Shown one piece after another: positions 1 to 64,000 of a stretch of DNA of 64,000 nt (positions are counted from its first letter, which is position 1; every line of letters begins with the position of its first letter). The translations under genes were made by a program, and so were the position numbers. This DNA is from Emticicia oligotrophica DSM 17448 (GTDB lineage Bacteria; Bacteroidota; Bacteroidia; Cytophagales; Spirosomataceae): positions 62,001 through 126,000 of the forward strand of contig NC_018748.1 of the NCBI RefSeq assembly GCF_000263195.1, read 5' to 3'. The notes under the pieces are model-generated. The model ran no database searches, was not told where the DNA came from, and was given only the letters and a program-made list of their open reading frames with translations.

Positions 1-157
1 TATTTTGGAAGCTAAACGCTTACTGCTCCATTCAACTATTTCGGTTTGCGAAATGGCTTATTATTTAGGGTATGACGACTGTTCTTATTTTATTCGAGTT
101 TTTAAAAAGGAAGTTGGCTCTACTCCCGAACAATTCAGATTAATTAATCGCCCATAA
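1..157 (+). CDS. AraC family transcriptional regulator, C-terminal fragment
   Basis: The reading frame is open from the left window edge and ends at a TAA at 155-157. The 51 visible residues match the second helix-turn-helix of the AraC/XylS DNA-binding domain: an ILEAKRLL stretch, then the conserved block around MAYYLGYDDCSYFIRVFKKEVGS and the TPEQFR end. The sensor part and first HTH lie outside the window, so ligand and targets are unknown. The stop is 3 nt before the ATG of the next small gene, suggesting co-transcription. Confidence 0.9.
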   Translation, partial: ILEAKRLLLHSTISVCEMAYYLGYDDCSYFIRVFKKEVGSTPEQFRLINRP

Positions 158-160
158 TTC

Positions 161-385
161 ATGAAAGAAACATTAAATAATTGGAAACTTTGGCTCGCTG
201 TGAGCCTAACGCTTGGCTTAGCTCCTTTTTTCCCAGAACCACACCTTGTGGGTAAAATCCGTTGGGTCATGGGTGGAGCAGTGGGTATGCAAGCCATTGA
301 TTGGTATGATTTGGTTCAACATGGTTTTCCTTTTATATTTCTGCTAAGGGCTTTATACATAAATTTTAGTCAAAAAAAACAATAG
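161..385 (+). CDS. small membrane protein of 74 residues (Bacteroidota family often named RND transporter)
   Basis: A 74-residue protein with two hydrophobic segments (about residues 9-25 and 53-68) around a short loop with GKIRWVMGGAVGMQAIDWYDL. From memory, similar 60-75 residue Bacteroidota proteins are named RND transporter in databases, although they are far too short to be an RND pump. Expected location is the inner membrane. It starts 3 nt after the AraC-type gene and probably shares its transcript. Real function is unknown, and my recall of the family name is the weak point. Confidence 0.65.
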   Translation: MKETLNNWKLWLAVSLTLGLAPFFPEPHLVGKIRWVMGGAVGMQAIDWYDLVQHGFPFIFLLRALYINFSQKKQ

Positions 386-523
386 CACTATTTAGAATTA
401 AATGATTCTTGAAATAAGTAAATAATACTACATATTCATTAGATAAGCCTACAAAAAAGTAAATATTTCCACCGTATTTTGTATTACAAATTCATTTAAA
501 CAGTAAATAGTCTTATTAAATAT

Positions 524-910
524 ATGTTTGGCAAAGGTTCAAGATTATATAGCATTTTTGCGATGAAATGTCCAAGATGCCACGAGGGGGATGTTTTTAA
601 AACTAAAAATCCCTACAATCAAATGAGTGCAATTCATGAAACTTGTTCGCACTGTGGGCTTCGTTATGAAAAAGAAATGGGTTTCTTTTATGGTGCTATG
701 TATGTAAGTTATATGCTTAATATTGCCTTGTTTGTTACATCCATTGTCGCTTATTTCCTCTTGCTCGACCAATATATTAGTGGTACTCTACTAATGAGCA
801 TTTATATCGCCATTACTGTGATTTTAGTACCAGTCTATTATCGACTTTCTCGAACAATTTGGCTAAACTTCTTTAATAGTTATGCCCCCGAAAAAAGAGG
901 AGTGAAATAA
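524..910 (+). CDS. DUF983 family zinc-ribbon membrane protein
   Basis: A 128-residue protein. The N-terminal part carries two Cys pairs, CPRC (C16, C19) and CSHC (C41, C44), a zinc-ribbon-like arrangement. Two or three membrane helices follow (about residues 54-80 and 84-106), with the YGAMYVSYMLN block typical of DUF983. Function in the family is not established; it is common in Alphaproteobacteria and Bacteroidota. It stands alone, with hairpins downstream at 930-971 and 1031-1085. Confidence 0.85.
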   Translation: MFGKGSRLYSIFAMKCPRCHEGDVFKTKNPYNQMSAIHETCSHCGLRYEKEMGFFYGAMYVSYMLNIALFVTSIVAYFLLLDQYISGTLLMSIYIAITVILVPVYYRLSRTIWLNFFNSYAPEKRGVK

Positions 911-929
911 AACCAAGCCCATCTATCTT

Positions 930-971
930 GAATTATCCAGAATTAAAAGAAAGACAAAATTAGGATAATTC
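930..971 (+). terminator. hairpin downstream of the DUF983 gene
   Basis: GAATTATCC at 930-938 is perfectly repeated in inverse as GGATAATTC at 963-971, with a 24-nt spacer. It begins 19 nt after the DUF983 stop. The T-rich tail is short (CTTTAATC), so termination is a guess. Confidence 0.4.
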
Positions 972-1030
972 TTTAATCAAACTTAGTTGATTGCCTCTAG
1001 TTTCATCTGCGGAACCTTATAAAATAAAGC

Positions 1031-1085
1031 AAACTTGATTTTAGTATAAACATTTTTTTGTTTGACTAAAGTCAAGTTTTTTTCT
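1031..1085 (+). terminator. intrinsic terminator-like hairpin
   Basis: AAACTTGATTTTAGT (1031-1045) pairs with ACTAAAGTCAAGTTT (1065-1079) with one G-T pair. The downstream arm runs into an unbroken T tract ending at 1085. The core CTAAAGTCAA recurs in the hairpin at 17104-17149. Confidence 0.65.
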
Positions 1086-1227
1086 AAAAAGTATCGCCAG
1101 TTAAAAGTAATAACATCAACCAAAAGGAAATGAGTGAAATTTCTTTCTAAATTCCATGGTACCTCCTATCTTAATTTCCGATATTATCTGCACTTTTTAC
1201 TTCATTCATAGCATAAATCAAATAAGC

Positions 1228-1241
1228 ATGATTTCGGTCAT
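1228..1241. promoter_or_regulatory. possible Crp/Fnr-type operator (ATGA-N6-TCAT)
   Basis: ATGATTTCGGTCAT is a dyad with ATGA/TCAT arms and a 6-nt spacer, resembling Crp/Fnr-family sites. It lies about 160 nt upstream of the persulfide dioxygenase start. A short palindrome like this can occur by chance; the regulator is not in the window. Confidence 0.2.
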
Positions 1242-1403
1242 TTTTCCTCCTTATAAAAACAAGCAACTTTGATTCATCATTTAATATAATTTACGTTTCA
1301 AGCACATGAAAAATATATGCTCTAGCCGTTGCCCCTAAATGAGATTTATTTTTAAAAAACTATATGAAAATATTATCATCTTAACATTTAAAATATTAAA
1401 ACA

Positions 1404-2819
1404 ATGAAAATTGAACAAATTTATACTGGTTGTTTGGCACACGCTGCCTATTATCTTGAAAGCAATGGTGAAGCTGCGATTTTCGACCCACTTCGTGAGG
1501 TACAACCATATATTAATCGTGCAGAAAAAGATGGAGCTCAAATAAAATATGTTTTTGAGACACACTTTCACGCCGATTTTGTGAGCGGACATCTCGACTT
1601 AGCAAAGAAAACTAATGCAAAAATAGTTTATGGCCCAACCGCTAAGCCAGCATTTGAGGCCACTATTGCAGAAGATAATCAAGTATTTGAAGTAGGTGCA
1701 TGTAAAGTAAAAGCAATACATACACCAGGCCACACAATGGAAAGTACAACCTACATGCTCATTGATGAAAATGGGAAGGAACATGGTTTAATTACTGGAG
1801 ATACACTTTTCATTGGAGATGTTGGTCGCCCAGATTTGGCTCAACACGTAATTGCCGATTTAACACAAGAGAAATTAGCAAGTCATTTATACGATTCGCT
1901 TCGTAACAAAATCATGCCTTTGTCTGATGATTTAATTATTTATCCAAATCATGGTGCGGGTAGTGCTTGTGGCAAAATGATGAGTAAGGAAACAACCGAT
2001 ACTTTGGGCAATCAAAAAAGGTTTAATTATGCCTTAAGACCAGATATGACACGAGAAGAGTTTATTAAAGAACTCTTGAATGGCTTAACAACACCTCCCG
2101 GATATTTTCCTAAAAATGTGCTATTAAATATCAAAGGCTATGAAAGCATTGATGAAGTACTCGATAGAGGTAAAAAAAGTTTATCAGCGGAAGAATTTGA
2201 AATTGTTGCTAACGAAACAGATGCCTTAATTTTAGATAGCCGACAAACAGATGATTTTGCAGTAGGATTTATTCCGAATAGTATCAATATTGGCTTAGAT
2301 AGTAATTTTGCGATGTGGGTTGGTGAATTAATTCCAGATATCAAACAAGAAATATTATTAGTGACTGATGAAGGAAAAGAGGAAGAAACAATTACTCGCT
2401 TAGCCCGTGTTGGATATGACCATTCAATCGGGTTCTTGAAAGGTGGTTTTAAAACGTGGAGAGAATCGGGTAAGGAATTTAACACAATCAAAAGAATTTC
2501 AGCGGAAGAATTTGCCAATACCTACAAAAATGATGAGCCAATCGTCTTTGACGTTAGAAAGAAAAGCGAATTTGCATCTGAACATATTTTAGGGGCATCA
2601 AATATTCCACTAAATTCTATTAACGAACATTTAGCCGAAATTCCGAAAGATAAACCATTTATTTTACACTGTGCTGGTGGATATCGAAGTATGATTGCCG
2701 CTTCTATCCTTAAGCAAAGAGGTTGGGACAATTTTGTGGATGTAAAAGGTGGTTTTGCAGCGATTTCGAAAACAGATGTCCCACGAACAGAATACGTTTG
2801 TCCAAGTACACTTTTGTAG
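1404..2819 (+). CDS. persulfide dioxygenase with two C-terminal rhodanese domains
   Basis: This 471-residue protein fuses an ETHE1-like metallo-beta-lactamase domain (about 1-245) to two rhodanese domains (about 255-355 and 365-465). The metal-site motif HFHAD is at H54-D58, with H110 and D133 matching the ETHE1 iron ligands (H, H, D). The second rhodanese has its catalytic Cys at C423 in the loop CAGGYRS. The first lacks it, having TDEGKE where the loop should be, so it is probably structural. ETHE1 oxidises glutathione- or other low-molecular-weight persulfides to sulfite; the rhodanese can move sulfane sulfur. The architecture resembles CstB-type fusions. The SQR gene downstream makes a cytosolic sulfide-oxidation role very likely. 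The domain assignment is firm; the exact thiol substrate is inferred. Confidence 0.88.
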   Translation: MKIEQIYTGCLAHAAYYLESNGEAAIFDPLREVQPYINRAEKDGAQIKYVFETHFHADFVSGHLDLAKKTNAKIVYGPTAKPAFEATIAEDNQVFEVGACKVKAIHTPGHTMESTTYMLIDENGKEHGLITGDTLFIGDVGRPDLAQHVIADLTQEKLASHLYDSLRNKIMPLSDDLIIYPNHGAGSACGKMMSKETTDTLGNQKRFNYALRPDMTREEFIKELLNGLTTPPGYFPKNVLLNIKGYESIDEVLDRGKKSLSAEEFEIVANETDALILDSRQTDDFAVGFIPNSINIGLDSNFAMWVGELIPDIKQEILLVTDEGKEEETITRLARVGYDHSIGFLKGGFKTWRESGKEFNTIKRISAEEFANTYKNDEPIVFDVRKKSEFASEHILGASNIPLNSINEHLAEIPKDKPFILHCAGGYRSMIAASILKQRGWDNFVDVKGGFAAISKTDVPRTEYVCPSTLL

Positions 2820-2836
2820 TTGATAAATATCTCAGC

Positions 2837-2880
2837 AATAGCCAGCGATGTATTATTCATTGCTGGCTATTCTTATTTTA
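2837..2880 (+). terminator. intrinsic terminator after the persulfide dioxygenase gene
   Basis: AATAGCCAGCGATG (2837-2850) pairs with CATTGCTGGCTATT (2858-2871), with one wobble and a 7-nt loop, followed by CTTATTTTA. It separates the dioxygenase transcript from the SQR gene. Confidence 0.7.
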
Positions 2881-3058
2881 ATACACTTATAATCAAATAC
2901 TTAAATATAAAATTCTTAGAATAAAAAATACCACAAACGCCCTAATTAATCCTACCATAATTCAGCATCTATCCAATATTTTTGTAATAAAACAATAATA
3001 TTTTGTCTTTTTTGGAGTACAACTTTCTTTAAAATCACCTATTAAACGATTCTTTAAA

Positions 3059-4252
3059 ATGAAAAGTCATTTTCAAATAATTATCATCGGCGGCGGAAAT
3101 GCTGGTATTTCAGTAGCGGCACAGTTATTACGTAAAAATAGTAAACTTGATATTGCCATTATAGACCCCGCAGAAAAACACTACTATCAACCCGCATGGA
3201 CATTAGTAGGAAGTGGCGTATTTGATATTCAAAAAACCGAACGTAATGAAGCTGATGTAATACCAAAAAAAGCTACTTGGCTCAAAGAATTTGTTCAAAC
3301 CTTTAGTCCTGAAAATAATAGCATAGGTACCAATGAAAGTACATATACTTATGATTATTTGATTGTATGCCCAGGAATTCAACTCAATTGGAATAGCATC
3401 AAAGGTTTAACCGAAACTTTAGGACAAAACAATGTTTGTAGCAATTATAGTTTTAAAACAGCACCCTACACTTTTGAATCTATTAAGAATTTTAAAGGAG
3501 GTAAAGCCATTTTCCACAACCCACATACACCAGTAAAATGTGGTGGAGCACCTCATAAAATCATGTATATGGCAGCTGATTATTTCCGTAAGCATGGTGT
3601 TCTTAATAAAGCAGATATTCAATACTGGAGTGGTGCTGCCAAATTATTTGCAGTTCCTAAATATGAAAAAACCTTGTTGGAAGTTTGCCGAAATGCCAAT
3701 ATCCAATTGCATTTCATGGAGCGTTTAGATGAAATTGATGGTGCAAACAAACGTGCCAAATTTGTAGGTATTGGCGAAACCAACAAGGATGCAGAAACTT
3801 GGGTAGATTTTGATATGATACATGTTACACCGCCTCAATCTGCACCTGATTTTATCAAGAATAGCCCACTTGCCAACGCAGGTGGTTGGGTTGATGTCAA
3901 TAAAAATACATTACAACATGTTAAATTTGGTAATATTTTCTCATTAGGAGATGCTTCGGGGCTTCCAACTTCAAAAACTGGTGCAGCCATTCGAAAACAG
4001 GCTCCAGTTGTGGTGGCCAATGTGTTAGCATTAATCGAAAATCACGCGATGGCTGGAAATTATACAGGTTATACTTCTTGTCCATTAGTAACTGGCTACG
4101 GAAAATTGGTTTTAGCAGAATTTGATTACAATAATCAACCTATGGAAACATTCCCATTCGACCAAAGTAAGGAGCGATGGAGCATGTATATGCTCAAGAA
4201 AGAAGTGCTTCCAAGAATGTATTGGGGACAGATTTTGACAGGAAAAGCATAA
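3059..4252 (+). CDS. sqr: sulfide:quinone oxidoreductase, type II-like
   Basis: A 397-residue FAD-dependent disulfide-oxidoreductase fold. The N-terminal dinucleotide motif GGGNAG is at 11-16, and HYYQPAWTLVG follows at 41-51. Two cysteines match the redox pair of mitochondrial-type SQR: C161 in VKCGGAPHK and C341 in YTSCPLVTGYGK. The flavin-binding GDASGLPTSKTGAA block is at 298-310. The enzyme oxidises sulfide at the membrane, makes persulfide and passes electrons to quinone; the upstream persulfide dioxygenase would use the product. A terminator lies between the two genes, so they probably have separate promoters. Type I against type II was judged from the Cys context only. Confidence 0.9.
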   Translation: MKSHFQIIIIGGGNAGISVAAQLLRKNSKLDIAIIDPAEKHYYQPAWTLVGSGVFDIQKTERNEADVIPKKATWLKEFVQTFSPENNSIGTNESTYTYDYLIVCPGIQLNWNSIKGLTETLGQNNVCSNYSFKTAPYTFESIKNFKGGKAIFHNPHTPVKCGGAPHKIMYMAADYFRKHGVLNKADIQYWSGAAKLFAVPKYEKTLLEVCRNANIQLHFMERLDEIDGANKRAKFVGIGETNKDAETWVDFDMIHVTPPQSAPDFIKNSPLANAGGWVDVNKNTLQHVKFGNIFSLGDASGLPTSKTGAAIRKQAPVVVANVLALIENHAMAGNYTGYTSCPLVTGYGKLVLAEFDYNNQPMETFPFDQSKERWSMYMLKKEVLPRMYWGQILTGKA

Positions 4253-4269
4253 ATTAATCACTTAAATAC

Positions 4270-4306
4270 AGCCCTTATCTTTTTATTTGAAGATAAGGGC
4301 TTTTTA
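4270..4306 (+). terminator. intrinsic terminator after sqr
   Basis: AGCCCTTATCTT (4270-4281) and AAGATAAGGGCT (4290-4301) form a perfect 12-bp stem with an 8-nt loop, followed by a T run. Confidence 0.85.
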
Positions 4307-4330
4307 TTTACTGAAAAGTAATTCTCTCAC

Positions 4331-4363
4331 TTTTGTCGATTGCCTACATAATTCGTAACTTTA
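4331..4363 (+). promoter_or_regulatory. Bacteroidota-type promoter for pseB
   Basis: TTTTG at 4331-4335 and TAACTTTA at 4356-4363 are 20 nt apart, close to the TTTG / TAnnTTTG consensus (one mismatch). The start codon of pseB is 28 nt further on. Confidence 0.4.
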
Positions 4364-4390
4364 CACCAAAATCTTAAATACTTTATACTA

Positions 4391-5410
4391 ATGCTTGATT
4401 TAAACGGCAAAGCAATTCTGATTACAGGTGGAACGGGTTCGTTTGGAAAAAAATTGGTTGAAACCATTTTCAATCGCTTCCCTGAAGTTCGTCGTGTAGT
4501 AATTTATTCACGCGATGAATTGAAACAGTTTGAAATGCAACAAACTTACCCTCAAAATAAATATCCAAATATTCGTTTTTTCATTGGTGATGTTCGTGAT
4601 GGCGAACGCCTCAAACGTGCATGTGAAGGTATTGATTATATCATTCATGCAGCCGCATTGAAACAAGTTCCTGCGGCAGAATATAACCCAATGGAATGTA
4701 TCAAGACCAATGTTTTTGGTGCTGAAAATGTAATCAATGCGGCCTTAGCCAATAATGTTCAGAAAGTTGTAGCCTTATCAACTGATAAAGCGGCTGCTCC
4801 AATTAATTTATATGGTGCAACAAAACTTTGCTCTGATAAGCTTTTCGTTGCAGCCAATAACATGCGTGGAAATCGTCCAATTACTTTTTCGGTTGTTCGA
4901 TATGGCAATGTTATAGGTTCAAGAGGTTCAGTTATGCCATTTTTCTTAGAAAAAGCTAAATCTGGCGTATTACCAATTACCGATGAACGTATGACTCGTT
5001 TCAATATTTCATTAGAAGATGGGGTAGAAATGGTTCTTTATGCTTTAGAAAATGCTTGGGGTGGGGAAATTTACGTACCGAAAATTCCATCTTATAAAAT
5101 TACTGATGTTGCAGAAGCAATTGGACCAAACTGCGAGCATCCTAAGGTAGGTATTCGTCCAGGTGAAAAGCTTCACGAAGAAATGATTACAGAAACAGAC
5201 TCTTTGAATACCATTGAAACAAAGAAGTATTACGTAATTATGCCGTTTGCACCCGTTTGGAACACGGAAGAATATTTGAAACACTTCAATGCTAGTTTCG
5301 TTCCAGAAGGTTTCAAGTACAATTCAGGAACCAATGAAGAATGGCTTACTGTTGAAGAAATTCGTGACCAAATAAAAACACACATTGACGCTGATTTTCA
5401 GCCAAAATAA
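4391..5410 (+). CDS. pseB: UDP-N-acetylglucosamine 4,6-dehydratase (inverting)
   Basis: This 339-residue short-chain dehydrogenase makes UDP-2-acetamido-2,6-dideoxy-arabino-hex-4-ulose from UDP-GlcNAc, the first step to pseudaminic acid. The NAD(P) motif GGTGSFG is at 13-19. The SDR catalytic residues are in the PseB-specific arrangement T131-D132-K133, with Y141 and K145 in the LYGATKL block. Length is as usual for the family. The transaminase pseC follows after 9 nt, so the two are one operon. Later Pse genes (pseG, pseF, pseI, pseH) are not in the window. The product could therefore also feed another 2,4-diamino-trideoxy sugar for cell-surface glycans. Family assignment is strong. Confidence 0.92.
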   Translation: MLDLNGKAILITGGTGSFGKKLVETIFNRFPEVRRVVIYSRDELKQFEMQQTYPQNKYPNIRFFIGDVRDGERLKRACEGIDYIIHAAALKQVPAAEYNPMECIKTNVFGAENVINAALANNVQKVVALSTDKAAAPINLYGATKLCSDKLFVAANNMRGNRPITFSVVRYGNVIGSRGSVMPFFLEKAKSGVLPITDERMTRFNISLEDGVEMVLYALENAWGGEIYVPKIPSYKITDVAEAIGPNCEHPKVGIRPGEKLHEEMITETDSLNTIETKKYYVIMPFAPVWNTEEYLKHFNASFVPEGFKYNSGTNEEWLTVEEIRDQIKTHIDADFQPK

Positions 5411-5419
5411 TTCTTTGAA

Positions 5420-6568
5420 ATGATTCCTTACGGAAAACAACATATAACTGACGAAGATATTGCCGCAGTAATTGAGACACTTCAATCTCCATTTCTTACA
5501 GCAGGACCAAAAGTTGCTGAATTTGAAGCTGCATTTGCTAATTATGTCGGTAGCAAATATGCCGTGGCGGTAGCCAATGGTACTGCAGCCTTACATATTT
5601 CATGCATGGCTTTGGGTGTAAATGCGTCATCAAAAGTTATCACAACGCCAATAACCTTTTCAGCATCAGCTAACTGTGTAAAATATTGCGGTGGAGAAGT
5701 TTATTTTGCTGATGTTGACGCTGATACAGTTTTGCTTGATGTAGAGAAAGTAAGAGCACTACTCGAACAACATCCTAAAGGTACTTTTTCAGGAATTATT
5801 CCCGTTGATTTTGCTGGATATCCAGTCAATTTGTCGGCTTTTAGGGCATTAGCCGATGAATATGACTTATGGATTTTAGAAGATGCTTGCCATGCTCCGG
5901 GTGGTAGCTTTACAGATTCAAAAGGTCTGGTTCATAAATGTGGCGATAGTTCATTAGCCGATTTAGCCATATTTTCTTTTCATCCTGTAAAACACATAGC
6001 TACTGGTGAAGGGGGAATGGTTACGACCAATGACGAAAATTTGTACAAGAAATTAAAGCAATTTCGTTCGCACGGAATGGTTTACCAAGGAGACCCAGCC
6101 CTCATTGAAAATCATGGCGGATGGTACATGGAATTACAAGAATTGGGATATAATTATAGAATGCCCGATTTACTTTGTAATTTAGGAATTTCGCAGTTAA
6201 AAAGAGCAGATGAAGGTCTTGCCAAAAGGCAAGCCATTGCAAAAAAATACGATGAAGCTTTTGCTGGGACTAAGGCAAAAACTATCATTCCACCAACGGG
6301 TATTAATCATGCTTACCACTTATATGTCATTCAAGTGGCTGACCGTAAGGGTTTATATGATTATCTTCGTTCGAAACAGATTTTTGCACAAGTGCATTAT
6401 ATTCCTGTGCATTTAATGCCCTATTATAAAAATTTGGGGACAAAAGAAGGAGATTTCCCGATTTCAGAAGAATATTATAAGCATTGTTTAAGCATTCCGA
6501 TGTATCCATCGCTGACAGATGAAGAACAATCTTTTGTTATTTCTGAAATTTTAAACTTTGTAAAATAG
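5420..6568 (+). CDS. pseC: UDP-4-amino-4,6-dideoxy-N-acetyl-beta-L-altrosamine transaminase
   Basis: A 382-residue PLP-dependent aminotransferase of the DegT/DnrJ/EryC1 (ArnB-like) fold. The Schiff-base lysine is K191 in FSFHPVKHIATGEGG, and the ring-binding acidic residue is D155 in LEDACHAPGG. It transfers an amino group to C4 of the PseB product. It starts 9 nt after pseB, and a perfect hairpin follows the stop. The pairing with PseB supports PseC over the many other sugar aminotransferases of this fold. Confidence 0.92.
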   Translation: MIPYGKQHITDEDIAAVIETLQSPFLTAGPKVAEFEAAFANYVGSKYAVAVANGTAALHISCMALGVNASSKVITTPITFSASANCVKYCGGEVYFADVDADTVLLDVEKVRALLEQHPKGTFSGIIPVDFAGYPVNLSAFRALADEYDLWILEDACHAPGGSFTDSKGLVHKCGDSSLADLAIFSFHPVKHIATGEGGMVTTNDENLYKKLKQFRSHGMVYQGDPALIENHGGWYMELQELGYNYRMPDLLCNLGISQLKRADEGLAKRQAIAKKYDEAFAGTKAKTIIPPTGINHAYHLYVIQVADRKGLYDYLRSKQIFAQVHYIPVHLMPYYKNLGTKEGDFPISEEYYKHCLSIPMYPSLTDEEQSFVISEILNFVK

Positions 6569-6574
6569 ATATCA

Positions 6575-6605
6575 AAGAGCCCTTTCATGAAAGGGCTTTA
6601 CATTT
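6575..6605. terminator. bidirectional terminator between convergent pseC and the SGNH-like gene
   Basis: A perfect palindrome AGCCCTTTCATGAAAGGGCT at 6578-6597, with A-rich sequence on the left and T-rich on the right. It can terminate both convergent genes. Confidence 0.8.
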
Positions 6606-6608
6606 TTT

Positions 6609-7610
6609 CTACAATTGGGCATTGACCATATCTAACCAAATTTGTTTGCCTTCACAGTTCCAATGCGTATCACCAATATCATAAAGCATTTTCTTTGAAT
6701 TTTTGAAAGGGGTATAAACATCAAAATAGGGCATTTGGAGTTTAGGGTGTTGCTGTATTCTTTCAATTAAATGATTGTATTTTCCTAAATCTGATGCTAA
6801 AATAGATGTTTTATTTGGTGCAATAGTTAGATAAACTTCATCAAAACCCATTTTCTTATAATATTCATAGGTCTGATTTAAGTTGTCAACTATTTTATTA
6901 ATTTCTGCCTCTTCTACCTTATCAAAGCAAGAATTAATGCCTCTTGGTTGTGCATCCAAATAATATAAAATATGCTTACCATCTTTCGAAAGCCTCACTT
7001 TTTCATCTATCCTATCCAAAACTTTCCAATTAAACCAAGCCTTTAACTCCTTAATTGTCAAGAAAAAATCAGAAGAAAATAATATACCTTCGTGGCGTTG
7101 TGTATTATAAGGAATAGAAACGGAGATGGCCTTTTTAATGCTATTTTCTTTATTTTGCAGGGATATTTTACCTAGGTTTTCACCAATTCTTAGATTTGAA
7201 TAAACATTAGCAAAACGTTCTCTGGCATGTCGTTCAACGGTTTCAATTATCAAAATATTCTTCTTGGTTGAGTCTAAATTTATATAAGTTGTATCAGCAA
7301 TAAAATATCGATGAAAACTTGCTAAACCTTTAAAATGATTCTTTTCTAATCGTTCTTTTTCAGTAAAACTATCTCCAATTAAATAAAGGTTAGTATTAGT
7401 TGAAGCAGAGGCTACGGGAGTTGGACATTTTTCAACAGGCACTCTAAATGCAGACAGGTTTGATAAACGATATAAATCACCATAACGATAATCATCAGAA
7501 ATATAATGGTGTTCAAATAACCATTTGGCGGTAGATTCAGAAAATCCTAAATACCACAATAATCCAAAGATTAATAATGCTGAATAACGAAATATCTTTT
7601 TAAAATTCAT
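6609..7610 (-). CDS. SGNH hydrolase-like exported protein (AlgJ/AlgX/DltD-type partner of MBOAT)
   Basis: A 333-residue protein anchored by one N-terminal helix (about 8-22). The visible SGNH marks are GDSF at 79-82, giving a candidate nucleophile S81, and DTHWN near the C-terminus with D314 and H316 as candidate dyad residues. This GDS plus D-x-H layout is known from AlgJ, AlgX and similar proteins that act with membrane-bound O-acyltransferases. The MBOAT gene lies 37 nt upstream on the same strand, so the pair probably acylates an extracytoplasmic polysaccharide or other surface glycan. Sequence identity to characterised members seems low, and the acceptor is unknown. Confidence 0.7.
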   Translation of the reverse strand: MNFKKIFRYSALLIFGLLWYLGFSESTAKWLFEHHYISDDYRYGDLYRLSNLSAFRVPVEKCPTPVASASTNTNLYLIGDSFTEKERLEKNHFKGLASFHRYFIADTTYINLDSTKKNILIIETVERHARERFANVYSNLRIGENLGKISLQNKENSIKKAISVSIPYNTQRHEGILFSSDFFLTIKELKAWFNWKVLDRIDEKVRLSKDGKHILYYLDAQPRGINSCFDKVEEAEINKIVDNLNQTYEYYKKMGFDEVYLTIAPNKTSILASDLGKYNHLIERIQQHPKLQMPYFDVYTPFKNSKKMLYDIGDTHWNCEGKQIWLDMVNAQL

Positions 7611-7647
7611 TATCTATTTATTGAGAACGGTTCAAACGTTGAAAACC

Positions 7648-9057
7648 TTAAAACTGAAAATAAATGAATTGATTTGAAGTAAATACACCTAAAAAATAAC
7701 ATAAAAAGGCCAAAACAGTAAATTTCAAATAAAACATAGGTGTATTTTCCGTACGAATTTGCTTCATGAATTTATCTTTCAAAATCAAAACTGCAATCAA
7801 AAACCAACAAAAAATCATTTCATTAGACGAAAAAGGTGTGGCTAATTCACCGTAAGTAGAAATTCTAGCAATTTTTGAGAGAATTATTTTTGCATTTGTC
7901 AAACCCTTCGCTCTAAAAAATACCCAAGTAATCATGACCAAAACAAAGGTAAATGTTAAATTAAAAACATTAATAATTGATTTAGGAATGAAACTTTCTG
8001 CATCAAAGGGTGCATATTTCTTACGAATTTGGGCTAAAACCAAATAAATGCCATGTAATGCTCCCCAAATAATAAAAGTCCAAGCTGCACCATGCCACAA
8101 GCCACTTAACATAAATACCAAAAAATTATTAAAATATCTCCGAACCTCTCCTACTCTATTGCCACCAAGCGGAATATATAGGTAATCACGAAACCACGTA
8201 GAAAGTGAAATATGCCAACGACGCCAAAATTCACTAATTGATTTAGCAAAATAAGGAGCTTCAAAGTTTTCCATGAGTTTAAAACCCATCACCCTTGCCG
8301 CTCCAATGGCAATATCTGAATAACCTGAAAAATCGCAATATATTTGAAATGTAAAGAAAATAGTGGCAATTAATAGCGTAAAACCATTATGCTCATACGG
8401 ATTATCATAACAATAATCAACAACCATCGCTAAACGGTCGGCGATAACTACTTTTTTAAACATTCCCCAAGCCATTCTCATAAGTCCAGCTTTCAGATTT
8501 TCAAAATCATAATTGAATTTTTCATGAAACTGCCAAAGTACATTCTGAGGTCGTTCAATGGGTCCAGCAACCAATTGTGGGTAAAACATTACATATAAGG
8601 CATAAGTAACAAAGTCTTTTTCTGCTTTTTCATTCCCTCGATAAACCTCAATGGTATAGCTCATGGCTTGGAAAGTATGAAAGGAAAGTCCAATCGGTAG
8701 AACGATTTTCATTAATTCTAATTGCTGAGCAGAACCTAAATTAAAGATGACATGATTGATATTTTCAATAAAAAAATTGTAGTATTTGAAATAGGCCAAA
8801 AAACCAATATTAGTAACCAAACTCAAAATTAAAAGCCATTTCCGTTTGGGACCAGAAGCATTTTCAATCCAAATTCCAGCAAAATAATCAACAACAATCG
8901 TTACAAAAAGTATGAGGATATAAATTGGTTTGAAAACCGCATAAAAATAGCAACTCGCTAATAACAAAAGCCATATTCGACCACGATGCGGTAAACTAAA
9001 ATAGGCTAGTGTAACAACAATAAAGAAAAAAATAAATTGCAGCGAATTGAATAACAT
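7648..9057 (-). CDS. MBOAT family O-acyltransferase (AlgI/DltB-like)
   Basis: A 469-residue polytopic membrane protein with about 11 hydrophobic segments. The family signature is clear: FCDFSGYSDIAIG near 241-252, FWRRWHIS with H282, and the catalytic His H322 in SGLWHGAAW. AlgI-like proteins pass acetyl or other acyl groups across the inner membrane to a periplasmic acceptor enzyme. The SGNH-like gene just downstream is the likely acceptor partner. The nearby convergent pseB-pseC genes make surface-sugar precursors, but no direct link can be read from sequence. Confidence 0.9.
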   Translation of the reverse strand: MLFNSLQFIFFFIVVTLAYFSLPHRGRIWLLLLASCYFYAVFKPIYILILFVTIVVDYFAGIWIENASGPKRKWLLILSLVTNIGFLAYFKYYNFFIENINHVIFNLGSAQQLELMKIVLPIGLSFHTFQAMSYTIEVYRGNEKAEKDFVTYALYVMFYPQLVAGPIERPQNVLWQFHEKFNYDFENLKAGLMRMAWGMFKKVVIADRLAMVVDYCYDNPYEHNGFTLLIATIFFTFQIYCDFSGYSDIAIGAARVMGFKLMENFEAPYFAKSISEFWRRWHISLSTWFRDYLYIPLGGNRVGEVRRYFNNFLVFMLSGLWHGAAWTFIIWGALHGIYLVLAQIRKKYAPFDAESFIPKSIINVFNLTFTFVLVMITWVFFRAKGLTNAKIILSKIARISTYGELATPFSSNEMIFCWFLIAVLILKDKFMKQIRTENTPMFYLKFTVLAFLCYFLGVFTSNQFIYFQF

Positions 9058-9183
9058 TGATTGTTGATTAGTGTCTGATTCAAAAATTGATACCCAAAGT
9101 TCAAGCTAAATCTTAAAGTTTCAAAGTTTTTTAATACAGAATCATCAATTTTAAGTTTTTCTGAATCTTTTTTCTAACTCACA

Positions 9184-9215
9184 TTTGACTTTTAAAATCA
9201 AAAGTCCTATCTTTG
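9184..9215 (+). promoter_or_regulatory. consensus Bacteroidota promoter of tRNA-Arg
   Basis: TTTG at 9184-9187 and a perfect TATCTTTG at 9208-9215 are 20 nt apart. The tRNA begins 12 nt after the second element, fitting a short leader. Confidence 0.75.
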
Positions 9216-9226
9216 CACCATGATTC

Positions 9227-9300
9227 GGTTCCGTAGCTCAGCTGGATAGAGCAACAGATTTCTAATCTGTGGGTCATAGGTTCGAATCCTATCGGAATCA
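9227..9300 (+). tRNA. tRNA-Arg (anticodon TCT)
   Basis: A full 74-nt cloverleaf. The acceptor GGTTCCG pairs with CGGAATC (one G-T), then TA, D arm GCTC/GAGC, anticodon stem ACAGA/TCTGT with loop TTTCTAA (anticodon TCT), variable GGGTC, T arm ATAGG-TTCGAAT-CCTAT, and discriminator A. CCA is not encoded. It reads AGA codons. Confidence 0.95.
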
Positions 9301-9304
9301 CAAG

Positions 9305-9338
9305 AAAAGCAGGTTTTTTAGCCTGCTTTTTTATTTTT
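9305..9338 (+). terminator. terminator of tRNA-Arg
   Basis: AAAAGCAGG (9305-9313) pairs with CCTGCTTTT (9322-9330) and runs into a T-rich tail. It sits directly after the tRNA. Confidence 0.8.
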
Positions 9339-9371
9339 CCCTATATCGAACAAACTCCTCTATCAATTTTC

Positions 9372-9438
9372 AAAAATACCTTTTATTAGATTTTTCAAAA
9401 AAACGCTATTCATCGAATTTTTAATAAAAGGTATTTTT
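9372..9438. repeat. 17-bp perfect inverted repeat upstream of the DUF1800 gene
   Basis: The arm at 9372-9388 (AAAAATACCTTTTATTA) is exactly repeated in inverse at 9422-9438, with a 33-nt spacer. It lies between the tRNA-Arg terminator and the start of the DUF1800 operon. A possible TAAATTTG promoter element at 9460-9467 follows it. Its role is unknown: it could be an operator or a cruciform-type element. The rest of the interval up to 9594 is AT-rich and shows nothing else. Confidence 0.6.
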
Positions 9439-9594
9439 TAATAATTTCTAAATAACAACTAAATTTGTTTGATTTTAAAATCACTGAATCCAATTTTTAC
9501 AAAATAATATTATATAAAATTCCCAAGTTTATTAATGGTGAACTTTATGATAAATATTAACCTATTAAAAAAAGAGTCGCCAATAACAAATTAA

Positions 9595-11481
9595 ATGATA
9601 GCCAAAAACCTAAGTATCCTAACAGTTTTGCTGTTTTTTATAAAAGTATCAGCCAATGGCCAACAACAAATTAGCATTGGAAAAGGGAATCTTCAAAAGG
9701 TAAACGTGAGTTCTAGCTCCACGTCTATTAGTGGCCAACGCACTTTAAATAGTGTTGGCTTTTTACCTAATTATACTGCCGCCGCTCGATTTCTTTCACA
9801 AGCAACTTTTGGCAATACTTACACCGAAATACAGAAAGTTGCCAATCAAGGCATAGAAAAGTGGCTTGATGACCAGCTAGCATCACCTAATAGTTTTCGT
9901 ATAGAAACATACGTTAGGAATTTACATCAATCTATTGTTGACTCACTTAATCTGAAAAACGGTGTAAATACGTATAATTTGAATAATGTTGGAGTTGGAA
10001 ATTGGCATTTTGACGTAGCTTGGTTTCAAGGCTGTATGGTTGCTCCTGACCAATTAAGGTGGCGAATTGCTTTTGCCTTGAGTGAAATTCTGGTCACATC
10101 AAGAATTTCTGCATTTGATGGAAACCCCTATGCTTTGGCAAGTTATTATGATGTTTTACTTACGAATTGTTTTGAAAATTATCGAACAATACTTGATAAA
10201 ATAACTTATCACCCTACAATGGGTACATACCTTACATTTCTTAATAATCATGCGACTGATTTAGTCAAGCAAACCTATCCTGACGAAAACTATGCTCGAG
10301 AAATCATGCAGTTGTTTACGATAGGTTTGTATCAATTGAACCTCGACGGAACAGAGAAAAAAGATGCACAAGGAAATCTTATACCAACTTATAATAATGA
10401 TGATATTGCCAATTTAGCCAAAGTTTTCACAGGTCTTTCTTGGGGAGATGCTACCTACTTAGGTGCCAATAAAAAGAATGATTGGAGTTATACTTTAAAA
10501 ATGAAATTCTTTGGAATAGATTCAAGTGATGCTAAAAAAAATACTTGGAAAACAAATCCCAGAATTGTTGATGGACATGAAAGAGGCAGTAAAACTTTTT
10601 TAGGCTCAACCGTTGACCCCACTGCCTCAAGAACCGCTGTGCAAGGCGAAGCAGATATACAAGACGCATTGAATATTTTGTTTAATCACCCAAATGTTGA
10701 CCCGTTCATTTCTCGACAACTCATTCAAAGGTTGATAACTTCAAATCCGAGTCCAGCTTATATTCAGCGGGTAGCAAGTGTATTTAATAATAATGGAAGT
10801 GGTGTGAGGGGCGATTTGAAAGCTGTTATAAAAGCCATTTTACTTGATCCTGAAGCAAGAAATTGTTGCGGAGATGAAACTGATTCTTTTGGTAAACTTC
10901 GAGAACCATTTGTTAGATATATGAATTTAATGAAAGGCTTAAATCTAACAACAAGTGGTGGGGTTTTCAGAAATGCGATGGATAGAGTATATCAACAAAC
11001 GGAGCAACGCCCCTTAAATTCGCCTTCAGTATTTAATTTTTATAGTCCCTATTATTTACCTAATGGCCCTTTAAAGGCTGCCGGAAAGGTAGGCCCAGAG
11101 TTTCAACTACTTAGTGCTCAAAACCTTACGGGCTACTTTAACGCCCTAAATGAATGGTTAATCGATGATGACCCCGTAGAGTACTATGGCTTATTTTCGG
11201 GAGAAACCTATAAACCAGAACAAAATCCAGGGTTTAATTTACTTACAGATTACGTCTTAACTCGAAACGATAGAATTCCAGAACTATTAGATAAATATAA
11301 CCTTATCTTGGCTAACGGTAAACTTTCTGATGAAACCCTAAATACGATAAGTCAGGCTATTTTAGCCATGCCTATTTCTTTCGATGCGAATGGTGTACCT
11401 GATTCAACTGAAGCTTCCAGGAGGGTACGGTTGGCTATTTATTTAATCATGACATCACCAGATTACCTCATAAACAGATAA
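9595..11481 (+). CDS. exported DUF1800 domain protein
   Basis: A 628-residue protein with an N-terminal signal peptide (about 1-22) and the DUF1800 start motif AARFLSQATFGNTYTEI near residues 61-77. The family is widespread in Bacteroidota, Planctomycetota and Proteobacteria and nearly always pairs with DUF1501. Biochemical function is not established. The DUF1501 gene follows after 4 nt and a PA14 protein after that, so the three form one operon. It is longer than many DUF1800 proteins (about 450-550), with several asparagine-rich loops. Location is expected in the periplasm or at the surface. Confidence 0.85.
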   Translation: MIAKNLSILTVLLFFIKVSANGQQQISIGKGNLQKVNVSSSSTSISGQRTLNSVGFLPNYTAAARFLSQATFGNTYTEIQKVANQGIEKWLDDQLASPNSFRIETYVRNLHQSIVDSLNLKNGVNTYNLNNVGVGNWHFDVAWFQGCMVAPDQLRWRIAFALSEILVTSRISAFDGNPYALASYYDVLLTNCFENYRTILDKITYHPTMGTYLTFLNNHATDLVKQTYPDENYAREIMQLFTIGLYQLNLDGTEKKDAQGNLIPTYNNDDIANLAKVFTGLSWGDATYLGANKKNDWSYTLKMKFFGIDSSDAKKNTWKTNPRIVDGHERGSKTFLGSTVDPTASRTAVQGEADIQDALNILFNHPNVDPFISRQLIQRLITSNPSPAYIQRVASVFNNNGSGVRGDLKAVIKAILLDPEARNCCGDETDSFGKLREPFVRYMNLMKGLNLTTSGGVFRNAMDRVYQQTEQRPLNSPSVFNFYSPYYLPNGPLKAAGKVGPEFQLLSAQNLTGYFNALNEWLIDDDPVEYYGLFSGETYKPEQNPGFNLLTDYVLTRNDRIPELLDKYNLILANGKLSDETLNTISQAILAMPISFDANGVPDSTEASRRVRLAIYLIMTSPDYLINR

Positions 11482-11485
11482 ACCT

Positions 11486-13009
11486 ATGAATAGAAGAGAC
11501 TTTCTACAACAATTGGGTTGCGGGGCAATGGGAAGCACAACTCTATTAAGTACACTTACAAGTTTACTGGCCGTCAATGGTGCTATGGCTGGAAGTAACT
11601 CAAAAAAAAACAATGCTGCCAATGAAGACTACAAAGCATTAGTTTGTGTTTTATTAGCAGGTGGAGTTGATTCGTTTAATATTTTAATTCCATCTGGAAC
11701 CAATTCAGGGGGAGACAATGGATTTAACGAGTATAAAAATGTACGCTCCGACATAGCAATTCAAACCAATACTTCGCTACTTCCATTAAATAATCCTCAA
11801 TGTACAGGTTTTCGTGGATTGCCGTGTAATTATGGTTCTTACGGCGTTCATCCAACGATGACTGGGGTACAAAGTTTATTCAATAGCGGAAAATTGGCAT
11901 TTATGGCAAATATAGGTACGCTCGTAGAGCCTGTTATGAATAAAACTGAATTTAATAGTGGCTTAAAAAAAATACCTTTAGGTATATATTCCCACTCTGA
12001 CCAAATCATGCAATGGCAAACCTCAGTACCCCAAAGTAGAGATGCCCTTGGTTTTGGCGGTAGACTAGCTGATTTACTGCATGCTTCCAATTCTATCGAG
12101 GATATTTCGATGAATATTTCTTTAGCTGGAAAGAATAACTTTCAACGAGGAAAGAATAGTGCTGAATATTCAATAGATAGTAACGTTGACTCAAATAATG
12201 TTGGTCTTACCTCATTTCCTACTTGGTGGGGAAATTATGGAATATTAAATGAAATAAGAAGTAATTCAATCAATAACTTAGTTTCAAGTACCTACGCCAA
12301 CTTGCTTCAAAAAACCTACGGGTCAATTGCCAAAAGTTCGATGGATTCTTTTGGTATTTTCAAGGAAGCACTCAAACATGTACCCAGCATCAACACTACA
12401 TTCGGAACAAATAGTTTAGCTCAAGATTTACAAGCGATTGCTAAAGTAATGAGTGTTAGGGGTGCTTTGGGAGCTAAGCGACAAATTTTCTTTGTCACGT
12501 ATGGAGGTTGGGATATGCACGATAATTTAGTTGGAGGTCTCAATTCTCGTTTGCCAGTAGTGAGCGATGCCCTCAAAGCATTCTATGATACGACTGTTGA
12601 ACTTGGTATTTCTCAGAATGTTACCACCTTTACCATCTCTGACTTTGCCAGAACTATCACTTCAAATGGCTTAGGTTCAGACCATGCTTGGGGAGGGAAT
12701 TCAATAGTAATGGGAGGAGCAGTTAATGGTGGAAAAATCTATGGTAGATTCCCAAAAATGGATGTAAGTAATAATAACACACAAAATATTTCATTTCGAG
12801 GTAATTTTATCCCTGCCGTTTCAACCGATGAACTATATGCGGAATTAGCCTTGTGGTATGGCGTAAGTCCGTATGATTTGTGTTATGTCTTACCCAATCT
12901 CGGTAATTTTTATGCTTATCGAACCAACAATTATCCAATTGGATTCATGAATTTTAATGGAACTACGATTTCAAACGTAGACCAACCTCAAGGCTGTTTA
13001 AATTACTAA
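11486..13009 (+). CDS. DUF1501 domain protein with Tat-type signal
   Basis: A 507-residue protein that begins MNRRDFLQQLG, a twin-arginine signal (R3-R4), with a hydrophobic stretch and a cleavage-like AMA near residues 33-35. The following block, LVCVLLAGGVDSFNILIP, and the later GWDMHDN and DHAWGGN motifs are typical of DUF1501. From memory the family has the alkaline phosphatase/sulfatase-type fold, but no substrate is known. Export by Tat suggests folding, perhaps metal loading, in the cytoplasm. It lies 4 nt after the DUF1800 gene and 9 nt before the PA14 protein, a strong sign of one unit. Confidence 0.88.
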   Translation: MNRRDFLQQLGCGAMGSTTLLSTLTSLLAVNGAMAGSNSKKNNAANEDYKALVCVLLAGGVDSFNILIPSGTNSGGDNGFNEYKNVRSDIAIQTNTSLLPLNNPQCTGFRGLPCNYGSYGVHPTMTGVQSLFNSGKLAFMANIGTLVEPVMNKTEFNSGLKKIPLGIYSHSDQIMQWQTSVPQSRDALGFGGRLADLLHASNSIEDISMNISLAGKNNFQRGKNSAEYSIDSNVDSNNVGLTSFPTWWGNYGILNEIRSNSINNLVSSTYANLLQKTYGSIAKSSMDSFGIFKEALKHVPSINTTFGTNSLAQDLQAIAKVMSVRGALGAKRQIFFVTYGGWDMHDNLVGGLNSRLPVVSDALKAFYDTTVELGISQNVTTFTISDFARTITSNGLGSDHAWGGNSIVMGGAVNGGKIYGRFPKMDVSNNNTQNISFRGNFIPAVSTDELYAELALWYGVSPYDLCYVLPNLGNFYAYRTNNYPIGFMNFNGTTISNVDQPQGCLNY

Positions 13010-13018
13010 TCTTTATTT

Positions 13019-15403
13019 ATGTTATTATATAAACAAATAAGATATTTATTATTATTTACTTACCTATTTGGGCATTTCCAAATTGTTGAGGCACAAAGTT
13101 GTGTTGGCCAAGCAGGACAAGTAAAATGGAATTATTGGTTGAATTTCTCCAATTATCCTGATAGCTCTGATTTATTTTTAAAGGAAAACTTTCCAAGTAA
13201 ACCAGATGGAACTCAAGTATTAGGTTCTCTCAAAACATCTACTAATTATACAGATTACTTTGCCTCTTTCATTAGAGGATTTATCAAAGTGCCTACTACG
13301 AGTAATTATATTTTCAATATCACGGGTGATGACCGCTCAATTTTCTTTTTGAGTACCAATGAATCACCAAATAATAAAATAAAGAGAGCAGAAGTTATCA
13401 ACTATACAGATCCTACTGATTACACCAAAGAAGCAGGACAAACATCTTCAACGATTCAACTTGAGGGAGGTAAATATTATTATTTTGAGTTGTATAACTT
13501 TGAAGGAATGGGTATAGATTATGTCAGTTTACAATGGAAAAAAGCCTCAGAACCTAATGCTCCTTGGATAATCATTGATAGTAATTACATCTATGATTAT
13601 GCTTGCGGTCAATCTTGCCCAAGCAGAGGTACCCCTTGCGATGATGGCAATGCTACTACTATTAACGACCTACAAGATGGCTTTTGTAATTGTGTTGGAA
13701 CGGCCCCAGCTTCAAATAATTGTATAGGAGAAAAAAGTATAGTTGAGGCTTATTACTACGATAATATTACAGGAAATTATGTTGAAAATGATTTAATAAA
13801 TGCCGCCAAGTTTCCCCTTTTACCCGATAGAAGAGAGAAACTCAAAGGAAGTTATGGTCCTCTTTCACCAAATACAAGAGATAATTATGGAACCCTCGTA
13901 CAAGGCTATTTAACTGTACCTGTCTCTGGCAACTATGAATTTAATGTTACAGGCGATAACCAAACTTTTTTCTTTCTAAGCTCTGATGATAAAATCGAGA
14001 ATAAACAGGCACGCCAAGCACTTGTTGCGTATGGGGTAGGTGAAGGCGAATTTAAGAATTCAGTTTTTCAATCAATTGGCCCTGTTTATATGGAAAAAGG
14101 GAAATACTATTATTATGAATTTAGACATAAAGAAAGTAGTTGGCGTGATTATTTTAGCCTTCAATGGAAGACTCCTTTTCACGAACTTCGGCAATGGAAA
14201 CGAATTCCTAATTTCTATTTATTCGACTATAAATGTGAATTATCATGTATCGCACAAAATACCCCCTGCGATGATGGAAATCCATTTACGAATAATGATA
14301 AAATTGATGCCCAATGTAATTGTGTAGGCACACCTTGCTCAGGGCCAGACTGTAATGATGCGGCAGCCCGCTATCAGAAATATACCGATTGCGAACCAAC
14401 AAATAACCTTACCACGCTTAAAGAGGCATCATGGGTTTCTTGTACCAATACTTTAAATCCGAATCCAAATCCTTCTAGGAGTAGTAGTATTCACTGGATT
14501 ATGTATGATTTTGTAGATAGATACAAATTTTCAACTTCAAGAATTTGGAACTATAATATTCCTAATGAAACCGATAAGGGTTTTAAGACAGTTACAATTG
14601 ATTATTCTAATGATGGAACAACTTGGCAAGCCTTGGGAAATACCTATACTTGGCCTCAAGCACAGGGCTTACCTGACTACTCAGGCTTTGCAGGGCCAAA
14701 CTTCAATGATATAAAAGCTAGGTATATACTAATTTCGGCCATTAATAATTGGGGAGCTGGCTGCTCAGGTTTGAGTAAGGTAACTTTTGATGCCATATTG
14801 TGTAATCAGAGTGGAACGCCATGTAATGACAATGACCCCCTTACTTCTTACGATAAATTTGATGATAATTGTAATTGCAAAGGCGTAAATATTAATTGTG
14901 CCAATGATACACTCAAATTAGTCAAAGAAACATTAGCCGATGGGGCATTTAAAGCAAAGAAACGTATAGAAGCTCAAAGTTTAATTCCAAACGCTAAAGA
15001 TATTTCATTTACTGCTGGAAATAGTATTGTCCTTTTACCAGGATTTGAGGTTAGCAATAGTGCGGTATTTAGTGCGGATATTACCGACTGTATCCAAGCT
15101 GCTTTTGTTGCAAACAAACAAACTTCTCAGGTACAAACTGATAGTTCAGAATTTACTACCAATAACACCACAAATGAGAAAGTAAAAGAAATTATTTTTA
15201 GAATAAACAAACCAAGCTATATTAAACTTTCAATCAAAGATGCTAAAGACCAAACCTTGGCAACTTTAATCGACCATTTTTCCGAAAGTTTAGGTACGCA
15301 AACAAAGCTGGTACCGACTACAAAAATGGAAAAAGGGAAATACTTTGTGGAGCTCGAAATTGATTCTAAGAAACTTCGACAAGAATTTATTGTTGACAAA
15401 TAA
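13019..15403 (+). CDS. surface protein with two PA14-like modules, Cys-rich linkers and a 3-coathanger domain
   Basis: A 794-residue exported protein (signal peptide about 1-26). The two PA14-like modules (about 30-195 and 235-405) share the core Y-x-F-N-x-T-G-D. Between modules are three copies of a Cys-rich linker of the form TPC(D/N)D-x-(N/D)-x6-D-x5-CNC-x-G, near 201-226, 412-436 and 604-628. A discoidin-like region lies at about 445-598. A 3-coathanger stack module (about 635-692, core FTAGNSIVLLPGFEV) and a C-terminal beta domain follow. PA14 and discoidin modules often bind glycans, so an adhesin or carbohydrate-binding role is inferred. It is the third gene of the DUF1800-DUF1501 operon. 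No catalytic motif is visible. Confidence 0.75.
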   Translation: MLLYKQIRYLLLFTYLFGHFQIVEAQSCVGQAGQVKWNYWLNFSNYPDSSDLFLKENFPSKPDGTQVLGSLKTSTNYTDYFASFIRGFIKVPTTSNYIFNITGDDRSIFFLSTNESPNNKIKRAEVINYTDPTDYTKEAGQTSSTIQLEGGKYYYFELYNFEGMGIDYVSLQWKKASEPNAPWIIIDSNYIYDYACGQSCPSRGTPCDDGNATTINDLQDGFCNCVGTAPASNNCIGEKSIVEAYYYDNITGNYVENDLINAAKFPLLPDRREKLKGSYGPLSPNTRDNYGTLVQGYLTVPVSGNYEFNVTGDNQTFFFLSSDDKIENKQARQALVAYGVGEGEFKNSVFQSIGPVYMEKGKYYYYEFRHKESSWRDYFSLQWKTPFHELRQWKRIPNFYLFDYKCELSCIAQNTPCDDGNPFTNNDKIDAQCNCVGTPCSGPDCNDAAARYQKYTDCEPTNNLTTLKEASWVSCTNTLNPNPNPSRSSSIHWIMYDFVDRYKFSTSRIWNYNIPNETDKGFKTVTIDYSNDGTTWQALGNTYTWPQAQGLPDYSGFAGPNFNDIKARYILISAINNWGAGCSGLSKVTFDAILCNQSGTPCNDNDPLTSYDKFDDNCNCKGVNINCANDTLKLVKETLADGAFKAKKRIEAQSLIPNAKDISFTAGNSIVLLPGFEVSNSAVFSADITDCIQAAFVANKQTSQVQTDSSEFTTNNTTNEKVKEIIFRINKPSYIKLSIKDAKDQTLATLIDHFSESLGTQTKLVPTTKMEKGKYFVELEIDSKKLRQEFIVDK

Positions 15404-15404
15404 A

Positions 15405-15430
15405 AAAAAGGGAGCAAATGCTCCCTTTTT
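15405..15430. terminator. bidirectional terminator between the PA14 protein and the stress-protein gene
   Basis: AAAAAGGGAGCA (15405-15416) and TGCTCCCTTTTT (15419-15430) form a perfect 12-bp stem with a 2-nt spacer. It serves both convergent genes. Confidence 0.85.
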
Positions 15431-15443
15431 CATTCAATCTAAA

Positions 15444-16271
15444 TCAATCTTCGACATATGTAAAAACTGGCACATTAGAATGGTTTACTACATCTTCTGC
15501 GATACTACCTTTGAAGAAATGGCTGACACCAGTTCGCCCATGGGTGTACATCACTACCAAGTCTGCACCAATCATCTCAGTGTATTCCAAAATTCCATCT
15601 TCAACAGTTGTTGCTTCTTGAATTACAAACTGAGAATTAGTAATGCCTAATTTATTAGCCATTATTAGCATTTTTTCTTTAATCTCAGTATAACTGATTA
15701 TTTTTGATGAGGTATCTACGAATAAGAAATGTAACTCAGCCTCTCTAAAAGGTAAATGATACATTGCTTTCTTCAAGAATTTCTCATGGGTGAAATCAAT
15801 GGCTAAAACTACCTTTTTAAGATTAAATGCTTCTTTTTCACCTTTCACTACTAAAACTGGACAAGAAGCCATTCTTACTATTGCCTCGCTATTCGAACCT
15901 CCGAAAAACTCTTTAAATCCATCAGCACCATTCGAGCCCATGACAATTAAATCGGCATTGTGATTAAGCACCGACTCTACAAACTTATCGCTACTTTCAT
16001 CAATTAATGCTCGTATTTTTATATCAGGATATTTGGCTATTACTTCATCCATTTGTTTGCGAGTATCTTCTAAGACACTTTTCCAAGCATCATCAATCGA
16101 GATACCCGAAGCTCCATAGACTGCATAATAAGTATTGATATCTTGAATTGGATAAATAGTTACATTTAATAATTCAATCATTGCACCATTATAACGTGCA
16201 ATGGTTACTGCTACCTCAATAGCCTTATTTGCAATCGGACTAAAATCAGTAGGAACAAGTATCTTTTTCAT
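15444..16271 (-). CDS. tandem UspA universal stress protein
   Basis: A 275-residue protein with two UspA domains (about 1-147 and 150-275). Domain 1 starts KKILVPTDFSPIANKAIEVA and has the ATP-loop-like sequence GSNGADGFKEFFGGSNSE. Domain 2 ends with THGRTGVSHFFKGSIAEDV, close to the G-x2-G-x9-G-S ATP-binding signature. Such tandem Usp proteins are common in Bacteroidota and are linked to stationary phase, hypoxia and redox stress. It is a single-gene unit. The partner is unknown; nucleotide binding is inferred from the motifs. Confidence 0.92.
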   Translation of the reverse strand: MKKILVPTDFSPIANKAIEVAVTIARYNGAMIELLNVTIYPIQDINTYYAVYGASGISIDDAWKSVLEDTRKQMDEVIAKYPDIKIRALIDESSDKFVESVLNHNADLIVMGSNGADGFKEFFGGSNSEAIVRMASCPVLVVKGEKEAFNLKKVVLAIDFTHEKFLKKAMYHLPFREAELHFLFVDTSSKIISYTEIKEKMLIMANKLGITNSQFVIQEATTVEDGILEYTEMIGADLVVMYTHGRTGVSHFFKGSIAEDVVNHSNVPVFTYVED

Positions 16272-16499
16272 GATATTTTACAAAGTTTAGTTTTTATTAT
16301 TTAGTAAAATTCTATAAAAAGAACGTGGAATTACATGAGTTTACTTAGCGTTGAAAATGATTAATGTAAAGTAAAATGATGCTCAATGACAAGATTTTTT
16401 ATGACCATTATCAATTTTGCACCAATCCACTTTTGGAATCTTGGATTTGCCTAATCATTGATTACCTTTACACAAAAAACAACTGAAAATAATTATAAA

Positions 16500-17027
16500 A
16501 TGGCTCTAATTTTACCTGTTTTAGGAAAACTTCCTCAATATGGAGAAAACTGTTGGTTTGCCCCTAATGCAACAATTGTAGGAGATGTAACCATGGGCAA
16601 AGATTGCACAATTTGGTTCAATGCCGTTGTTCGTGGTGATGTAAATGCTATCATCATGGGCGATCGGGTAAATATCCAAGATGGTGCGGTAATTCATTGC
16701 ACCTATAAAAAAACTAAAACAATTATTGGAAATAATGTAAGTATCGCCCACAACGCAGTAGTGCATGGGTGCACCATCGAAGATGAAGTTTTAATCGGAA
16801 TGGGAGCAATTGTGATGGATGGTGCTGTTATCGGTAGAAATTCAATCATTGCCGCTGGTGCTATTGTAACACAGAATACGGTTGTACCAGCAGGCAGTAT
16901 TTATGCAGGAAATCCAGCTAAACTATTGAAAGCAGTTACCCCTGAATTAGGTGAAGTATTCATGCGAACTGCCAATAATTACGTAATGTATGCAGGATGG
17001 TTTAAAGATGAAACATCAGAAAAGTAA
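16500..17027 (+). CDS. gamma-type carbonic anhydrase family protein
   Basis: A 175-residue left-handed beta-helix protein of hexapeptide repeats. The three Zn-ligand histidines of gamma-carbonic anhydrases are at H66 (VIHC), H84 and H89 (SIAHNAVVHG). The ATG at 16500 is chosen because the family begins at MALILPVLG; an upstream in-frame ATG at 16458 would add 14 residues with no family match. The C-terminal AGNPAKLLKAVTPE block is typical. It hydrates CO2 if active; many YrdA/PaaY-like members have weak or untested activity. It is a single-gene unit with a strong hairpin after it. Confidence 0.88.
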   Translation: MALILPVLGKLPQYGENCWFAPNATIVGDVTMGKDCTIWFNAVVRGDVNAIIMGDRVNIQDGAVIHCTYKKTKTIIGNNVSIAHNAVVHGCTIEDEVLIGMGAIVMDGAVIGRNSIIAAGAIVTQNTVVPAGSIYAGNPAKLLKAVTPELGEVFMRTANNYVMYAGWFKDETSEK

Positions 17028-17103
17028 AATATTAGTCAACTAAAAATTTGAAAGTATTATTTTATCAATTTGAATAATATTTAAATTTAACCAGTTAATA
17101 AAC

Positions 17104-17160
17104 AAAATTGACTTTAGCCAAGCCTAATACTTGAACTAAAGTCAATTTTAATTTTTTTTA
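17104..17160 (+). terminator. intrinsic terminator downstream of the gamma-carbonic anhydrase gene
   Basis: AAAATTGACTTTAG (17104-17117) and CTAAAGTCAATTTT (17136-17149) form a perfect 14-bp stem, followed by a T tract. It shares its core with the hairpin at 1031-1085. Confidence 0.75.
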
Positions 17161-17242
17161 TAAGATACAGTCAATTAAAACTGAAAGTAATGCAACAAAT
17201 TATTAAATAAAATTACTAAAACATTCCTCTATTAATTTAGGA

Positions 17243-17887
17243 TTAGTCTTCAATATCTTCTTGTAATCCACGTTTAGCGTTGATATACCCCTTAATAACC
17301 GTAAAAGTTGTAACTGCCAAAAAGAAGAAAATGATATATTGAACATAATCTACAATCCAAGGGAATTTCTCTCCGAAATAAAAGCCACCACCTACTAACA
17401 CGATCGTCCAGATGAAACCGCCAATAACATTATATAACATAAATTTGTAAAAATTCATTTTTACAATTCCAGCCAATATTGGAGAAAACGTACGAACAAC
17501 TGGTAAAAAACGAGCAATAATCAAGGTTTGACTACCATATTTTTCAAAATACTTATGTGTATTACTAATATATTTTTTCTTGAATAACAGTGAATCTCTT
17601 CGGGTTTGAATATTTTCACCAAAGAAACGGCCAGTCAGATAGCCCAAAAGCGAACCCAAAACAGCTGCTAAAAATACGCAAAGCATTAATAACGAAGCTG
17701 GCACATCTAAAAGCTTTGTTCCACAGAAAACCCCAGATAAAAACAAAAGATAATCGCCCGGAAGAAAAAACCCAAAAATGATTCCGTTCTCGATGAATAT
17801 AATTAGTGTAATTGTAATTAATCCTCCGGTTCGGATGAGTTCTTCCGAATCCATTAAATACCTAAACCATTCTTGAATTTGCTCCAT
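17243..17887 (-). CDS. DedA family membrane protein
   Basis: A 214-residue membrane protein of the DedA/VTT (SNARE-associated) family. Key family blocks are visible: the re-entrant region GIIFGFFLPGDYLL near 33-46, GYLTGRFFG near 82-90, and the ARFLPVVRTFSPILAGI block near 124-140, which holds conserved Arg and Pro residues. DedA proteins work in the inner membrane. Some recycle undecaprenyl phosphate or move lipids, and loss affects membrane potential and division. The substrate here cannot be read from sequence. The VOC gene lies upstream on the same strand, 72 nt away. Confidence 0.9.
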   Translation of the reverse strand: MEQIQEWFRYLMDSEELIRTGGLITITLIIFIENGIIFGFFLPGDYLLFLSGVFCGTKLLDVPASLLMLCVFLAAVLGSLLGYLTGRFFGENIQTRRDSLLFKKKYISNTHKYFEKYGSQTLIIARFLPVVRTFSPILAGIVKMNFYKFMLYNVIGGFIWTIVLVGGGFYFGEKFPWIVDYVQYIIFFFLAVTTFTVIKGYINAKRGLQEDIED

Positions 17888-17959
17888 TTTTTTTTAGAAA
17901 TTGGTTTCAAAAGTTGAAAACCAACCTTTGAATTTTGTGTGTTGATGATAAATCCTAAA

Positions 17960-18415
17960 TTACTCTACCTTCGGTTCATTTAGTTCAATTACATAGCCAT
18001 CGGGGTCAGTCACATAAATCTGGTAAGCTCCATCAAAACGTTTCTGGCGTACATAAGGTAAATTCTTTTCTTTAAGGAAAGCTTCAATTTTATCAGCAGA
18101 GTTTTTAGGAATTGTCAAAGAAAAATGACCTCCATTTTTATCATTATTAGTTACTGGCTCATTTCTTCCTAATAAAAGATGTAATTGCTGATTAGGTGCA
18201 ATTTGAAACCAACGTCTGATTGCAACCAAATTATCAGGAACATCTACAGGCTTTAAACCAAGAATTTCACGGTAAAATTTTGCACTTTCTTTCAAATCTT
18301 TTACATAAAGCCCTACGTGATTGTATCCTAAAATTTCGATAGCCGTTTGGCTTTGAGCAATACCTTTACTTAAGGTTAGTGCAAAAAAAACAGTCAATAC
18401 TTTAAAATAATTCAT
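17960..18415 (-). CDS. exported VOC (glyoxalase/bleomycin-resistance fold) protein
   Basis: A 151-residue protein with a signal peptide (about 1-22) and one vicinal-oxygen-chelate domain. It has NHVGLYVKDL near 32-41 with H33, GGHFSLTI in the middle and DPDGYVIELNEP at the end, giving candidate metal ligands. Secretion is unusual, because most glyoxalase-fold enzymes are cytoplasmic. Substrate is unknown; it could be a lyase, a dioxygenase or a binding protein. It lies between dedA and the ABC-F gene, all on the minus strand, but the gaps of 61-72 nt do not prove an operon. Confidence 0.85.
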   Translation of the reverse strand: MNYFKVLTVFFALTLSKGIAQSQTAIEILGYNHVGLYVKDLKESAKFYREILGLKPVDVPDNLVAIRRWFQIAPNQQLHLLLGRNEPVTNNDKNGGHFSLTIPKNSADKIEAFLKEKNLPYVRQKRFDGAYQIYVTDPDGYVIELNEPKVE

Positions 18416-18476
18416 TTTAATATGAGGTTGAATAGTTGTTTATTAATGGGAATTTTGCTCATATCCACAGATAACT

Positions 18477-20357
18477 CTATACATATTCCGATAACTCTAA
18501 CCAGCGAAATTCTTTTTCTTCAATTTGCTCGCTAATCGTTTCAAATTCCTTAGCCCATGCCGAAAGTTCTTCATGCGTACCTTCGCCTGCATTCATTTTT
18601 TCAAGCAAAGACGCTTTCTTCTTTTCTAATGATTCAATTTCTGAACTCAAGCCTTCATACTCCCGCTGCTCTTTATAACTTAGTTTTCGTTTAACTTCAT
18701 TATTTTGAACATTTGTAGGAGTTTGAACATTGTTGTTTTTATTCGCTTGAATATTCTTGGCTGCCAATTCAGCGGCTTCTTGGTCTTCTTTCCAAGAGCG
18801 ATAATCTGTATAATTTCCGGGATAATCTCTAATATAACCCTCTCCTTCAAATACAAAAAGGTGGTCAACTAATTTATCCATGAAATAACGGTCGTGCGAA
18901 ACTACCAACAAACACCCAGCAAAGTTCAATAAGAAATCTTCCAAAACATTAAGGGTAGCAATGTCAAGGTCGTTGGTTGGCTCATCAAGTATTAAGAAGT
19001 TCGGATTTTGCACCAAAATTTTCAAAAGCTGCAAACGTCTTTTCTCACCTCCACTTAATTTGCTCACATAGCTATATTGCATAGCAGGTGGAAACAAAAA
19101 TAAAGTCAGAAAATTTGAAATCGAAAGTTCGCTTCCATCTGCCATTTTCACATATTCTGCAATTTCACGAACAACTTCAATTACTCTTTGGCTTTCATCA
19201 AAATCTAAACCTGCTTGCGAATAATACCCAATTTTGATGGTATCTCCAACTACAACACGGCCAACATCTGGTTTTAGTTTTTCGGTAATAATTTCGAGCA
19301 TAGTACTTTTGCCCATTCCGTTTTTCCCAACAATCCCGATTCGGTCACCACGTTTGAAAGTATAACTAAATTCATCAATAACTTTTCTATTATCGAAAGT
19401 TTTACTAATGTGCTGAATTTCAATAATTTTACTACCCATTCGCTCCATTTTCATACTCAATTCGAGTTTATCTTCTGGACCTTTTCTGACAGTTTTTTCT
19501 TTCAATTCATAAAAAGCATCAATTCTACTCTGCGATTTTGTCCCACGAGCTTTAGGTTGTCTTCGCATCCATTCTAATTCCTTACGAAGTAAGTTGCGAT
19601 AATTCTTCTGAGTTGCCGCATCAACGGCCTCTTGCTCTTCTTTTTTCTCTAAATAATAGGCATAATTGCCAGTATATTTAAAAACCTTACTATTTGATAG
19701 TTCAAGGATTCTATTACAAACTTTATCTAAGAAATAACGGTCGTGCGTAACCAATAAAAGTGTAATATTAGATGAAGAAAGATAACCTTCAAGCCATTCG
19801 ATGGTATCGAGGTCAAGGTGGTTGGTAGGCTCATCAAGAATCAAGAAATCTGGTTCTTCGATTAAAACACGAGCCAAAGCAACACGTTTTTTTTGTCCAC
19901 CCGATAGGTTTCCAACGAGTTTATCGAAATCTTCAATCCCTAATTTACCCAAAATTTGCTTAACTTTGGCCTCGTAGTCCCATGCCTTAAAAGTATCTAC
20001 TTTTTCAATAGCCTTTGCGATTCTATTATCATCACCTGATTGTAGAGCCGCTTCGTATTCTTTGATGGCAATTGTATTGGAATTTTCTGAGGCAAAAATG
20101 GTTTCTAAAACTGTCTTTCCTGCTTGAAAATCAGGGTCTTGGTCTAAATATCCAACTCTAATGTCCTTTCTGATACTAATTTCACCTGCATCTACATCAG
20201 CCTTGCCAATAATCATATCGAGCATTGATGACTTTCCCGAACCATTTGAGCCAATTAATGCAACTTTTTCGCCCTGCAAAATCCCAAAAGTGAGATTTTT
20301 AAACAACCAACGCTCTCCTAAATTTTTCCCGATATTTTCGGCCGATAAGTAATTCAT
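18477..20357 (-). CDS. uup: ABC-F family ATPase, Uup-like
   Basis: A 626-residue soluble ABC-F protein with two ATPase domains. It shows Walker A GSNGSGKSS and GKNGMGKST, signature motifs LSGGQKKR and LSGGEKRR, and LDEPTNHLD / LDEPTNDLD. The start is set at MNYLSAENIG (20357), which matches the family; an upstream ATG would add 12 residues without support. A C-terminal coiled coil (about 550-620, rich in Glu and Lys) is the mark of the Uup subgroup. ABC-F proteins act at the ribosome; Uup has been tied to ribosome assembly and branched-DNA binding. No membrane domain is present, so it is not a transporter. Confidence 0.9.
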   Translation of the reverse strand: MNYLSAENIGKNLGERWLFKNLTFGILQGEKVALIGSNGSGKSSMLDMIIGKADVDAGEISIRKDIRVGYLDQDPDFQAGKTVLETIFASENSNTIAIKEYEAALQSGDDNRIAKAIEKVDTFKAWDYEAKVKQILGKLGIEDFDKLVGNLSGGQKKRVALARVLIEEPDFLILDEPTNHLDLDTIEWLEGYLSSSNITLLLVTHDRYFLDKVCNRILELSNSKVFKYTGNYAYYLEKKEEQEAVDAATQKNYRNLLRKELEWMRRQPKARGTKSQSRIDAFYELKEKTVRKGPEDKLELSMKMERMGSKIIEIQHISKTFDNRKVIDEFSYTFKRGDRIGIVGKNGMGKSTMLEIITEKLKPDVGRVVVGDTIKIGYYSQAGLDFDESQRVIEVVREIAEYVKMADGSELSISNFLTLFLFPPAMQYSYVSKLSGGEKRRLQLLKILVQNPNFLILDEPTNDLDIATLNVLEDFLLNFAGCLLVVSHDRYFMDKLVDHLFVFEGEGYIRDYPGNYTDYRSWKEDQEAAELAAKNIQANKNNNVQTPTNVQNNEVKRKLSYKEQREYEGLSSEIESLEKKKASLLEKMNAGEGTHEELSAWAKEFETISEQIEEKEFRWLELSEYV

Positions 20358-20475
20358 AACATTTAGAACTGATTGGTTAGTTTTACCAACCACATAATTT
20401 CTTGCAATTTAATACTTTAATTCCGTAACGACATTTTATTTTGTATGATACTTGTCACATCAGATATTGAGCCTG

Positions 20476-20763
20476 CTATAAAAAACGTCGTACAAGTACT
20501 TCCCACTCTTCATCAAGCGAAATTTTAGGCATATTTTCGCCACATCTTCTATACCAATAATTGGCATTAAAACGGTCGCCTTCCTTTCGATGTAAATACG
20601 CATGAAGTTGGTCATAACTCAAGGTTCCTTCTTTAGTTTGAGCAATATTATGAGCTGCTTCCCAATCTCCTTTGGCATCATGCCACAAGGCCTGTACTAA
20701 AATAGGCAAATCTTTAGGCACTTGAGCGTCATTTAGGGTATTTTTAAAACTACTAAAATCCAT
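20476..20763 (-). CDS. conserved hypothetical protein, 95 residues
   Basis: A soluble 95-residue protein. It contains PILVQALWHDAKGDW and, further on, HAYLHRKEGDRFNANYWYRR. The regular WEAAHNIAQ and YLHRKEGD segments suggest a short helical protein, perhaps a TPR-like fold. I recall similar short proteins in Bacteroidota and Proteobacteria annotated only as hypothetical. No catalytic motif or signal is visible. It stands alone between the ABC-F gene and the divergent LtaS-like gene. Confidence 0.75.
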   Translation of the reverse strand: MDFSSFKNTLNDAQVPKDLPILVQALWHDAKGDWEAAHNIAQTKEGTLSYDQLHAYLHRKEGDRFNANYWYRRCGENMPKISLDEEWEVLVRRFL

Positions 20764-20793
20764 TATTTTCTATAAGTTCGAGCTAATATTTAT

Positions 20794-20801
20794 TAATTTT
20801 G
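20794..20801 (+). promoter_or_regulatory. TAnnTTTG promoter element for the LtaS-like gene
   Basis: TAATTTTG at 20794-20801 matches the Bacteroidota -7 element and lies 44 nt before the start codon. The -33 element is poor (TTTTC at 20766-20770). Confidence 0.35.
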
Positions 20802-20844
20802 CATCAAATTTAACAATAAAACATCCTCCTTTGAGGAATTTCTT

Positions 20845-22737
20845 ATGTATTTATTCGTGTGGTTGAAACGTATTACGTGGTTAGTAGTTTTTTATTTCTT
20901 GCTTCGATTTTTATTCCTTTTTTTCAACATTAAATCTTTTCAATTCGCTGATGCCCAACAAATTAGTTATGCTTTTTTGTATGGTTTGAAATTCGATTTA
21001 TCGGCCATTTTTATTAGTAATATTTTATTTACAATTGCTTCGCTCCTACCCTTTAAATTTATTGAGAAACAAAGCTATCAAAACTCCTTAAAATACATTT
21101 ATTGGATTCCCAATATCATCTTTTTCTGGACCAATATTGCCGATTTTGAATATTATAAATTCATTGGAAGAAGAACAATTTTTGAGATTTTTGGCATTAT
21201 GGGCGATGTTTTTGCCCAATCATTTAGCTTATTGAGTTCTTATTGGTATTTAATCGTTTTGTGGGGAATAGTTAGTTTCTTATTCGTCAGATTTACTCCT
21301 AACAAAAAACAAGCTGATGTTTTACCAAGATTCAACTTACCAGTTGGCATCATCGTTTGGCTTTTGGCTATCGGCTTCACTATCTTATTTTTTAGAGGCG
21401 GTTTTCAGGAAAAACCTTTGCGAATCAATCAAGCCTTCGAGCAACACGATAATCATTTAGGGAATCTGACCCTAAATACTACCTTCACGTTTCTAACAAC
21501 CATTGATGCGAAGGGCACTGAAAAAGTTAGTTACTTTACTGATAATAAAGCAGTTGAACGATTGATTAGCAGAGATAGAAGTTCACATTTTGAGAAAACC
21601 ACAACTCCTCCAAATATAGTGGTTATTATTCTTGAAAGTTTTGGAAAAGAATACATGGGTTATAAAAATCCCTACAAAGGTTATACTCCATTTTTAGATT
21701 CATTGGCCAAGAAAAGTGTTTTTATGGAAAATTGTTTTGCTAATGGTCGTGAATCAATTATTGCCATGCCTTCCATTACAGCAGCCATTCCACAACTAAT
21801 TGAAGAACCTTTTATTACTTCAAGTTATCAATCTAATAAATTTGTGGGACTGGGCACAATCATGAAGCAATTTGGTTATACTACTTCATTTTTTCATGGT
21901 GCCCGGAATGGTTCAATGGGTTTTGAAGGATTTTCTCAATTAGCCGGTTTTGATAAATATTATGGTATAAATGAATATCCAAAAGATAAGTACAAGACAG
22001 ATTTTGACCAAAATTGGGGTATTTTTGATGAACCTTATTTAGAATATTTTGCCCAAGAATTGACCAAGGAGAAAAATCCATTTGTAGGCTGTGTTTTTAC
22101 GCTAAGTTCGCACCACCCCTACCCGATTCCTAGTAAATACAAGGGTCGTTTTCCAAAAGGTAAAGCCGAAATACACGAAAGTTTAGGCTATACTGATTTA
22201 TCGCTCAAACATTTTTTTTCAGAAGCAGCCAAACAACCTTGGTTTGCTAACACTCTTTTTATCATTACGGCTGACCATACGCAGTTTAATACCGAACCCA
22301 TTTATGCCACGCCAACTGGGGCATACAGAGTTCCTTTGATTTTATTTCATGCAGATAATGCGAAACTTAATGAAATAAAGCAAAAAGTAGATACTTTAAA
22401 AGTTTGTCAGCACACTGATATTCTACCTACAATTTTAGATTTTTTACATATCTCGCAAAATCAAGTTTTACCTTTTGGGGAATCAATTTTCGCTCAAAAT
22501 ACAGGTAAAGCTTTTCAATTAAATTCTGGCGTGTTTAGATTTATTAGTAAATTTCCAAATCATCAGTCAATTGAATATCTTGAAATGGGAATTGATGGTA
22601 AAGCCAAATTTTTCGATTTAAAAGCTAAAGAAATAAAAGTGAATGATGGGGAAGAAAAAACATTCACCGAGCAAATAAAGGCCTACATACAATTTTATCG
22701 AAATGGACTTATAGAAAACTCATGGAGCAAGAACTGA
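20845..22737 (+). CDS. LTA synthase family sulfatase-fold membrane enzyme
   Basis: A 630-residue protein with five N-terminal membrane helices (about 10-30, 45-68, 83-100, 125-150, 165-185) and a large C-terminal sulfatase-like domain outside the membrane. Metal and nucleophile motifs are E264 in VVIILESFGKEYMG, candidate nucleophile S304 in NGRESIIAMPS, SSHHPYP, and TADHTQF. LtaS-type enzymes transfer phosphoglycerol or phosphoethanolamine groups. Gram-negative bacteria lack classical lipoteichoic acid, so here it probably modifies a periplasmic glycan or lipid. It overlaps pxpB by 16 nt, so the two are probably co-transcribed. Confidence 0.88.
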   Translation: MYLFVWLKRITWLVVFYFLLRFLFLFFNIKSFQFADAQQISYAFLYGLKFDLSAIFISNILFTIASLLPFKFIEKQSYQNSLKYIYWIPNIIFFWTNIADFEYYKFIGRRTIFEIFGIMGDVFAQSFSLLSSYWYLIVLWGIVSFLFVRFTPNKKQADVLPRFNLPVGIIVWLLAIGFTILFFRGGFQEKPLRINQAFEQHDNHLGNLTLNTTFTFLTTIDAKGTEKVSYFTDNKAVERLISRDRSSHFEKTTTPPNIVVIILESFGKEYMGYKNPYKGYTPFLDSLAKKSVFMENCFANGRESIIAMPSITAAIPQLIEEPFITSSYQSNKFVGLGTIMKQFGYTTSFFHGARNGSMGFEGFSQLAGFDKYYGINEYPKDKYKTDFDQNWGIFDEPYLEYFAQELTKEKNPFVGCVFTLSSHHPYPIPSKYKGRFPKGKAEIHESLGYTDLSLKHFFSEAAKQPWFANTLFIITADHTQFNTEPIYATPTGAYRVPLILFHADNAKLNEIKQKVDTLKVCQHTDILPTILDFLHISQNQVLPFGESIFAQNTGKAFQLNSGVFRFISKFPNHQSIEYLEMGIDGKAKFFDLKAKEIKVNDGEEKTFTEQIKAYIQFYRNGLIENSWSKN

Positions 22738-23405
22738 TAAATAATTTCAAGATTTTCCCACTCAGTGATTCTTCAATCACCATTGACTTTGGTAATGTGA
22801 TTGATGAAAAGCTGAATGATATTGTAATGAATTTGTTTGATTTTTGCAATAAACAACCATTTATTGGAATGAAAGAAGCAATACCAGCTTATGCTTCCTT
22901 GACAATTTTTTATGATATACTTGCTGTAAGAAATCAGTATCCAACTTTCAATACTGCTTTTGATTTTGCTGTAAACTACTTACAAAATGCAGTTACTCAA
23001 TTAGGAGAAATCAAATCTGCAAAAAATCGACTTATTGAAATTCCCGTTATTTACGATGGTGAAGATTTAGCTTATGTAGCTAAATTTCATGGACTAAGCG
23101 AAAAAGAAGTTATTAGATTTCATACAGCTCCCATTTACAGGGTTTATATGATGGGATTTTTACCAGGTTTTGCTTATATGGGAGGTTTAGATACACGTAT
23201 TGCAACCCCACGTAGGTCTAGTCCACGTACAAAAGTACCTGAAGGAAGTGTAGGTATTGCAGGAAATCAAACTGGAATTTACCCAACAGAAAGCCCCGGT
23301 GGTTGGCAATTAATTGGTCGAACTGAAGTAGAACTTTATACCCCAAATTCTGAAGAAATCACTTTACTCAAAGCAGGAGATTCGATAAAATTTATTGCAA
23401 TTTGA
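22722..23405 (+). CDS. pxpB: 5-oxoprolinase subunit PxpB (KipI-like)
   Basis: A 227-residue KipI-family protein. The N-terminal part starts FKIFPLSDSSITIDFG. The C-terminal cyclophilin-like domain has the strong block MMGFLPGFAYMGGLD near 141-155, then TPRRSSPRTKVPEGSVGIAGNQ and SPGGWQLIGRT. PxpA, PxpB and PxpC together cleave 5-oxoproline to glutamate with ATP. The usual neighbours pxpC and pxpA are not next to it but 13 kb downstream at 36544-38125 on the same strand. It overlaps the LtaS-like gene upstream by 16 nt. Confidence 0.93.
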   Translation: MEQELINNFKIFPLSDSSITIDFGNVIDEKLNDIVMNLFDFCNKQPFIGMKEAIPAYASLTIFYDILAVRNQYPTFNTAFDFAVNYLQNAVTQLGEIKSAKNRLIEIPVIYDGEDLAYVAKFHGLSEKEVIRFHTAPIYRVYMMGFLPGFAYMGGLDTRIATPRRSSPRTKVPEGSVGIAGNQTGIYPTESPGGWQLIGRTEVELYTPNSEEITLLKAGDSIKFIAI

Positions 23406-23490
23406 TGTTCATAAACAAAAAATAGTGATATAAAACCTTAATTTTACATTGGTTAAACGCATTAAATATCAAATAATTTGACAAAGGATG

Positions 23491-23590
23491 TAGCATTAGG
23501 CACTCTATATCGGTAGAAATGTAAGTATTCGTATTAGCGTGCCGTAGGTACGCAACAGTCAAAAGCAGCAGTATCACCTACGGCACACCA
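23491..23590. repeat. REP-like intergenic repeat with hairpin at the pxpB-PUL junction
   Basis: GTGCCGTAGGT (23539-23549) is inversely repeated as ACCTACGGCAC (23576-23586) with a 26-nt spacer. It is preceded by a segment with TAGGCACTCTATATCGGTAG. The GC-rich arms stand out from the AT-rich surroundings. From memory, segments with this CCGTAGGTACGCAAC core are scattered between genes in Cytophagales genomes; this cannot be checked from the window. It could also end transcription of both flanking convergent genes. Confidence 0.55.
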
Positions 23591-23603
23591 TTTGAAATTA
23601 AAT

Positions 23604-24275
23604 CTATTTCAAAGGAGTTAAATCTACTTTTCTAAATTCTACTTCAGCACCTTCCGCTTGAAGAGCAATTTGGCCTTTTTGGGCGGTTGCTCCGTAGCCA
23701 TCATTAACCAAATCGCCGTTTACCCATACCTTTATTCTATCACCTTTACACTCCACAACCATTCTGTTCCATTCACCTAAAGGTTTTTCTGAATTATCAG
23801 TCAGGTTTTTTATTCTTCTTTCTTTACCTTCCGTAATTCCCCAATTTTCTTTGGGTCCCCTTCGGGTTTCCATATTATCAACCTTTATATCTTCTACAAT
23901 ACACCAAAAATCACCCGCATTTTCGTGCATCATCTGCACTTCAATTGATTTAGGGAACATGGCATATAAAGCTCTAGGTGTTGATGCATGCACCAAAACG
24001 CCACAATTTCCGGGTTTTCCCGCAAAACGATATTCTACTTCTAATCTATAATTTTCGTAAGAATCTTTGGTCAATAGATGGCCTTCTGGAGTACCCATAC
24101 TCACTAATTTACCATCCCTGATAATAAATGATTTTCTAATATTGGGGTCTTTATCGACCGCAGGCACATCGCTGTACCAATTACTTAAATCTTTGCCATT
24201 ATATAGATGAATCGTTTGGGCTTTGCACTGCAAACCAATAAAATAGATTAGAATAATAGAAAAAAAACACTTCAT
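23604..24275 (-). CDS. exported DUF1080 (3-keto-disaccharide hydrolase domain) protein
   Basis: A 223-residue secreted protein (signal peptide about 1-19). It begins HLYNGKDLSNWYSD, then has KPGNCGVLVHAS, ENAGDFWCIVED and a C-terminal GQIALQAEGAEVEFRKVDL, all typical of the DUF1080 concanavalin-like fold. Related proteins act on 3-keto-glycosides. It is the last gene of the minus-strand operon with two heparinase-like enzymes and a TIM barrel, 12 nt after its neighbour. The Gfo/Idh-type dehydrogenase that normally makes 3-keto substrates is not in the window, so it may instead bind or hydrolyse a lyase product. Confidence 0.85.
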   Translation of the reverse strand: MKCFFSIILIYFIGLQCKAQTIHLYNGKDLSNWYSDVPAVDKDPNIRKSFIIRDGKLVSMGTPEGHLLTKDSYENYRLEVEYRFAGKPGNCGVLVHASTPRALYAMFPKSIEVQMMHENAGDFWCIVEDIKVDNMETRRGPKENWGITEGKERRIKNLTDNSEKPLGEWNRMVVECKGDRIKVWVNGDLVNDGYGATAQKGQIALQAEGAEVEFRKVDLTPLK

Positions 24276-24287
24276 TTTGTTAGGAAA

Positions 24288-26204
24288 TTAATTGAGTCCC
24301 AAAGTAAACGAATTTTTCGATTTTTGTACTAAACTTTTAGCATTCAAAATAATTCTTTGAACAGGTAGATTATCCCATTTTGTTTTGAAACTTACATACT
24401 CCATGCCTTCAGTTGATGGTAGCTCAATAGATAAATCCCAAATTTTAGGGTCATATTGTAGGCTAACTACTTGACCTTTTGGCGTTTTAAGCAAAATTTT
24501 ACCCGCTATTGAAGTATCAATTGTACAGATTGTCATGAATACTTGTTGTAAAGAAGTTGGTTTGTTACTCAAAACATAATCGTCTGTCAACTCCACTGTA
24601 TTTTTTACACGATTGAGTTTTACTGTTCTATTCCAAGACTGAATACCTGCTTCTTTTTCATAAGCACCTGCAATGTCAAGACTAAGTGTAGCCTCTTTTT
24701 CAGAAATTGTACTTTTCACATTCGTCGCCTCGAATTGTCGGCCATCTTTCTGCCCAAAGCCATTGATTATCGGCAAATTATGATAATTTGATTGTGTAAA
24801 CCAAAGTTCATAGCGTTTATTTGAGAAAGTACGAGCTGTATAATTCCCACGACCTGCATCAATAATTACAGGTTCGCCATTGGCATAAAGCATAAAATCG
24901 CCAACATCATTATGGTTATGACTTTCGGCATTGTGCCCGCCATGAGTTGCCATGAAGAAACCATTTTTTGCACGAGCAGTAAGTACTTGAATATCAGCAA
25001 ACCATGCATCATTTACTGGAATATATGGCATGGTTTCTTTGGGTAATTGCTTGATTGATAGTAGATTTTCAATTCTTCTCGGACGATGATATGAACCACC
25101 CATTGAGGCAGAACTGAAATTTCTAAACGCCCATTGCCCCATTTGAATCATTTTTTCATCTTTAATGGCATTACCAAAACGATAAAGCATTAAGCCATCA
25201 GGACGAAGTTTGGGGTCTGCATCGGCAAAATTTACGAAGTAATAACCATCAATATGTGTTTTATATACATACGATGCCATTTTTTTGATGAGTGGTTCTT
25301 CATAAATGTTTATCTGATTTTTAGTTGCATTTGATAGCAGTTCTAAACAATCATAAACACTCGCCCCCGCTGCAAACCAATAGCTTGGACCTTCATCACA
25401 GCCACCATCTTCACCTAAACCATTGAGATAAAGATCAGTACCGAGCATTGTACCATATAGCATCTCTGCACGACGTTTTTCATCTTTTTCAAGTAAGAGT
25501 GTTGCAGAAATCCAATTAGACATAATCCAAGGGTTCCAGTTATTAACAGGCTTAGTTTTACTCATCCAACCATAACTATCGGCTTTGGTCATCATCGGCT
25601 CAAAGATTCGCTTATTTGTTTCATAATACATTCGCTTACGAATAAGCTTGCTAATTTTATCTAATTTTTCACCAACAAAATAATCAACCAAACCCATGAG
25701 CGAAGCTGTTTCGGCCGAAAATAAATCTACCACAGGATTTTCAACATCTGGTAATCCTCTAATGTGTGCTGGTACTCCCCAATAGCTTTCTTCACAAATA
25801 GACCAAACACCATTGAAGATTGCTTCCATGAAACGCCCTTTATTTTCAATACTTTCAGCTAATAATAAATCTGTAAGGGCATTTCGTTTCCCATAAGATA
25901 ATTTTCCGTGACGTTCGCGATCGCCCGAACGCACATAATCTAATGAAACCGTGCCCGAAATTGCCTCAAACTTAAAATCGAGGAGATTCTCTCCATTTTT
26001 TACGATTTGTTTAAGCACACTATCAGGAACGGCAGCTTGCCATTCCTCAGGAGTTTTTGGATATGGATGGTACTCATTAAATGGAATTAATGCTTTTTTG
26101 ACATCATCCACGGTATATTTTTTGGCAAAAATATTTCGTTGTGTAATTTGTGCTATTCCTATATGACTAATCAGAATAGCAACAAAAAATATAATTTTTT
26201 TCAT
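24288..26204 (-). CDS. heparinase II/III family polysaccharide lyase, copy 2
   Basis: A 638-residue secreted protein (signal about 1-18) with an alpha/alpha-toroid followed by a beta-sandwich. Candidate catalytic residues in family positions are the NNWNPW block (221-226), Y275 in GPSYW, and a His-rich THGGHNAESHNHNDVGDF block in the sheet domain. Family members cleave uronic-acid glycans such as heparin, heparan or alginate by beta-elimination. It is 15 nt from the TIM barrel gene and 12 nt from DUF1080. It is clearly distinct from the other heparinase-like gene of the same operon, so the two may cut different linkages. The exact PL family was not decided. Confidence 0.87.
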   Translation of the reverse strand: MKKIIFFVAILISHIGIAQITQRNIFAKKYTVDDVKKALIPFNEYHPYPKTPEEWQAAVPDSVLKQIVKNGENLLDFKFEAISGTVSLDYVRSGDRERHGKLSYGKRNALTDLLLAESIENKGRFMEAIFNGVWSICEESYWGVPAHIRGLPDVENPVVDLFSAETASLMGLVDYFVGEKLDKISKLIRKRMYYETNKRIFEPMMTKADSYGWMSKTKPVNNWNPWIMSNWISATLLLEKDEKRRAEMLYGTMLGTDLYLNGLGEDGGCDEGPSYWFAAGASVYDCLELLSNATKNQINIYEEPLIKKMASYVYKTHIDGYYFVNFADADPKLRPDGLMLYRFGNAIKDEKMIQMGQWAFRNFSSASMGGSYHRPRRIENLLSIKQLPKETMPYIPVNDAWFADIQVLTARAKNGFFMATHGGHNAESHNHNDVGDFMLYANGEPVIIDAGRGNYTARTFSNKRYELWFTQSNYHNLPIINGFGQKDGRQFEATNVKSTISEKEATLSLDIAGAYEKEAGIQSWNRTVKLNRVKNTVELTDDYVLSNKPTSLQQVFMTICTIDTSIAGKILLKTPKGQVVSLQYDPKIWDLSIELPSTEGMEYVSFKTKWDNLPVQRIILNAKSLVQKSKNSFTLGLN

Positions 26205-26219
26205 TCGGATTCTTTAGTT

Positions 26220-27044
26220 TTAATAGCGGTCTAACATATCTAAAATTCCTCTTACATAACCGACTGATTCGGCTAATCCATTCTCTGCATTTTCGGCATC
26301 TTTTTCATATTCAATACTCATAATTCCTTGGTAATTCACTTCTTTTAATGCCTTCAATACTTTCGGAATATCAATGACACCTCTACCAATTTGAATACCG
26401 TCATTTTTTGCTTCAAAGCCATCTACATCTTTAAGGTGCATGTCATACATCCTATGTCCGTACTTCTTTATCGCTTCCACAGGATTCATTCCGAGCCTCA
26501 CTACGTGACCAATATCAATACACAATCCAATACGCTTATCTAATTTTTCAATCTTTTGGTAAACCGTTGCTGGGGTAGGATAAACATCATCACCAGGACC
26601 ATGATTATGTATGGCCAACTTGATGTTAGTCTCTTTTACGTACTTCTCAACCAATGGCAGTAGGTCATGATTCGGAACTCCAATGATAATCGACATTCCT
26701 GCGGCTTGTGCGTATCTGAACGCATTTTTTACTTCTGCTTCATTTTTCATATAAATTACGCCACCACCAAAAACATCCAAACCAGCAGCTTTTACTTTAC
26801 CAATTGCCTCCTTAATCTGTGCTTCAGAGGCATCTAAAGGCAAATGGAAGTTTTTAAGAGCTATTTCTTTGATATTCAATCGTTTACAAATACCTATCAC
26901 TTGCTCCAAGGTATATTTACGAAGTGTGTACGAAGCTAAACCAATGGTTAGTTTTGTAGTTTTAGGCGAAATTTTAGTAGCAAGCGGTAAAGCTACAGTT
27001 CCTAAACTTAAGCTTCGAATAAAGTCTTTTCTTGAGTATTTCAT
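26220..27044 (-). CDS. sugar phosphate isomerase/epimerase-type TIM barrel with export signal
   Basis: A 274-residue xylose-isomerase-like TIM barrel. Metal-site-like strands are IAIHNHGPGD, GLCIDIGHVVRLG, MYDMHLKDVDG and IMSIEYEKD. The first 30 residues (YSRKDFIRSLSLGTVALPLA) look like a Tat-type signal with only one Arg of the pair, which suggests export. Sugar epimerases or isomerases of this family are common in polysaccharide loci. It lies between the two heparinase-like genes with gaps of 15 and 28 nt, so it is one operon. Substrate is unknown; an uronic or 3-keto sugar would fit. Confidence 0.82.
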   Translation of the reverse strand: MKYSRKDFIRSLSLGTVALPLATKISPKTTKLTIGLASYTLRKYTLEQVIGICKRLNIKEIALKNFHLPLDASEAQIKEAIGKVKAAGLDVFGGGVIYMKNEAEVKNAFRYAQAAGMSIIIGVPNHDLLPLVEKYVKETNIKLAIHNHGPGDDVYPTPATVYQKIEKLDKRIGLCIDIGHVVRLGMNPVEAIKKYGHRMYDMHLKDVDGFEAKNDGIQIGRGVIDIPKVLKALKEVNYQGIMSIEYEKDAENAENGLAESVGYVRGILDMLDRY

Positions 27045-27072
27045 ATTTAATTTTGGTTAGAAAATAGAGAAT

Positions 27073-28941
27073 TTATTTCCAATCTTTTAAAACCTGAGAT
27101 TTTGATTTGGTCTTTGCACCTTCAGGAATTAATTGAACTTCTAAAGTTGAATTTGTATTAGGCGATAAATTTGCTTCAAAACCTACTAAAATAGTTCCAT
27201 CATTAGCCGCGTCATAATCATGTGGAGGTTTAGTTGACCATGTTTGTATTGTTTTATTTGCAGGTTGAATTACTTTCAAAATCAATTTTTTACCATTCTG
27301 ACTTAGCTCAACTGTTTGATTATCAATTACTTTTACATCAGCAGGTGTTAGCATCGACCATCTGACAGTGCTTGCCTTTTCATTCGCTACGATTTCATCT
27401 TTTACCAAAACATATTGTTGGTCAATGATTGCTATTCCTCGCTTGGCAGAAGCTACTTGTCCATTATAAACGGCACTCATATCAGTTGTCGCACTTAGAA
27501 AATTAGGTTTACTGGTCGTTGAATTAATTGATGCGAACCCCTCCACACGTTGGTGCTGCATATTAATTGCCAAGGTACTATGGGCTAAATTATTGTAGCG
27601 AAAAACTTCCCATCGCTCTGAATTTTGTGCCATTCCCCATAATTTTACCCCCTTTGATTCGAGCGACTCGTACTCTTGCATGCCAAAATCCATCGACCAT
27701 CTTTGGCCATTGGCATCCATAACAAAAGAGCCGACATCCATGTGACCATGATTTACTGAAGGAGATCCAGCTTTTAGTCCGACATAAATAGCTTCGGGTT
27801 TCGACCAAGACGTACGCATCATTGCTACAGGGTTTTTACCTTGTCCAACCCATAATAACTCCTTGGGTTCAATAAGTTTATCCAAAGAAATTCCTTTTCC
27901 CCAAATCATAGCCGCAGGCAAAAGACGGTCTTTCGCCATTGATTTATCTTTACCTTGTAAGTATTGTTTTTCTAAATATAACAAACTTGGATTATTGGTA
28001 CGATTGGCAAACCAAAACATAGCAGGGCTAAGCCCAGTACCATTGCCCGCATCTGAGTAATTAAAACTTTTACCTGAAGCACCAATCATTTGCTGGAAAT
28101 AGCCTGCAGTCTTTAAAAAACCAGCGGTATTCGATAATTCAAAATCGGTATTAAAAACTTTTTTGATTGCATCAAGAAACATTACGTTAAAACTTGTTCC
28201 ATAGCCCCAATAGCTATAACCTTCTGGGTAAGCACCTTCTGGCTTATAGTCTTGCATGGGAAGTTTTATAGATTCAATGGCACGCTCAATGATTTGATTA
28301 GAAAAAACAGGATTTTCTTCATAAATCGCTAAAGCCCCGTAGGTCATTCCTGCATTACACACTTGATTCCAATTATGTGAGGCCTTTAACCAAGAATTGT
28401 ATTTTGAATCAAGCGATGGCTCAATTCCCTTTTTCAGAATAGCTTCTTTGATAATATTTTTTGCAGAAAGGCTCAAATCATCATATAACCAATCATAACC
28501 AATCGCTACGCCCATGGTCATTTCGGCCACATCAAGAAAATGCGTTGGGTTCCAATCACTAAATTGAGATACTTTCACAAGTTCTCGTTCTGCACGTAAA
28601 AGATATTTTTTATCCTTAGTTGTTCGAAAAGCATAACTCAGAAAAAATACTCGTCTAAGACATTCACGAGATTTATCCAGTAGGCGTCGCCCAATTTGAA
28701 TTCTTTCCAAGGTTGGTAAACCGATTATTTCATCGGCTTCTTTGATGATATTTCCATGAAGGATTTTCCAGTTAGGGTCAACACTGACACTTTTCAAAAT
28801 ACCCTGTTCTTCTCCTTTTAATAATAATATTCTTGGATGTGATGCTACAGGCACCGTTTCGGGAATATGTTTTGTTTGCCCACAAACAATCAAAGAAGAG
28901 CCAAAAAGGCTTATTTGAAATAAAAATTGTCTTAGTTTCAT
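27073..28941 (-). CDS. heparinase II/III family polysaccharide lyase, copy 1 (alginate-lyase-like)
   Basis: A 622-residue secreted protein (signal about 1-21) of the alginate lyase plus heparinase II/III type. The toroid has KASHNWNQVCNAGM with N190 and H189, then EGYSYWGYG with Y242/Y244. The sheet domain has VNHGHMDVGSFVMD with H398 and H400. These are candidate neutraliser, base and acid residues for beta-elimination. PL15, PL17 and PL21 members share this layout, acting exolytically or endolytically on alginate or heparin-like chains. It is the first gene of the four-gene operon and starts after the SusD terminator, so it needs its own promoter or readthrough. Confidence 0.87.
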   Translation of the reverse strand: MKLRQFLFQISLFGSSLIVCGQTKHIPETVPVASHPRILLLKGEEQGILKSVSVDPNWKILHGNIIKEADEIIGLPTLERIQIGRRLLDKSRECLRRVFFLSYAFRTTKDKKYLLRAERELVKVSQFSDWNPTHFLDVAEMTMGVAIGYDWLYDDLSLSAKNIIKEAILKKGIEPSLDSKYNSWLKASHNWNQVCNAGMTYGALAIYEENPVFSNQIIERAIESIKLPMQDYKPEGAYPEGYSYWGYGTSFNVMFLDAIKKVFNTDFELSNTAGFLKTAGYFQQMIGASGKSFNYSDAGNGTGLSPAMFWFANRTNNPSLLYLEKQYLQGKDKSMAKDRLLPAAMIWGKGISLDKLIEPKELLWVGQGKNPVAMMRTSWSKPEAIYVGLKAGSPSVNHGHMDVGSFVMDANGQRWSMDFGMQEYESLESKGVKLWGMAQNSERWEVFRYNNLAHSTLAINMQHQRVEGFASINSTTSKPNFLSATTDMSAVYNGQVASAKRGIAIIDQQYVLVKDEIVANEKASTVRWSMLTPADVKVIDNQTVELSQNGKKLILKVIQPANKTIQTWSTKPPHDYDAANDGTILVGFEANLSPNTNSTLEVQLIPEGAKTKSKSQVLKDWK

Positions 28942-29005
28942 GTGTTAGAGAGGGATTGAAAAAGAGACCCAAAGGGTGATTAATTTATCGAAGATACAAA
29001 AAATT

Positions 29006-29037
29006 AATGCTCTCTCCGTATAAATGGAGAGAGCATT
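29006..29037 (-). terminator. terminator after the susD-like gene
   Basis: AATGCTCTCTCC (29006-29017) and GGAGAGAGCATT (29026-29037) form a perfect 12-bp stem with an 8-nt loop. On the minus strand it is followed by a T-rich run. It separates GH88-SusC-SusD from the lyase operon. Confidence 0.85.
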
Positions 29038-29052
29038 ATATAAATTTAATGC

Positions 29053-30672
29053 TTACCAATTAGGATTTTGCTTTAAATTAGGATTCAATGAAATTTCATT
29101 CAATGGAAGAGGCCACAAATAATCTTTGGCAGGGTCAAACCTACGAAAATTGGCAGCTGTTACCAAAATGTAATTATCAGGTGTTAAATTTACGGTTGTT
29201 GTAGTTCCGAACTCTGATTTGAAGAAATAATTACCTAAAATTGGTTTCGGCAATTCAATTTCTGCAGCTTTCCAACGAATCAAATCCCAATAACGATGGC
29301 CTTCTTGGGCTAACTCAACTCGACGCTCACGACGTAATTCTTCACGCATATTTAAGCCATTAGCTGTTACAAAAGCATTACTTAATTTGGCAATTTTACC
29401 TCTTGTACGAAGCGGATTAATGGCTAAATCAAGATCAGCATCACTAATTGCTTCATCTAGCTCGTATTTTGCTTCTGCATAAGTCAATAAAACTTCTGCA
29501 TAACGTAAAATCGGGCGGTCAATCGAAGATGCTTGATTATTCCAATCATCAATATTTGAGAATTTGCGGAAACAAAAACCAGTTTTTTGGAAAACTAGCA
29601 CTGCAACGTCAAATACTTTCTTAGTAAAAATATAAGGGTCTCCAGCCTTCATTACCGTTTGATTCAACCTATCATCTCTATTTGTAAATACATCTGTACT
29701 TTTTACTGGTGCTTTATACAAAGGAGATTTAGTAATTGGTAAACCATCGCTCATCAAATATGAATCTACTAGGCTTTTGGTTGGATTTTTATTACCATTC
29801 TCAATCGTTCCTCTGTAATAGGTATGCGTTAGAACACGGTCGGTTAAGCTAACACCATATTGCTTCACAATGATATTTTCCTTGTTCTGAAATCCTTCTC
29901 CTTCATACTGAAACAAATTGAAGTAATTAGCGTAGAGGCTATGTTGACGGCTATCAATCACGGCTTTAGCAGCAGCAGCAGCAAGTGTTAGGTGTTTTTT
30001 ATAATCGCCATAACTATGAAACTTCGAACGAGTTCCTTCAAAAAGAGCTACCCTTGCCTTAAAAGCTAAGGCTGCAGTGTTAGAAATTCGACCATAATTT
30101 GCCGTGCCAAGTGCACTCATCGTAGGGAGTTTTGAAGCTGCAAAATCAAGGTCTTGATAAATTTGGTCAAAGATTTTTTCTCTCGGAGATGCCGCTTCGG
30201 TCAATTCTGGCGAAGAATCATCCAAAGTTTTTAAAATTAGTGGAACATCTCCATATTTCTGTACTAAACTGAAATATCCCCAAGCACGAAAAAAGCGAGC
30301 TTCACCAAGATAACGGTCTATCACAGCTTGACTCGTTGTTGCTGCTGCTCGAGGGGCTTTTTCTACGATATTATTTGCTGCACGAATCAACTGATATGGC
30401 GTCGTATAATTCCCATCTGTTGATGGAGCTAAACGTGAGCCATCACTAATACTATTGGAGGTTAAACCAATGGCATCGTCTGACCAAACATCCTCATTGT
30501 TAAAACCAGGAATAAATGTATATAGGTAATTATTAGCAGCTATTAAATCGGTTTCCGAACGCCAAAAAGTAGCATCACTAATTGAGGTTTCTGGTAAACG
30601 ATTAATATCGCAGGCAGTCATACTTAATGCAAGTACGCAGCTCGATAGAATATATTTGAATTTTGATTTCAT
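29053..30672 (-). CDS. SusD/RagB family glycan-binding lipoprotein
   Basis: A 539-residue surface lipoprotein. The signal ends with LALSMTAC, lipidated Cys C21, then CDINRLPETSISDATFWRSETDL as in the SusD N-terminus. The rest shows the typical TPR-type helices, with RAWGYFSLVQKYGDVPLI near 125-142 and the C-terminal ELAQEGHRYWDLIRW block. It binds oligosaccharide at the cell surface and closes over the SusC channel. It follows susC by 80 nt in the same operon. Ligand specificity cannot be read directly; the GH88 and lyase neighbours suggest uronic-acid oligomers. Confidence 0.93.
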   Translation of the reverse strand: MKSKFKYILSSCVLALSMTACDINRLPETSISDATFWRSETDLIAANNYLYTFIPGFNNEDVWSDDAIGLTSNSISDGSRLAPSTDGNYTTPYQLIRAANNIVEKAPRAAATTSQAVIDRYLGEARFFRAWGYFSLVQKYGDVPLILKTLDDSSPELTEAASPREKIFDQIYQDLDFAASKLPTMSALGTANYGRISNTAALAFKARVALFEGTRSKFHSYGDYKKHLTLAAAAAKAVIDSRQHSLYANYFNLFQYEGEGFQNKENIIVKQYGVSLTDRVLTHTYYRGTIENGNKNPTKSLVDSYLMSDGLPITKSPLYKAPVKSTDVFTNRDDRLNQTVMKAGDPYIFTKKVFDVAVLVFQKTGFCFRKFSNIDDWNNQASSIDRPILRYAEVLLTYAEAKYELDEAISDADLDLAINPLRTRGKIAKLSNAFVTANGLNMREELRRERRVELAQEGHRYWDLIRWKAAEIELPKPILGNYFFKSEFGTTTTVNLTPDNYILVTAANFRRFDPAKDYLWPLPLNEISLNPNLKQNPNW

Positions 30673-30751
30673 AATAATAAATTATTGCGTTTTTGAACTT
30701 CGGATTTGAGGTATTGATTACTATTCAATACTTTTTTTGACGAATCAATGA

Positions 30752-33700
30752 TTAAAAATTAAGGTTTAAACCAACTGATGCCGTAGCAAAGAAAGGATAA
30801 TCGTTTTCAATATTATCTCTTTGTTCTGGGTCAAAATATCCTTTAAAGTTGCCCAACTTCGAGAATGTAAGAATATCTTGTGCCGAGAAGAATACCCTTG
30901 CTCTAGAAATCTTAATTCTATTCGTTAATTTTTCTGGAATGGTATAACCTACTTGTAAGTTTTTCAAACGAGCATATTGCCCATTTAACAACCACTTATC
31001 AGAAACACGATAATTGTGAGTACCACCAGTGTAAGGACGTGGGTAAAGAGCATTAGGATTTTCTGGAGTCCAATAATCACGGTGAATAGCTAAAGCCTGT
31101 TTCCAAGTTACTAAAAGTGGAGCAATCGTTTCTGTTTCTGGGCGGAATGAGCGTTTACCAACCCCCTGAATAAATGCAGAAAAATCGAATCCTTTGTAAT
31201 TAAAGCCTAAAGTTGTACCAAAAACCATACGTGGTTGAGTCGTTCCAAGAAAAACTAAGTCACCAAAATCAGAAGTATTACCCTTACCAACATTGATTTT
31301 TGCATCACCATTCAAATCTAAATATTTAACATCTCCAGATCCAGTTCTGTTATCTTGGAAAGCCCAAGCTTTTACTTCATCAGCCGTTTGGAAATATCCA
31401 TCTGTCAAATAACCAAAAACACTATTAAGTGGATAGCCTTCAACAATACTATTTGTTCCTGCCGATACTATATTTCTACCAGCAAAATTCAAAAGCTTAT
31501 TTTGATTATCCGATAAGTTCGCAGCGATTGTATAAGAGAAGTCTTTACCTATTTGGCCTCTGTAACGTGCCTCCAGTTCCCATCCCCAAGATTTCAGCTC
31601 ACCATTATTTTTTCTTGGTGTCCCAATTCCAATAACCGCTGGGAGATTTTGCGGAGTAAGCATATTTCGGTTATACTTCACATAATAATCACCATTCAAG
31701 TTTAATTTATTTTTGAATAATCCTAAATCAAAACCAACATTAGTGGTTTCGATTGTTTCCCAAGAAAGAGATTGAGATGGAATAGAACTTTGGAATAAAT
31801 AAGAAGCACGAGAATCGCCTAATACTAAGGCCGAACCTCTACTCAACTGGCTTAGGTAATCATAATTTCCAATGGTACTTCCTCCAAGTGCACCTCCTAA
31901 ACGCCCCCAAGAAGCACGTAACTTAAGTTCCGATACAAAGTTTATATCTTTCATGAATCCTTCACGATGTAAATTCCAGCCCACAGATGCAGAAGGGAAT
32001 AACTTAACACGCAAATTTGGAGCTAACTTTGAATTTTCATCACGACGAATCGTAGCTTCAATTAAATATTTGCCATCGTAGTTATAATTTATGCGGCTGA
32101 ATACCGATTGAGAGGCATTTGTAGCAATAGATTGACTGTTTGTTTTGGTTTTATCATCACCTAAATTAAGTGTAGGTAAATCATTACTCACCAAGTTTGT
32201 TGCTCCAGCTACCATGTTTTCGAATCTGAAATCTTCGTAGTTATAACCAACCAATAAGCCAAGATTATGTTTCTCTTTGAAAGTTTTATCATAATTAGCT
32301 AAAAACTGAAGGTTAGTATTATTTGTTCGTTCATCAGTTAGGGTGTAGCCATTAACTTGATTGATGTAGCTTAAAATCTTACCTCTACCCCAAAGCGGTA
32401 CAGTTCGTGCAAAGTTAGCTCTATCACCAATGCGGTATTGTGTTCCTACCACTGCACGCAAGGTTAAACCCTTAACAATATTTGCTGCTTTAAGTGTAAC
32501 GGTTCCGTCGTAATAATCTCTTGCATAACGGTTATATCCTCCAGACTCTAAACGTGCGTAAACTGTTGCAGCAGAACCAGCACCATTATATTGACCATCT
32601 GGTGTAAAAAATGGCGTACGAGTACGTAAACGATAAATTTCGTACATTAAACCTTGACCATTCAAATTGCCAGAAGCAGCATCTTGCTGGTCTTTTGTAT
32701 AAGAAAGGCGGGCATCGAGTGAGAAAATTTTACTTAATTGTGCCCCTAAATTCAAGCGAAGATTGTATCTCTTATAACCATCTGGTCCGATTTTAAAAAC
32801 ACCACTTTTTCCATAATAACCACCTGACAACAAGAAATTTAATTTTTCATTGCCCCCCGACATGCTCAAATTTTGAGTAGTCATAGAAGAGTACTTTCTC
32901 AGTACTTGGTCAGTTAATGGAACTTGGTTGTAGAAAAGCCAAGTGGTTGTATCAGCAGGATTCACTACGTAAGGCACTCCATCTCTTATACGCTGTAAAT
33001 CTACATCTGAATATTCAGGACCACTTCCTGAGTTTTTTCGAGATAAATTAGAAAACTCAGCTTCTTCCAATAGAGACATACGTTCTGGAACATTGATAGA
33101 CCAATCTGTTCCTTGTTGTGCCAAATAACTAAACTTAACTTTACCAGTTTTTGCTTTTTTGGTAGTCACTAAAATTACCCCACCCGCAGCTTGTGCTCCA
33201 TAAATTGCAGCAGCAGCGGCATCTTTCAATACACTAATGCTTTCTACATCATTTGGGTTAAGCGATTGGAGAGTATTACTTGGCATCGTAACTCCATCAA
33301 CAATCAATAAAGGTTCGATGCTGCCGTTGGCTGAAGAGGCACCACGAATCTGGATACCAATTCCTTCACTACCTGGTTGTCCGCTCGAACGAGTAATAAT
33401 TAACCCAGGACTCGTCCCTTGCAAAGCATTCGCTAAATTACTGGCAGGACGGTTTTCAATAACTTTAGAGTCAATCGTTGAAACGGCTCCTGTAAGATTT
33501 ACCTTTTTTTGGGTACCATAACCAACTACTACCACCTCCTCAAGGGATTTCGCATCGGAGTTCATACCAACAATAATACTTGTCTGATTTCCAACTACAA
33601 TTTCTTGTGTTTCATAGCCTAAGAAGCTAAAAACCAAAATTGAGGTCTTACTTGGAACTTTGATTGAAAAATCACCTTTGGCATCAGTTGTAGCTCCGCG

Positions 33701-33895
33701 AGATGTACCTTTAATGGTGATACTCACACCGGGTAAAGCTTCGCCTTTTTCAGCATCGCTTACTTTACCTGTTATGGTGATGTCGGCAGCGAAGGCTTGG
33801 CTTCCCAAAAAACAAAGCAAAAATAAAAGTTTTGTGATAAACCGTGCACACAACGGCTTACCCCACTGACAATACGACAGTAGATTTTTTTTCAT
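30752..33895 (-). CDS. SusC/RagA family TonB-linked outer-membrane transporter
   Basis: A 1047-residue protein. After the signal peptide (about 1-37) comes a carboxypeptidase-regulatory-like domain (about 40-125, with GKVSDAEKGEALPGVSI). Then comes EVVVVGYGTQKKVNLTGAVS and the plug domain, and a long 22-strand-type barrel. The C-terminus ends in the aromatic strand SVGLNLNF. It imports oligosaccharides with SusD, powered by TonB. It lies 80 nt after the GH88 gene and 80 nt before susD, all minus strand, so one transcript from a promoter upstream of GH88 is likely. Confidence 0.95.
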   Translation of the reverse strand: MKKNLLSYCQWGKPLCARFITKLLFLLCFLGSQAFAADITITGKVSDAEKGEALPGVSITIKGTSRGATTDAKGDFSIKVPSKTSILVFSFLGYETQEIVVGNQTSIIVGMNSDAKSLEEVVVVGYGTQKKVNLTGAVSTIDSKVIENRPASNLANALQGTSPGLIITRSSGQPGSEGIGIQIRGASSANGSIEPLLIVDGVTMPSNTLQSLNPNDVESISVLKDAAAAAIYGAQAAGGVILVTTKKAKTGKVKFSYLAQQGTDWSINVPERMSLLEEAEFSNLSRKNSGSGPEYSDVDLQRIRDGVPYVVNPADTTTWLFYNQVPLTDQVLRKYSSMTTQNLSMSGGNEKLNFLLSGGYYGKSGVFKIGPDGYKRYNLRLNLGAQLSKIFSLDARLSYTKDQQDAASGNLNGQGLMYEIYRLRTRTPFFTPDGQYNGAGSAATVYARLESGGYNRYARDYYDGTVTLKAANIVKGLTLRAVVGTQYRIGDRANFARTVPLWGRGKILSYINQVNGYTLTDERTNNTNLQFLANYDKTFKEKHNLGLLVGYNYEDFRFENMVAGATNLVSNDLPTLNLGDDKTKTNSQSIATNASQSVFSRINYNYDGKYLIEATIRRDENSKLAPNLRVKLFPSASVGWNLHREGFMKDINFVSELKLRASWGRLGGALGGSTIGNYDYLSQLSRGSALVLGDSRASYLFQSSIPSQSLSWETIETTNVGFDLGLFKNKLNLNGDYYVKYNRNMLTPQNLPAVIGIGTPRKNNGELKSWGWELEARYRGQIGKDFSYTIAANLSDNQNKLLNFAGRNIVSAGTNSIVEGYPLNSVFGYLTDGYFQTADEVKAWAFQDNRTGSGDVKYLDLNGDAKINVGKGNTSDFGDLVFLGTTQPRMVFGTTLGFNYKGFDFSAFIQGVGKRSFRPETETIAPLLVTWKQALAIHRDYWTPENPNALYPRPYTGGTHNYRVSDKWLLNGQYARLKNLQVGYTIPEKLTNRIKISRARVFFSAQDILTFSKLGNFKGYFDPEQRDNIENDYPFFATASVGLNLNF

Positions 33896-33974
33896 AAAAG
33901 GTGAGTTTAAAATGGATAGTTAAATGTTTATTATCTTAGTTTCTTGTTAAAAATGAGTGTAATTAACTTATATT

Positions 33975-35168
33975 TTAAAATAGTTTCTGCTTATTTTTGA
34001 GTGCTTCATATCTTAAAAGACCTTCTAAATAATAATAATCGGCATAAACAAGTGGTACATCTACTTCTGAATTACCAGGCTTATGACCAGTACTATGCAT
34101 TAAAATAAAGTGATTATTTTTGCCCAATTCGGCTTTGAAAGCTGGTGTAGATAGGGTTTCAAGCATTTTTACAGCTGAATTATAGTATTTTTTTGCATCT
34201 TTTCCTCCATAAGTGCTCAACTCTAATAATGCAGAAGCAGCAATTGCACCAGCAGAAGCATCACGTTCTTCACCTGGCTTACTAAAATCCCAGTAAGGAA
34301 TTTTATCAGCTGGTAATGTAGGGTTATTTAGATAGAAATTGGCAATATTTCGGGCATGATCTAGATACTTTGCATCTTTAGTTTCACGATACATAACAGT
34401 GTAGCCGTATAAACCCCAAGCTTGCCCTCTAGACCAAGCAGATTCATCTGCCGCACCCTGATGAGTCTTTCTTGCTAATACTTCCCCATTATCTCCATAA
34501 CACAACACATGATAACTACTATAATCAGGGCGATAATGGTTTTTCATAGTATTATCGGCGTGCGTTACGCTTAGATTATAAAAATCTTTGTTTCCTGATT
34601 CTTTGGCCGCCCAAAACAAAAACTCCAGATTCATCATATTATCAATAATTACTGGATATTTATATCCTCCTTTGAAACTCTCCCATGATTTAATCAAACC
34701 AACTTTCGAATTAAATCGTGTAGCCAGAGACTTTGCCCCAACAAGCATAACCTCCTTATAATCAGGATTTTTAGTAAGTCGATACCCATTTCCAAACGGA
34801 CAATAAAGCATAAATCCTAAATCATGTGTACGAGTATTAAACTTTTCTTTTTCAACGGCCATCGTCCACTTTTCAGCGGCAGCCTTCCATTTGGGGTCAT
34901 GATTAAATTGATAGATATACCATAAAGACCCACCAAAGAATCCACTGCACCACCATTCAGATTTCATATCTCTAGGCGAACCATCTGGATTTGTTGATTG
35001 AGGAAACTTCGTTATATCTTGATGTGCCGCAAGCATTCCTTCATATTGCTTCGCTGCAAACTCAAACTCTTTTTTTACATCAAGTTTACTTTGGCCAATC
35101 GCAGAAAGTGCCGATAATAATACTAGGCTGAAATACAACTTCACTAAGGATTTTCTTTGCATAATCAT
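33975..35168 (-). CDS. GH88 unsaturated glucuronyl hydrolase
   Basis: A 397-residue secreted protein (signal about 1-26) of the (alpha/alpha)6 barrel type. Two key Asp residues match the GH88 catalytic pair: D116 in NTRTHDLGFM and D176 in YPVIIDNMMNLE. The loop DESAWSRGQAWGLYG (242-256) with R247 is also typical. GH88 removes the 4,5-unsaturated uronic acid left at the non-reducing end by polysaccharide lyases, giving a keto acid. It heads the GH88-SusC-SusD operon. Alternative start at the Met 2 codons later. GH105 (rhamnogalacturonyl hydrolase) is related, but the surrounding lyases favour GH88. Confidence 0.9.
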   Translation of the reverse strand: MIMQRKSLVKLYFSLVLLSALSAIGQSKLDVKKEFEFAAKQYEGMLAAHQDITKFPQSTNPDGSPRDMKSEWWCSGFFGGSLWYIYQFNHDPKWKAAAEKWTMAVEKEKFNTRTHDLGFMLYCPFGNGYRLTKNPDYKEVMLVGAKSLATRFNSKVGLIKSWESFKGGYKYPVIIDNMMNLEFLFWAAKESGNKDFYNLSVTHADNTMKNHYRPDYSSYHVLCYGDNGEVLARKTHQGAADESAWSRGQAWGLYGYTVMYRETKDAKYLDHARNIANFYLNNPTLPADKIPYWDFSKPGEERDASAGAIAASALLELSTYGGKDAKKYYNSAVKMLETLSTPAFKAELGKNNHFILMHSTGHKPGNSEVDVPLVYADYYYLEGLLRYEALKNKQKLF

Positions 35169-35297
35169 TTTTTATTTAATATTAAAAAAGTACAATTTTA
35201 CTTCAACCTTTAGGCCTATATGTCGAAATAATTTAATTTATTATTAATGTCGAGAATAACATATTTTTTTTGAATATAATGTAGATATATTCATTGT

Positions 35298-35305
35298 CAA
35301 AGATA
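35298..35305 (-). promoter_or_regulatory. candidate -7 element for the GH88-SusCD operon
   Basis: CAAAGATA on the plus strand is TATCTTTG on the minus strand, a perfect match to the Bacteroidota -7 element. It is about 130 nt before the GH88 start. The -33 element is poor. Confidence 0.35.
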
Positions 35306-35344
35306 AAATAGTAAAAAAACTATATATTTTTATTCCAATTAAAT

Positions 35345-35380
35345 GCAAACGTAACCGCAAACGTAACCGCAAACGTTTGC
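35345..35380. promoter_or_regulatory. LacI-type operator array: three GCAAACG sites in 12-bp steps
   Basis: GCAAACGTAACC occurs at 35345-35356 and again at 35357-35368, followed directly by the perfect palindrome GCAAACGTTTGC at 35369-35380. The palindrome is the classic LacI-family operator (CcpA/PurR-like centre AAACGTTT). It lies between the divergent GH88 operon and a lacI gene, 128 nt upstream of lacI. The two imperfect copies offer extra half-sites at near one-helix-turn spacing. Confidence 0.85.
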
Positions 35381-35508
35381 ATATTGAACTAAGTAAATTT
35401 CAATCTCTATAAAAATTTATAATATTTTCAAATAATATTTTTTTGTTTTTTTGAGACAAGAAATTGAGAATTAATAAATAATATTGTAAAAATTATATTT
35501 TCAATCCA

Positions 35509-36525
35509 ATGCATAGAACCACTCCTGTTACTATTAAAGACATCGCACAAGCTCTTAATATTTCTGTCTCAACAGTATCGCGTGCCTTGCGAGGAATGCC
35601 TGAGATTCACCCAGAAACAAAAAAAACAATTTTGAAATTGGCTGAAGAAATGGATTATCAACCCAATCAATTAGCCAAAAATTTAGTAGGCAACAGAACA
35701 AAAACTATCGGTGTTATTGTACCATCGCTTAGTTACTTTTTCTTCGCTTCAATGCTAAATAGCATAGAGGAAGCAGCCATGCAAGCAGGATACAGTGTGA
35801 TGGTTTGCCAAACGAATGAATCCTACTTAAGAGAAGTAGCACAAATTCAGAATATGCTAAACTCACAAGTTGAAGGGTTTATTATTTCTCTTGCAAGAGA
35901 TTCTCTAGATTTTGAACACATCAATCGTTTGATAAGAAAACAAATTCCAATTGTACTATTCGACCGATACAGTGATTCTATTGAAAGTTCTAAAGTAATT
36001 GTAGATAATAAACAAGCAGCTTTTAAAGCCACGAACCACATGATAGAGCGAGGTTGTAGAAGATTAGCGTGCTTAGCAGGCCCTCCTCATCTCGAAATTA
36101 GTAATCAACGTTTAGATGGGTTCCGCGAAGCCGTTATTAGCAATGGACTACCTTACGAAGAACAGTACGTAAGTCATAGTGACTTTACCCAAGAAAATAC
36201 TATAATTCAAGCTCATAACATGATGAGTTTGAGTATTCCACCCGATGGAATATTAACAATGAGCGATAATATCGCATTCTCCACTATGTTTGCCCTCAAA
36301 CAAAGAGGTTTAAGAATTCCTGAAGATGTGGCGATGGTTAGTTTCAATAATGAACCAACCTGCACCTATCTAACCCCATCTTTAACAAGTATCAGTCAGC
36401 CAATCAGAGAAATGGGCACCCAAGCAATAAGGTTATTATTAAAGCAATTAGAATCCGATATCATTGAAAACGAAACAGTCGTTCTTGATACCCAATTGGT
36501 CATTCGTGAATCATCTTTAAGATAA
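35509..36525 (+). CDS. LacI family transcriptional regulator of the polysaccharide locus
   Basis: A 338-residue LacI/GalR regulator. The helix-turn-helix and hinge occupy about 6-60: TIKDIAQALNISVSTVSRAL, then NQLAKNLVGNRTKTIGVIVP. The periplasmic-binding-like core follows (about 65-335) with FDRYSDSIESSKVIVDN and SFNNEPTCTYLTPSLTSI. It very likely binds the GCAAACG array upstream and controls itself and the divergent GH88-SusCD operon in response to a breakdown product. Only 18 nt separate its stop from pxpC, so it probably shares a transcript with pxpC and pxpA. Confidence 0.92.
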   Translation: MHRTTPVTIKDIAQALNISVSTVSRALRGMPEIHPETKKTILKLAEEMDYQPNQLAKNLVGNRTKTIGVIVPSLSYFFFASMLNSIEEAAMQAGYSVMVCQTNESYLREVAQIQNMLNSQVEGFIISLARDSLDFEHINRLIRKQIPIVLFDRYSDSIESSKVIVDNKQAAFKATNHMIERGCRRLACLAGPPHLEISNQRLDGFREAVISNGLPYEEQYVSHSDFTQENTIIQAHNMMSLSIPPDGILTMSDNIAFSTMFALKQRGLRIPEDVAMVSFNNEPTCTYLTPSLTSISQPIREMGTQAIRLLLKQLESDIIENETVVLDTQLVIRESSLR

Positions 36526-36543
36526 TTTGATTATTTTTATCAG

Positions 36544-37374
36544 ATGAAATTTATAAAAAAAGGCATACTTACGAGTTACCAAGATTTAGGGCAAAAAGGA
36601 TTGCGTCATTTGGGTATAAACCCCAAAGGTGCAATGGATAGATATACTGCTCGAATTCTAAATATTGCTTTGGGAAAAAATGAAGAAGAGAAAGTTTTAG
36701 AAATGTATTTTCCAGCACCCGAAATTTTATTTGAAGAGGATTGTAGTATTATTATCGGCGGAGCAGATTTTTTACCTCATATTGATAATCAACCAATTAT
36801 GAACGAAAAAGTTATATCGGTCAAAGCGGGTAGTATTATTAGGTTTAAACGCAAAATTAATGGAAACATCGCCTATTTAGCATCTACTAAATCGCCAATG
36901 CTATTCAAGGCTCATCTTGGATTTTCAATAATAGAAAAAGAACCACACAAACTAATCAGATTTATTGAAGGACATGAATTTGAGCTGTTAGAAAACGAGA
37001 GTAGAAACTGGGTTGAAAATAAACCTTTTCAAATTTCTTCTAACTCAAATAGAATGGGTTTTCGTATGATAGGTGAACCTCTTTTATTAAAAGAGAAAAA
37101 AGAATTGATTTCTTCAGCCGTTGACTTTGGAACTATCCAACTACTACCCAATGGGCAATTAATTATTTTGATGGCTGACCACCAAACTAGTGGAGGATAC
37201 CCAAGAATCGGTAATATTATTTCAGCAGATATACATAAATTAGCACAATCTAGTATCAACGATTATATTTACTTGAAAAAAGTTTCTATTCAAGAAGCAG
37301 AAGATGCTTGCTTAGAACAAGAAAAAAATATCAAAAAACTTAAAGCCAGTATCAGATTTTTTAATGAATATTAA
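36544..37374 (+). CDS. pxpC: 5-oxoprolinase subunit PxpC (KipA, biotin-dependent carboxyltransferase family)
   Basis: A 276-residue KipA/AHS2 protein. It starts with GILTSYQDLGQKGLRHLGINPKGAMDR, the standard N-terminal block, and has SNRMGFRMIGEPL in the middle and LMADHQTSGGYPRIG towards the end. It is a little short for the family (often 290-330). PxpC works with PxpB and PxpA to hydrolyse 5-oxoproline in the cytoplasm. It overlaps pxpA by 11 nt, so the two are translationally coupled. Its partner pxpB is 13 kb upstream beyond the polysaccharide locus. LacI directly precedes it. Confidence 0.92.
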   Translation: MKFIKKGILTSYQDLGQKGLRHLGINPKGAMDRYTARILNIALGKNEEEKVLEMYFPAPEILFEEDCSIIIGGADFLPHIDNQPIMNEKVISVKAGSIIRFKRKINGNIAYLASTKSPMLFKAHLGFSIIEKEPHKLIRFIEGHEFELLENESRNWVENKPFQISSNSNRMGFRMIGEPLLLKEKKELISSAVDFGTIQLLPNGQLIILMADHQTSGGYPRIGNIISADIHKLAQSSINDYIYLKKVSIQEAEDACLEQEKNIKKLKASIRFFNEY

Positions 37375-38125
37375 ACAAATTGACCTAAACTGTGACATGG
37401 GCGAAGCCTTTGGCTCTTGGCCAATGGGAAACGACCAAAAATTGATGGAAGCGATTTCTTCAGCCAATATTGCTTGTGGTTTCCATGCAGGAGATGCTTC
37501 TATTATGAGAAAAACCGCTCAATTAGCACTTGAAAATGGCGTAGCTATTGGGGCACATCCAGGCTTTCCTGATTTACAAGGGTTTGGTCGTAGAAATATG
37601 CAACTTTCACCACAAGAAATTTACGATATTTGTGTCTATCAAATTGGGGCAATGTTTGGTACAGTAAGAGCTTTAGGTGGTAAACTACATCATGTAAAAC
37701 CGCACGGAGCTCTTTACAATATGGCCGCCAAAGATATTGCCTTAGCAAAAGCCATTGCAGAAGCCACTCGTGCCATTCACCCAGAATTAATTTTGTATGG
37801 TTTATCAGGTAGTCATTTAATTTCAGAAGCTGAAAAATTAGGTTTACGAACGGCATCTGAGGTATTCGCCGACAGAACCTACCAAAATGATGGTAGCCTA
37901 ACACCTCGTACGCACGCCAACGCTATGATAGAAGATACCTCTCTGGCCGTTGAACAAGTAATACAAATGGTGGAACAAAAAAGTGTATTCGCAACCGATG
38001 GCACAAAAGTAGGCATCAAAGCAGATACTATTTGTGTACATGGCGATGGAAATCATGCGGTGGAATTTGCATTTACGCTTAGAAAAGAACTACTTTTACG
38101 AAACATTACTATTAAACCTGTCTAA
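37364..38125 (+). CDS. pxpA: 5-oxoprolinase subunit PxpA (LamB/YcsF family)
   Basis: A 253-residue LamB/YcsF protein. The N-terminal signature DLNCDMGEAFGSW (8-20) is clear, then SSANIACGFHAGDA, GAHPGFPDLQGFGRR, and VKPHGALYN in the middle. These carry the conserved Asp/His residues of the polysaccharide-deacetylase-like fold. PxpA is the ATP-dependent hydrolysing component. The start overlaps the end of pxpC by 11 nt. An MFS permease follows after 34 nt. Confidence 0.95.
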   Translation: MNIKQIDLNCDMGEAFGSWPMGNDQKLMEAISSANIACGFHAGDASIMRKTAQLALENGVAIGAHPGFPDLQGFGRRNMQLSPQEIYDICVYQIGAMFGTVRALGGKLHHVKPHGALYNMAAKDIALAKAIAEATRAIHPELILYGLSGSHLISEAEKLGLRTASEVFADRTYQNDGSLTPRTHANAMIEDTSLAVEQVIQMVEQKSVFATDGTKVGIKADTICVHGDGNHAVEFAFTLRKELLLRNITIKPV

Positions 38126-38159
38126 TTTTATCTCAACTAACTGAAATTATAAGACTGCT

Positions 38160-39476
38160 ATGTTTATAAAAAACCAAAAGAAAGTGCTGAATGCTTGGAC
38201 AATGTACGACTGGGCGAATTCGGTGCACAACCTTGTTATTACTACAGTGGTATTTCCTATGTATTTTTTATCAACAACCTCTGTAAAAGATGCCAATGGA
38301 AATGTGATTAATGATGTAGTAAACTTTTTTGGATTCGAAATTCAAAATTCAATTTTATATTCTTACACCATTTCAGCCGCGACACTCTTTTTAGCCATTT
38401 TAAATCCAATACTAACTCCATTGGCCGATTCAAGTGGCAGAAGAAAGTTTTTCATGAAACTTTTTTGTTATTTAGGTGCAGCCAGTTGTGCTTATTTTTA
38501 TTTTTTTACGAAAGATACTGTCAATTCAGCCGTAGTAGCATTTGGGCTTTCAATCATTGGTTGGGGAGGAAGTATCGTTTTTTATAATTCATTCTTACCA
38601 GTAATTGCCACAGAAGACCAATTCGATAGTTTGAGTGCCAAAGGCTTTACCATGGGCTATATCGGTAGCGTTATCTTGTTGATAGTTAACCTTTTAATGA
38701 TTATGCAGCCTACCCTTTTCGGACTTACCCAAGCCGATTCAGATTCAGGTTTTACTGCCCGTATCTCATTCCTTACAGTGGGCGTGTGGTGGGCATTATT
38801 CGCACAAATACCTTTCTATTTTTTACCAAAAGACGAGCCCAAATCTTTCAAGACTGGTCGCATAACTACTGGAGTTCAAGAATTAATGATTGTTCTTAAA
38901 GAAATTAGAAGCAGAAAACTGATTACAAAATTTTTAACGGCATTCTTATTCTATGACATGGGTGTAATGACAGTTATTTATGTTGCCACTATTTTTGCAG
39001 ATAAAGAACTCCACATCGAAAAACAAGGTCTCATCATTACGCTCTTACTTATTCAACTCATTGCAATACCTGGTTCTTATTTAGCTTCTTGGCTTTCAAG
39101 TAAATTTGGTAATACGAAAGGCCTTCTGGTATTTATATTTATTTGGGGATTAATGCCTCTGGCAGCTTATTTTACTACTACTCAAAACGAATTCTACGTA
39201 ATTGCAGCCGTTGTGGGATTAGTAATGGGCGGAATTCAATCGCTTTCTCGCTCGACTTTCGCGAAGCTTTTACCAGATGATACAAAAGATACCGCTTCGT
39301 ATTTTGGTTTTTATGATATTGTTGAAAAATTAGCAACAACCTTGGGAACTCTAATATTTGGAGCAATTGGACAGATTACAGGCGATATGAGAAATTCGGT
39401 GCTTTCAATTTTAGTATTTTTTATTGTAGGTTTTGTACTATTAATGCGTGTTCCATCGAAAAAGGTCTATCATTAA
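38160..39476 (+). CDS. MFS transporter, UMF1 family
   Basis: A 438-residue membrane protein with 11-12 helices. The N-terminal block WTMYDWANSVHNLVITTVVFPMYF is typical of the UMF1 (Atg22-like) MFS family. Further marks are LADSSGRRKFFM after helix 2 and MGGIQSLSRSTFAKLLPDD in the second half. The substrate is unknown; Atg22 members move amino acids out of vacuoles. The position 34 nt after pxpA hints at 5-oxoproline or amino-acid transport, but that is context only. Confidence 0.85.
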   Translation: MFIKNQKKVLNAWTMYDWANSVHNLVITTVVFPMYFLSTTSVKDANGNVINDVVNFFGFEIQNSILYSYTISAATLFLAILNPILTPLADSSGRRKFFMKLFCYLGAASCAYFYFFTKDTVNSAVVAFGLSIIGWGGSIVFYNSFLPVIATEDQFDSLSAKGFTMGYIGSVILLIVNLLMIMQPTLFGLTQADSDSGFTARISFLTVGVWWALFAQIPFYFLPKDEPKSFKTGRITTGVQELMIVLKEIRSRKLITKFLTAFLFYDMGVMTVIYVATIFADKELHIEKQGLIITLLLIQLIAIPGSYLASWLSSKFGNTKGLLVFIFIWGLMPLAAYFTTTQNEFYVIAAVVGLVMGGIQSLSRSTFAKLLPDDTKDTASYFGFYDIVEKLATTLGTLIFGAIGQITGDMRNSVLSILVFFIVGFVLLMRVPSKKVYH

Positions 39477-39490
39477 TTCAAAAAGAATCA

Positions 39491-39522
39491 TTGGTATAAG
39501 TACACAAATTATAGTATATTTG
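39491..39522 (+). promoter_or_regulatory. promoter for the tRNA-Val/glycosyltransferase unit, overlapped by a 7-bp dyad
   Basis: TTGG at 39491-39494 and a perfect TATATTTG at 39515-39522 are 20 nt apart. The -7 element sits inside ATAGTAT-N7-ATACTAT (39511-39531), a perfect 7-bp inverted repeat that could be a repressor site. The tRNA starts about 90 nt downstream, so a leader would be removed. Confidence 0.4.
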
Positions 39523-39618
39523 TAATACTATTTCTATATTATTTACATATTTATTTCAAAATATTTGAAGTTTTATTCAATTTCAAATCATTTATTGAAT
39601 TTATACTACTTAAAATAA

Positions 39619-39693
39619 AGGATGTTAGCTCAGTTGGTTTAGAGTGTCGCCTTGACAGGGCGAAGGTCATCGGTTCGAATCCGTTACATCCTA
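39619..39693 (+). tRNA. tRNA-Val (anticodon GAC)
   Basis: A 75-nt cloverleaf. The acceptor AGGATGT pairs with ACATCCT, then TA, D arm GCTC/GAGT, anticodon stem TCGCC/GGCGA with loop TTGACAG (anticodon GAC, codon GTC), and T loop TTCGAAT. Odd points: the first acceptor pair is A-T, and the T stem ATCGG/CCGTT has one T-T mismatch. CCA is not encoded. The next gene begins 10 nt after the discriminator base. Confidence 0.85.
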
Positions 39694-39703
39694 CGGTTTA
39701 TAT

Positions 39704-40816
39704 ATGAAGATTCTTTACGACCATCAGTCATTTTCAGGGGCAAGATATGGAGGTGTTGCAAGATATTTTTATGACCTTATGCACAATCTAAAATATGAAC
39801 AAGGCGTAGAAGTTGAATTAGCTTTACAGTTTTCGAATAATGACTATTTAAAGAATGAAGATATAAAAAAGGTAATTCCTTTTAGCTTTTTTTTGGGATA
39901 CGGACGGACAAATATGATGTTTTCGCATATTAATCGACTTAACAGTGCCCTTCATTTACTTCGCAATAATTTTGATGTTTTTCATCCAACCTATTTTAAT
40001 GATTATTTCTTTACTTTTTTAAGTAAAAAGAAGCCGTTTGTCATTACACATCACGATGTAATTCCAGAAAAATTCTCTACACAATATGCTTGTTTAGATG
40101 GATTTGATAAATATCATAAACAAAAAGTATTAGAAAAAGCCTCAAAAATTATTGCTGTTTCAGAAAATACAAAACAAGATATTTTAGAAATTTTCAAAAT
40201 CGAACCCGAAAAAGTTGAAGTAATCTATCATTCTACCCATTTTGCTACTTTTAAACCAAACGACTCGATTAAGATAAATGTGCCGGCAAGGTATTTACTA
40301 TATGTAGGCAATCGAGATAATTATAAGAATTTTGATGTTTATGTCGAGGCAATTGCCCCACTACTGAAAAAACAAGATGATTTACATCTCATTTGTGCAG
40401 GAAATGGCAAGTTTACCCCTACCGAACAAGAGTTGTTTAAAAGTCTGAATGTGGAAAAGCGAATAATCCATCATGAAATTGAAAATGATGATGTATTATA
40501 TCAGTTATATAATCATGCACTGGCTTTTGTTTACCCATCTCTTTACGAGGGTTTCGGAATTCCAATTCTTGAAGCCTTTGCTTGTGAGTGTCCAGTTATA
40601 TTGAGTAATCGCTCTTGTTTTCCTGAAGTTGGACAAGATGCCGCCATCTATTTCAACCCAATAGATAAAGAACAAATAGCTCACGAAGTTGAAAAAGTAA
40701 TTGATAATCAAGCTTTAAGAAGAGAATTGATAGAAAAAGGGAAAAAGCGACTACAAGACTTTTCTCCGTCAATTACAGCCTCTAAAACACTTAAGGTTTA
40801 TCAAAGCATTTTATAA
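39704..40816 (+). CDS. GT4-type glycosyltransferase
   Basis: A 370-residue GT-B glycosyltransferase. The N-terminus YDHQSFSGARYGGVARYFYDL is typical of GT4 mannosyl- and rhamnosyl-like transferases. The nucleotide-sugar side has LYVGNRDNYKNF (199-210) and the E-x7-E pair E282/E290 in YEGFGIPILEAF. It acts in the cytoplasm, building surface glycan from nucleotide sugars. The start fits the family exactly and lies only 10 nt after a tRNA-Val gene, leaving almost no leader. A second glycosyltransferase follows after 44 nt. Sugar donor is unknown. Confidence 0.88.
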   Translation: MKILYDHQSFSGARYGGVARYFYDLMHNLKYEQGVEVELALQFSNNDYLKNEDIKKVIPFSFFLGYGRTNMMFSHINRLNSALHLLRNNFDVFHPTYFNDYFFTFLSKKKPFVITHHDVIPEKFSTQYACLDGFDKYHKQKVLEKASKIIAVSENTKQDILEIFKIEPEKVEVIYHSTHFATFKPNDSIKINVPARYLLYVGNRDNYKNFDVYVEAIAPLLKKQDDLHLICAGNGKFTPTEQELFKSLNVEKRIIHHEIENDDVLYQLYNHALAFVYPSLYEGFGIPILEAFACECPVILSNRSCFPEVGQDAAIYFNPIDKEQIAHEVEKVIDNQALRRELIEKGKKRLQDFSPSITASKTLKVYQSIL

Positions 40817-40860
40817 TAATCACCTAATATTTCTATTAATTTTACAGAAACTCCCTTTGT

Positions 40861-42045
40861 ATGCGAATCATTATTTGCGATATATACGTTCGATTAGTTG
40901 GACATAATTTAGGTCATATTCAAAATATTCTTCGATTTTTAGAGACTTCTCCAAGCAATAACGAATACGTCTTTTTATTGAATCCAGAAGCAAAAGCAAT
41001 TCCCTCAATAAAAACTTCATCGAAAAATGTAACCATTACTTTTTTCACTGATGAAGAGTTTGCTCCGTTTACAACAGGCATGAGCATCATAAAATCTACT
41101 CAAATAATTTGGAAGCATATTACTCGCTATACGAACGAGTATAAAGCCGATAAAGTAATTATGATGATGCTTGATATGTTTCAACATACTATTGGAAGTA
41201 CAAGATTTCCAGCTCAATTAACGGGTATTTTATTTAGCCCTTATCCAAGAGTCATTCCACAAGATTCGACACTTCGCTCCAAACAAAAATATACCATCAC
41301 AAAAGCAAGAAAACTATTCACTACTTGGTGGATGTGCCGAAATTCTCAATTGAAGAAGGTCTTTATTTTTAATGATTTGGAAACAATCAAAACAATGAAT
41401 GAGACAATGGGTACTAATATTTTCACTTATTTGCCCGACCCTGTCTATGATTATCCGACTCGCCAAGATTTAATCATCAGAGAGAAATACCAAATTCCAT
41501 TGCATAAAAAAATTCTTTTGGCTTTCGGGTATATTGACGAGAAGAAAAATGTTGTAAATCTACTCAAAGCACTTCAAGATTTATCGGCCGAAGAAGCCTC
41601 TAATATTTGCCTATTAGTAGTTGGAAAAATCAGAGCCGAACACCATGATGCTCTAATGGAAAGTTTAAATAAAGCTAAAGAATTGAGACCTGAACTACAA
41701 GTAGCGATGGAAAGCCGCTTTGTTGATGATGATGAAATGGAAGCTTATGTCAATCAGTCGGATATTATTTCGGTAGCCTATATTAATTTCTTTGCCTCGA
41801 GTGGAGTTATTGGTTTAGCGGCTCGACATAATAAGCCTGTATTAGCAACCAAATTTGGCGTAGTAGGTGATTTAACGCGTGAGTATGGCCTAGGCTTTAC
41901 TGTTGATGGCTTTAACCCTGGTGAAATCAAATCGGCAATGATAGATTTTTTAAAAGGGAAAAACGCTTACCCCGAAAGAGCAAGCGTTTTTGTAAGCAAG
42001 CATAGTAGCGAAAAATTCATTAAAACTTTACTCGAAATTGAGTAG
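40861..42045 (+). CDS. glycosyltransferase, GT4-like (divergent)
   Basis: A 394-residue protein with a GT-B-like layout. The C-terminal half has ILLAFGYIDEKKNV, then ICLLVVGKIRAEHHD, FVDDDEMEAYVNQSDIISVAYINFFASSGVIGLAARHNKPVL and FGVVGDLTREYGLG. These match the donor-binding domain of GT4 enzymes, though the usual E-x7-E is replaced by a weaker motif. The N-terminal half is poorly conserved. It follows the first glycosyltransferase and ends 3 nt from the convergent epimerase gene, so terminators must lie in coding DNA. A 10-bp hairpin lies in its last 90 bases. Confidence 0.75.
   Translation: MRIIICDIYVRLVGHNLGHIQNILRFLETSPSNNEYVFLLNPEAKAIPSIKTSSKNVTITFFTDEEFAPFTTGMSIIKSTQIIWKHITRYTNEYKADKVIMMMLDMFQHTIGSTRFPAQLTGILFSPYPRVIPQDSTLRSKQKYTITKARKLFTTWWMCRNSQLKKVFIFNDLETIKTMNETMGTNIFTYLPDPVYDYPTRQDLIIREKYQIPLHKKILLAFGYIDEKKNVVNLLKALQDLSAEEASNICLLVVGKIRAEHHDALMESLNKAKELRPELQVAMESRFVDDDEMEAYVNQSDIISVAYINFFASSGVIGLAARHNKPVLATKFGVVGDLTREYGLGFTVDGFNPGEIKSAMIDFLKGKNAYPERASVFVSKHSSEKFIKTLLEIE
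41959..41991. terminator. bidirectional terminator-like hairpin inside the glycosyltransferase 3' end
   Basis: AAAAACGCTT (41959-41968) and AAGCGTTTTT (41982-41991) form a perfect 10-bp stem with a 13-nt loop. The A and T tracts at both sides resemble intrinsic terminators on both strands. It lies about 55 nt before the stop of the plus-strand gene and 58 nt beyond the stop of the convergent minus-strand gene. Confidence 0.55.
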
Positions 42046-42048
42046 AGT

Positions 42049-43023
42049 TTAGACGATTTCAACTTCTTTAGTTGCTTGTTCGGCTATCCAATTATATGTT
42101 TTGGTAATTCCATCTCTTAAAGACTTAGAAGGAGCCCAACCTAGTTTTTCTTGAATAAGAGCATTATCTGAATTACGTCCACGAACACCTTCTGGACCTG
42201 GAATGTTCTTAATTGTAATATTTTTGCCTGAAATTTCAGCAATTAGTTTAGCAAAATCATTGATTGAAATCATTTCTTCTGAACCAATATTTACTGGACC
42301 TGAAAAATCTGATTCCATCAAGCGACGTACGCCTTCTACACATTCATCAACGTATAAAAACGAACGAGTTTGCTTTCCGTCTCCCCAAATTTCAATAGTT
42401 CCACCATCTTCTGCCTCAATAACTTTACGGCAAATAGCAGCGGGGGCTTTCTCACGGCCACCTTTCCAAGTACCTTGCGGGCCAAAAATATTATGAAAAC
42501 GAGCAATTTTTACATTAATTCCTAAATTACGTTGGTACGTAAGGTATAAACGCTCACTAAAAAGTTTTTCCCAACCATATTCACTATCTGGAGCTGCTGG
42601 GTAAGCAGATTCCTCAGAGCACTTTGGATTTTCTGGGTCTAACTGATTGTATTCAGGATACATACAAGCTGATGATGAATAAAATATTTTCTTAACACCT
42701 GCTTGTTGAGCTGCATGAAGCATGTTTAGATTACAAAGTGCTGAATTATGCATCACAGCTGCATCATTTTCACCTGTAAAAATATATCCTGCTCCACCCA
42801 TATCGGCAGCTAATTGATAAACTTCATCAAAACCTCCTTCAACAACTTGATGACAAACAATAGGATCTGTTAAATCTCCAATTATAAATTCATCGGCATT
42901 GCCATTATTATATTCATTGTATTTCAAATCTACTCCTCTAACCCAATAGCCTTCACTTTTTAAACGCTTTACTAAGTGACCTCCAATAAACCCACCAGCT
43001 CCGCATACTAATGCTCTTTTCAT
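42049..43023 (-). CDS. GDP-mannose 3,5-epimerase-like NAD-dependent epimerase
   Basis: A 324-residue extended SDR epimerase closely resembling plant GME. The NAD motif GAGGFIGG is at 8-15. Five catalytic residues of plant GME (S143, C145, Y174, K178, K217, from memory) all fall at a constant offset of 25: S118, C120, Y149, K153, K192. The blocks RFHNIFGP, GTWKGGREKAPAA and IPGPEGVRGRNSDN also match. It would turn GDP-D-mannose to GDP-L-galactose or GDP-L-gulose, a sugar donor for surface glycan. The start is set at MKRALVCGAGG (43023); an upstream ATG would add 16 unrelated residues. It faces two glycosyltransferases that may use its product. Confidence 0.9.
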   Translation of the reverse strand: MKRALVCGAGGFIGGHLVKRLKSEGYWVRGVDLKYNEYNNGNADEFIIGDLTDPIVCHQVVEGGFDEVYQLAADMGGAGYIFTGENDAAVMHNSALCNLNMLHAAQQAGVKKIFYSSSACMYPEYNQLDPENPKCSEESAYPAAPDSEYGWEKLFSERLYLTYQRNLGINVKIARFHNIFGPQGTWKGGREKAPAAICRKVIEAEDGGTIEIWGDGKQTRSFLYVDECVEGVRRLMESDFSGPVNIGSEEMISINDFAKLIAEISGKNITIKNIPGPEGVRGRNSDNALIQEKLGWAPSKSLRDGITKTYNWIAEQATKEVEIV

Positions 43024-43243
43024 ATTTGTTGTTCTTCGAAATGAAAATTTAATATTCTTAATAAAATACAAATTTAATAAATCAAAACCGAATATTACAA
43101 TTAGTATCCAAAGTATTTATATTTTAGTCGATATATTCAATAAATTATGATATAAACTTTATATTATTTGGTGAAATAGCATTGTCTATTAATCAATAAA
43201 TAGAAAAAATCAACAAGGTCAAATAATAATATTCTAGAAATTA

Positions 43244-43963
43244 TTATATCAAATTAAAAAAATCAGTAATACCAATCATCTTTGTTTTTGTATAACCTTC
43301 ACCAAATTTTGCTCCAATCATGTGCCCCATCTCTTGAGAGCGTGCTTTTAGAAATTCTAAAAACTCAGGACTTGTCAAATAAGATTCCGGCTCCTTACTA
43401 TTTGGGTCATAAAACTGGCTTCTATAAGCCCTAATAGAAGCTTCTTTTAAATCCCAATACTTTGAAATATCAACCACTAAATCAGGTTTAATAAATCTAT
43501 CTTGAATATAGTTGTAGAGTGCTTTAGGACGCCAAGCCAGTTGCTCACTTCCATCAAAATCAAAGGTTTTTATCATTCTTAGACCTGAATAAAAACAAGC
43601 ATCAATTGCCAAAGCTGCACCTTTTCCATGGTCAGGATGTCGATCCTCAATAGCATTCGCCAAAACAATTTCAGGTTGGTATCTTCTGATTGCAGCTATT
43701 AATTTCATTTGGTGTTCTTCATCATTTTTAAAGAAACCATCTCGAAATCCTAGATTTTCACGAACTGATATATCTAAGATTTTAGAAGCGGCGGCGGCTT
43801 CTGCTGCTCTTATCTCAGGAGTACCACGAGTACCTAGTTCTCCTCTAGTAAAATCAATGATTCCAACTTTTTTACCTTGTGCAATTGCAGAAGCAATCGT
43901 TCCACCACAAGACATTTCAGCATCATCAGGATGAGCGGCAAGTACAACTAAATCTAATTTCAT
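43244..43963 (-). CDS. bshB1: bacillithiol biosynthesis deacetylase BshB1
   Basis: A 239-residue LmbE/PIG-L zinc deacetylase. The motif AHPDDAE (10-16) and RHPDHGKG with H112 supply the metal site, with D13 as base. The lengths and blocks (FTRGELGTRGTPEIRAAEA, RAYRSQFYDP) match BshB1, the enzyme that deacetylates GlcNAc-malate in bacillithiol synthesis. It is a single-gene unit. A DinB/YfiT protein of the bacillithiol-transferase family at 56900-57433 supports use of this thiol. Confidence 0.92.
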   Translation of the reverse strand: MKLDLVVLAAHPDDAEMSCGGTIASAIAQGKKVGIIDFTRGELGTRGTPEIRAAEAAAASKILDISVRENLGFRDGFFKNDEEHQMKLIAAIRRYQPEIVLANAIEDRHPDHGKGAALAIDACFYSGLRMIKTFDFDGSEQLAWRPKALYNYIQDRFIKPDLVVDISKYWDLKEASIRAYRSQFYDPNSKEPESYLTSPEFLEFLKARSQEMGHMIGAKFGEGYTKTKMIGITDFFNLI

Positions 43964-44003
43964 GTTAAAAGTTTATTATTGACTCATATTTAATTATAAA
44001 AAA

Positions 44004-44031
44004 AAGCGACGAAAAAAAGTTCACGTCGCTT
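44004..44031 (-). terminator. terminator of the M23/LysM gene
   Basis: AAGCGACG (44004-44011) pairs with CGTCGCTT (44024-44031), an 8-bp perfect stem. On the minus strand it leads into a long T run. Confidence 0.75.
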
Positions 44032-44061
44032 ATAGTATCAATTTAATATCTTTTTATCTTT

Positions 44062-45186
44062 TTATTTTACCCTAAGTCTATATCCCACTTTAAGACGGGT
44101 AGAAGAACGAATCTTGTTTAATTTACATAATTCGCCTACACTTGTATTAAACTTATTGGCAATTTCACTTAAATTTTCACCTGAACGAACTCTATACCAA
44201 ACTTTTCTACTAACCGCAACTGGTTCGTCAAATTCAAAATCCCCTTTACTTGCTCCACCTCGCAAATAATCATAAACACGAGAAGTGAGTAAAAAATCTT
44301 GTGAAATGATATTGATTTGATTGGGACTAAAGCTAAAAATATTTCTTGGGTCGAAAGGATTTCCTTCATAACGTGTTTCGAAGTGAAGGTGCGGGCCTGA
44401 GCTCCTACCTGTATTTCCACCTTTTCCAATTTCGTCACCAGCTTTCACAACTGTGTTTGGTTCAAAATTTATTTTAGAAAGGTGGCCATAAAGTGTCTCT
44501 AAACCATTGTAATGACGTAAAACAACACAACGACCATAGCCTCCACGTGTACTTGCCACACGAACAATACCATCAAATGCCGCTAAAATGGGTTCGCCTG
44601 TTTCTAAATCAAGATCAGTTCCTGTGTGCCAACGACGCCATCTCCAACCAAATTGTGAGTTGGTAACACCTTTTGCCATTGGACCAGACCAATAACGTCC
44701 TTGAGAAATATCGTATAATTTTATTGGCACCACATCATCAAATTCTTTAGCATCAATGCCGTAAGGGTCAACCGAGTCAGTATCCCAAACAGAAAAATAA
44801 CTGGCAATTTTCACCATTTCTTCACTACCAACAAATTGAGCTTCATCTTCAATTTCTACAATTTGCACCTCACCTTCATCAATAGTTGAAGTATCTTCAT
44901 GGACTGCCGTATTAACCTCTTTAATAGGTTCTATTTTTACAGAAGGGGCAGATTCTACTGCTTTCGGAGCTTCAAACTCATTCACAAATCTAAGTTTAGG
45001 CTCTTCTTCAAAGCTAAACTCATCATCATTTTTATTCGATTTATTGAAATTTTTATCTTTTGCTTTCGAATCCTTCTGATTGGTAGGAATATTAGGCTTA
45101 TTAATCTTCAGCCCCCTTTCACGTTGTGCAAAGGTGGATGTTGATAATGCCAACACTATAATAATTGGTAATATAGCCTTTTTCAT
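44062..45186 (-). CDS. M23 family metallopeptidase with C-terminal LysM
   Basis: A 374-residue exported protein (signal about 1-20). An acidic, low-complexity stretch (about 30-125) precedes an M23 LytM-type domain with Zn site H187/D191 in HTGTDL and H266/H268 in GPHLHFE. A C-terminal LysM (about 330-374, WYRVRSGENLSEIANKF) binds peptidoglycan. It cuts cell-wall crosslinks or regulates such enzymes during growth and division. All zinc ligands are present, so it should be active. A long inverted repeat lies just upstream of its start. Confidence 0.9.
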   Translation of the reverse strand: MKKAILPIIIVLALSTSTFAQRERGLKINKPNIPTNQKDSKAKDKNFNKSNKNDDEFSFEEEPKLRFVNEFEAPKAVESAPSVKIEPIKEVNTAVHEDTSTIDEGEVQIVEIEDEAQFVGSEEMVKIASYFSVWDTDSVDPYGIDAKEFDDVVPIKLYDISQGRYWSGPMAKGVTNSQFGWRWRRWHTGTDLDLETGEPILAAFDGIVRVASTRGGYGRCVVLRHYNGLETLYGHLSKINFEPNTVVKAGDEIGKGGNTGRSSGPHLHFETRYEGNPFDPRNIFSFSPNQINIISQDFLLTSRVYDYLRGGASKGDFEFDEPVAVSRKVWYRVRSGENLSEIANKFNTSVGELCKLNKIRSSTRLKVGYRLRVK

Positions 45187-45217
45187 GTTTTAATTGTTTT
45201 GATTATAAGGCAACACC

Positions 45218-45274
45218 AAAATTGTTACTAAAAGAGTAGCAAAGCTCATTTTGAACAAATTTAGTAACAATTTT
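45218..45274. repeat. 15-bp perfect inverted repeat between the M23 gene and trxB
   Basis: AAAATTGTTACTAAA (45218-45232) is exactly repeated in inverse as TTTAGTAACAATTTT (45260-45274), with a 27-nt spacer. The spacer holds CAAAGCTC, a near match to the minus-strand -7 element for the M23 gene. It could be an operator, or a weak terminator of trxB. Confidence 0.65.
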
Positions 45275-45289
45275 ATGCAATAGTACTAA

Positions 45290-46231
45290 TTAGTGCAAAC
45301 CTTGAGCAGCTAAATATCTTTCAGCATCGAGAGCTGCCATACAGCCACTTCCTGCGGCTGTTACTGCCTGACGGTAGATTTTATCTTGGGCGTCGCCACA
45401 AGCAAAAACTCCTTCAATATTTGTACGGCTACTTCCTTTTTCAGTTTCGATGTAGCCTTCAGTGTCTAATTTTATAAAATCTGCAAAAATTTGTGTATTC
45501 GGTTGGTGTCCAATTGCCACGAAGAAACCTGTCACATCAATAACACTTTCTTCATTGGTTTTACTATTTTTGATTCTTGCACCTGTTACACCATCCTTAC
45601 CTAAAACTTCAAGTGTTTCTGTATTGAAAAGTACCTCAATATTCGGCGTATTTTTCACACGTTCCTGCATGATTAAAGATGCACGAAACTCATCACGGCG
45701 AACCAGCATGTACACTTTCTTGCAAAGTTTTGATAAATAGTGTGCTTCTTCACAAGCAGTATCACCTGCTCCTACGATGGCTACTTCTTGTCCACGGAAA
45801 AAGAAACCATCACAAACTGCACAAGCAGAAACACCATATCCATTCAAACGTTGTTCTGACTCTAAACCTAACCACTTTGCAGAAGCACCCGTAGCTATAA
45901 TAACGGTTTTAGCAACAATTTCTTGTGCATCATCAATAATTACTTTGTGGGCACCAGGTGTAGAAAAATCTACTTTAGTTGCCATACCATAGCGATTATC
46001 TAAGCCAAAACGCTCCGCTTGTTTTCTGAAATCTTCCATCATTTCAGGGCCTTGAATACCTTCTGGATAACCAGGAAAGTTTTCAACTTCAGTAGTAATT
46101 GTTAATTGACCACCCGGCTGCCCACCTTGATACATCATTGGTTTCAAACCTGCACGTGCAGCATAAATTGCTGCTGTATAACCCGCTGGGCCTGAGCCCA
46201 AAATTAATACATCTACTTTTTCTTGTGTCAT
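45290..46231 (-). CDS. trxB: thioredoxin-disulfide reductase
   Basis: A 313-residue low-Mr thioredoxin reductase. FAD motif GSGPAGYTA is at 12-20, the redox-active pair C137/C140 is in ACAVCDG, and the NADPH motif is VGAGDTACEEA. The C-terminal GDAQDKIYRQAVTAAGSGCMAA block matches. It reduces thioredoxin with NADPH in the cytoplasm. It is a single-gene unit; a possible promoter has CAAAGTTC at 46308-46315 on the plus strand. Confidence 0.96.
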   Translation of the reverse strand: MTQEKVDVLILGSGPAGYTAAIYAARAGLKPMMYQGGQPGGQLTITTEVENFPGYPEGIQGPEMMEDFRKQAERFGLDNRYGMATKVDFSTPGAHKVIIDDAQEIVAKTVIIATGASAKWLGLESEQRLNGYGVSACAVCDGFFFRGQEVAIVGAGDTACEEAHYLSKLCKKVYMLVRRDEFRASLIMQERVKNTPNIEVLFNTETLEVLGKDGVTGARIKNSKTNEESVIDVTGFFVAIGHQPNTQIFADFIKLDTEGYIETEKGSSRTNIEGVFACGDAQDKIYRQAVTAAGSGCMAALDAERYLAAQGLH

Positions 46232-46340
46232 AAGACCCCAACCTCTAAGGGATTTATTTTAATTTATAAATACTTACTTATCTACCAATAACATAAATAC
46301 TTGGGTGCAAAGTTCGGCAAAAAAGCCCTAAACGGCAAGT

Positions 46341-48224
46341 TTACAAAATACTCATTTCAATTCTTCGGTTAATTTGTCGATTTTCTTCCGTTGAATTCGC
46401 AACTAAAGGTTTGGTTTTTCCATAACCTTTTGTTTTGATATTCGCTGGGTTTACTCCTTTCTTTATTAAGTAATCAGCAACGGCCATTGCTCTTTTTTCA
46501 GAAAGTACTTGATTATCAGCTTCTTTGCCGATATCATCGGTGTGACCCGCAATTTCTACTTGTAAAGACGGGTTTTCTTTGAGCAATAGTTGCAACTTAT
46601 CCAACTCAACGAAAGACTCAGGTCGGAGTTCAACTTTTCCTGAATCAAAAAATATGTTATTCAGTATAGTTTTTGCATCTTTTTTGATTGGGTCAAGTAA
46701 AATATTTATTTTTTTTCCATCTGCATCGCTTTTTTCCAAAAAATCAAAAGTCAAACTTTTAAAGAAATAATCTTTTTTATTGATAAAAAGTCCATATTGG
46801 CTTCCATTGGGTAAAATAGCGGTATATTCTCCCGTAACAGCATCTGAAATGACTTTCTGGATTGTAGTTTTGGTTTTCAAATCGACAAGTTCGATTTCAG
46901 CAGAAAGATTTTTATTTGTCGAAGCATCTTGCACTATTCCTTTGACATAATTTGCCCTTTTGAATTTATCATTTAATTGTTTAGGAATAGTAAATTCAAA
47001 CAATCGAATATTATTGTTTACGTTGGAAGAATAATATCCTTTCGAGCCATCAGCAGCGATGAATAAGGCCACTTGGTCTTCGAAATTATTAATTGGATAA
47101 CCTAAATTTTCGGGCTTAGAATAAGTATTTAGTTTCGATTCTGTGATGAATAAATCTAATCCTCCCATACCTAAATGACCATCAGAAGCGAAGAAAAGTG
47201 TTCTACCATTGGCGTGTATAAATGGTGAAACTTCATCATAAGCAGTATTGATAGTTGTACCTAAATTAATTGCTTTCGTCCAATTACCCATTTCATTTAA
47301 TTCACTCATCCACAAATCTTTACGTCCGTACCCACCTTGTCTATCAGAGGAAAAATACAAAATTCTTCCATCATTCGACAAACTTGGTTGGGCATCCCAA
47401 AAAGGACTATTTATACTTGCCCCTAAGTTCTGAGGGCTACTCCAGTCATTCCCAATTTTCTTTGAAATATACAAATCACAACTTCCTAAACTATTTTTCC
47501 CATCGCAACTTGTAAATACTAAAGTTCGACCATCGGCAGATATGCTACACGTTCCTTCATTATCGGGTGTATTTATTTGCTCGGAAATACTCTTGGGAAT
47601 ACTCCATTGGCCATTTTCAAAATAAGAAATGTACAAATTTTCGTCGCCATCATCGGAGCGTGCTGTAAAAATAAGTGTCTCGTTGTCAGGTGATACTACT
47701 GGAAAATACTGTTTATTTTTAAAATTAATTTTGGCACCTAAGTCTTTGGCTATTAACTCAAAAGCGTTTTTTTGAGCTTGCTCTCCAAACTTGCATTGTT
47801 CAAGCTGGCGAGTCAATTGCTTCATTATTGGACTATTGGCAGAAACATTTTTAATCGAAAAACTCAAATATTCCTTTGCTTTTGCATAATTTCCTGCTCT
47901 TAGTAAGCGAGTACCAACATAAGTGTATCCTTGAGTAAGAAGTGGGTCATTAGGTCTTAATTCAATGGCTTTTGAATAAAATTTAATCGCATTTTCTTGG
48001 TTTCGTGCAACTTCATTGATTTGTCCAAGTTTGAAATATGGGTCAGTGAATGTGCTATCTTTTTCAATCGCTTTGAAAAGATTCTCAATAGCATCAACAC
48101 TTTTTTTTTCAGTAATATTCTTAAGTGCTTTATCGTAATATTCTTTTGCCTTAGGATTTTGTGCAGAAATGGATATTGAAATAAACAAAAGCAGAGTGGT
48201 AATTATTTTTGTCATAAATTTCAT
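46341..48224 (-). CDS. OmpA family protein with TPR and PD40 propeller
   Basis: A 627-residue exported protein. The signal (about 1-21) is followed by TPR-like helices (about 22-140), WD40-like PD40 beta-propeller repeats (about 165-415, several copies of a S-x-D-G-R-T-L-x-F type strand), a beta-sandwich region (about 425-505), and a C-terminal OmpA peptidoglycan-binding domain (about 515-627). The OmpA motif is GHTDDIGKEADNQVLSEKRA, with NRRIEMSI at the end. The same order is seen in many Bacteroidota proteins that anchor the outer membrane to peptidoglycan. A second in-frame ATG 9 nt later is possible. Confidence 0.9.
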   Translation of the reverse strand: MKFMTKIITTLLLFISISISAQNPKAKEYYDKALKNITEKKSVDAIENLFKAIEKDSTFTDPYFKLGQINEVARNQENAIKFYSKAIELRPNDPLLTQGYTYVGTRLLRAGNYAKAKEYLSFSIKNVSANSPIMKQLTRQLEQCKFGEQAQKNAFELIAKDLGAKINFKNKQYFPVVSPDNETLIFTARSDDGDENLYISYFENGQWSIPKSISEQINTPDNEGTCSISADGRTLVFTSCDGKNSLGSCDLYISKKIGNDWSSPQNLGASINSPFWDAQPSLSNDGRILYFSSDRQGGYGRKDLWMSELNEMGNWTKAINLGTTINTAYDEVSPFIHANGRTLFFASDGHLGMGGLDLFITESKLNTYSKPENLGYPINNFEDQVALFIAADGSKGYYSSNVNNNIRLFEFTIPKQLNDKFKRANYVKGIVQDASTNKNLSAEIELVDLKTKTTIQKVISDAVTGEYTAILPNGSQYGLFINKKDYFFKSLTFDFLEKSDADGKKINILLDPIKKDAKTILNNIFFDSGKVELRPESFVELDKLQLLLKENPSLQVEIAGHTDDIGKEADNQVLSEKRAMAVADYLIKKGVNPANIKTKGYGKTKPLVANSTEENRQINRRIEMSIL

Positions 48225-48267
48225 TTTTCAAAAATTTAATTTAAAACGTAAGATGCCATTTCATTGT

Positions 48268-48275
48268 TATCTTTG
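48268..48275 (+). promoter_or_regulatory. TAnnTTTG promoter element for hemJ
   Basis: TATCTTTG at 48268-48275 is a perfect -7 match, 85 nt before the hemJ start. The -33 region is not convincing. Confidence 0.35.
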
Positions 48276-48359
48276 CAGTAAATTAAAAGAAATTTATAAT
48301 AATTGAAAGTCAATAAAAATCATTTAATAAATTAAATTTACTATTTCCCAAAGTTTAAA

Positions 48360-48893
48360 ATGCTACATTTATATCTCAAATCTCTACATATTATTGGCTT
48401 TGTTTCTTGGTTCGCAGGGCTATTTTATTTGGTAAGAATGTTTGTTTATCATGCAGAAGCCGATGATAAACCCGAGGCTTTAAGAGAAGACTGGAAAAAG
48501 CAATATACTGCTATGCAATGGCGAGTTTATAAAATTATTTGTAATCCTGCCATGATGATTACTTGGACTTGTGGAATTTTGATGCTGGTAAACACGCCTG
48601 AATTTTTACAACAAAGTTGGATTCATATCAAACTTACACTTTTGGTCTTACTAACTGGCTATCATTTGTATTGTAAAAGTATCATTAAAAAGCAAGAAAC
48701 GGGACAAGCTACTTTTACATCTTTTCAATTTAGATTACTGAATGAATTACCAACTTTATTTTTAGTCGCAATAGTGCTATTGGCGGTTGTGAAAGATTTA
48801 TTAAACTTTGCCTATCTATTTTTGGGCGTGTTAGCCTTTGGCTTTACCCTATTTTTTGCCGCAAGAGCTTATAAAAAATTTAGAGAGAAGTAA
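48360..48893 (+). CDS. hemJ: protoporphyrinogen IX oxidase HemJ
   Basis: A 177-residue membrane protein with four helices of the HemJ (formerly UPF0093) family. The first helix contains KSLHIIGFVSWFAGLFYLVR with the conserved His H10 and Trp; the second starts at KIICNPAMMITW. The conserved LRPTLFLVAI-like block NELPTLFLVAIVLLAVVK closes the fold. HemJ oxidises protoporphyrinogen IX in heme synthesis and replaces HemG/HemY. It stands alone and ends at a strong hairpin shared with the convergent M28 gene. Confidence 0.9.
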   Translation: MLHLYLKSLHIIGFVSWFAGLFYLVRMFVYHAEADDKPEALREDWKKQYTAMQWRVYKIICNPAMMITWTCGILMLVNTPEFLQQSWIHIKLTLLVLLTGYHLYCKSIIKKQETGQATFTSFQFRLLNELPTLFLVAIVLLAVVKDLLNFAYLFLGVLAFGFTLFFAARAYKKFREK

Positions 48894-48895
48894 AT

Positions 48896-48926
48896 AAAAA
48901 GGACGAAGCGAACCTTCGTCCTTTTT
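48896..48926. terminator. bidirectional terminator between hemJ and the M28 peptidase gene
   Basis: AAAAAGGACGAAG (48896-48908) and CTTCGTCCTTTTT (48914-48926) form a perfect 13-bp stem with a 5-nt loop. Confidence 0.9.
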
Positions 48927-48931
48927 ATTTT

Positions 48932-50422
48932 TTATTTGTAAAGTTCATTAAATGCCTTTTCGTACTTGTCTCCTACCTTCCATTTTGGAGCAATTGGTCG
49001 GTCGGCAATCAATCGAGCAGCGTAAGTATAGGATTGACAGTATTTCAATAAATAATCTACACTAATTGACTCTGGGCTATCAGTAACTTTGTGATAAAAC
49101 TTATTTATCTCTGCATCGAAGGCAGTAAACCCTGGGGAGTAATCTGGTGCCGGAATACCTTTTACAGCCAAATTTACATTATCTGAGCGGTCGAATAAGT
49201 TTTGTTCAGGTGCTGGATCAGAAATAGCCGTTAGTCCATAAGCTTTAGCGGCCGTTTCGATTTGAGTCTGTGCATCAGTTCTGTCAAGACCAATAACCGT
49301 TACTTTTGTGGTATCATTATAACCTGCTCCATCACAATTAAGGTTATAAATACATTGTTTCAAAGGAACTAAAGGGTGTTCGGCATAATACTTACTACCC
49401 AATAAACCAACTTCTTCTCCTGTATAAGCAATAAACAAAATTGAACGCTTAGTAGGCTTTTGAGTAAATGATTTCAAGGCCGATAAAACTGCAACTGTTC
49501 CAAAAGCATTATCTCTTGCACCATTAAAAATCGTATCAGTTTCTGTCACGGCTCCTCCCCTACGGCCAGTACCAACGTGGTCGAAATGGGCAGAAAGTAT
49601 CACATATTCATTTTTCAAAACGGGGTCGGTTCCTTCTAAAACCCCAACAACATTATAAGCTAAAACTTTTTTCTTTGAAACTTCACTCACATTCAAGCTT
49701 AGGGTTGATAAGGTTTCTTTAGAAAACTTTTTAAGGTGAGCATTACTTATCCAAATATGCGGAATATCGGCACTTGATGGATTTTCAGGAGATAAATTAA
49801 GTTTTTCGCCTCCCATAAAATTAGTAATTGTAGGCCAAGGATATTTCAAATTATAAAGCTGAATAAATGCAGCCGCACCATTTTTAGCAGCAAAATCAAC
49901 TTTTTTTGCCGAACCTCTCAAATTTTCTGAAGGGTCATCGCTATTCGGAATACCAAACTGAGCAATTACAATTTTTCCTTTTACATCAATACCTTTATAA
50001 TCATCTTGATTGGCATCAACCCAGCCGTAACCAACAAAAACTGCTGGAACATTCTCTAGTTTTGTAGCTTTTCCACTCAACATTATAAAATCTTTTGTCC
50101 ATTTAAGCGAATCACCAGCCACCAAAACTTCTCCTTTTTTTATAGGTTTAACTTGTTCGAATGGAACCGTCTGAAGAAAATCTTTTTGTCCTTCTGCAGT
50201 TTTCAAACCCTGTAAACGAAATTGTTCAGCTATATATCTTGCCGCAACATTATTAGTAACTTCACCAGTTCTTCGGCCTAACATTTCATCAGAAGCTAAA
50301 AAACGAATATGTGCAGCCAATTCTTTTTTAGGTAATGAATACTCAGGAAGTTTATTGATTTTTTGTGCTTGAGTAATTAATGCAATCAAGCATAAAGGGA
50401 TGAATAGATGTTTAATTTTCAT
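48932..50422 (-). CDS. exported M28 family peptidase with PA domain
   Basis: A 496-residue secreted protein (signal about 1-19). A protease-associated-like domain (about 95-240) is inserted before the zinc peptidase core. Metal-site motifs are SAHFDHVG, GARDNAFGT, TGEEVGLLGS and a late H in NKFYHKVTDSPES. M28 enzymes are aminopeptidases or carboxypeptidases with two zincs. The start MLGRR region (HIRFLASDEMLGRRTG) is typical of the Bacteroidota subgroup. Expected in the periplasm or outside; substrate unknown. Confidence 0.92.
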   Translation of the reverse strand: MKIKHLFIPLCLIALITQAQKINKLPEYSLPKKELAAHIRFLASDEMLGRRTGEVTNNVAARYIAEQFRLQGLKTAEGQKDFLQTVPFEQVKPIKKGEVLVAGDSLKWTKDFIMLSGKATKLENVPAVFVGYGWVDANQDDYKGIDVKGKIVIAQFGIPNSDDPSENLRGSAKKVDFAAKNGAAAFIQLYNLKYPWPTITNFMGGEKLNLSPENPSSADIPHIWISNAHLKKFSKETLSTLSLNVSEVSKKKVLAYNVVGVLEGTDPVLKNEYVILSAHFDHVGTGRRGGAVTETDTIFNGARDNAFGTVAVLSALKSFTQKPTKRSILFIAYTGEEVGLLGSKYYAEHPLVPLKQCIYNLNCDGAGYNDTTKVTVIGLDRTDAQTQIETAAKAYGLTAISDPAPEQNLFDRSDNVNLAVKGIPAPDYSPGFTAFDAEINKFYHKVTDSPESISVDYLLKYCQSYTYAARLIADRPIAPKWKVGDKYEKAFNELYK

Positions 50423-50509
50423 TGTATATGGTTAATTAATTTGTTTTAAAGTATAAAAGAAAGATTCTTTAAAGATTTTTATTTATATACATTTTCATTA
50501 TTTGAAAAA

Positions 50510-52549
50510 TTAATTGACACCCTGCAATAATTCCACAGCTTTTTCTACTTCAGTTGTTGGGAGCTGACATGTTTTATCAAAACATACAAATATCGTTGTT
50601 TGAGCATCTTTAGTAACACGATTTTGTAATAGTGGTAAATTTGAAGTATTGGTGGTTCCAACAAATACCTTATTCAAAATTAAAACTTCGTCTATTTGCT
50701 TTCTGATTTTTGTTATTTCCTTACCAACCATTGCCACTTCAGCGGTTGGTTTGGTATGTTGCGTTGCCAAACACGCCCATTGCGTTACCCACTGTGGGTC
50801 GGTTAAAACAATTCTCTTCATTTTGCCTATCATCAAATTGCTTATTTGAATAAAATCATTTCTTCCCAAAATCAAGCCTAAATTATATAAATTAGTAGCC
50901 ATGATTGAGTTAGATGCAGGAATAACATTATCAAAAATTTCTTTCTTGCGAGCAATTAATTCTTCTCCTTGGCTATCGGTAAAATAAAAGAATTCGTCTT
51001 CATCATCATAAAAATTAGCTACTGTATAAATGGCTAACATTTCAGCCTCATGAAGCCAAACTTCATCGAATGTTACTTGATAGAGAGCCAAATAGGCATC
51101 AATTACACTGGCATAATCTTCTAAATATGCCACAATATTTGCCTTGCCATTTTTGTAATTATGCCATAAACCACGTGCCTCAGAACCATCCTCATTCATC
51201 ACTTTAATAGACATACAATCTTTGATGAAATGGGCATTTTTTAGAGCTAAATCTAAAAATTTTTGATTATCAAGATAACGATAGGCATCAACCAAACCTT
51301 TAAGCATCAGTCCATTCCATGAGCATAAAATTTTATCATCAAGCCCCGGACGTACTCTTTTTGCTCGAAAATCAAACAGTTTTTGTTTAATTTCAGCAGT
51401 TAAGGGCCAGCCATTTTCCATAAAATCACGTTCTTCCAAATGCACAACATTATTTCCGTGTTCCCAATTTCCTGCCTCTGTAAAATCAAAAGTCTCAATA
51501 AAAGGGCCTGCATCTTCTCCCAATGCTGCAATTATTTCCTCTTTTTTCCAAATATAAAATTTACCTTCTTCTCCTTCACTATCGGCATCTAAAGCTGAGT
51601 AAAAGCCACCCTCTTTACTCATCATTTCTCGTTCGAGCCACTCAATCGTTTCGGTTACTTTAGCTGCATAAAAATTATCAGGATTACCTTCAGACTTTGT
51701 CAATGCGTAGGCTTCGGCATACAAAGAAATCAATTGTCCATTATCATAGAGCATTTTCTCAAAATGTGGCACTTTCCAATCTTCATCGGTTGAATATCGT
51801 GTCCATCCACCACCAATCGTATCGTAAATCCCTCCTAAAGCTACCCTATTGAGGGTGTGAATGAGGTGTTGATAGGCTCTTTTATCATTAGTAATTGAAT
51901 AATATCTTATCAGAAACTTCCAAATGCTGGGCATCGGAAACTTTGGACTTCTATTCATCCCACCCTTCTCAAAATCAAAATCTTGATGAAGTCTATTAAA
52001 AATAGTGGTTAGTTCTTCTTCCGAAAAGCTCAAAGTATCTTCAACCGACATTCGATATTTATCAGATTCCTTGACCAACATATTTTGAGTAAAACCTTCG
52101 GCAGATTTTTGTAGTTTTTCTCTGTCATTTTTAAAGGCATTGGCAATACTCTCAACCAAATTTGCCCAATTTCTCGGTGGGAAATAGGTACCTCCGTAAA
52201 AAGGTTTGGCATCAGGCATTAAAAAAACATTCAATGGCCAACCGCCACGTAAACCCATCGCTTGAAGAGCATCCATATAAATAGCATCAACATCGGGGCG
52301 TTCCTCTCGGTCAACCTTTATACATACCAAATGTTGATTCATAATTTGGGCAATTTGTTCATTTTCAAATGATTCTCGCTCCATCACATGGCACCAGTGA
52401 CAAGCCGAATACCCAATACTTACTAAAATGGGTTTATCTTCTTCTTTCGCTTTTTGAAGTGCCTCTTCTCCCCATGGATACCATTCAACTGGATTGTGGG
52501 CGTGTTGAAGTAAATATGGACTGGTTTCGTTGATGAGTTTATTTTGCAT
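50510..52549 (-). CDS. YyaL/SSP411-type thioredoxin-fold protein (DUF255)
   Basis: A 679-residue cytoplasmic protein. The N-terminal thioredoxin-like domain (about 1-160) has [15 protein letters not shown] and the motif C50-H-W-C53, then DREERPDVD and [21 protein letters not shown] long alpha/alpha-toroid domain follows (about 180-600). Function is uncertain: the family is widely conserved and named after a spermatogenesis-associated protein, with some members tied to cellobiose epimerase-like folds. All signature residues are present. It is alone; the convergent and divergent genes are unrelated. Confidence 0.9.
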
Positions 52550-52851
52550 AATTGATTTTTCAAATAGATAATTTAATGTTAAATCAAGAACATTACCTTT
52601 CTAACATTTTTTTGCTTTAAATAAGTTTGTCAAAAATAAAGAGAAATATGTATCATGTCATTCAAGTTAGCATATTTTGCTCTTAATTCTGTAAAAATAA
52701 AATCGTCTTTTCATTTCCGTTTATGGAAAAGATTGTTATTTTTGATTGATATTTATTCAATTCCAGCTAAAAAGGCTTCAAATTAGCTCATAATGTTTGA
52801 ATGAATATTGTAGATTTAACCTATTCTCTTCATTTAACCTTATCTAAATCT
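52550..52851. other. 302-bp intergenic region with a promoter-like element
   Basis: No gene seen. TATTTTTG at 52737-52744 matches the -7 element and may drive the downstream membrane protein (TTTC at 52714 as weak -33). A small inverted repeat TCTTTTC ... GAAAAGA lies just before it. The rest is AT-rich. Confidence 0.4.
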
Positions 52852-53388
52852 ATGAAAAAGACACTCATTGCTGCTGCCATTGGCGGCCTCATTATGTTTA
52901 TTTGGCAATTCCTTTCTTGGACGATAATCGATACTCATCGACCCATGCAAAACTACACGCCCAAGCAACAGGAGATTTTAGATTTTTTGAGTAATAATCT
53001 TGAAGATGGTGCATATTATCTTCCAACTACACCTACTGGTGCTTCAATGGAAGAGCAACAGAAACTCATGGAAACATCAATGGGTAAACCCTGGGCGGAA
53101 ATCCGTTATCATAAAGCCTTAAATGCCAATATGCCTTTGAATATGGCCAGAGGTTTGGCTGTTAATATTTTAGTAGTTTTGCTCTTTTGCTCGTTTTTAC
53201 TAAATAATTCACTTGAATTTAAAGGTATTCTGGCCTCAGCTTTGGTTTTTGGCTTAATCTCTTATTTGATTACTGAATATACCAAACAAATTTGGTTTGA
53301 AACCAATTCTATACCTGATTTAATTGATGCCATTGTTGGTTGGGGTTTGGTGGGCTCTTGGCTCGGTTGGTGGTTAGGAAGAAAATAA
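52852..53388 (+). CDS. conserved Bacteroidota membrane protein, unknown function
   Basis: A 178-residue protein with three membrane helices (about 3-22, 100-118, 125-145) and a short one at the end rich in Gly and Trp (VGWGLVGSWLGWWLG). The loop after helix 1 contains MQNYTPKQQEILDFL. I recall similar proteins in many Bacteroidota, all unnamed. The ATG at 52852 (MKKTLIAAAIGG) is chosen because a lysine-rich start is followed directly by the first helix; an upstream ATG at 52801 would add 17 residues without resemblance. It is a single-gene unit. Confidence 0.75.
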   Translation: MKKTLIAAAIGGLIMFIWQFLSWTIIDTHRPMQNYTPKQQEILDFLSNNLEDGAYYLPTTPTGASMEEQQKLMETSMGKPWAEIRYHKALNANMPLNMARGLAVNILVVLLFCSFLLNNSLEFKGILASALVFGLISYLITEYTKQIWFETNSIPDLIDAIVGWGLVGSWLGWWLGRK

Positions 53389-53399
53389 AATTCAAAACA

Positions 53400-53429
53400 A
53401 ACGCCACTTTACAAATGCAAAGTGGCGTT
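53400..53429. terminator. hairpin between the membrane protein and carB
   Basis: AACGCCACTTT (53400-53410) pairs perfectly with AAAGTGGCGTT (53419-53429), loop 8 nt, between convergent genes. T tracts are short. Confidence 0.65.
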
Positions 53430-53449
53430 AAATTATCAAAAAAGATATT

Positions 53450-56293
53450 TTATCTGCTTAAATAAAGATTTCTTTCAGAATAAACTTTCAAGAAGTAATC
53501 ATCAGTTAAATCATCAATGAAGTAAATTCCTTCACCTGTTGATTTCATTTCTGGGCCAAGTTCCTTATTTACATTCGGGAATTTATTGAATGAAAACACA
53601 GGAATCTTAATTGCGTAACCTTTCTTGACTGGATTAAAGTCGAAATCTGTCACTTTCTTCACACCCAACATCACTTTAGTTGCATAATTTACATAAGGCT
53701 CTTGGTAAGCTTTACAAATAAACGGTACTGTACGTGATGCACGTGGGTTAGCTTCGATTACATAAACTTTCTCATCTTTAATCGCAAACTGAATATTGAT
53801 TAAACCTACGGTATTCAAACCAACTGCAATTTTACGAGTATATTCTTCAATTTGAGCAATAACATTTTCACTCAAATCGAAAGTTGGAAGTAAGGCATAA
53901 GAATCACCAGAGTGAATACCCGCTGGCTCAATATGCTCCATAATTCCGATGATATATACATTTTCACCATCACAGATAGCATCTGCTTCGGCTTCAATTG
54001 CATTTTCAAGGAAGTGGTCAATCAAAATGTTATTATCTGGAATATCATTCAAGATTTTCACTACATGCTGCTCCAGTTCTTGCTCGTTGATAACAATTTT
54101 CATGCTTTGGCCACCTAATACATAACTCGGACGTACCAATAATGGGAAACCTAATTCACGAGCTACGTCTACTGCACGGTCAGCCGAACGAACTGTATCA
54201 AAAAGTGGATAAGGCACATTCAATTCTCTCAATCTCTCTGAGAAACGACCTCTATCTTCGGCTAAATCAAGGGCATCGTAAGAAGTTCCGATGATTTTAA
54301 TTCCATATTTAGTAAGCTTTTCAGCCATTTTTAGGGCTGTTTGACCACCTAACTGAACGATTACCCCTTCAGGTTTTTCGTGTTGGATGATATCATAAAC
54401 ATGCTCCCAGAAAACTGGTTCAAAGTATAATTTATCGGCAATGTCGGGGTCAGTTGAAACTGTTTCAGGGTTACAGTTGACCATAATTGCTTCATAACCC
54501 GATTCTTTAGCAGCCAATACTCCGTGTACGCAAGAATAATCAAACTCGATACCTTGACCAATACGGTTTGGACCAGAACCCAAAACAACGATTTTCTTTC
54601 TATCTGAACTTACTGATTCGTTATCTAAATTATCAAGTGAAGTACTGAAAGTAGAATAATAATAAGGTGTTTTTGCCTCAAATTCTGCCGCACAAGTATC
54701 TACACACTTATAAATACGGTGAATATTTAGGTCAATTCTCTTATTAAATACTTGGCTTTCTTTACAATTTAATAAGTGTGCAATTTGACGGTCAGCGTAG
54801 CCTTTTTGCTTAGCTGTAAGTAGTAATTCTCTTGAAATTTCATCAATCGAATATTGTTCGATTTCTTTCTCAAGTAGAATCATTTCCTCAATTTGGCGTA
54901 AAAACCACTTATCAATCTTTGTCAAAGACTGAATTGTTTTGAAAGAAAGACCAGCTTTAAAAGCATCGTAAACGTGGAAGAGACGATTCCAAGATGGATT
55001 AGCCAATGATTTTTTCAAAGCTTCTTGGTCACGTAATTCTTTTCCGTCGGCACCTAAACCATTACGTTTGATTTCAAGTGATTGACAAGCTTTTTGTAAA
55101 GCCTCTTGGAAGTTACGGCCAATTCCCATTGCTTCTCCAACCGACTTCATCTGAAGACCAAGTGAGCGGTCACAACCAGGGAATTTATCAAAGTTCCAAC
55201 GTGGTACTTTTACAATAACGTAGTCAATTGCTGGTTCGAAGAATGCTGAAGTGCTACCTGTAATTGGGTTAATCAATTCATCGAGGTTATAGCCAATGGC
55301 CATTTTAGCAGCAATCTTTGCAATTGGATAACCCGTTGCTTTTGATGCTAAAGCCGATGAACGAGAAACACGAGGATTAATCTCGATAGCAATGATTTCA
55401 TCAGTCTCTGGATGAAGAGAAAATTGCACATTACATCCACCTGCAAATTGGCCGATGGCGTTCATCATCTTGATTGCCATGTCACGCATTCTCTGATAAA
55501 TAGTATCAGGTAATGTCATAGCTGGAGCAACCGTAATTGAGTCACCTGTGTGCACACCCATTGGGTCGAAGTTCTCAATCGTACAGATGATTACAATATT
55601 TCCTAAGTTATCTCTCAATAACTCTAATTCAAACTCTTTCCAACCTAAAATTGATTGCTCTACTAATACTTCATGTACTGGAGAAGCATGCAAACCATGG
55701 TTAAGAGCTTTATCAAATTCTTCTGGAGTATTTACAAATCCACCACCAGTTCCGCCTAAAGTAAATGAAGGTCGAATTACTAATGGGAAACCGATTTCTT
55801 GTGCAATTTCTTTGCCTTCCAAAAACGAGCGAGCAGTGCGTCCTTTACAAACACCTACACCGATTTCGAGCATTTTTAGTCGGAATTTCTCACGGTCTTC
55901 GGTCGTTTCAATGGCTTTGATATCTACCCCGATGATTTGTACTCCGTATTTTTTCCAAACACCCGCTTTATCGCAATCAATGGCTAAGTTGAGGGCAGTT
56001 TGTCCACCCATAGTTGGTAAAACAGCATCAATTGGGCGACCCATCTGTTGGTGTTTTTCCAAGATTTCAACAATTGATTTTTTCTCTAATGGCTTCAAAT
56101 AAACGAAGTCAGCATTGAGTGGGTCAGTCATGATTGTGGCAGGATTCGAGTTTATTAAACTCACCTCTATACCTTCTTCGCGGAGAGACCTTGCGGCTTG
56201 TGAACCAGAGTAATCAAATTCGCAGGCTTGACCAATGACAATAGGGCCAGAGCCGATGATAAGAATTGACTTGAGATTGGGATTTTTTGGCAT
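53450..56293 (-). CDS. carB: carbamoyl-phosphate synthase large subunit lacking the C-terminal allosteric domain
   Basis: A 947-residue CarB with both ATP-grasp halves: the first with GSGPIVIGQACEFDYSG near 13-29, the second with GSGPNRIGQGIEFDYSC near 570-590. It makes carbamoyl phosphate from bicarbonate, ammonia and two ATP for arginine and pyrimidine synthesis. The E. coli enzyme has about 1073 residues, and the last 130 form the MGS-like domain that binds UMP and ornithine. Here the protein ends at DDLTDDYFLKVYSERNLYLSR, right after the second ATP-grasp part, so that domain is absent. This short form is seen in other Bacteroidota. carA is not in the window. The leader is structured. Confidence 0.95.
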   Translation of the reverse strand: MPKNPNLKSILIIGSGPIVIGQACEFDYSGSQAARSLREEGIEVSLINSNPATIMTDPLNADFVYLKPLEKKSIVEILEKHQQMGRPIDAVLPTMGGQTALNLAIDCDKAGVWKKYGVQIIGVDIKAIETTEDREKFRLKMLEIGVGVCKGRTARSFLEGKEIAQEIGFPLVIRPSFTLGGTGGGFVNTPEEFDKALNHGLHASPVHEVLVEQSILGWKEFELELLRDNLGNIVIICTIENFDPMGVHTGDSITVAPAMTLPDTIYQRMRDMAIKMMNAIGQFAGGCNVQFSLHPETDEIIAIEINPRVSRSSALASKATGYPIAKIAAKMAIGYNLDELINPITGSTSAFFEPAIDYVIVKVPRWNFDKFPGCDRSLGLQMKSVGEAMGIGRNFQEALQKACQSLEIKRNGLGADGKELRDQEALKKSLANPSWNRLFHVYDAFKAGLSFKTIQSLTKIDKWFLRQIEEMILLEKEIEQYSIDEISRELLLTAKQKGYADRQIAHLLNCKESQVFNKRIDLNIHRIYKCVDTCAAEFEAKTPYYYSTFSTSLDNLDNESVSSDRKKIVVLGSGPNRIGQGIEFDYSCVHGVLAAKESGYEAIMVNCNPETVSTDPDIADKLYFEPVFWEHVYDIIQHEKPEGVIVQLGGQTALKMAEKLTKYGIKIIGTSYDALDLAEDRGRFSERLRELNVPYPLFDTVRSADRAVDVARELGFPLLVRPSYVLGGQSMKIVINEQELEQHVVKILNDIPDNNILIDHFLENAIEAEADAICDGENVYIIGIMEHIEPAGIHSGDSYALLPTFDLSENVIAQIEEYTRKIAVGLNTVGLINIQFAIKDEKVYVIEANPRASRTVPFICKAYQEPYVNYATKVMLGVKKVTDFDFNPVKKGYAIKIPVFSFNKFPNVNKELGPEMKSTGEGIYFIDDLTDDYFLKVYSERNLYLSR

Positions 56294-56309
56294 TTTTTCT
56301 TTGAAGGAG

Positions 56310-56348
56310 TTTTCGATTAAGACACGTTCTAAACGTGATTATCGAAAG
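56310..56348 (-). promoter_or_regulatory. two-part stem-loop in the carB leader
   Basis: An outer stem TTTCGAT (56311-56317) / ATCGAAA (56341-56347) encloses an inner perfect 6-bp stem CACGTT (56323-56328) / AACGTG (56332-56337) with a 3-nt loop. It would lie at the very 5' end of the carB mRNA, starting about where transcription should begin, 17 nt before the start codon on its downstream side. Confidence 0.5.
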
Positions 56349-56349
56349 A

Positions 56350-56357
56350 CAAAGATA
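56350..56357 (-). promoter_or_regulatory. -7 promoter element of carB
   Basis: CAAAGATA on the plus strand, TATCTTTG on the minus strand, is a perfect -7 match. The expected transcript start (about 56345) gives a leader of about 50 nt. A -33 element is weak. Confidence 0.5.
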
Positions 56358-56744
56358 ATACAGAATTTTGGTATCCTAATTAAATTAACATTAATATCTT
56401 AGAAAAGTACAATAAAATAAGAGTAATATTTAAGTTTTTAAGATTTTTTAAAAAATTGTACTTATAGAAGACAAATTTTATCGAAAAAGTATTTACGCAA
56501 ATAGCTAAATAAATAAAGATAAATGCTTTTAGGAAGGACAACAGCACATATACTAATCATTGATTAATTTCATCAAGATAGAGAAAATCTCAAACAGTAC
56601 TTCGAATACTTTGAATTAGAAAAAGAAAATAATTCGCAATGGTAATTAATGTATTTTTAAATTAATTAGAAATTTGAATTAGTTGATATTCAAAAACTAT
56701 ATAATTTCTTGCAAATAATACCTCCCATTGGTGCTCTAGAAGAT

Positions 56745-56903
56745 TTATATTTCTGTTTTGGGAATTTCAATTTTAGATACTTGACAATTTCCTCCACAAC
56801 CTGCACAGCTATCGGCTTTTCCCGCAAATTGTTTCCTAACAGTATTTACCAAATATCCTACTGCTCCGATAAATACAATTCCGATAATGATGTTCTCTAT
56901 CAT
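56745..56903 (-). CDS. FeoB-associated Cys-rich membrane protein, 52 residues
   Basis: A 52-residue protein read from ATG at 56903-56901 to TAA at 56747-56745. It has one N-terminal membrane helix (IIIGIVFIGAVGYLVN, 5-20), a basic stretch (TVRKQF), and a Cys cluster CAGCGGNC with C33, C36 and C40. This layout matches the FeoB-associated family, small proteins usually near ferrous-iron transporters. No feoA or feoB is in the window. The ATG overlaps the stop of the upstream DinB gene as ATGA, so the two are translationally coupled. Confidence 0.85.
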   Translation of the reverse strand: MIENIIIGIVFIGAVGYLVNTVRKQFAGKADSCAGCGGNCQVSKIEIPKTEI

Positions 56904-57433
56904 TTCAATGCTTGAATAATATGTTGATAATGATGCTCAGAATGCCATGCATAGAGTGCAATGACTTCTTGCATTTCGAACGATTTATTGTAGCCACCGT
57001 GGTAATAAGTTTTCTTTAAGCCCTTTTTATCAAGGCTTTTAAACAAAAACACCATACGCTTGTGTAAACCTTCAATAATCTGTAAAGATGGTTTTATTGG
57101 CAATGAATGGTCTGGTAATAATGCCCATGCTGCTTCGTCATAACCTTTTATTGGCGGATTTTCCTCGGTCAATGCAAATCTTACCCGAGTAAACATATTG
57201 ATATGACTATCTGCAATGTGGTGTACTACTTGCCTAACGGTCCATCCTTCAGGTCGGTAAGGAGTATCTAATTGCTTTTCATCGAGTTTTGCAGTTAGAG
57301 TCTTCAAACGTTGAGGAAATTTCTCTAAAACTTTAATGTGAGTTCTCGTATCAGCTTTTAAATACTTCTTTCCGTACTCAAAATCTCCAATTGGATACTT
57401 CAATCGCTCAAGTTCTGAATTCGTTAAATTCAT
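56900..57433 (-). CDS. DinB/YfiT-type metal-dependent hydrolase (bacillithiol S-transferase family)
   Basis: A 177-residue four-helix bundle protein of the DinB superfamily. The triad-His layout of YfiT is visible: VRQVVHHIADSH near 70-81 and YAWHSEHHYQHI near the end. The W-x-V-R-Q-V-V-H-H-I motif and the PEGW block match the YfiT (BstA) group. Members transfer bacillithiol or act as metal-dependent hydrolases. The start at MNLTNSELERLKYP (57433) is preferred over an upstream in-frame ATG that overlaps the phosphatase gene. The bshB1 gene at 43244 makes bacillithiol synthesis plausible in this organism. Confidence 0.85.
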   Translation of the reverse strand: MNLTNSELERLKYPIGDFEYGKKYLKADTRTHIKVLEKFPQRLKTLTAKLDEKQLDTPYRPEGWTVRQVVHHIADSHINMFTRVRFALTEENPPIKGYDEAAWALLPDHSLPIKPSLQIIEGLHKRMVFLFKSLDKKGLKKTYYHGGYNKSFEMQEVIALYAWHSEHHYQHIIQALK

Positions 57434-57450
57434 TTTTTTTGATTTATCTA

Positions 57451-58239
57451 TTACCAATAACGTTGAATTTCGGCCAACAGTTCCGCATGAACTTCAGAAC
57501 CAACCACCACATCTCCTCTAAATAAATGGTTATCCCCTCCCGAAAAATCAGAAGCAAAACCTCCAGCTTCGGTTACTAAGAGTATTCCAGCTGCCATATC
57601 CCAAGAGTTGAGGTTATATTCATAGAATCCGTCAAAATAACCACAAGCCGTGTAAGCTAAATCAATAGCAGCCGAGCCCATTCGACGTAAACCATGCGTT
57701 TTTTGCATTAATGATTCCAAAATCTTTAAATATTTATCTTGGTTATCAAATTTATAGTATGGAAATCCAGTTGCTAACAGACTTTCACCCAAATGTTTGT
57801 TAGGAGATACATTAATAGTCTGACCATTTCTAAAAGCCCCACCACCTTTGGTGGCATAAAATACTTCTTGTGAGCAAACAATATACACAACTCCAACCAA
57901 AACATCTTTTCCACGGGCCAAAGCTAAACTAACCGAATAATTAGGTAAACCGTGAATAAAATTGGCTGTTCCATCAAGCGGGTCAATAATCCAATTCATA
58001 CCATCTAGGTCTGAAGAATCTGCAGTCCCCTCTTCAGTAATAAAACCTGCTTCAGGTAATATTACTCTCAAACGGTTAACGATAATCTTTTCGGTTTCTT
58101 TATCAACATAAGAAACTACGTTGTTTACATCTTTATACTCAACAGCATTTCGATTAAACTTGGCTGATTCTTGAGCAATAAATGCTCCCGCCTCTTTGGC
58201 TACCTCTACGGTTTGCTGACAAATCTCTTGTAAATTCAT
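57451..58239 (-). CDS. inositol monophosphatase family protein
   Basis: A 262-residue Mg-dependent, Li-sensitive phosphatase of the IMPase/SuhB/CysQ fold. Motifs are FITEEGTADSS (metal Glu), WIIDPLDGTANFIHGLP (WxxDPxDGT) and SWDMAAGILLVTEAGG. Substrate may be inositol-1-phosphate, fructose bisphosphate or PAP; the sequence alone does not decide. The DinB start lies 17 nt after its stop, so the three genes 58239-56745 form an operon. A repeat element lies directly upstream. Confidence 0.93.
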   Translation of the reverse strand: MNLQEICQQTVEVAKEAGAFIAQESAKFNRNAVEYKDVNNVVSYVDKETEKIIVNRLRVILPEAGFITEEGTADSSDLDGMNWIIDPLDGTANFIHGLPNYSVSLALARGKDVLVGVVYIVCSQEVFYATKGGGAFRNGQTINVSPNKHLGESLLATGFPYYKFDNQDKYLKILESLMQKTHGLRRMGSAAIDLAYTACGYFDGFYEYNLNSWDMAAGILLVTEAGGFASDFSGGDNHLFRGDVVVGSEVHAELLAEIQRYW

Positions 58240-58245
58240 ATTTTT

Positions 58246-58318
58246 GTAGCACAGGATTGCAACCTGTCAACATTACGATTATTAATTTAAGCTATCTAAA
58301 CAGGCTTTAAACCTGTCC
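58246..58318. repeat. REP-like repeat with two CAGG-centred hairpins
   Basis: Two related hairpins lie between the MuiA stop and the phosphatase start: ACAGG-ATTGCAA-CCTGT (58251-58267) and ACAGG-CTTTAAA-CCTGT (58300-58316). The 5-bp arms are identical. From memory, segments combining GCACAGGATTGCAACCTGT-like and CAGGCTTTAAACCTG-like sequences recur between genes in Bacteroidota. Only one copy is in this window. Confidence 0.55.
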
Positions 58319-58322
58319 TATA

Positions 58323-59969
58323 TTACAATCCTTGAATATTCTTCCCTTTTGGATATTTAACGCTATACTTTAAGATAATCTCTTTGTTTTCAAGCGGTTG
58401 AAGGGTCAAATTCCAAGTTAATTTTCCAGTCTCTTTATTAAACTCAGCACCTTTGGCTTCTTCAAGCTCAATTTCAATTCTACTATCTTGTGAAACTGGC
58501 ACTTGGTCTTCAACAACAATATTGATTGCTTCTGTTTTGGTATTTCTAAGTGTAATTCGAGCTCCAAAAGATTCTCTAATATTAGAACCCACATTTTTTC
58601 TTGACTTAAATTCCTCTACGGTTTCTCTTTTGGCTATTATCTTTTTATCTCTTCCTAAAGAAATCATGAGCGAATCTTTAGCTTCTCCGCCTGCAATTTC
58701 GGTTGTACCTACAAATGTACCTTCAAAATAGACATTTGCCACTCCCGGTAATAAATTATATTTTTCCCAATCTGTAATAATAGCTGTCAAAAAAGCATCC
58801 TTATCAAATTTTGGAACAGTATAATATTTATATGTCGAACGTAGCGAATGATTTTGAATATCTACCATTTCTGGATTCCCTCCCGATGCAATATTATACG
58901 GAATGGCAATATCAAAATTTACTGCCAGAGTTGATTGAACTGTATTAACAACAGATGCTACGGTTATTACTTCATCCATTGCTTGAGGAGCTGCTGACAT
59001 CGCCATTTCTACTGGCATTACTCCCTTCGACATTCTTACATTTCTTTTCGGAGTTTCAACAGGCTCATTAATATTCAAATACTGAGCATATAACTCTGGT
59101 TTCGCCCCTCCTTCTGCCGGATTTGCCGTAGAAAGTGAAAGTCTTACATTTTTCCAATCAATACCTGTATTTTGGTAAACATTGGCTCTGTAAGCCAGCT
59201 CAATATTACTTTTTACATCTTTTGCACGAATATCATAGATAGGACTCCAACCTACATTATTGGCTATGTATGAAAGGTTGAGTTCTATGGCAGTTGCCGA
59301 TTTAGCCTGAAGCGTTAGCTCTATTTCACCTGCTGGTTGATTAATATTTGTACCTTGTGAAGTAAGTTGTTGTTGGAATCGATTGATTTTATCTTGCAAA
59401 TCTTTAGATTGTCGAAGCAACTGCATCTGACGGGTTCCAATTTCAGTAAGTTTAGTACGGAAGAAATCCATCATTTCTTTTAAATCCTCTGGCGTAGCCC
59501 CATCTTTCTCACTCTTTACATTTGCATTTGCCATAAGCATATTACGTTCATTTTCTGCCACTTTTACCAAAACATCAACCACTTCCAATTCACTTTTAGC
59601 TAGCTTTAATGAATCTTCTAATGTACTACGTCGCTTATTACCTAAGTAATTTTGCTTAAACTTTACACTCATTATCATCACATCGCCCTTACCACCAATC
59701 TGAATGCTATTGGGGTCGGCAGTGGTAGCCACATTACTGATAATCAATTTAGTAGTTCCAGCTTGCACATTTGTTTTCACTCGGGCATCAATTTGTGCTC
59801 TATTTAAGAAAACAGTAATATGTTGATTTTCAGCATCTATCTTTAGTTGACCTTGCGAAAAAATAGGAAAATGAAAGCCAAGTAATAAAATTCCGAGTCC
59901 AATACTTGAATGAACGATTGAGTTTTTCGATAAAAATAAGGTTAGTAATGCTTTAAAGTAGATTTTCAT
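58323..59969 (-). CDS. mucoidy inhibitor MuiA family protein (DUF4139)
   Basis: A 548-residue exported protein (hydrophobic stretch about 22-39). The N-terminal DUF4140-like domain starts ENQHITVFLNRAQIDARVKTNV and is followed by a coiled coil (about 110-205). The C-terminal DUF4139 domain has GWSPIYDIRAKDV, IDWKNVRLSLSTANP and ITLRNTKTEAINIVVEDQVPVSQD. The family was named after a gene that suppresses mucoid growth when cloned, but its molecular action is unknown. It is alone on the minus strand. Confidence 0.9.
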   Translation of the reverse strand: MKIYFKALLTLFLSKNSIVHSSIGLGILLLGFHFPIFSQGQLKIDAENQHITVFLNRAQIDARVKTNVQAGTTKLIISNVATTADPNSIQIGGKGDVMIMSVKFKQNYLGNKRRSTLEDSLKLAKSELEVVDVLVKVAENERNMLMANANVKSEKDGATPEDLKEMMDFFRTKLTEIGTRQMQLLRQSKDLQDKINRFQQQLTSQGTNINQPAGEIELTLQAKSATAIELNLSYIANNVGWSPIYDIRAKDVKSNIELAYRANVYQNTGIDWKNVRLSLSTANPAEGGAKPELYAQYLNINEPVETPKRNVRMSKGVMPVEMAMSAAPQAMDEVITVASVVNTVQSTLAVNFDIAIPYNIASGGNPEMVDIQNHSLRSTYKYYTVPKFDKDAFLTAIITDWEKYNLLPGVANVYFEGTFVGTTEIAGGEAKDSLMISLGRDKKIIAKRETVEEFKSRKNVGSNIRESFGARITLRNTKTEAINIVVEDQVPVSQDSRIEIELEEAKGAEFNKETGKLTWNLTLQPLENKEIILKYSVKYPKGKNIQGL

Positions 59970-60155
59970 AACGAGAATAGGTTTGATTTTCTTAGAAACG
60001 TTACGTTCTAGATTTATTGTGTGAACAATAAGTTAATGGAGGCAATTTTAAAGAAAAAACTTTGTTTTACCTGTAAAAACTTCATTATTTTGCTCGCTAT
60101 TAAATATTTAGAAATTTTGTTTAGAAAGAAGTTCGATTCTTTCTTGATTTGAAAT

Positions 60156-61226
60156 ATGATAAAAGAAAAAAATCTTCGTCGTTTTACAGAAAATATTTTT
60201 TTGAGTTTGGGTTGTCCGAAAAAGGACGCCAAATTAGCTGCTGACGTTTTAATTTCAGCCGATTTAAGAGGGGTTGATTCGCACGGAACAGCTCGTTTAG
60301 TAGGTTATGTTCGACTTTATGACCACGGGCGTTTGAATCCGAATCCAAACATAAAAATTATCCATGAAACTCCTTCAACAGCAGTTATTGATGGTGATAA
60401 AGGATTAGGCTTAGTGGTAGCCCCTTATGCCATGAAAGTAGCCATCAAAAAAGCAAAAAGATATGGCTCAGGCTGGATTTCAGTACAAAACTCCAATCAT
60501 TTTGGAATTGCAGGGTATCATTCAATGTTAGCTCTACCACATGACATGATTGGGTGGGCCATGACCAATGCCGCACCATTAGTTGTACCCACTTTCGCCG
60601 TTGAAAAAATGTTAGGCACTAATCCCATTGCAGTTTCAGTTCCCGCAGGTGAACAGCCACCGTTTGTAGCAGATTTTGCTACAACAGCCGTAGCCTATGG
60701 AAAAATGGAAATTCTTCAAAGAAAGGGTCTAGCTGCTCCAATCGGCTGGGTACAAGATGCCAATGGAAATCCAACTGACGATGCAAATGCCGTAAAAAAT
60801 GGAGGTGGTTTATTACCGCTTGGTGGCGACCGCGAACATGGAAGCCATAAAGGTTATGGTTTAGGGGCTATTGTTGACATATTTTCAGGTGTTTTATCAG
60901 GTGCTAATTTCGGGCCTTGGGTTCCACCTTTTGCTACGGCAGGGTTTCACGGAGTAGCTGCTGAGCAAGTGGGTAAAGGAACAGGGCATTTCTTGGGTGC
61001 AATGCGAATTGATGGGTTTAGACCAAAAGAAGAGTTTAAAGCAAGTATGGATAAATGGATTGAGCGTTTCAGAAATGCTAAACATATAGAAAATCAACCA
61101 GTTCTTATACCTGGTGACCCAGAACGTGAACTTGAAAAAGAACGCATGGCTAATGGAATTCCGCTCAATGAGAAAGTAATTGAAGATTTAATGGCTTTGG
61201 GTGAGCGTTTTAATGTAAAATTCTAA
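60156..61226 (+). CDS. Ldh family oxidoreductase (malate/lactate/ureidoglycolate dehydrogenase type)
   Basis: A 356-residue NAD(P)-dependent dehydrogenase of the LDH2/MDH2 family, unrelated in fold to classical LDH. Signature blocks are DLRGVDSHGTARL (37-48, H43), GWISVQNSNHFGIAGYHS, FAVEKMLGTNPIAVSVPAGEQPPFVADFATT and HGSHKGYGLGAIVDIFSGVLSG. The substrate is a 2-hydroxy acid (malate, sulfolactate, ureidoglycolate or similar); the exact one is unclear. It is a single-gene unit with a hairpin after it. Confidence 0.92.
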   Translation: MIKEKNLRRFTENIFLSLGCPKKDAKLAADVLISADLRGVDSHGTARLVGYVRLYDHGRLNPNPNIKIIHETPSTAVIDGDKGLGLVVAPYAMKVAIKKAKRYGSGWISVQNSNHFGIAGYHSMLALPHDMIGWAMTNAAPLVVPTFAVEKMLGTNPIAVSVPAGEQPPFVADFATTAVAYGKMEILQRKGLAAPIGWVQDANGNPTDDANAVKNGGGLLPLGGDREHGSHKGYGLGAIVDIFSGVLSGANFGPWVPPFATAGFHGVAAEQVGKGTGHFLGAMRIDGFRPKEEFKASMDKWIERFRNAKHIENQPVLIPGDPERELEKERMANGIPLNEKVIEDLMALGERFNVKF

Positions 61227-61280
61227 TGAACATAAGTTACTCCGAATTTTATATAAACATCTGATTTGTTAATTTTTTTA

Positions 61281-61314
61281 TTCATTGCCGTCATTTAAAA
61301 TTGGCGGCAATGAA
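61281..61314. terminator. hairpin between convergent Ldh and beta-lactamase-like genes
   Basis: TTCATTGCCGTCA (61281-61293) pairs with TGGCGGCAATGAA (61302-61314) with one wobble and an 8-nt loop. T tracts after the stem are weak on both strands. Confidence 0.6.
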
Positions 61315-61370
61315 GATTTAATTAATTCAATGAGTGATGTTTTTGCTAAACTTGAGATGAATCATGTTTA

Positions 61371-62273
61371 CTACCATTTTTCGTAACCATTAACTGGTTT
61401 AAAATTAGATTTTGGTTCATAATAATTCCAAAGTAAAGCACCTACTTTACGCAAAAGTTCATACCCTTCATTTTCTCTCACCCAAGATTCATCCTTTTGC
61501 TTTTTGGTTATCACACAATATACATACTCACCATGAGGGGCATGTACATAAACGACTTCAGAACGAGAACGATTCACCGCTCCATTTTTTGTGGCATATT
61601 TTACAGTTTCAGGCAATTGAGAGAGCCCTTCTCCATCCCAAAATTGTCGTCCAAGATTTCTATACATTCTATCCGAAGCATCAGCACTGATTACTTTTCC
61701 ATTTCTAATCATAGTTATCAATTCTGCCATTTCTCGTGGGGTTGTTTGCCCCCAACCAAATTCAGTTCTATTGGCTTCTCTACCCGGAGTACGAGAATTG
61801 ACACGGGTATTTTTTAAACCAAGAGAATCCATGATGGCATTTATTCGTTTTCCGCCGCCTGCTAATGCCTGAAGCCATAAACTTCCTGTATTGTCACTGA
61901 CAGTGCACATCAACATAACAACCTCATTTAAGGGTAGTTTTGCCCCATCTTTCAAAGAACCTACAATACCGTCATCGTAATCCAGAGAGTCTTTATAAGT
62001 TAATTCTTGGTCATATTTAAGTTCACCTTTTTTGATTTTATCGAAAGTTCCGACCATAATAGGTACTTTTATCATGCTTGCCGTTGGGAAAATAGTATCA
62101 GCATTGATAGCTACAAATTTATTTGATTTGATATTCTTCACGTAAACTCCAGCAATTCCATTGAATCCTTTTAAAGTTTCTTCTAATTTGGCTTTCAATT
62201 GTAAATCTTCCTTTTGCGAAAATGCAGCGAATGAAGATAGAGAAAATACGAAAAGGAGTATATTTTTTTTCAT
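61371..62273 (-). CDS. class A beta-lactamase-like serine hydrolase
   Basis: A 300-residue exported protein (signal about 1-19) with the full class A-like residue set: S66-x-x-K69 (SMIK), S126-D127-N128 (SDN), E171 in NRTE followed by TTPREMA (like E166), and K229-N230-G231 in place of the KTG motif. The SDN-to-Glu spacing is longer than in TEM-type enzymes (45 against 36). Fold identity is secure; real lactam hydrolysis is not shown, since many such chromosomal genes act on peptidoglycan or nothing known. The start at MKKNILLFVF (62273) fits a signal peptide better than an upstream ATG. Confidence 0.88.
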   Translation of the reverse strand: MKKNILLFVFSLSSFAAFSQKEDLQLKAKLEETLKGFNGIAGVYVKNIKSNKFVAINADTIFPTASMIKVPIMVGTFDKIKKGELKYDQELTYKDSLDYDDGIVGSLKDGAKLPLNEVVMLMCTVSDNTGSLWLQALAGGGKRINAIMDSLGLKNTRVNSRTPGREANRTEFGWGQTTPREMAELITMIRNGKVISADASDRMYRNLGRQFWDGEGLSQLPETVKYATKNGAVNRSRSEVVYVHAPHGEYVYCVITKKQKDESWVRENEGYELLRKVGALLWNYYEPKSNFKPVNGYEKW

Positions 62274-62355
62274 TGTTTTTGAGAATGTCTTTATAAACAA
62301 ATATAGCAATCAAGTTTTCAATTGCCTTATTTAAGCATCAAAATCTAAATAAAAA

Positions 62356-62383
62356 AAGCCATGTCAAAAAAAAGACATGGCTT
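62356..62383 (-). terminator. terminator of the TonB-type receptor gene
   Basis: AAGCCATGTC (62356-62365) pairs perfectly with GACATGGCTT (62374-62383), with an A-rich loop. On the minus strand the stem is followed by a T run. Confidence 0.85.
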
Positions 62384-62418
62384 CGAATGAAACTTTATTG
62401 TTGAAGCATAATTTCAAA

Positions 62419-64000
62419 TTATCTTGGTCGGCCACCCCCTGCGGCTGGTTGCTGAGCTCCACCTCCAGAACTATCTCCTTCACCCGCTTTAGCATCATCA
62501 TTTGATACTTTTTTCTTGCTACGGAACATACTTCCACCGTTAAAATCCATCTTACCAAACATATAGTTAATTGAGAATCTGATTCCTCGGTTGTAAATAT
62601 ATCTTGTATTGGCTGACTTGAAAGTTGGGTCACTTGTTTCGCCCTTAATTTTGAGTGAACTTGTGAATGGATTATCTAAACCGATATTAAAGCTACCCTT
62701 TTTATTTTTAAAGTCTTTCTTCGCTCCAAGATTATAGAATCTAAATGAGCCCTGATAACCTTGTAATTGGATTTGGCGACTTCCCATGAAACCAAATGCT
62801 TGTGCACCCCATCCTTTCGTAAATGTATAAGAAGCGTTAAAGTTCACATTCGCATTCCATCCTTCGTTTGAAATGGCCACAACTGTACTTTTGTACGTAT
62901 TATCTGTTTGCAAAACAGGAATTACAATAGAACCACTCAATAAGTTGTTGGTAATGTTTGTTCCACCGCCAATTCTAAGATTTTTAGTAGGTTGTAAATT
63001 AATGAAAACGCTACCACCATAGAAATTTGTTTTACCAATATTATCAAAAGTTGAAGTAACAATGCCTTTGTCATCAACTGACCTAACAGTAGTGATATTA
63101 TTATCAGTAAATCTTCTAAACAAGGAAACGTTGATTGAATTTGCCTTGAAGAAAGTACTGTAATTAAATTCAAAACTGTGACTTAATTCTGGTTTCAGTA
63201 ATGGATTTCCGTAAGAGATATTCAAAGGGTCAGCATAATTCACAAAAGGATTCAAGAATTCAAGTGAAGGACGTTGAATACGTTGTCCATAACTAAACTT
63301 AATCTTGTGGTTTTTCGGAAAATCCTTTGAGACTGTCACTGTAGGAATAATATTATCATACGCAGGAATCAAAATAGGTTTATCCGAAGTCTGGAATTTA
63401 GCGGTAATTTGAGTATTTTCATATCTTACCCCTGCCTTAAAGCCCCATTTCTTTGGTAATGCGATTGTTAAGGTAGAGTAAGCGGCTGCTACATCCTGAT
63501 TATAACTAAAATTATTCGTGCGGCTTGGCTGAATAATGTAAGAGCTTGAATTGTTATCCCAGTTAAAGAAATCAAAATTACTTGTTACATCACGTAAAAT
63601 ATATTTTGCCCCTACCTCAAAGATATTTTTCTTAAATGGATAAGTATAATCTAACTGGAAAGTAGATTCGCTATTAATACCATCATTATTACTTTTATTG
63701 AAAGGTAATCCTAAACGAGCATTCGTAAAATCAGTTGTACGAACATTACGACCATGTTGTGCTAGAAACGCTAATTCATGTCCTTGCTCTTTGAATGTTT
63801 TTGTGTAGTTGAAATCTAAATCTACACTTTTATTATCACGAATATTTTTGGTATCTTGCGTAAATTGTTGAAGAATAGAACCCGAAATAGTTTTCAACAA
63901 ACTAGATTGAACGCCAGTAGTGTTAAAATTACCAAGACCATATCTTGCACTTAAACTCATTGAATTTTTTGAGTTAATATCATAATCAATAGATAATTGC
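62419..64000 (-). CDS. TonB-dependent outer-membrane beta-barrel protein, C-terminal part
   Basis: The reading frame runs on past 64000, so the N-terminus is outside the window. The first in-frame ATG, at 63960, is internal and preceded by a further open stretch. The roughly 526 visible residues are alternating barrel strands typical of the outer-membrane beta-barrel family (OMP_b-brl_3) of Bacteroidota TonB receptors: YPFKKNIFEVGAKYIL, KIKFSYGQRIQRPSLEFLNP and YGNPLLKPELSHSFEFNYS. It ends with a Gly/Ala/Ser-rich tail (about the last 30 residues) after the barrel, unusual because the last strand normally ends the protein. Substrate is unknown. Confidence 0.85.
   Translation of the reverse strand, partial: QLSIDYDINSKNSMSLSARYGLGNFNTTGVQSSLLKTISGSILQQFTQDTKNIRDNKSVDLDFNYTKTFKEQGHELAFLAQHGRNVRTTDFTNARLGLPFNKSNNDGINSESTFQLDYTYPFKKNIFEVGAKYILRDVTSNFDFFNWDNNSSSYIIQPSRTNNFSYNQDVAAAYSTLTIALPKKWGFKAGVRYENTQITAKFQTSDKPILIPAYDNIIPTVTVSKDFPKNHKIKFSYGQRIQRPSLEFLNPFVNYADPLNISYGNPLLKPELSHSFEFNYSTFFKANSINVSLFRRFTDNNITTVRSVDDKGIVTSTFDNIGKTNFYGGSVFINLQPTKNLRIGGGTNITNNLLSGSIVIPVLQTDNTYKSTVVAISNEGWNANVNFNASYTFTKGWGAQAFGFMGSRQIQLQGYQGSFRFYNLGAKKDFKNKKGSFNIGLDNPFTSSLKIKGETSDPTFKSANTRYIYNRGIRFSINYMFGKMDFNGGSMFRSKKKVSNDDAKAGEGDSSGGGAQQPAAGGGRPR

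Follow-up and report, generated by a model that had tools for sequence, protein, structure and literature searches.

A LacI-linked polysaccharide locus within a split 5-oxoprolinase operon of Emticicia, with likely read-through from lacI into pxpC-pxpA

The window analyzed here is the whole 64,000-nucleotide stretch of Emticicia oligotrophica DSM 17448 (Bacteroidota; Cytophagales; Spirosomataceae) spanning positions 62,001 to 126,000 of the forward strand of NC_018748.1 (assembly GCF_000263195.1). Proteins were assigned by their Pfam, TIGR and NF profile scores relative to the model cut-offs, and neighboring genes were Pfam-scanned from 17960 to 43071. The three 5-oxoprolinase subunit genes lie on the plus strand in two groups with a polysaccharide locus between them, as an earlier note on this DNA had described. 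The gene of subunit PxpB (22722-23405) is separated by 13 kb from pxpC (36544-37374) and pxpA (37364-38125), an arrangement that departs from the adjacency that is usual for the enzyme, if not essential to it. Each gene has a single match in the genome and all three frames are open throughout. The start of pxpB overlaps by 16 nt the 3' end of a sulfatase-family gene (20845-22737, plus strand), and an Atg22-like MFS transporter gene (38160-39476, plus strand) begins 34 nt behind pxpA.

The genes between pxpB and lacI are opposed in orientation to the pxp genes. These minus-strand genes encode a 3-keto-disaccharide hydrolase domain protein (23604-24275), a heparinase II/III-like protein (called hepA here, 24288-26204), a Xylose-isomerase-like TIM barrel protein (26220-27044), a second heparinase II/III-like protein (called hepB here, 27073-28941), a SusD-like protein (29053-30672), a SusC/RagA TonB-linked receptor (30752-33895; TIGR04056, 881.9 bits, cut-off 368.25) and a GH88-like protein (33975-35168), the gene of which diverges from that of a LacI-family regulator (35509-36525, plus strand). 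The adjoining susC and susD (TIGR04056 and SusD_RagB), two Hepar_II_III_C matches and a Glyco_hydro_88 match mark it as a SusC/SusD locus. GC composition in 1-kb windows was not informative as a sign of recent arrival, since the insert (24001-35000, 0.35-0.39) overlaps its flanks (18001-23000 and 36001-42000, 0.32-0.38); 35001-36000 stood at 0.30. Between the converging pxpB and polysaccharide locus lies a REP-like inverted repeat (23539-23586) with perfect 11-nt arms (23539-23549 and 23576-23586), which the earlier note took to mark the pxpB side of an insertion. The element is real, but an 18-mer from it has seven genome matches at two or fewer mismatches (the window copy included), other sequence fills the same gap in genomes G002, G004 and G010, and G003 has almost no gap there. 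It is a dispersed repeat and not a shared insertion scar, and that part of the earlier proposal was dropped.

PxpB scored 231.1 bits with CT_C_D and 207.7 bits with TIGR00370 (cut-off 145.55). PxpA scored 346.4 bits with LamB_YcsF (PF03746, cut-off 22) and 361 bits with NF003814 (cut-off 226), and fell below the cut-off of the equivalog NF003813 (363.8 bits against 392). PxpC (276 aa) exceeded the cut-off of CT_A_B (PF02626, 177.1 bits against 25) and stayed below those of two curated models, TIGR00724 (185.1 against 230.2) and NF045499 (173.5 against 500). Judged by model cut-offs together with a full segment between the two halves of the protein, it falls outside the PxpC definition. As in the known PxpABC systems of B. 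subtilis, E. coli and C. glutamicum (pxpTABC), all three subunits are recognizable in one copy each; the window differs in the 13-kb distance and in a PxpC that lacks most of one segment. The enzyme with the shortened PxpC presumably retains 5-oxoprolinase activity, the ATP-dependent cleavage of 5-oxoproline to glutamate. In C. glutamicum, the pxp operon is described as controlled by the GntR-type PxpR and fed by the NRAMP-type transporter PxpT (PMC13274462). In contrast, neither a GntR-type regulator nor an NRAMP-type transporter was present among the window genes Pfam-scanned, and the pxp surroundings have the Atg22-like transporter where C. glutamicum has PxpT.

The earlier note regarded adjacency as the usual state, proposed that the locus had been inserted into the operon and called for a comparison of gene order in relatives, and on these points the comparison agrees with it. 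Among 91 family genomes searched, 16 outside the genus had both pxpB and pxpC, which adjoin in 14 (hit-to-hit gaps of 4-132 nt), as they do in the congener G005. In a wider set of 80 loci, pxpB lay at most 400 nt from pxpC in 60 of the 72 that bear pxpC; of the 12 exceptions, nine belong to this genus, and the others are L031 plus L091 and L097, whose contigs begin at pxpC. The split is not common to all relatives, as G005 is intact and has the order DUF255 gene, pxpB, pxpC, pxpA, Atg22-like gene, two glycosyltransferase genes and epimerase gene. In G003 this order is kept, but genes for an M28 peptidase and a fatty-acid-hydroxylase-like protein are added, and four genes of the locus lie between pxpB and pxpC. 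As the outer flanks are collinear in G005 (no insert) and G003 (insert), gene order supports insertion of the locus into a once-adjacent pxpB-pxpC pair. The four-gene block of G003 may be ancestral or may have come about by reduction. The polysaccharide locus occupies this place in eight genomes of one clade of the genus, both junctions being seen in four of the eight. A tree of five concatenated proteins set G005, G001, G006 and G007 apart from the rest (97/96) and left the placement of G003, G000 and G035 unresolved; G035 and L048 entered it with 14% of the columns. Later pxpB was displaced a second time, by an inversion, and it now overlaps the sulfatase-family gene, its probable new upstream partner.

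The regulator combines a LacI helix-turn-helix domain with a sugar-binding domain (PF00356 and PF13377). Between gh88 and lacI lies a putative 37-bp operator array (35345-35381) composed of two 12-bp units and the palindrome GCAAACGTTTGC. It is invariant in four aligned genomes and present in G010, so that it stands upstream in all five lacI-bearing genomes of the group. The next longest invariant run in the alignment was nine columns, and 20,000 column shuffles gave runs of at most 19. The palindrome has exact matches at one place only in the window's genome. Of 12 lacI orthologs fetched from other genera, in LacI-linked SusC/SusD loci of the same family, 9 have a putative array upstream (a site with no more than 3 mismatches in 24), as scored with a two-unit consensus drawn by eye from the same loci. 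In 8 of the 12, a gh88-like gene stands no more than three genes away from lacI. None of these 12 stretches had a pxp match, whereas in the window lacI leads directly to pxpC. The conserved site argues that LacI is probably the cognate regulator of the locus itself, and it would have arrived together with the other genes of the locus rather than later. Further palindrome sites in G003, G004 and G008 adjoin other genes.

The stop of lacI at 36525 and the start of pxpC at 36544 leave an 18-nt gap (36526-36543, plus strand), just the spacing given in the earlier note. The junction could be read in three further genomes, and in all four the genes share a strand (gaps of 34 nt in G004, 35 nt in G008 and 28 nt in G009). 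A search of window positions 36200-36700 found no plus-strand terminator. TAnnTTTG is the Bacteroidota-type promoter consensus. The window has one such sequence in the 3' part of lacI, which was rejected as a promoter because it has no TTG at a fitting distance; the motif is absent there from G004, G008 and G009, and no promoter element is shared among the four genomes. Around the window junction, four sigma-70-like matches were counted over the two strands where 1.9 were expected, and two of these stand on the plus strand immediately ahead of pxpC. Four-fold sites at the 3' end of lacI were 0.60 identical against 0.42 overall, but at eight they were too few to carry weight. A promoter may lie in the lacI 3' end. 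By the same strand, short gaps and lack of a terminator (the terminator scan covering the window only), lacI, pxpC and pxpA would form a unit into which read-through from lacI is likely, and the Atg22-like gene is a candidate for the last gene of the transcript.

The best explanation, which we hold at a probability of about 0.65, is that a LacI-regulated locus split the operon and that transcription begun at lacI reads through pxpC-pxpA, with pxpB on another transcript. In the ancestor of one clade of the genus, a LacI-regulated polysaccharide-utilisation module would have come between pxpB and pxpC. LacI would most likely sit on the array that separates gh88 from lacI and keep both the leftward gh88-SusC-SusD genes and lacI itself repressed until a glycan breakdown product releases it. 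Transcription starting at lacI would then most likely continue through pxpC and pxpA, whereas pxpB would be left on a separate transcript, now behind the sulfatase-family gene, and thus two or more transcription units would supply the three subunits. Genome comparison shows the insertion and its polarity, the conservation of the array, the short lacI-pxpC gaps and the continued selection on the pxp genes; LacI binding, autoregulation, the effector and the read-through are what we infer. The earlier note had the locus regulator likely controlling pxpC-pxpA. The operator array, the 18-35 nt gaps and the junction without terminator or conserved promoter speak for such control, which is plausible but would not be obligatory: three of the eight locus-bearing genomes (G002, G003 and L035, the last seen as a contig alone) have no lacI beside pxpC and keep pxpC-pxpA in place, so these genes can do without LacI. 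No lacI ortholog was found in G002 or G003 at E <= 1e-110.

Those three genomes also fit a neutral break-up of the operon devoid of regulatory effect, in which pxpC-pxpA kept or gained a promoter of their own and the closeness of lacI to pxpC is chance. We consider this doubtful, although it is the strongest of the alternatives. The same gap holds other genes, including alcohol-dehydrogenase-like and esterase-like genes, in G001, G006 and G007; pxpB lies 32 kb from pxpC on the opposite strand in G009; the two genes are unlinked in G080 (333 kb apart) and each has other neighbors in G035. The plus-strand sigma-70-like matches just before the window pxpC point the same way. However, the same-strand gap is short in every readable junction and no promoter element is conserved, and with such spacing some read-through is hard to avoid.

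The gene between lacI and pxpA is itself altered. The PxpC segment between two anchors is only 21-34 residues long in all seven readable genomes of the clade (22 in the window) versus 52-80 in 65 others, counted as aligned residues; L097 (168 aa), one of the 72 loci that bear pxpC, and the cut PxpC of G010 were left out. This anchor-to-anchor count replaced a strict GSxST motif search, which was too narrow and missed many full-length PxpC proteins. The site lies at 36886-36954 (plus strand; residues 115-137), where E. coli YbgK has residues 116-173. The shortening throughout these genomes is new here; the earlier note mentioned neither it nor the pxpB inversion nor the other genes in the same gap of three congeners.

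Together with the split and the two curated models below their cut-offs, the short segment raises the possibility that 5-oxoprolinase is decaying in the clade, and among the genes compared between G000 and G004, pxpC (60%) and pxpB (70%) ranked lowest in conservation. Decay is nevertheless improbable. In addition to the open frames, dN/dS for pxpB and pxpC was 0.07-0.20 in pairs with finite dS and similar in congeners with full-length PxpC (nine pairs, NG86 estimates from our own script; dS often exceeded 1 or was not finite, in which case no ratio was counted, and gene calls begin late in some PxpC, 248 aa). These ratios indicate that the shortened pxpC is under purifying selection. The predicted PxpC fold also appears intact, as the model matched E. 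coli YbgK (5dud_A) with Z 29.8 and rmsd 2.5 over 263 aligned residues, and the SNSNRMG and MADHQTSGGYPR stretches are kept.

It is a long shot that insertion and shortening are linked, PxpC and PxpA under the glycan-sensing LacI having been re-purposed with PxpB to open a glycan-derived lactam, or to salvage 5-oxoproline only during glycan digestion. Such a lactam could, for example, join an amino sugar to a carboxyl group. In either case, a housekeeping enzyme would have been recruited into a polysaccharide locus through operon splitting. Apart from that, operon fission can be seen in stages within one genus, from the intact G005 through the four-gene insert of G003 to the full locus of G000, G002 and G004, beside the other inserts of G001, G006 and G007 and the distant pxpB of G009. 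All three subunits are still under selection, and how a multi-subunit enzyme outlives the break-up of its operon can now be put to a direct test. In the shortened PxpC, nature has provided a deletion in a subunit that is assumed, according to PMC13274462, to phosphorylate 5-oxoproline jointly with PxpB. The authors of that paper state that, to their knowledge, the regulation of bacterial 5-oxoproline metabolism was unstudied before their GntR regulator; control by LacI, if true, would make a second scheme, of quite another kind from the one they describe. Among the literature matches listed, no title or abstract dealt with a polysaccharide locus that separates pxp genes.

The converse history, in which pxpC-pxpA were relocated to a polysaccharide locus that was already there, could draw on the orthologous SusC proteins (72-74%) that are encoded away from pxp in G005, G006, G007 and G001, but is very improbable given the collinearity of both the DUF255 flank and the Atg22-like, glycosyltransferase and epimerase flank in G005 and G003. 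The G005 set lies about 113 kb from its pxp genes, and its SusC, SusD, HepB and HepA are 72%, 77%, 68% and 61% identical to the window proteins. No STN domain was reported in the window SusC, whereas the G005 SusC has one and a FecR gene precedes it, so that regulation of the G005 set looks to be of the sigma/anti-sigma type, unlike that by LacI.

The window is part of a single contig of a 5.2-Mb genome in which pxpB (22722-23405), pxpC (36544-37374) and pxpA (37364-38125) lie on the same (plus) strand and have one match apiece. Between pxpB and pxpC, on the opposite strand (23604-35168), are seven genes encoding 3-keto-disaccharide-hydrolase-like, heparinase II/III-like (hepA), TIM barrel, second heparinase II/III-like (hepB), SusD, SusC and GH88-like proteins, and these are followed by lacI (35509-36525), which is on the pxp strand 18 nt 5' of pxpC. 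The heparinase- and GH88-like families suggest that the substrate of the locus is a uronic-acid glycan.

The earlier note had proposed that this polysaccharide locus was inserted into the pxp operon, and gene order in relatives bears this out, as the split order is not common to all. A family search covered 91 genomes, and in the 16 outside the genus where pxpB and pxpC were both found, the two matches were 4-132 nt apart in 14, about 333 kb apart in one (G080) and on separate contigs with other genes adjoining each in another (G035). pxpC was recognised in 72 of 80 sampled loci, 60 of which had pxpB within 400 nt; the remaining 12 comprised nine loci from the genus, the G035 contig L031 and two loci, L091 and L097, in which pxpC is at the contig start. 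Within the genus, genome G005 retains pxpB-pxpC-pxpA (pxpB-pxpC spacing about 340-370 nt), flanked 5' by a DUF255 gene and 3' by an Atg22-like gene, two glycosyltransferase genes and an epimerase gene. Genome G003 has flanks of the G005 type with two extra genes, and there a four-gene block (GH88-, hepB-, TIM- and keto-like) separates pxpB from pxpC. Since both flanks are collinear in the two genomes, the block must have been inserted. The split is thus real and correctly polarised, and gene order indicates that an insertion split the operon. We class it as operon fission through polysaccharide-locus insertion.

The most useful new fact of the analysis is a shortened PxpC. A central segment of the protein, delimited by two anchors, is 21-34 residues long in all seven readable genomes of the clade carrying the insert (G000, the genome of the window, G002, G003, G004, G008, G009 and the genome of contig L035) and 52-80 residues in 65 other genomes, including G005, G001, G006 and G007; the counterpart in E. 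coli YbgK is residues 116-173. Separation alone is not tied to shortening, because PxpC is full-length in G001, G006, G007 and G035, where the pxp genes are also separated. As the shortening may be one ancestral event, support for its link to the insertion comes from one clade. The predicted structure of the window PxpC (mean pLDDT 86.4) fits YbgK with a Z of 29.8 over 263 residues, and purifying selection acts on both pxpB and pxpC. The protein scores under the cut-offs of two curated PxpC models, so its continued function as PxpC is inferred.

Polysaccharide-locus genes occupy this place in eight genomes. Both junctions are visible in G000, G002, G003 and G004. The pxpC side alone can be seen in G008 (a contig end cuts into pxpB), L035 (the contig stops within the locus) and G009 (where pxpB has another location), and the pxpB side alone in G010, where contig ends truncate lacI and pxpC. 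The same gap is filled in G001, G006 and G007 by different genes, including alcohol-dehydrogenase-like and esterase-like genes; thus, provided that the two gene sets arrived separately, it was opened at least twice.

The surroundings of pxpB also differ. Upstream of it are M28 peptidase and DUF255 genes in G002, G009 and G003, and a sulfatase-family gene in G000 (20845-22737, plus strand), G004, G008 and G010. In G000 and G008 the M28 gene adjoins the homolog of window 48360-48893, and a single inversion of the block from pxpB to this homolog would account for the new neighbours of pxpB. In the window pxpB begins within the sulfatase gene, overlapping its final 16 nt, the spacing being 83 nt in G004 and 76 nt in G010, and in G009 pxpB lies 32 kb from pxpC on the opposite strand. 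In the pxpB-keto gap of G002 and G004, short repeats of the TTGGGGAA/TTATTGGGAAA type replace the REP-like inverted repeat of the window (23539-23586).

As to origin, G005 has an orthologous susC-susD-hepB-hepA set (identities 72%, 77%, 68% and 61%) about 113 kb from pxp, and SusC orthologs (72-74%) are found away from pxp also in G001, G006 and G007. The orthologous SusC proteins differ in the N-terminal STN domain: that of G005 (L136:13364-16825) has the domain and a FecR gene before it, whereas a Pfam scan of the window SusC (30752-33895) reported no STN domain, and the locus has lacI rather than a FecR gene. The difference suggests that one kind of locus has switched regulators. Relatives of lacI (E <= 1e-110) occur in 65 of 200 family genomes, five of them within the genus. 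Among 12 loci that we chose from the 60 non-genus genomes, eight have a GH88-like gene no more than three genes away from lacI, and no pxp match was found in any of the 12 fetched stretches, which argues that lacI associates with this kind of locus and not with pxp. The G003 block has neither SusC nor lacI (at the same E value) and may be either a first or a reduced state.

Upstream of lacI, an alignment of G000, G004, G008 and G009 contains 37 consecutive invariant columns (35345-35381 in the window); 40% of the other columns are invariant, the second-longest run is 9, and the longest run in 20,000 column shuffles did not exceed 19. This putative operator array, also present in G010, consists of two 12-bp units and, after them, the palindrome GCAAACGTTTGC, which is found at one place in the genome of the window. 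Nine of the 12 non-genus lacI orthologs have a site at -211 to -116 that differs at no more than 3 of 24 positions from a two-unit consensus, which was drawn by eye from the same loci and hence is no independent test; the best of 200 random sequences per ortholog had 6-8 mismatches. Two of the other three orthologs have 7 mismatches, equal to the best random value, and one has 10. These sites support action of LacI on its own gene and the divergent polysaccharide locus. Further GCAAACGTTTGC matches lie beside other genes in G003 (one), G004 (two) and G008 (one), at L132:9842, L134:6929, L133:6749 and L135:9666. They represent two further conserved settings, one 5' of an 815-aa gene (G003 and G004) and the other between divergent genes resembling, by eye, those of a sigma factor and a MarR-type protein (G004 and G008).

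That LacI controls pxpC-pxpA, as had been suggested, is a reasonable hypothesis but would not hold generally even within the clade. The lacI-pxpC gap is short at all four readable junctions (34 nt in G004, 35 in G008 and 28 in G009, besides that of the window), a scan of the window found no plus-strand terminator there, and no promoter element conserved among the four genomes was found. Read-through from lacI into pxpC is the simple expectation. In the window, four sigma-70-like matches were detected, against 1.9 (sd 1.5) after shuffling, and two of the four are plus-strand matches immediately 5' of pxpC. LacI is not required, since G002, G003 and L035 lack lacI at this place and retain pxpC-pxpA downstream of 668, 170 and about 734 nt, respectively, of other DNA. 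It is possible that 5-oxoproline cleavage is coupled to glycan supply in the five lacI-bearing genomes; such coupling would affect two of the three subunits.

The pxpA matches in three genomes of the family, G031, G043 and G067, were each reported with one internal stop codon, either real or due to alignment past the gene end. On the 3' side of pxpA, the Atg22-like MFS gene (38160-39476 in the window) follows directly or one to two genes on in all 11 genus genomes; among the sampled non-genus loci only L047 has a match (33%). This transporter could carry 5-oxoproline or amino acids. The window has only 34 nt (38126-38159) between the two genes, and in G002, G003, G004, G008, G009 and G010 a fatty-acid-hydroxylase-like gene, so called from a Pfam run on the G004 copy (L111:5720-6490), lies between them.
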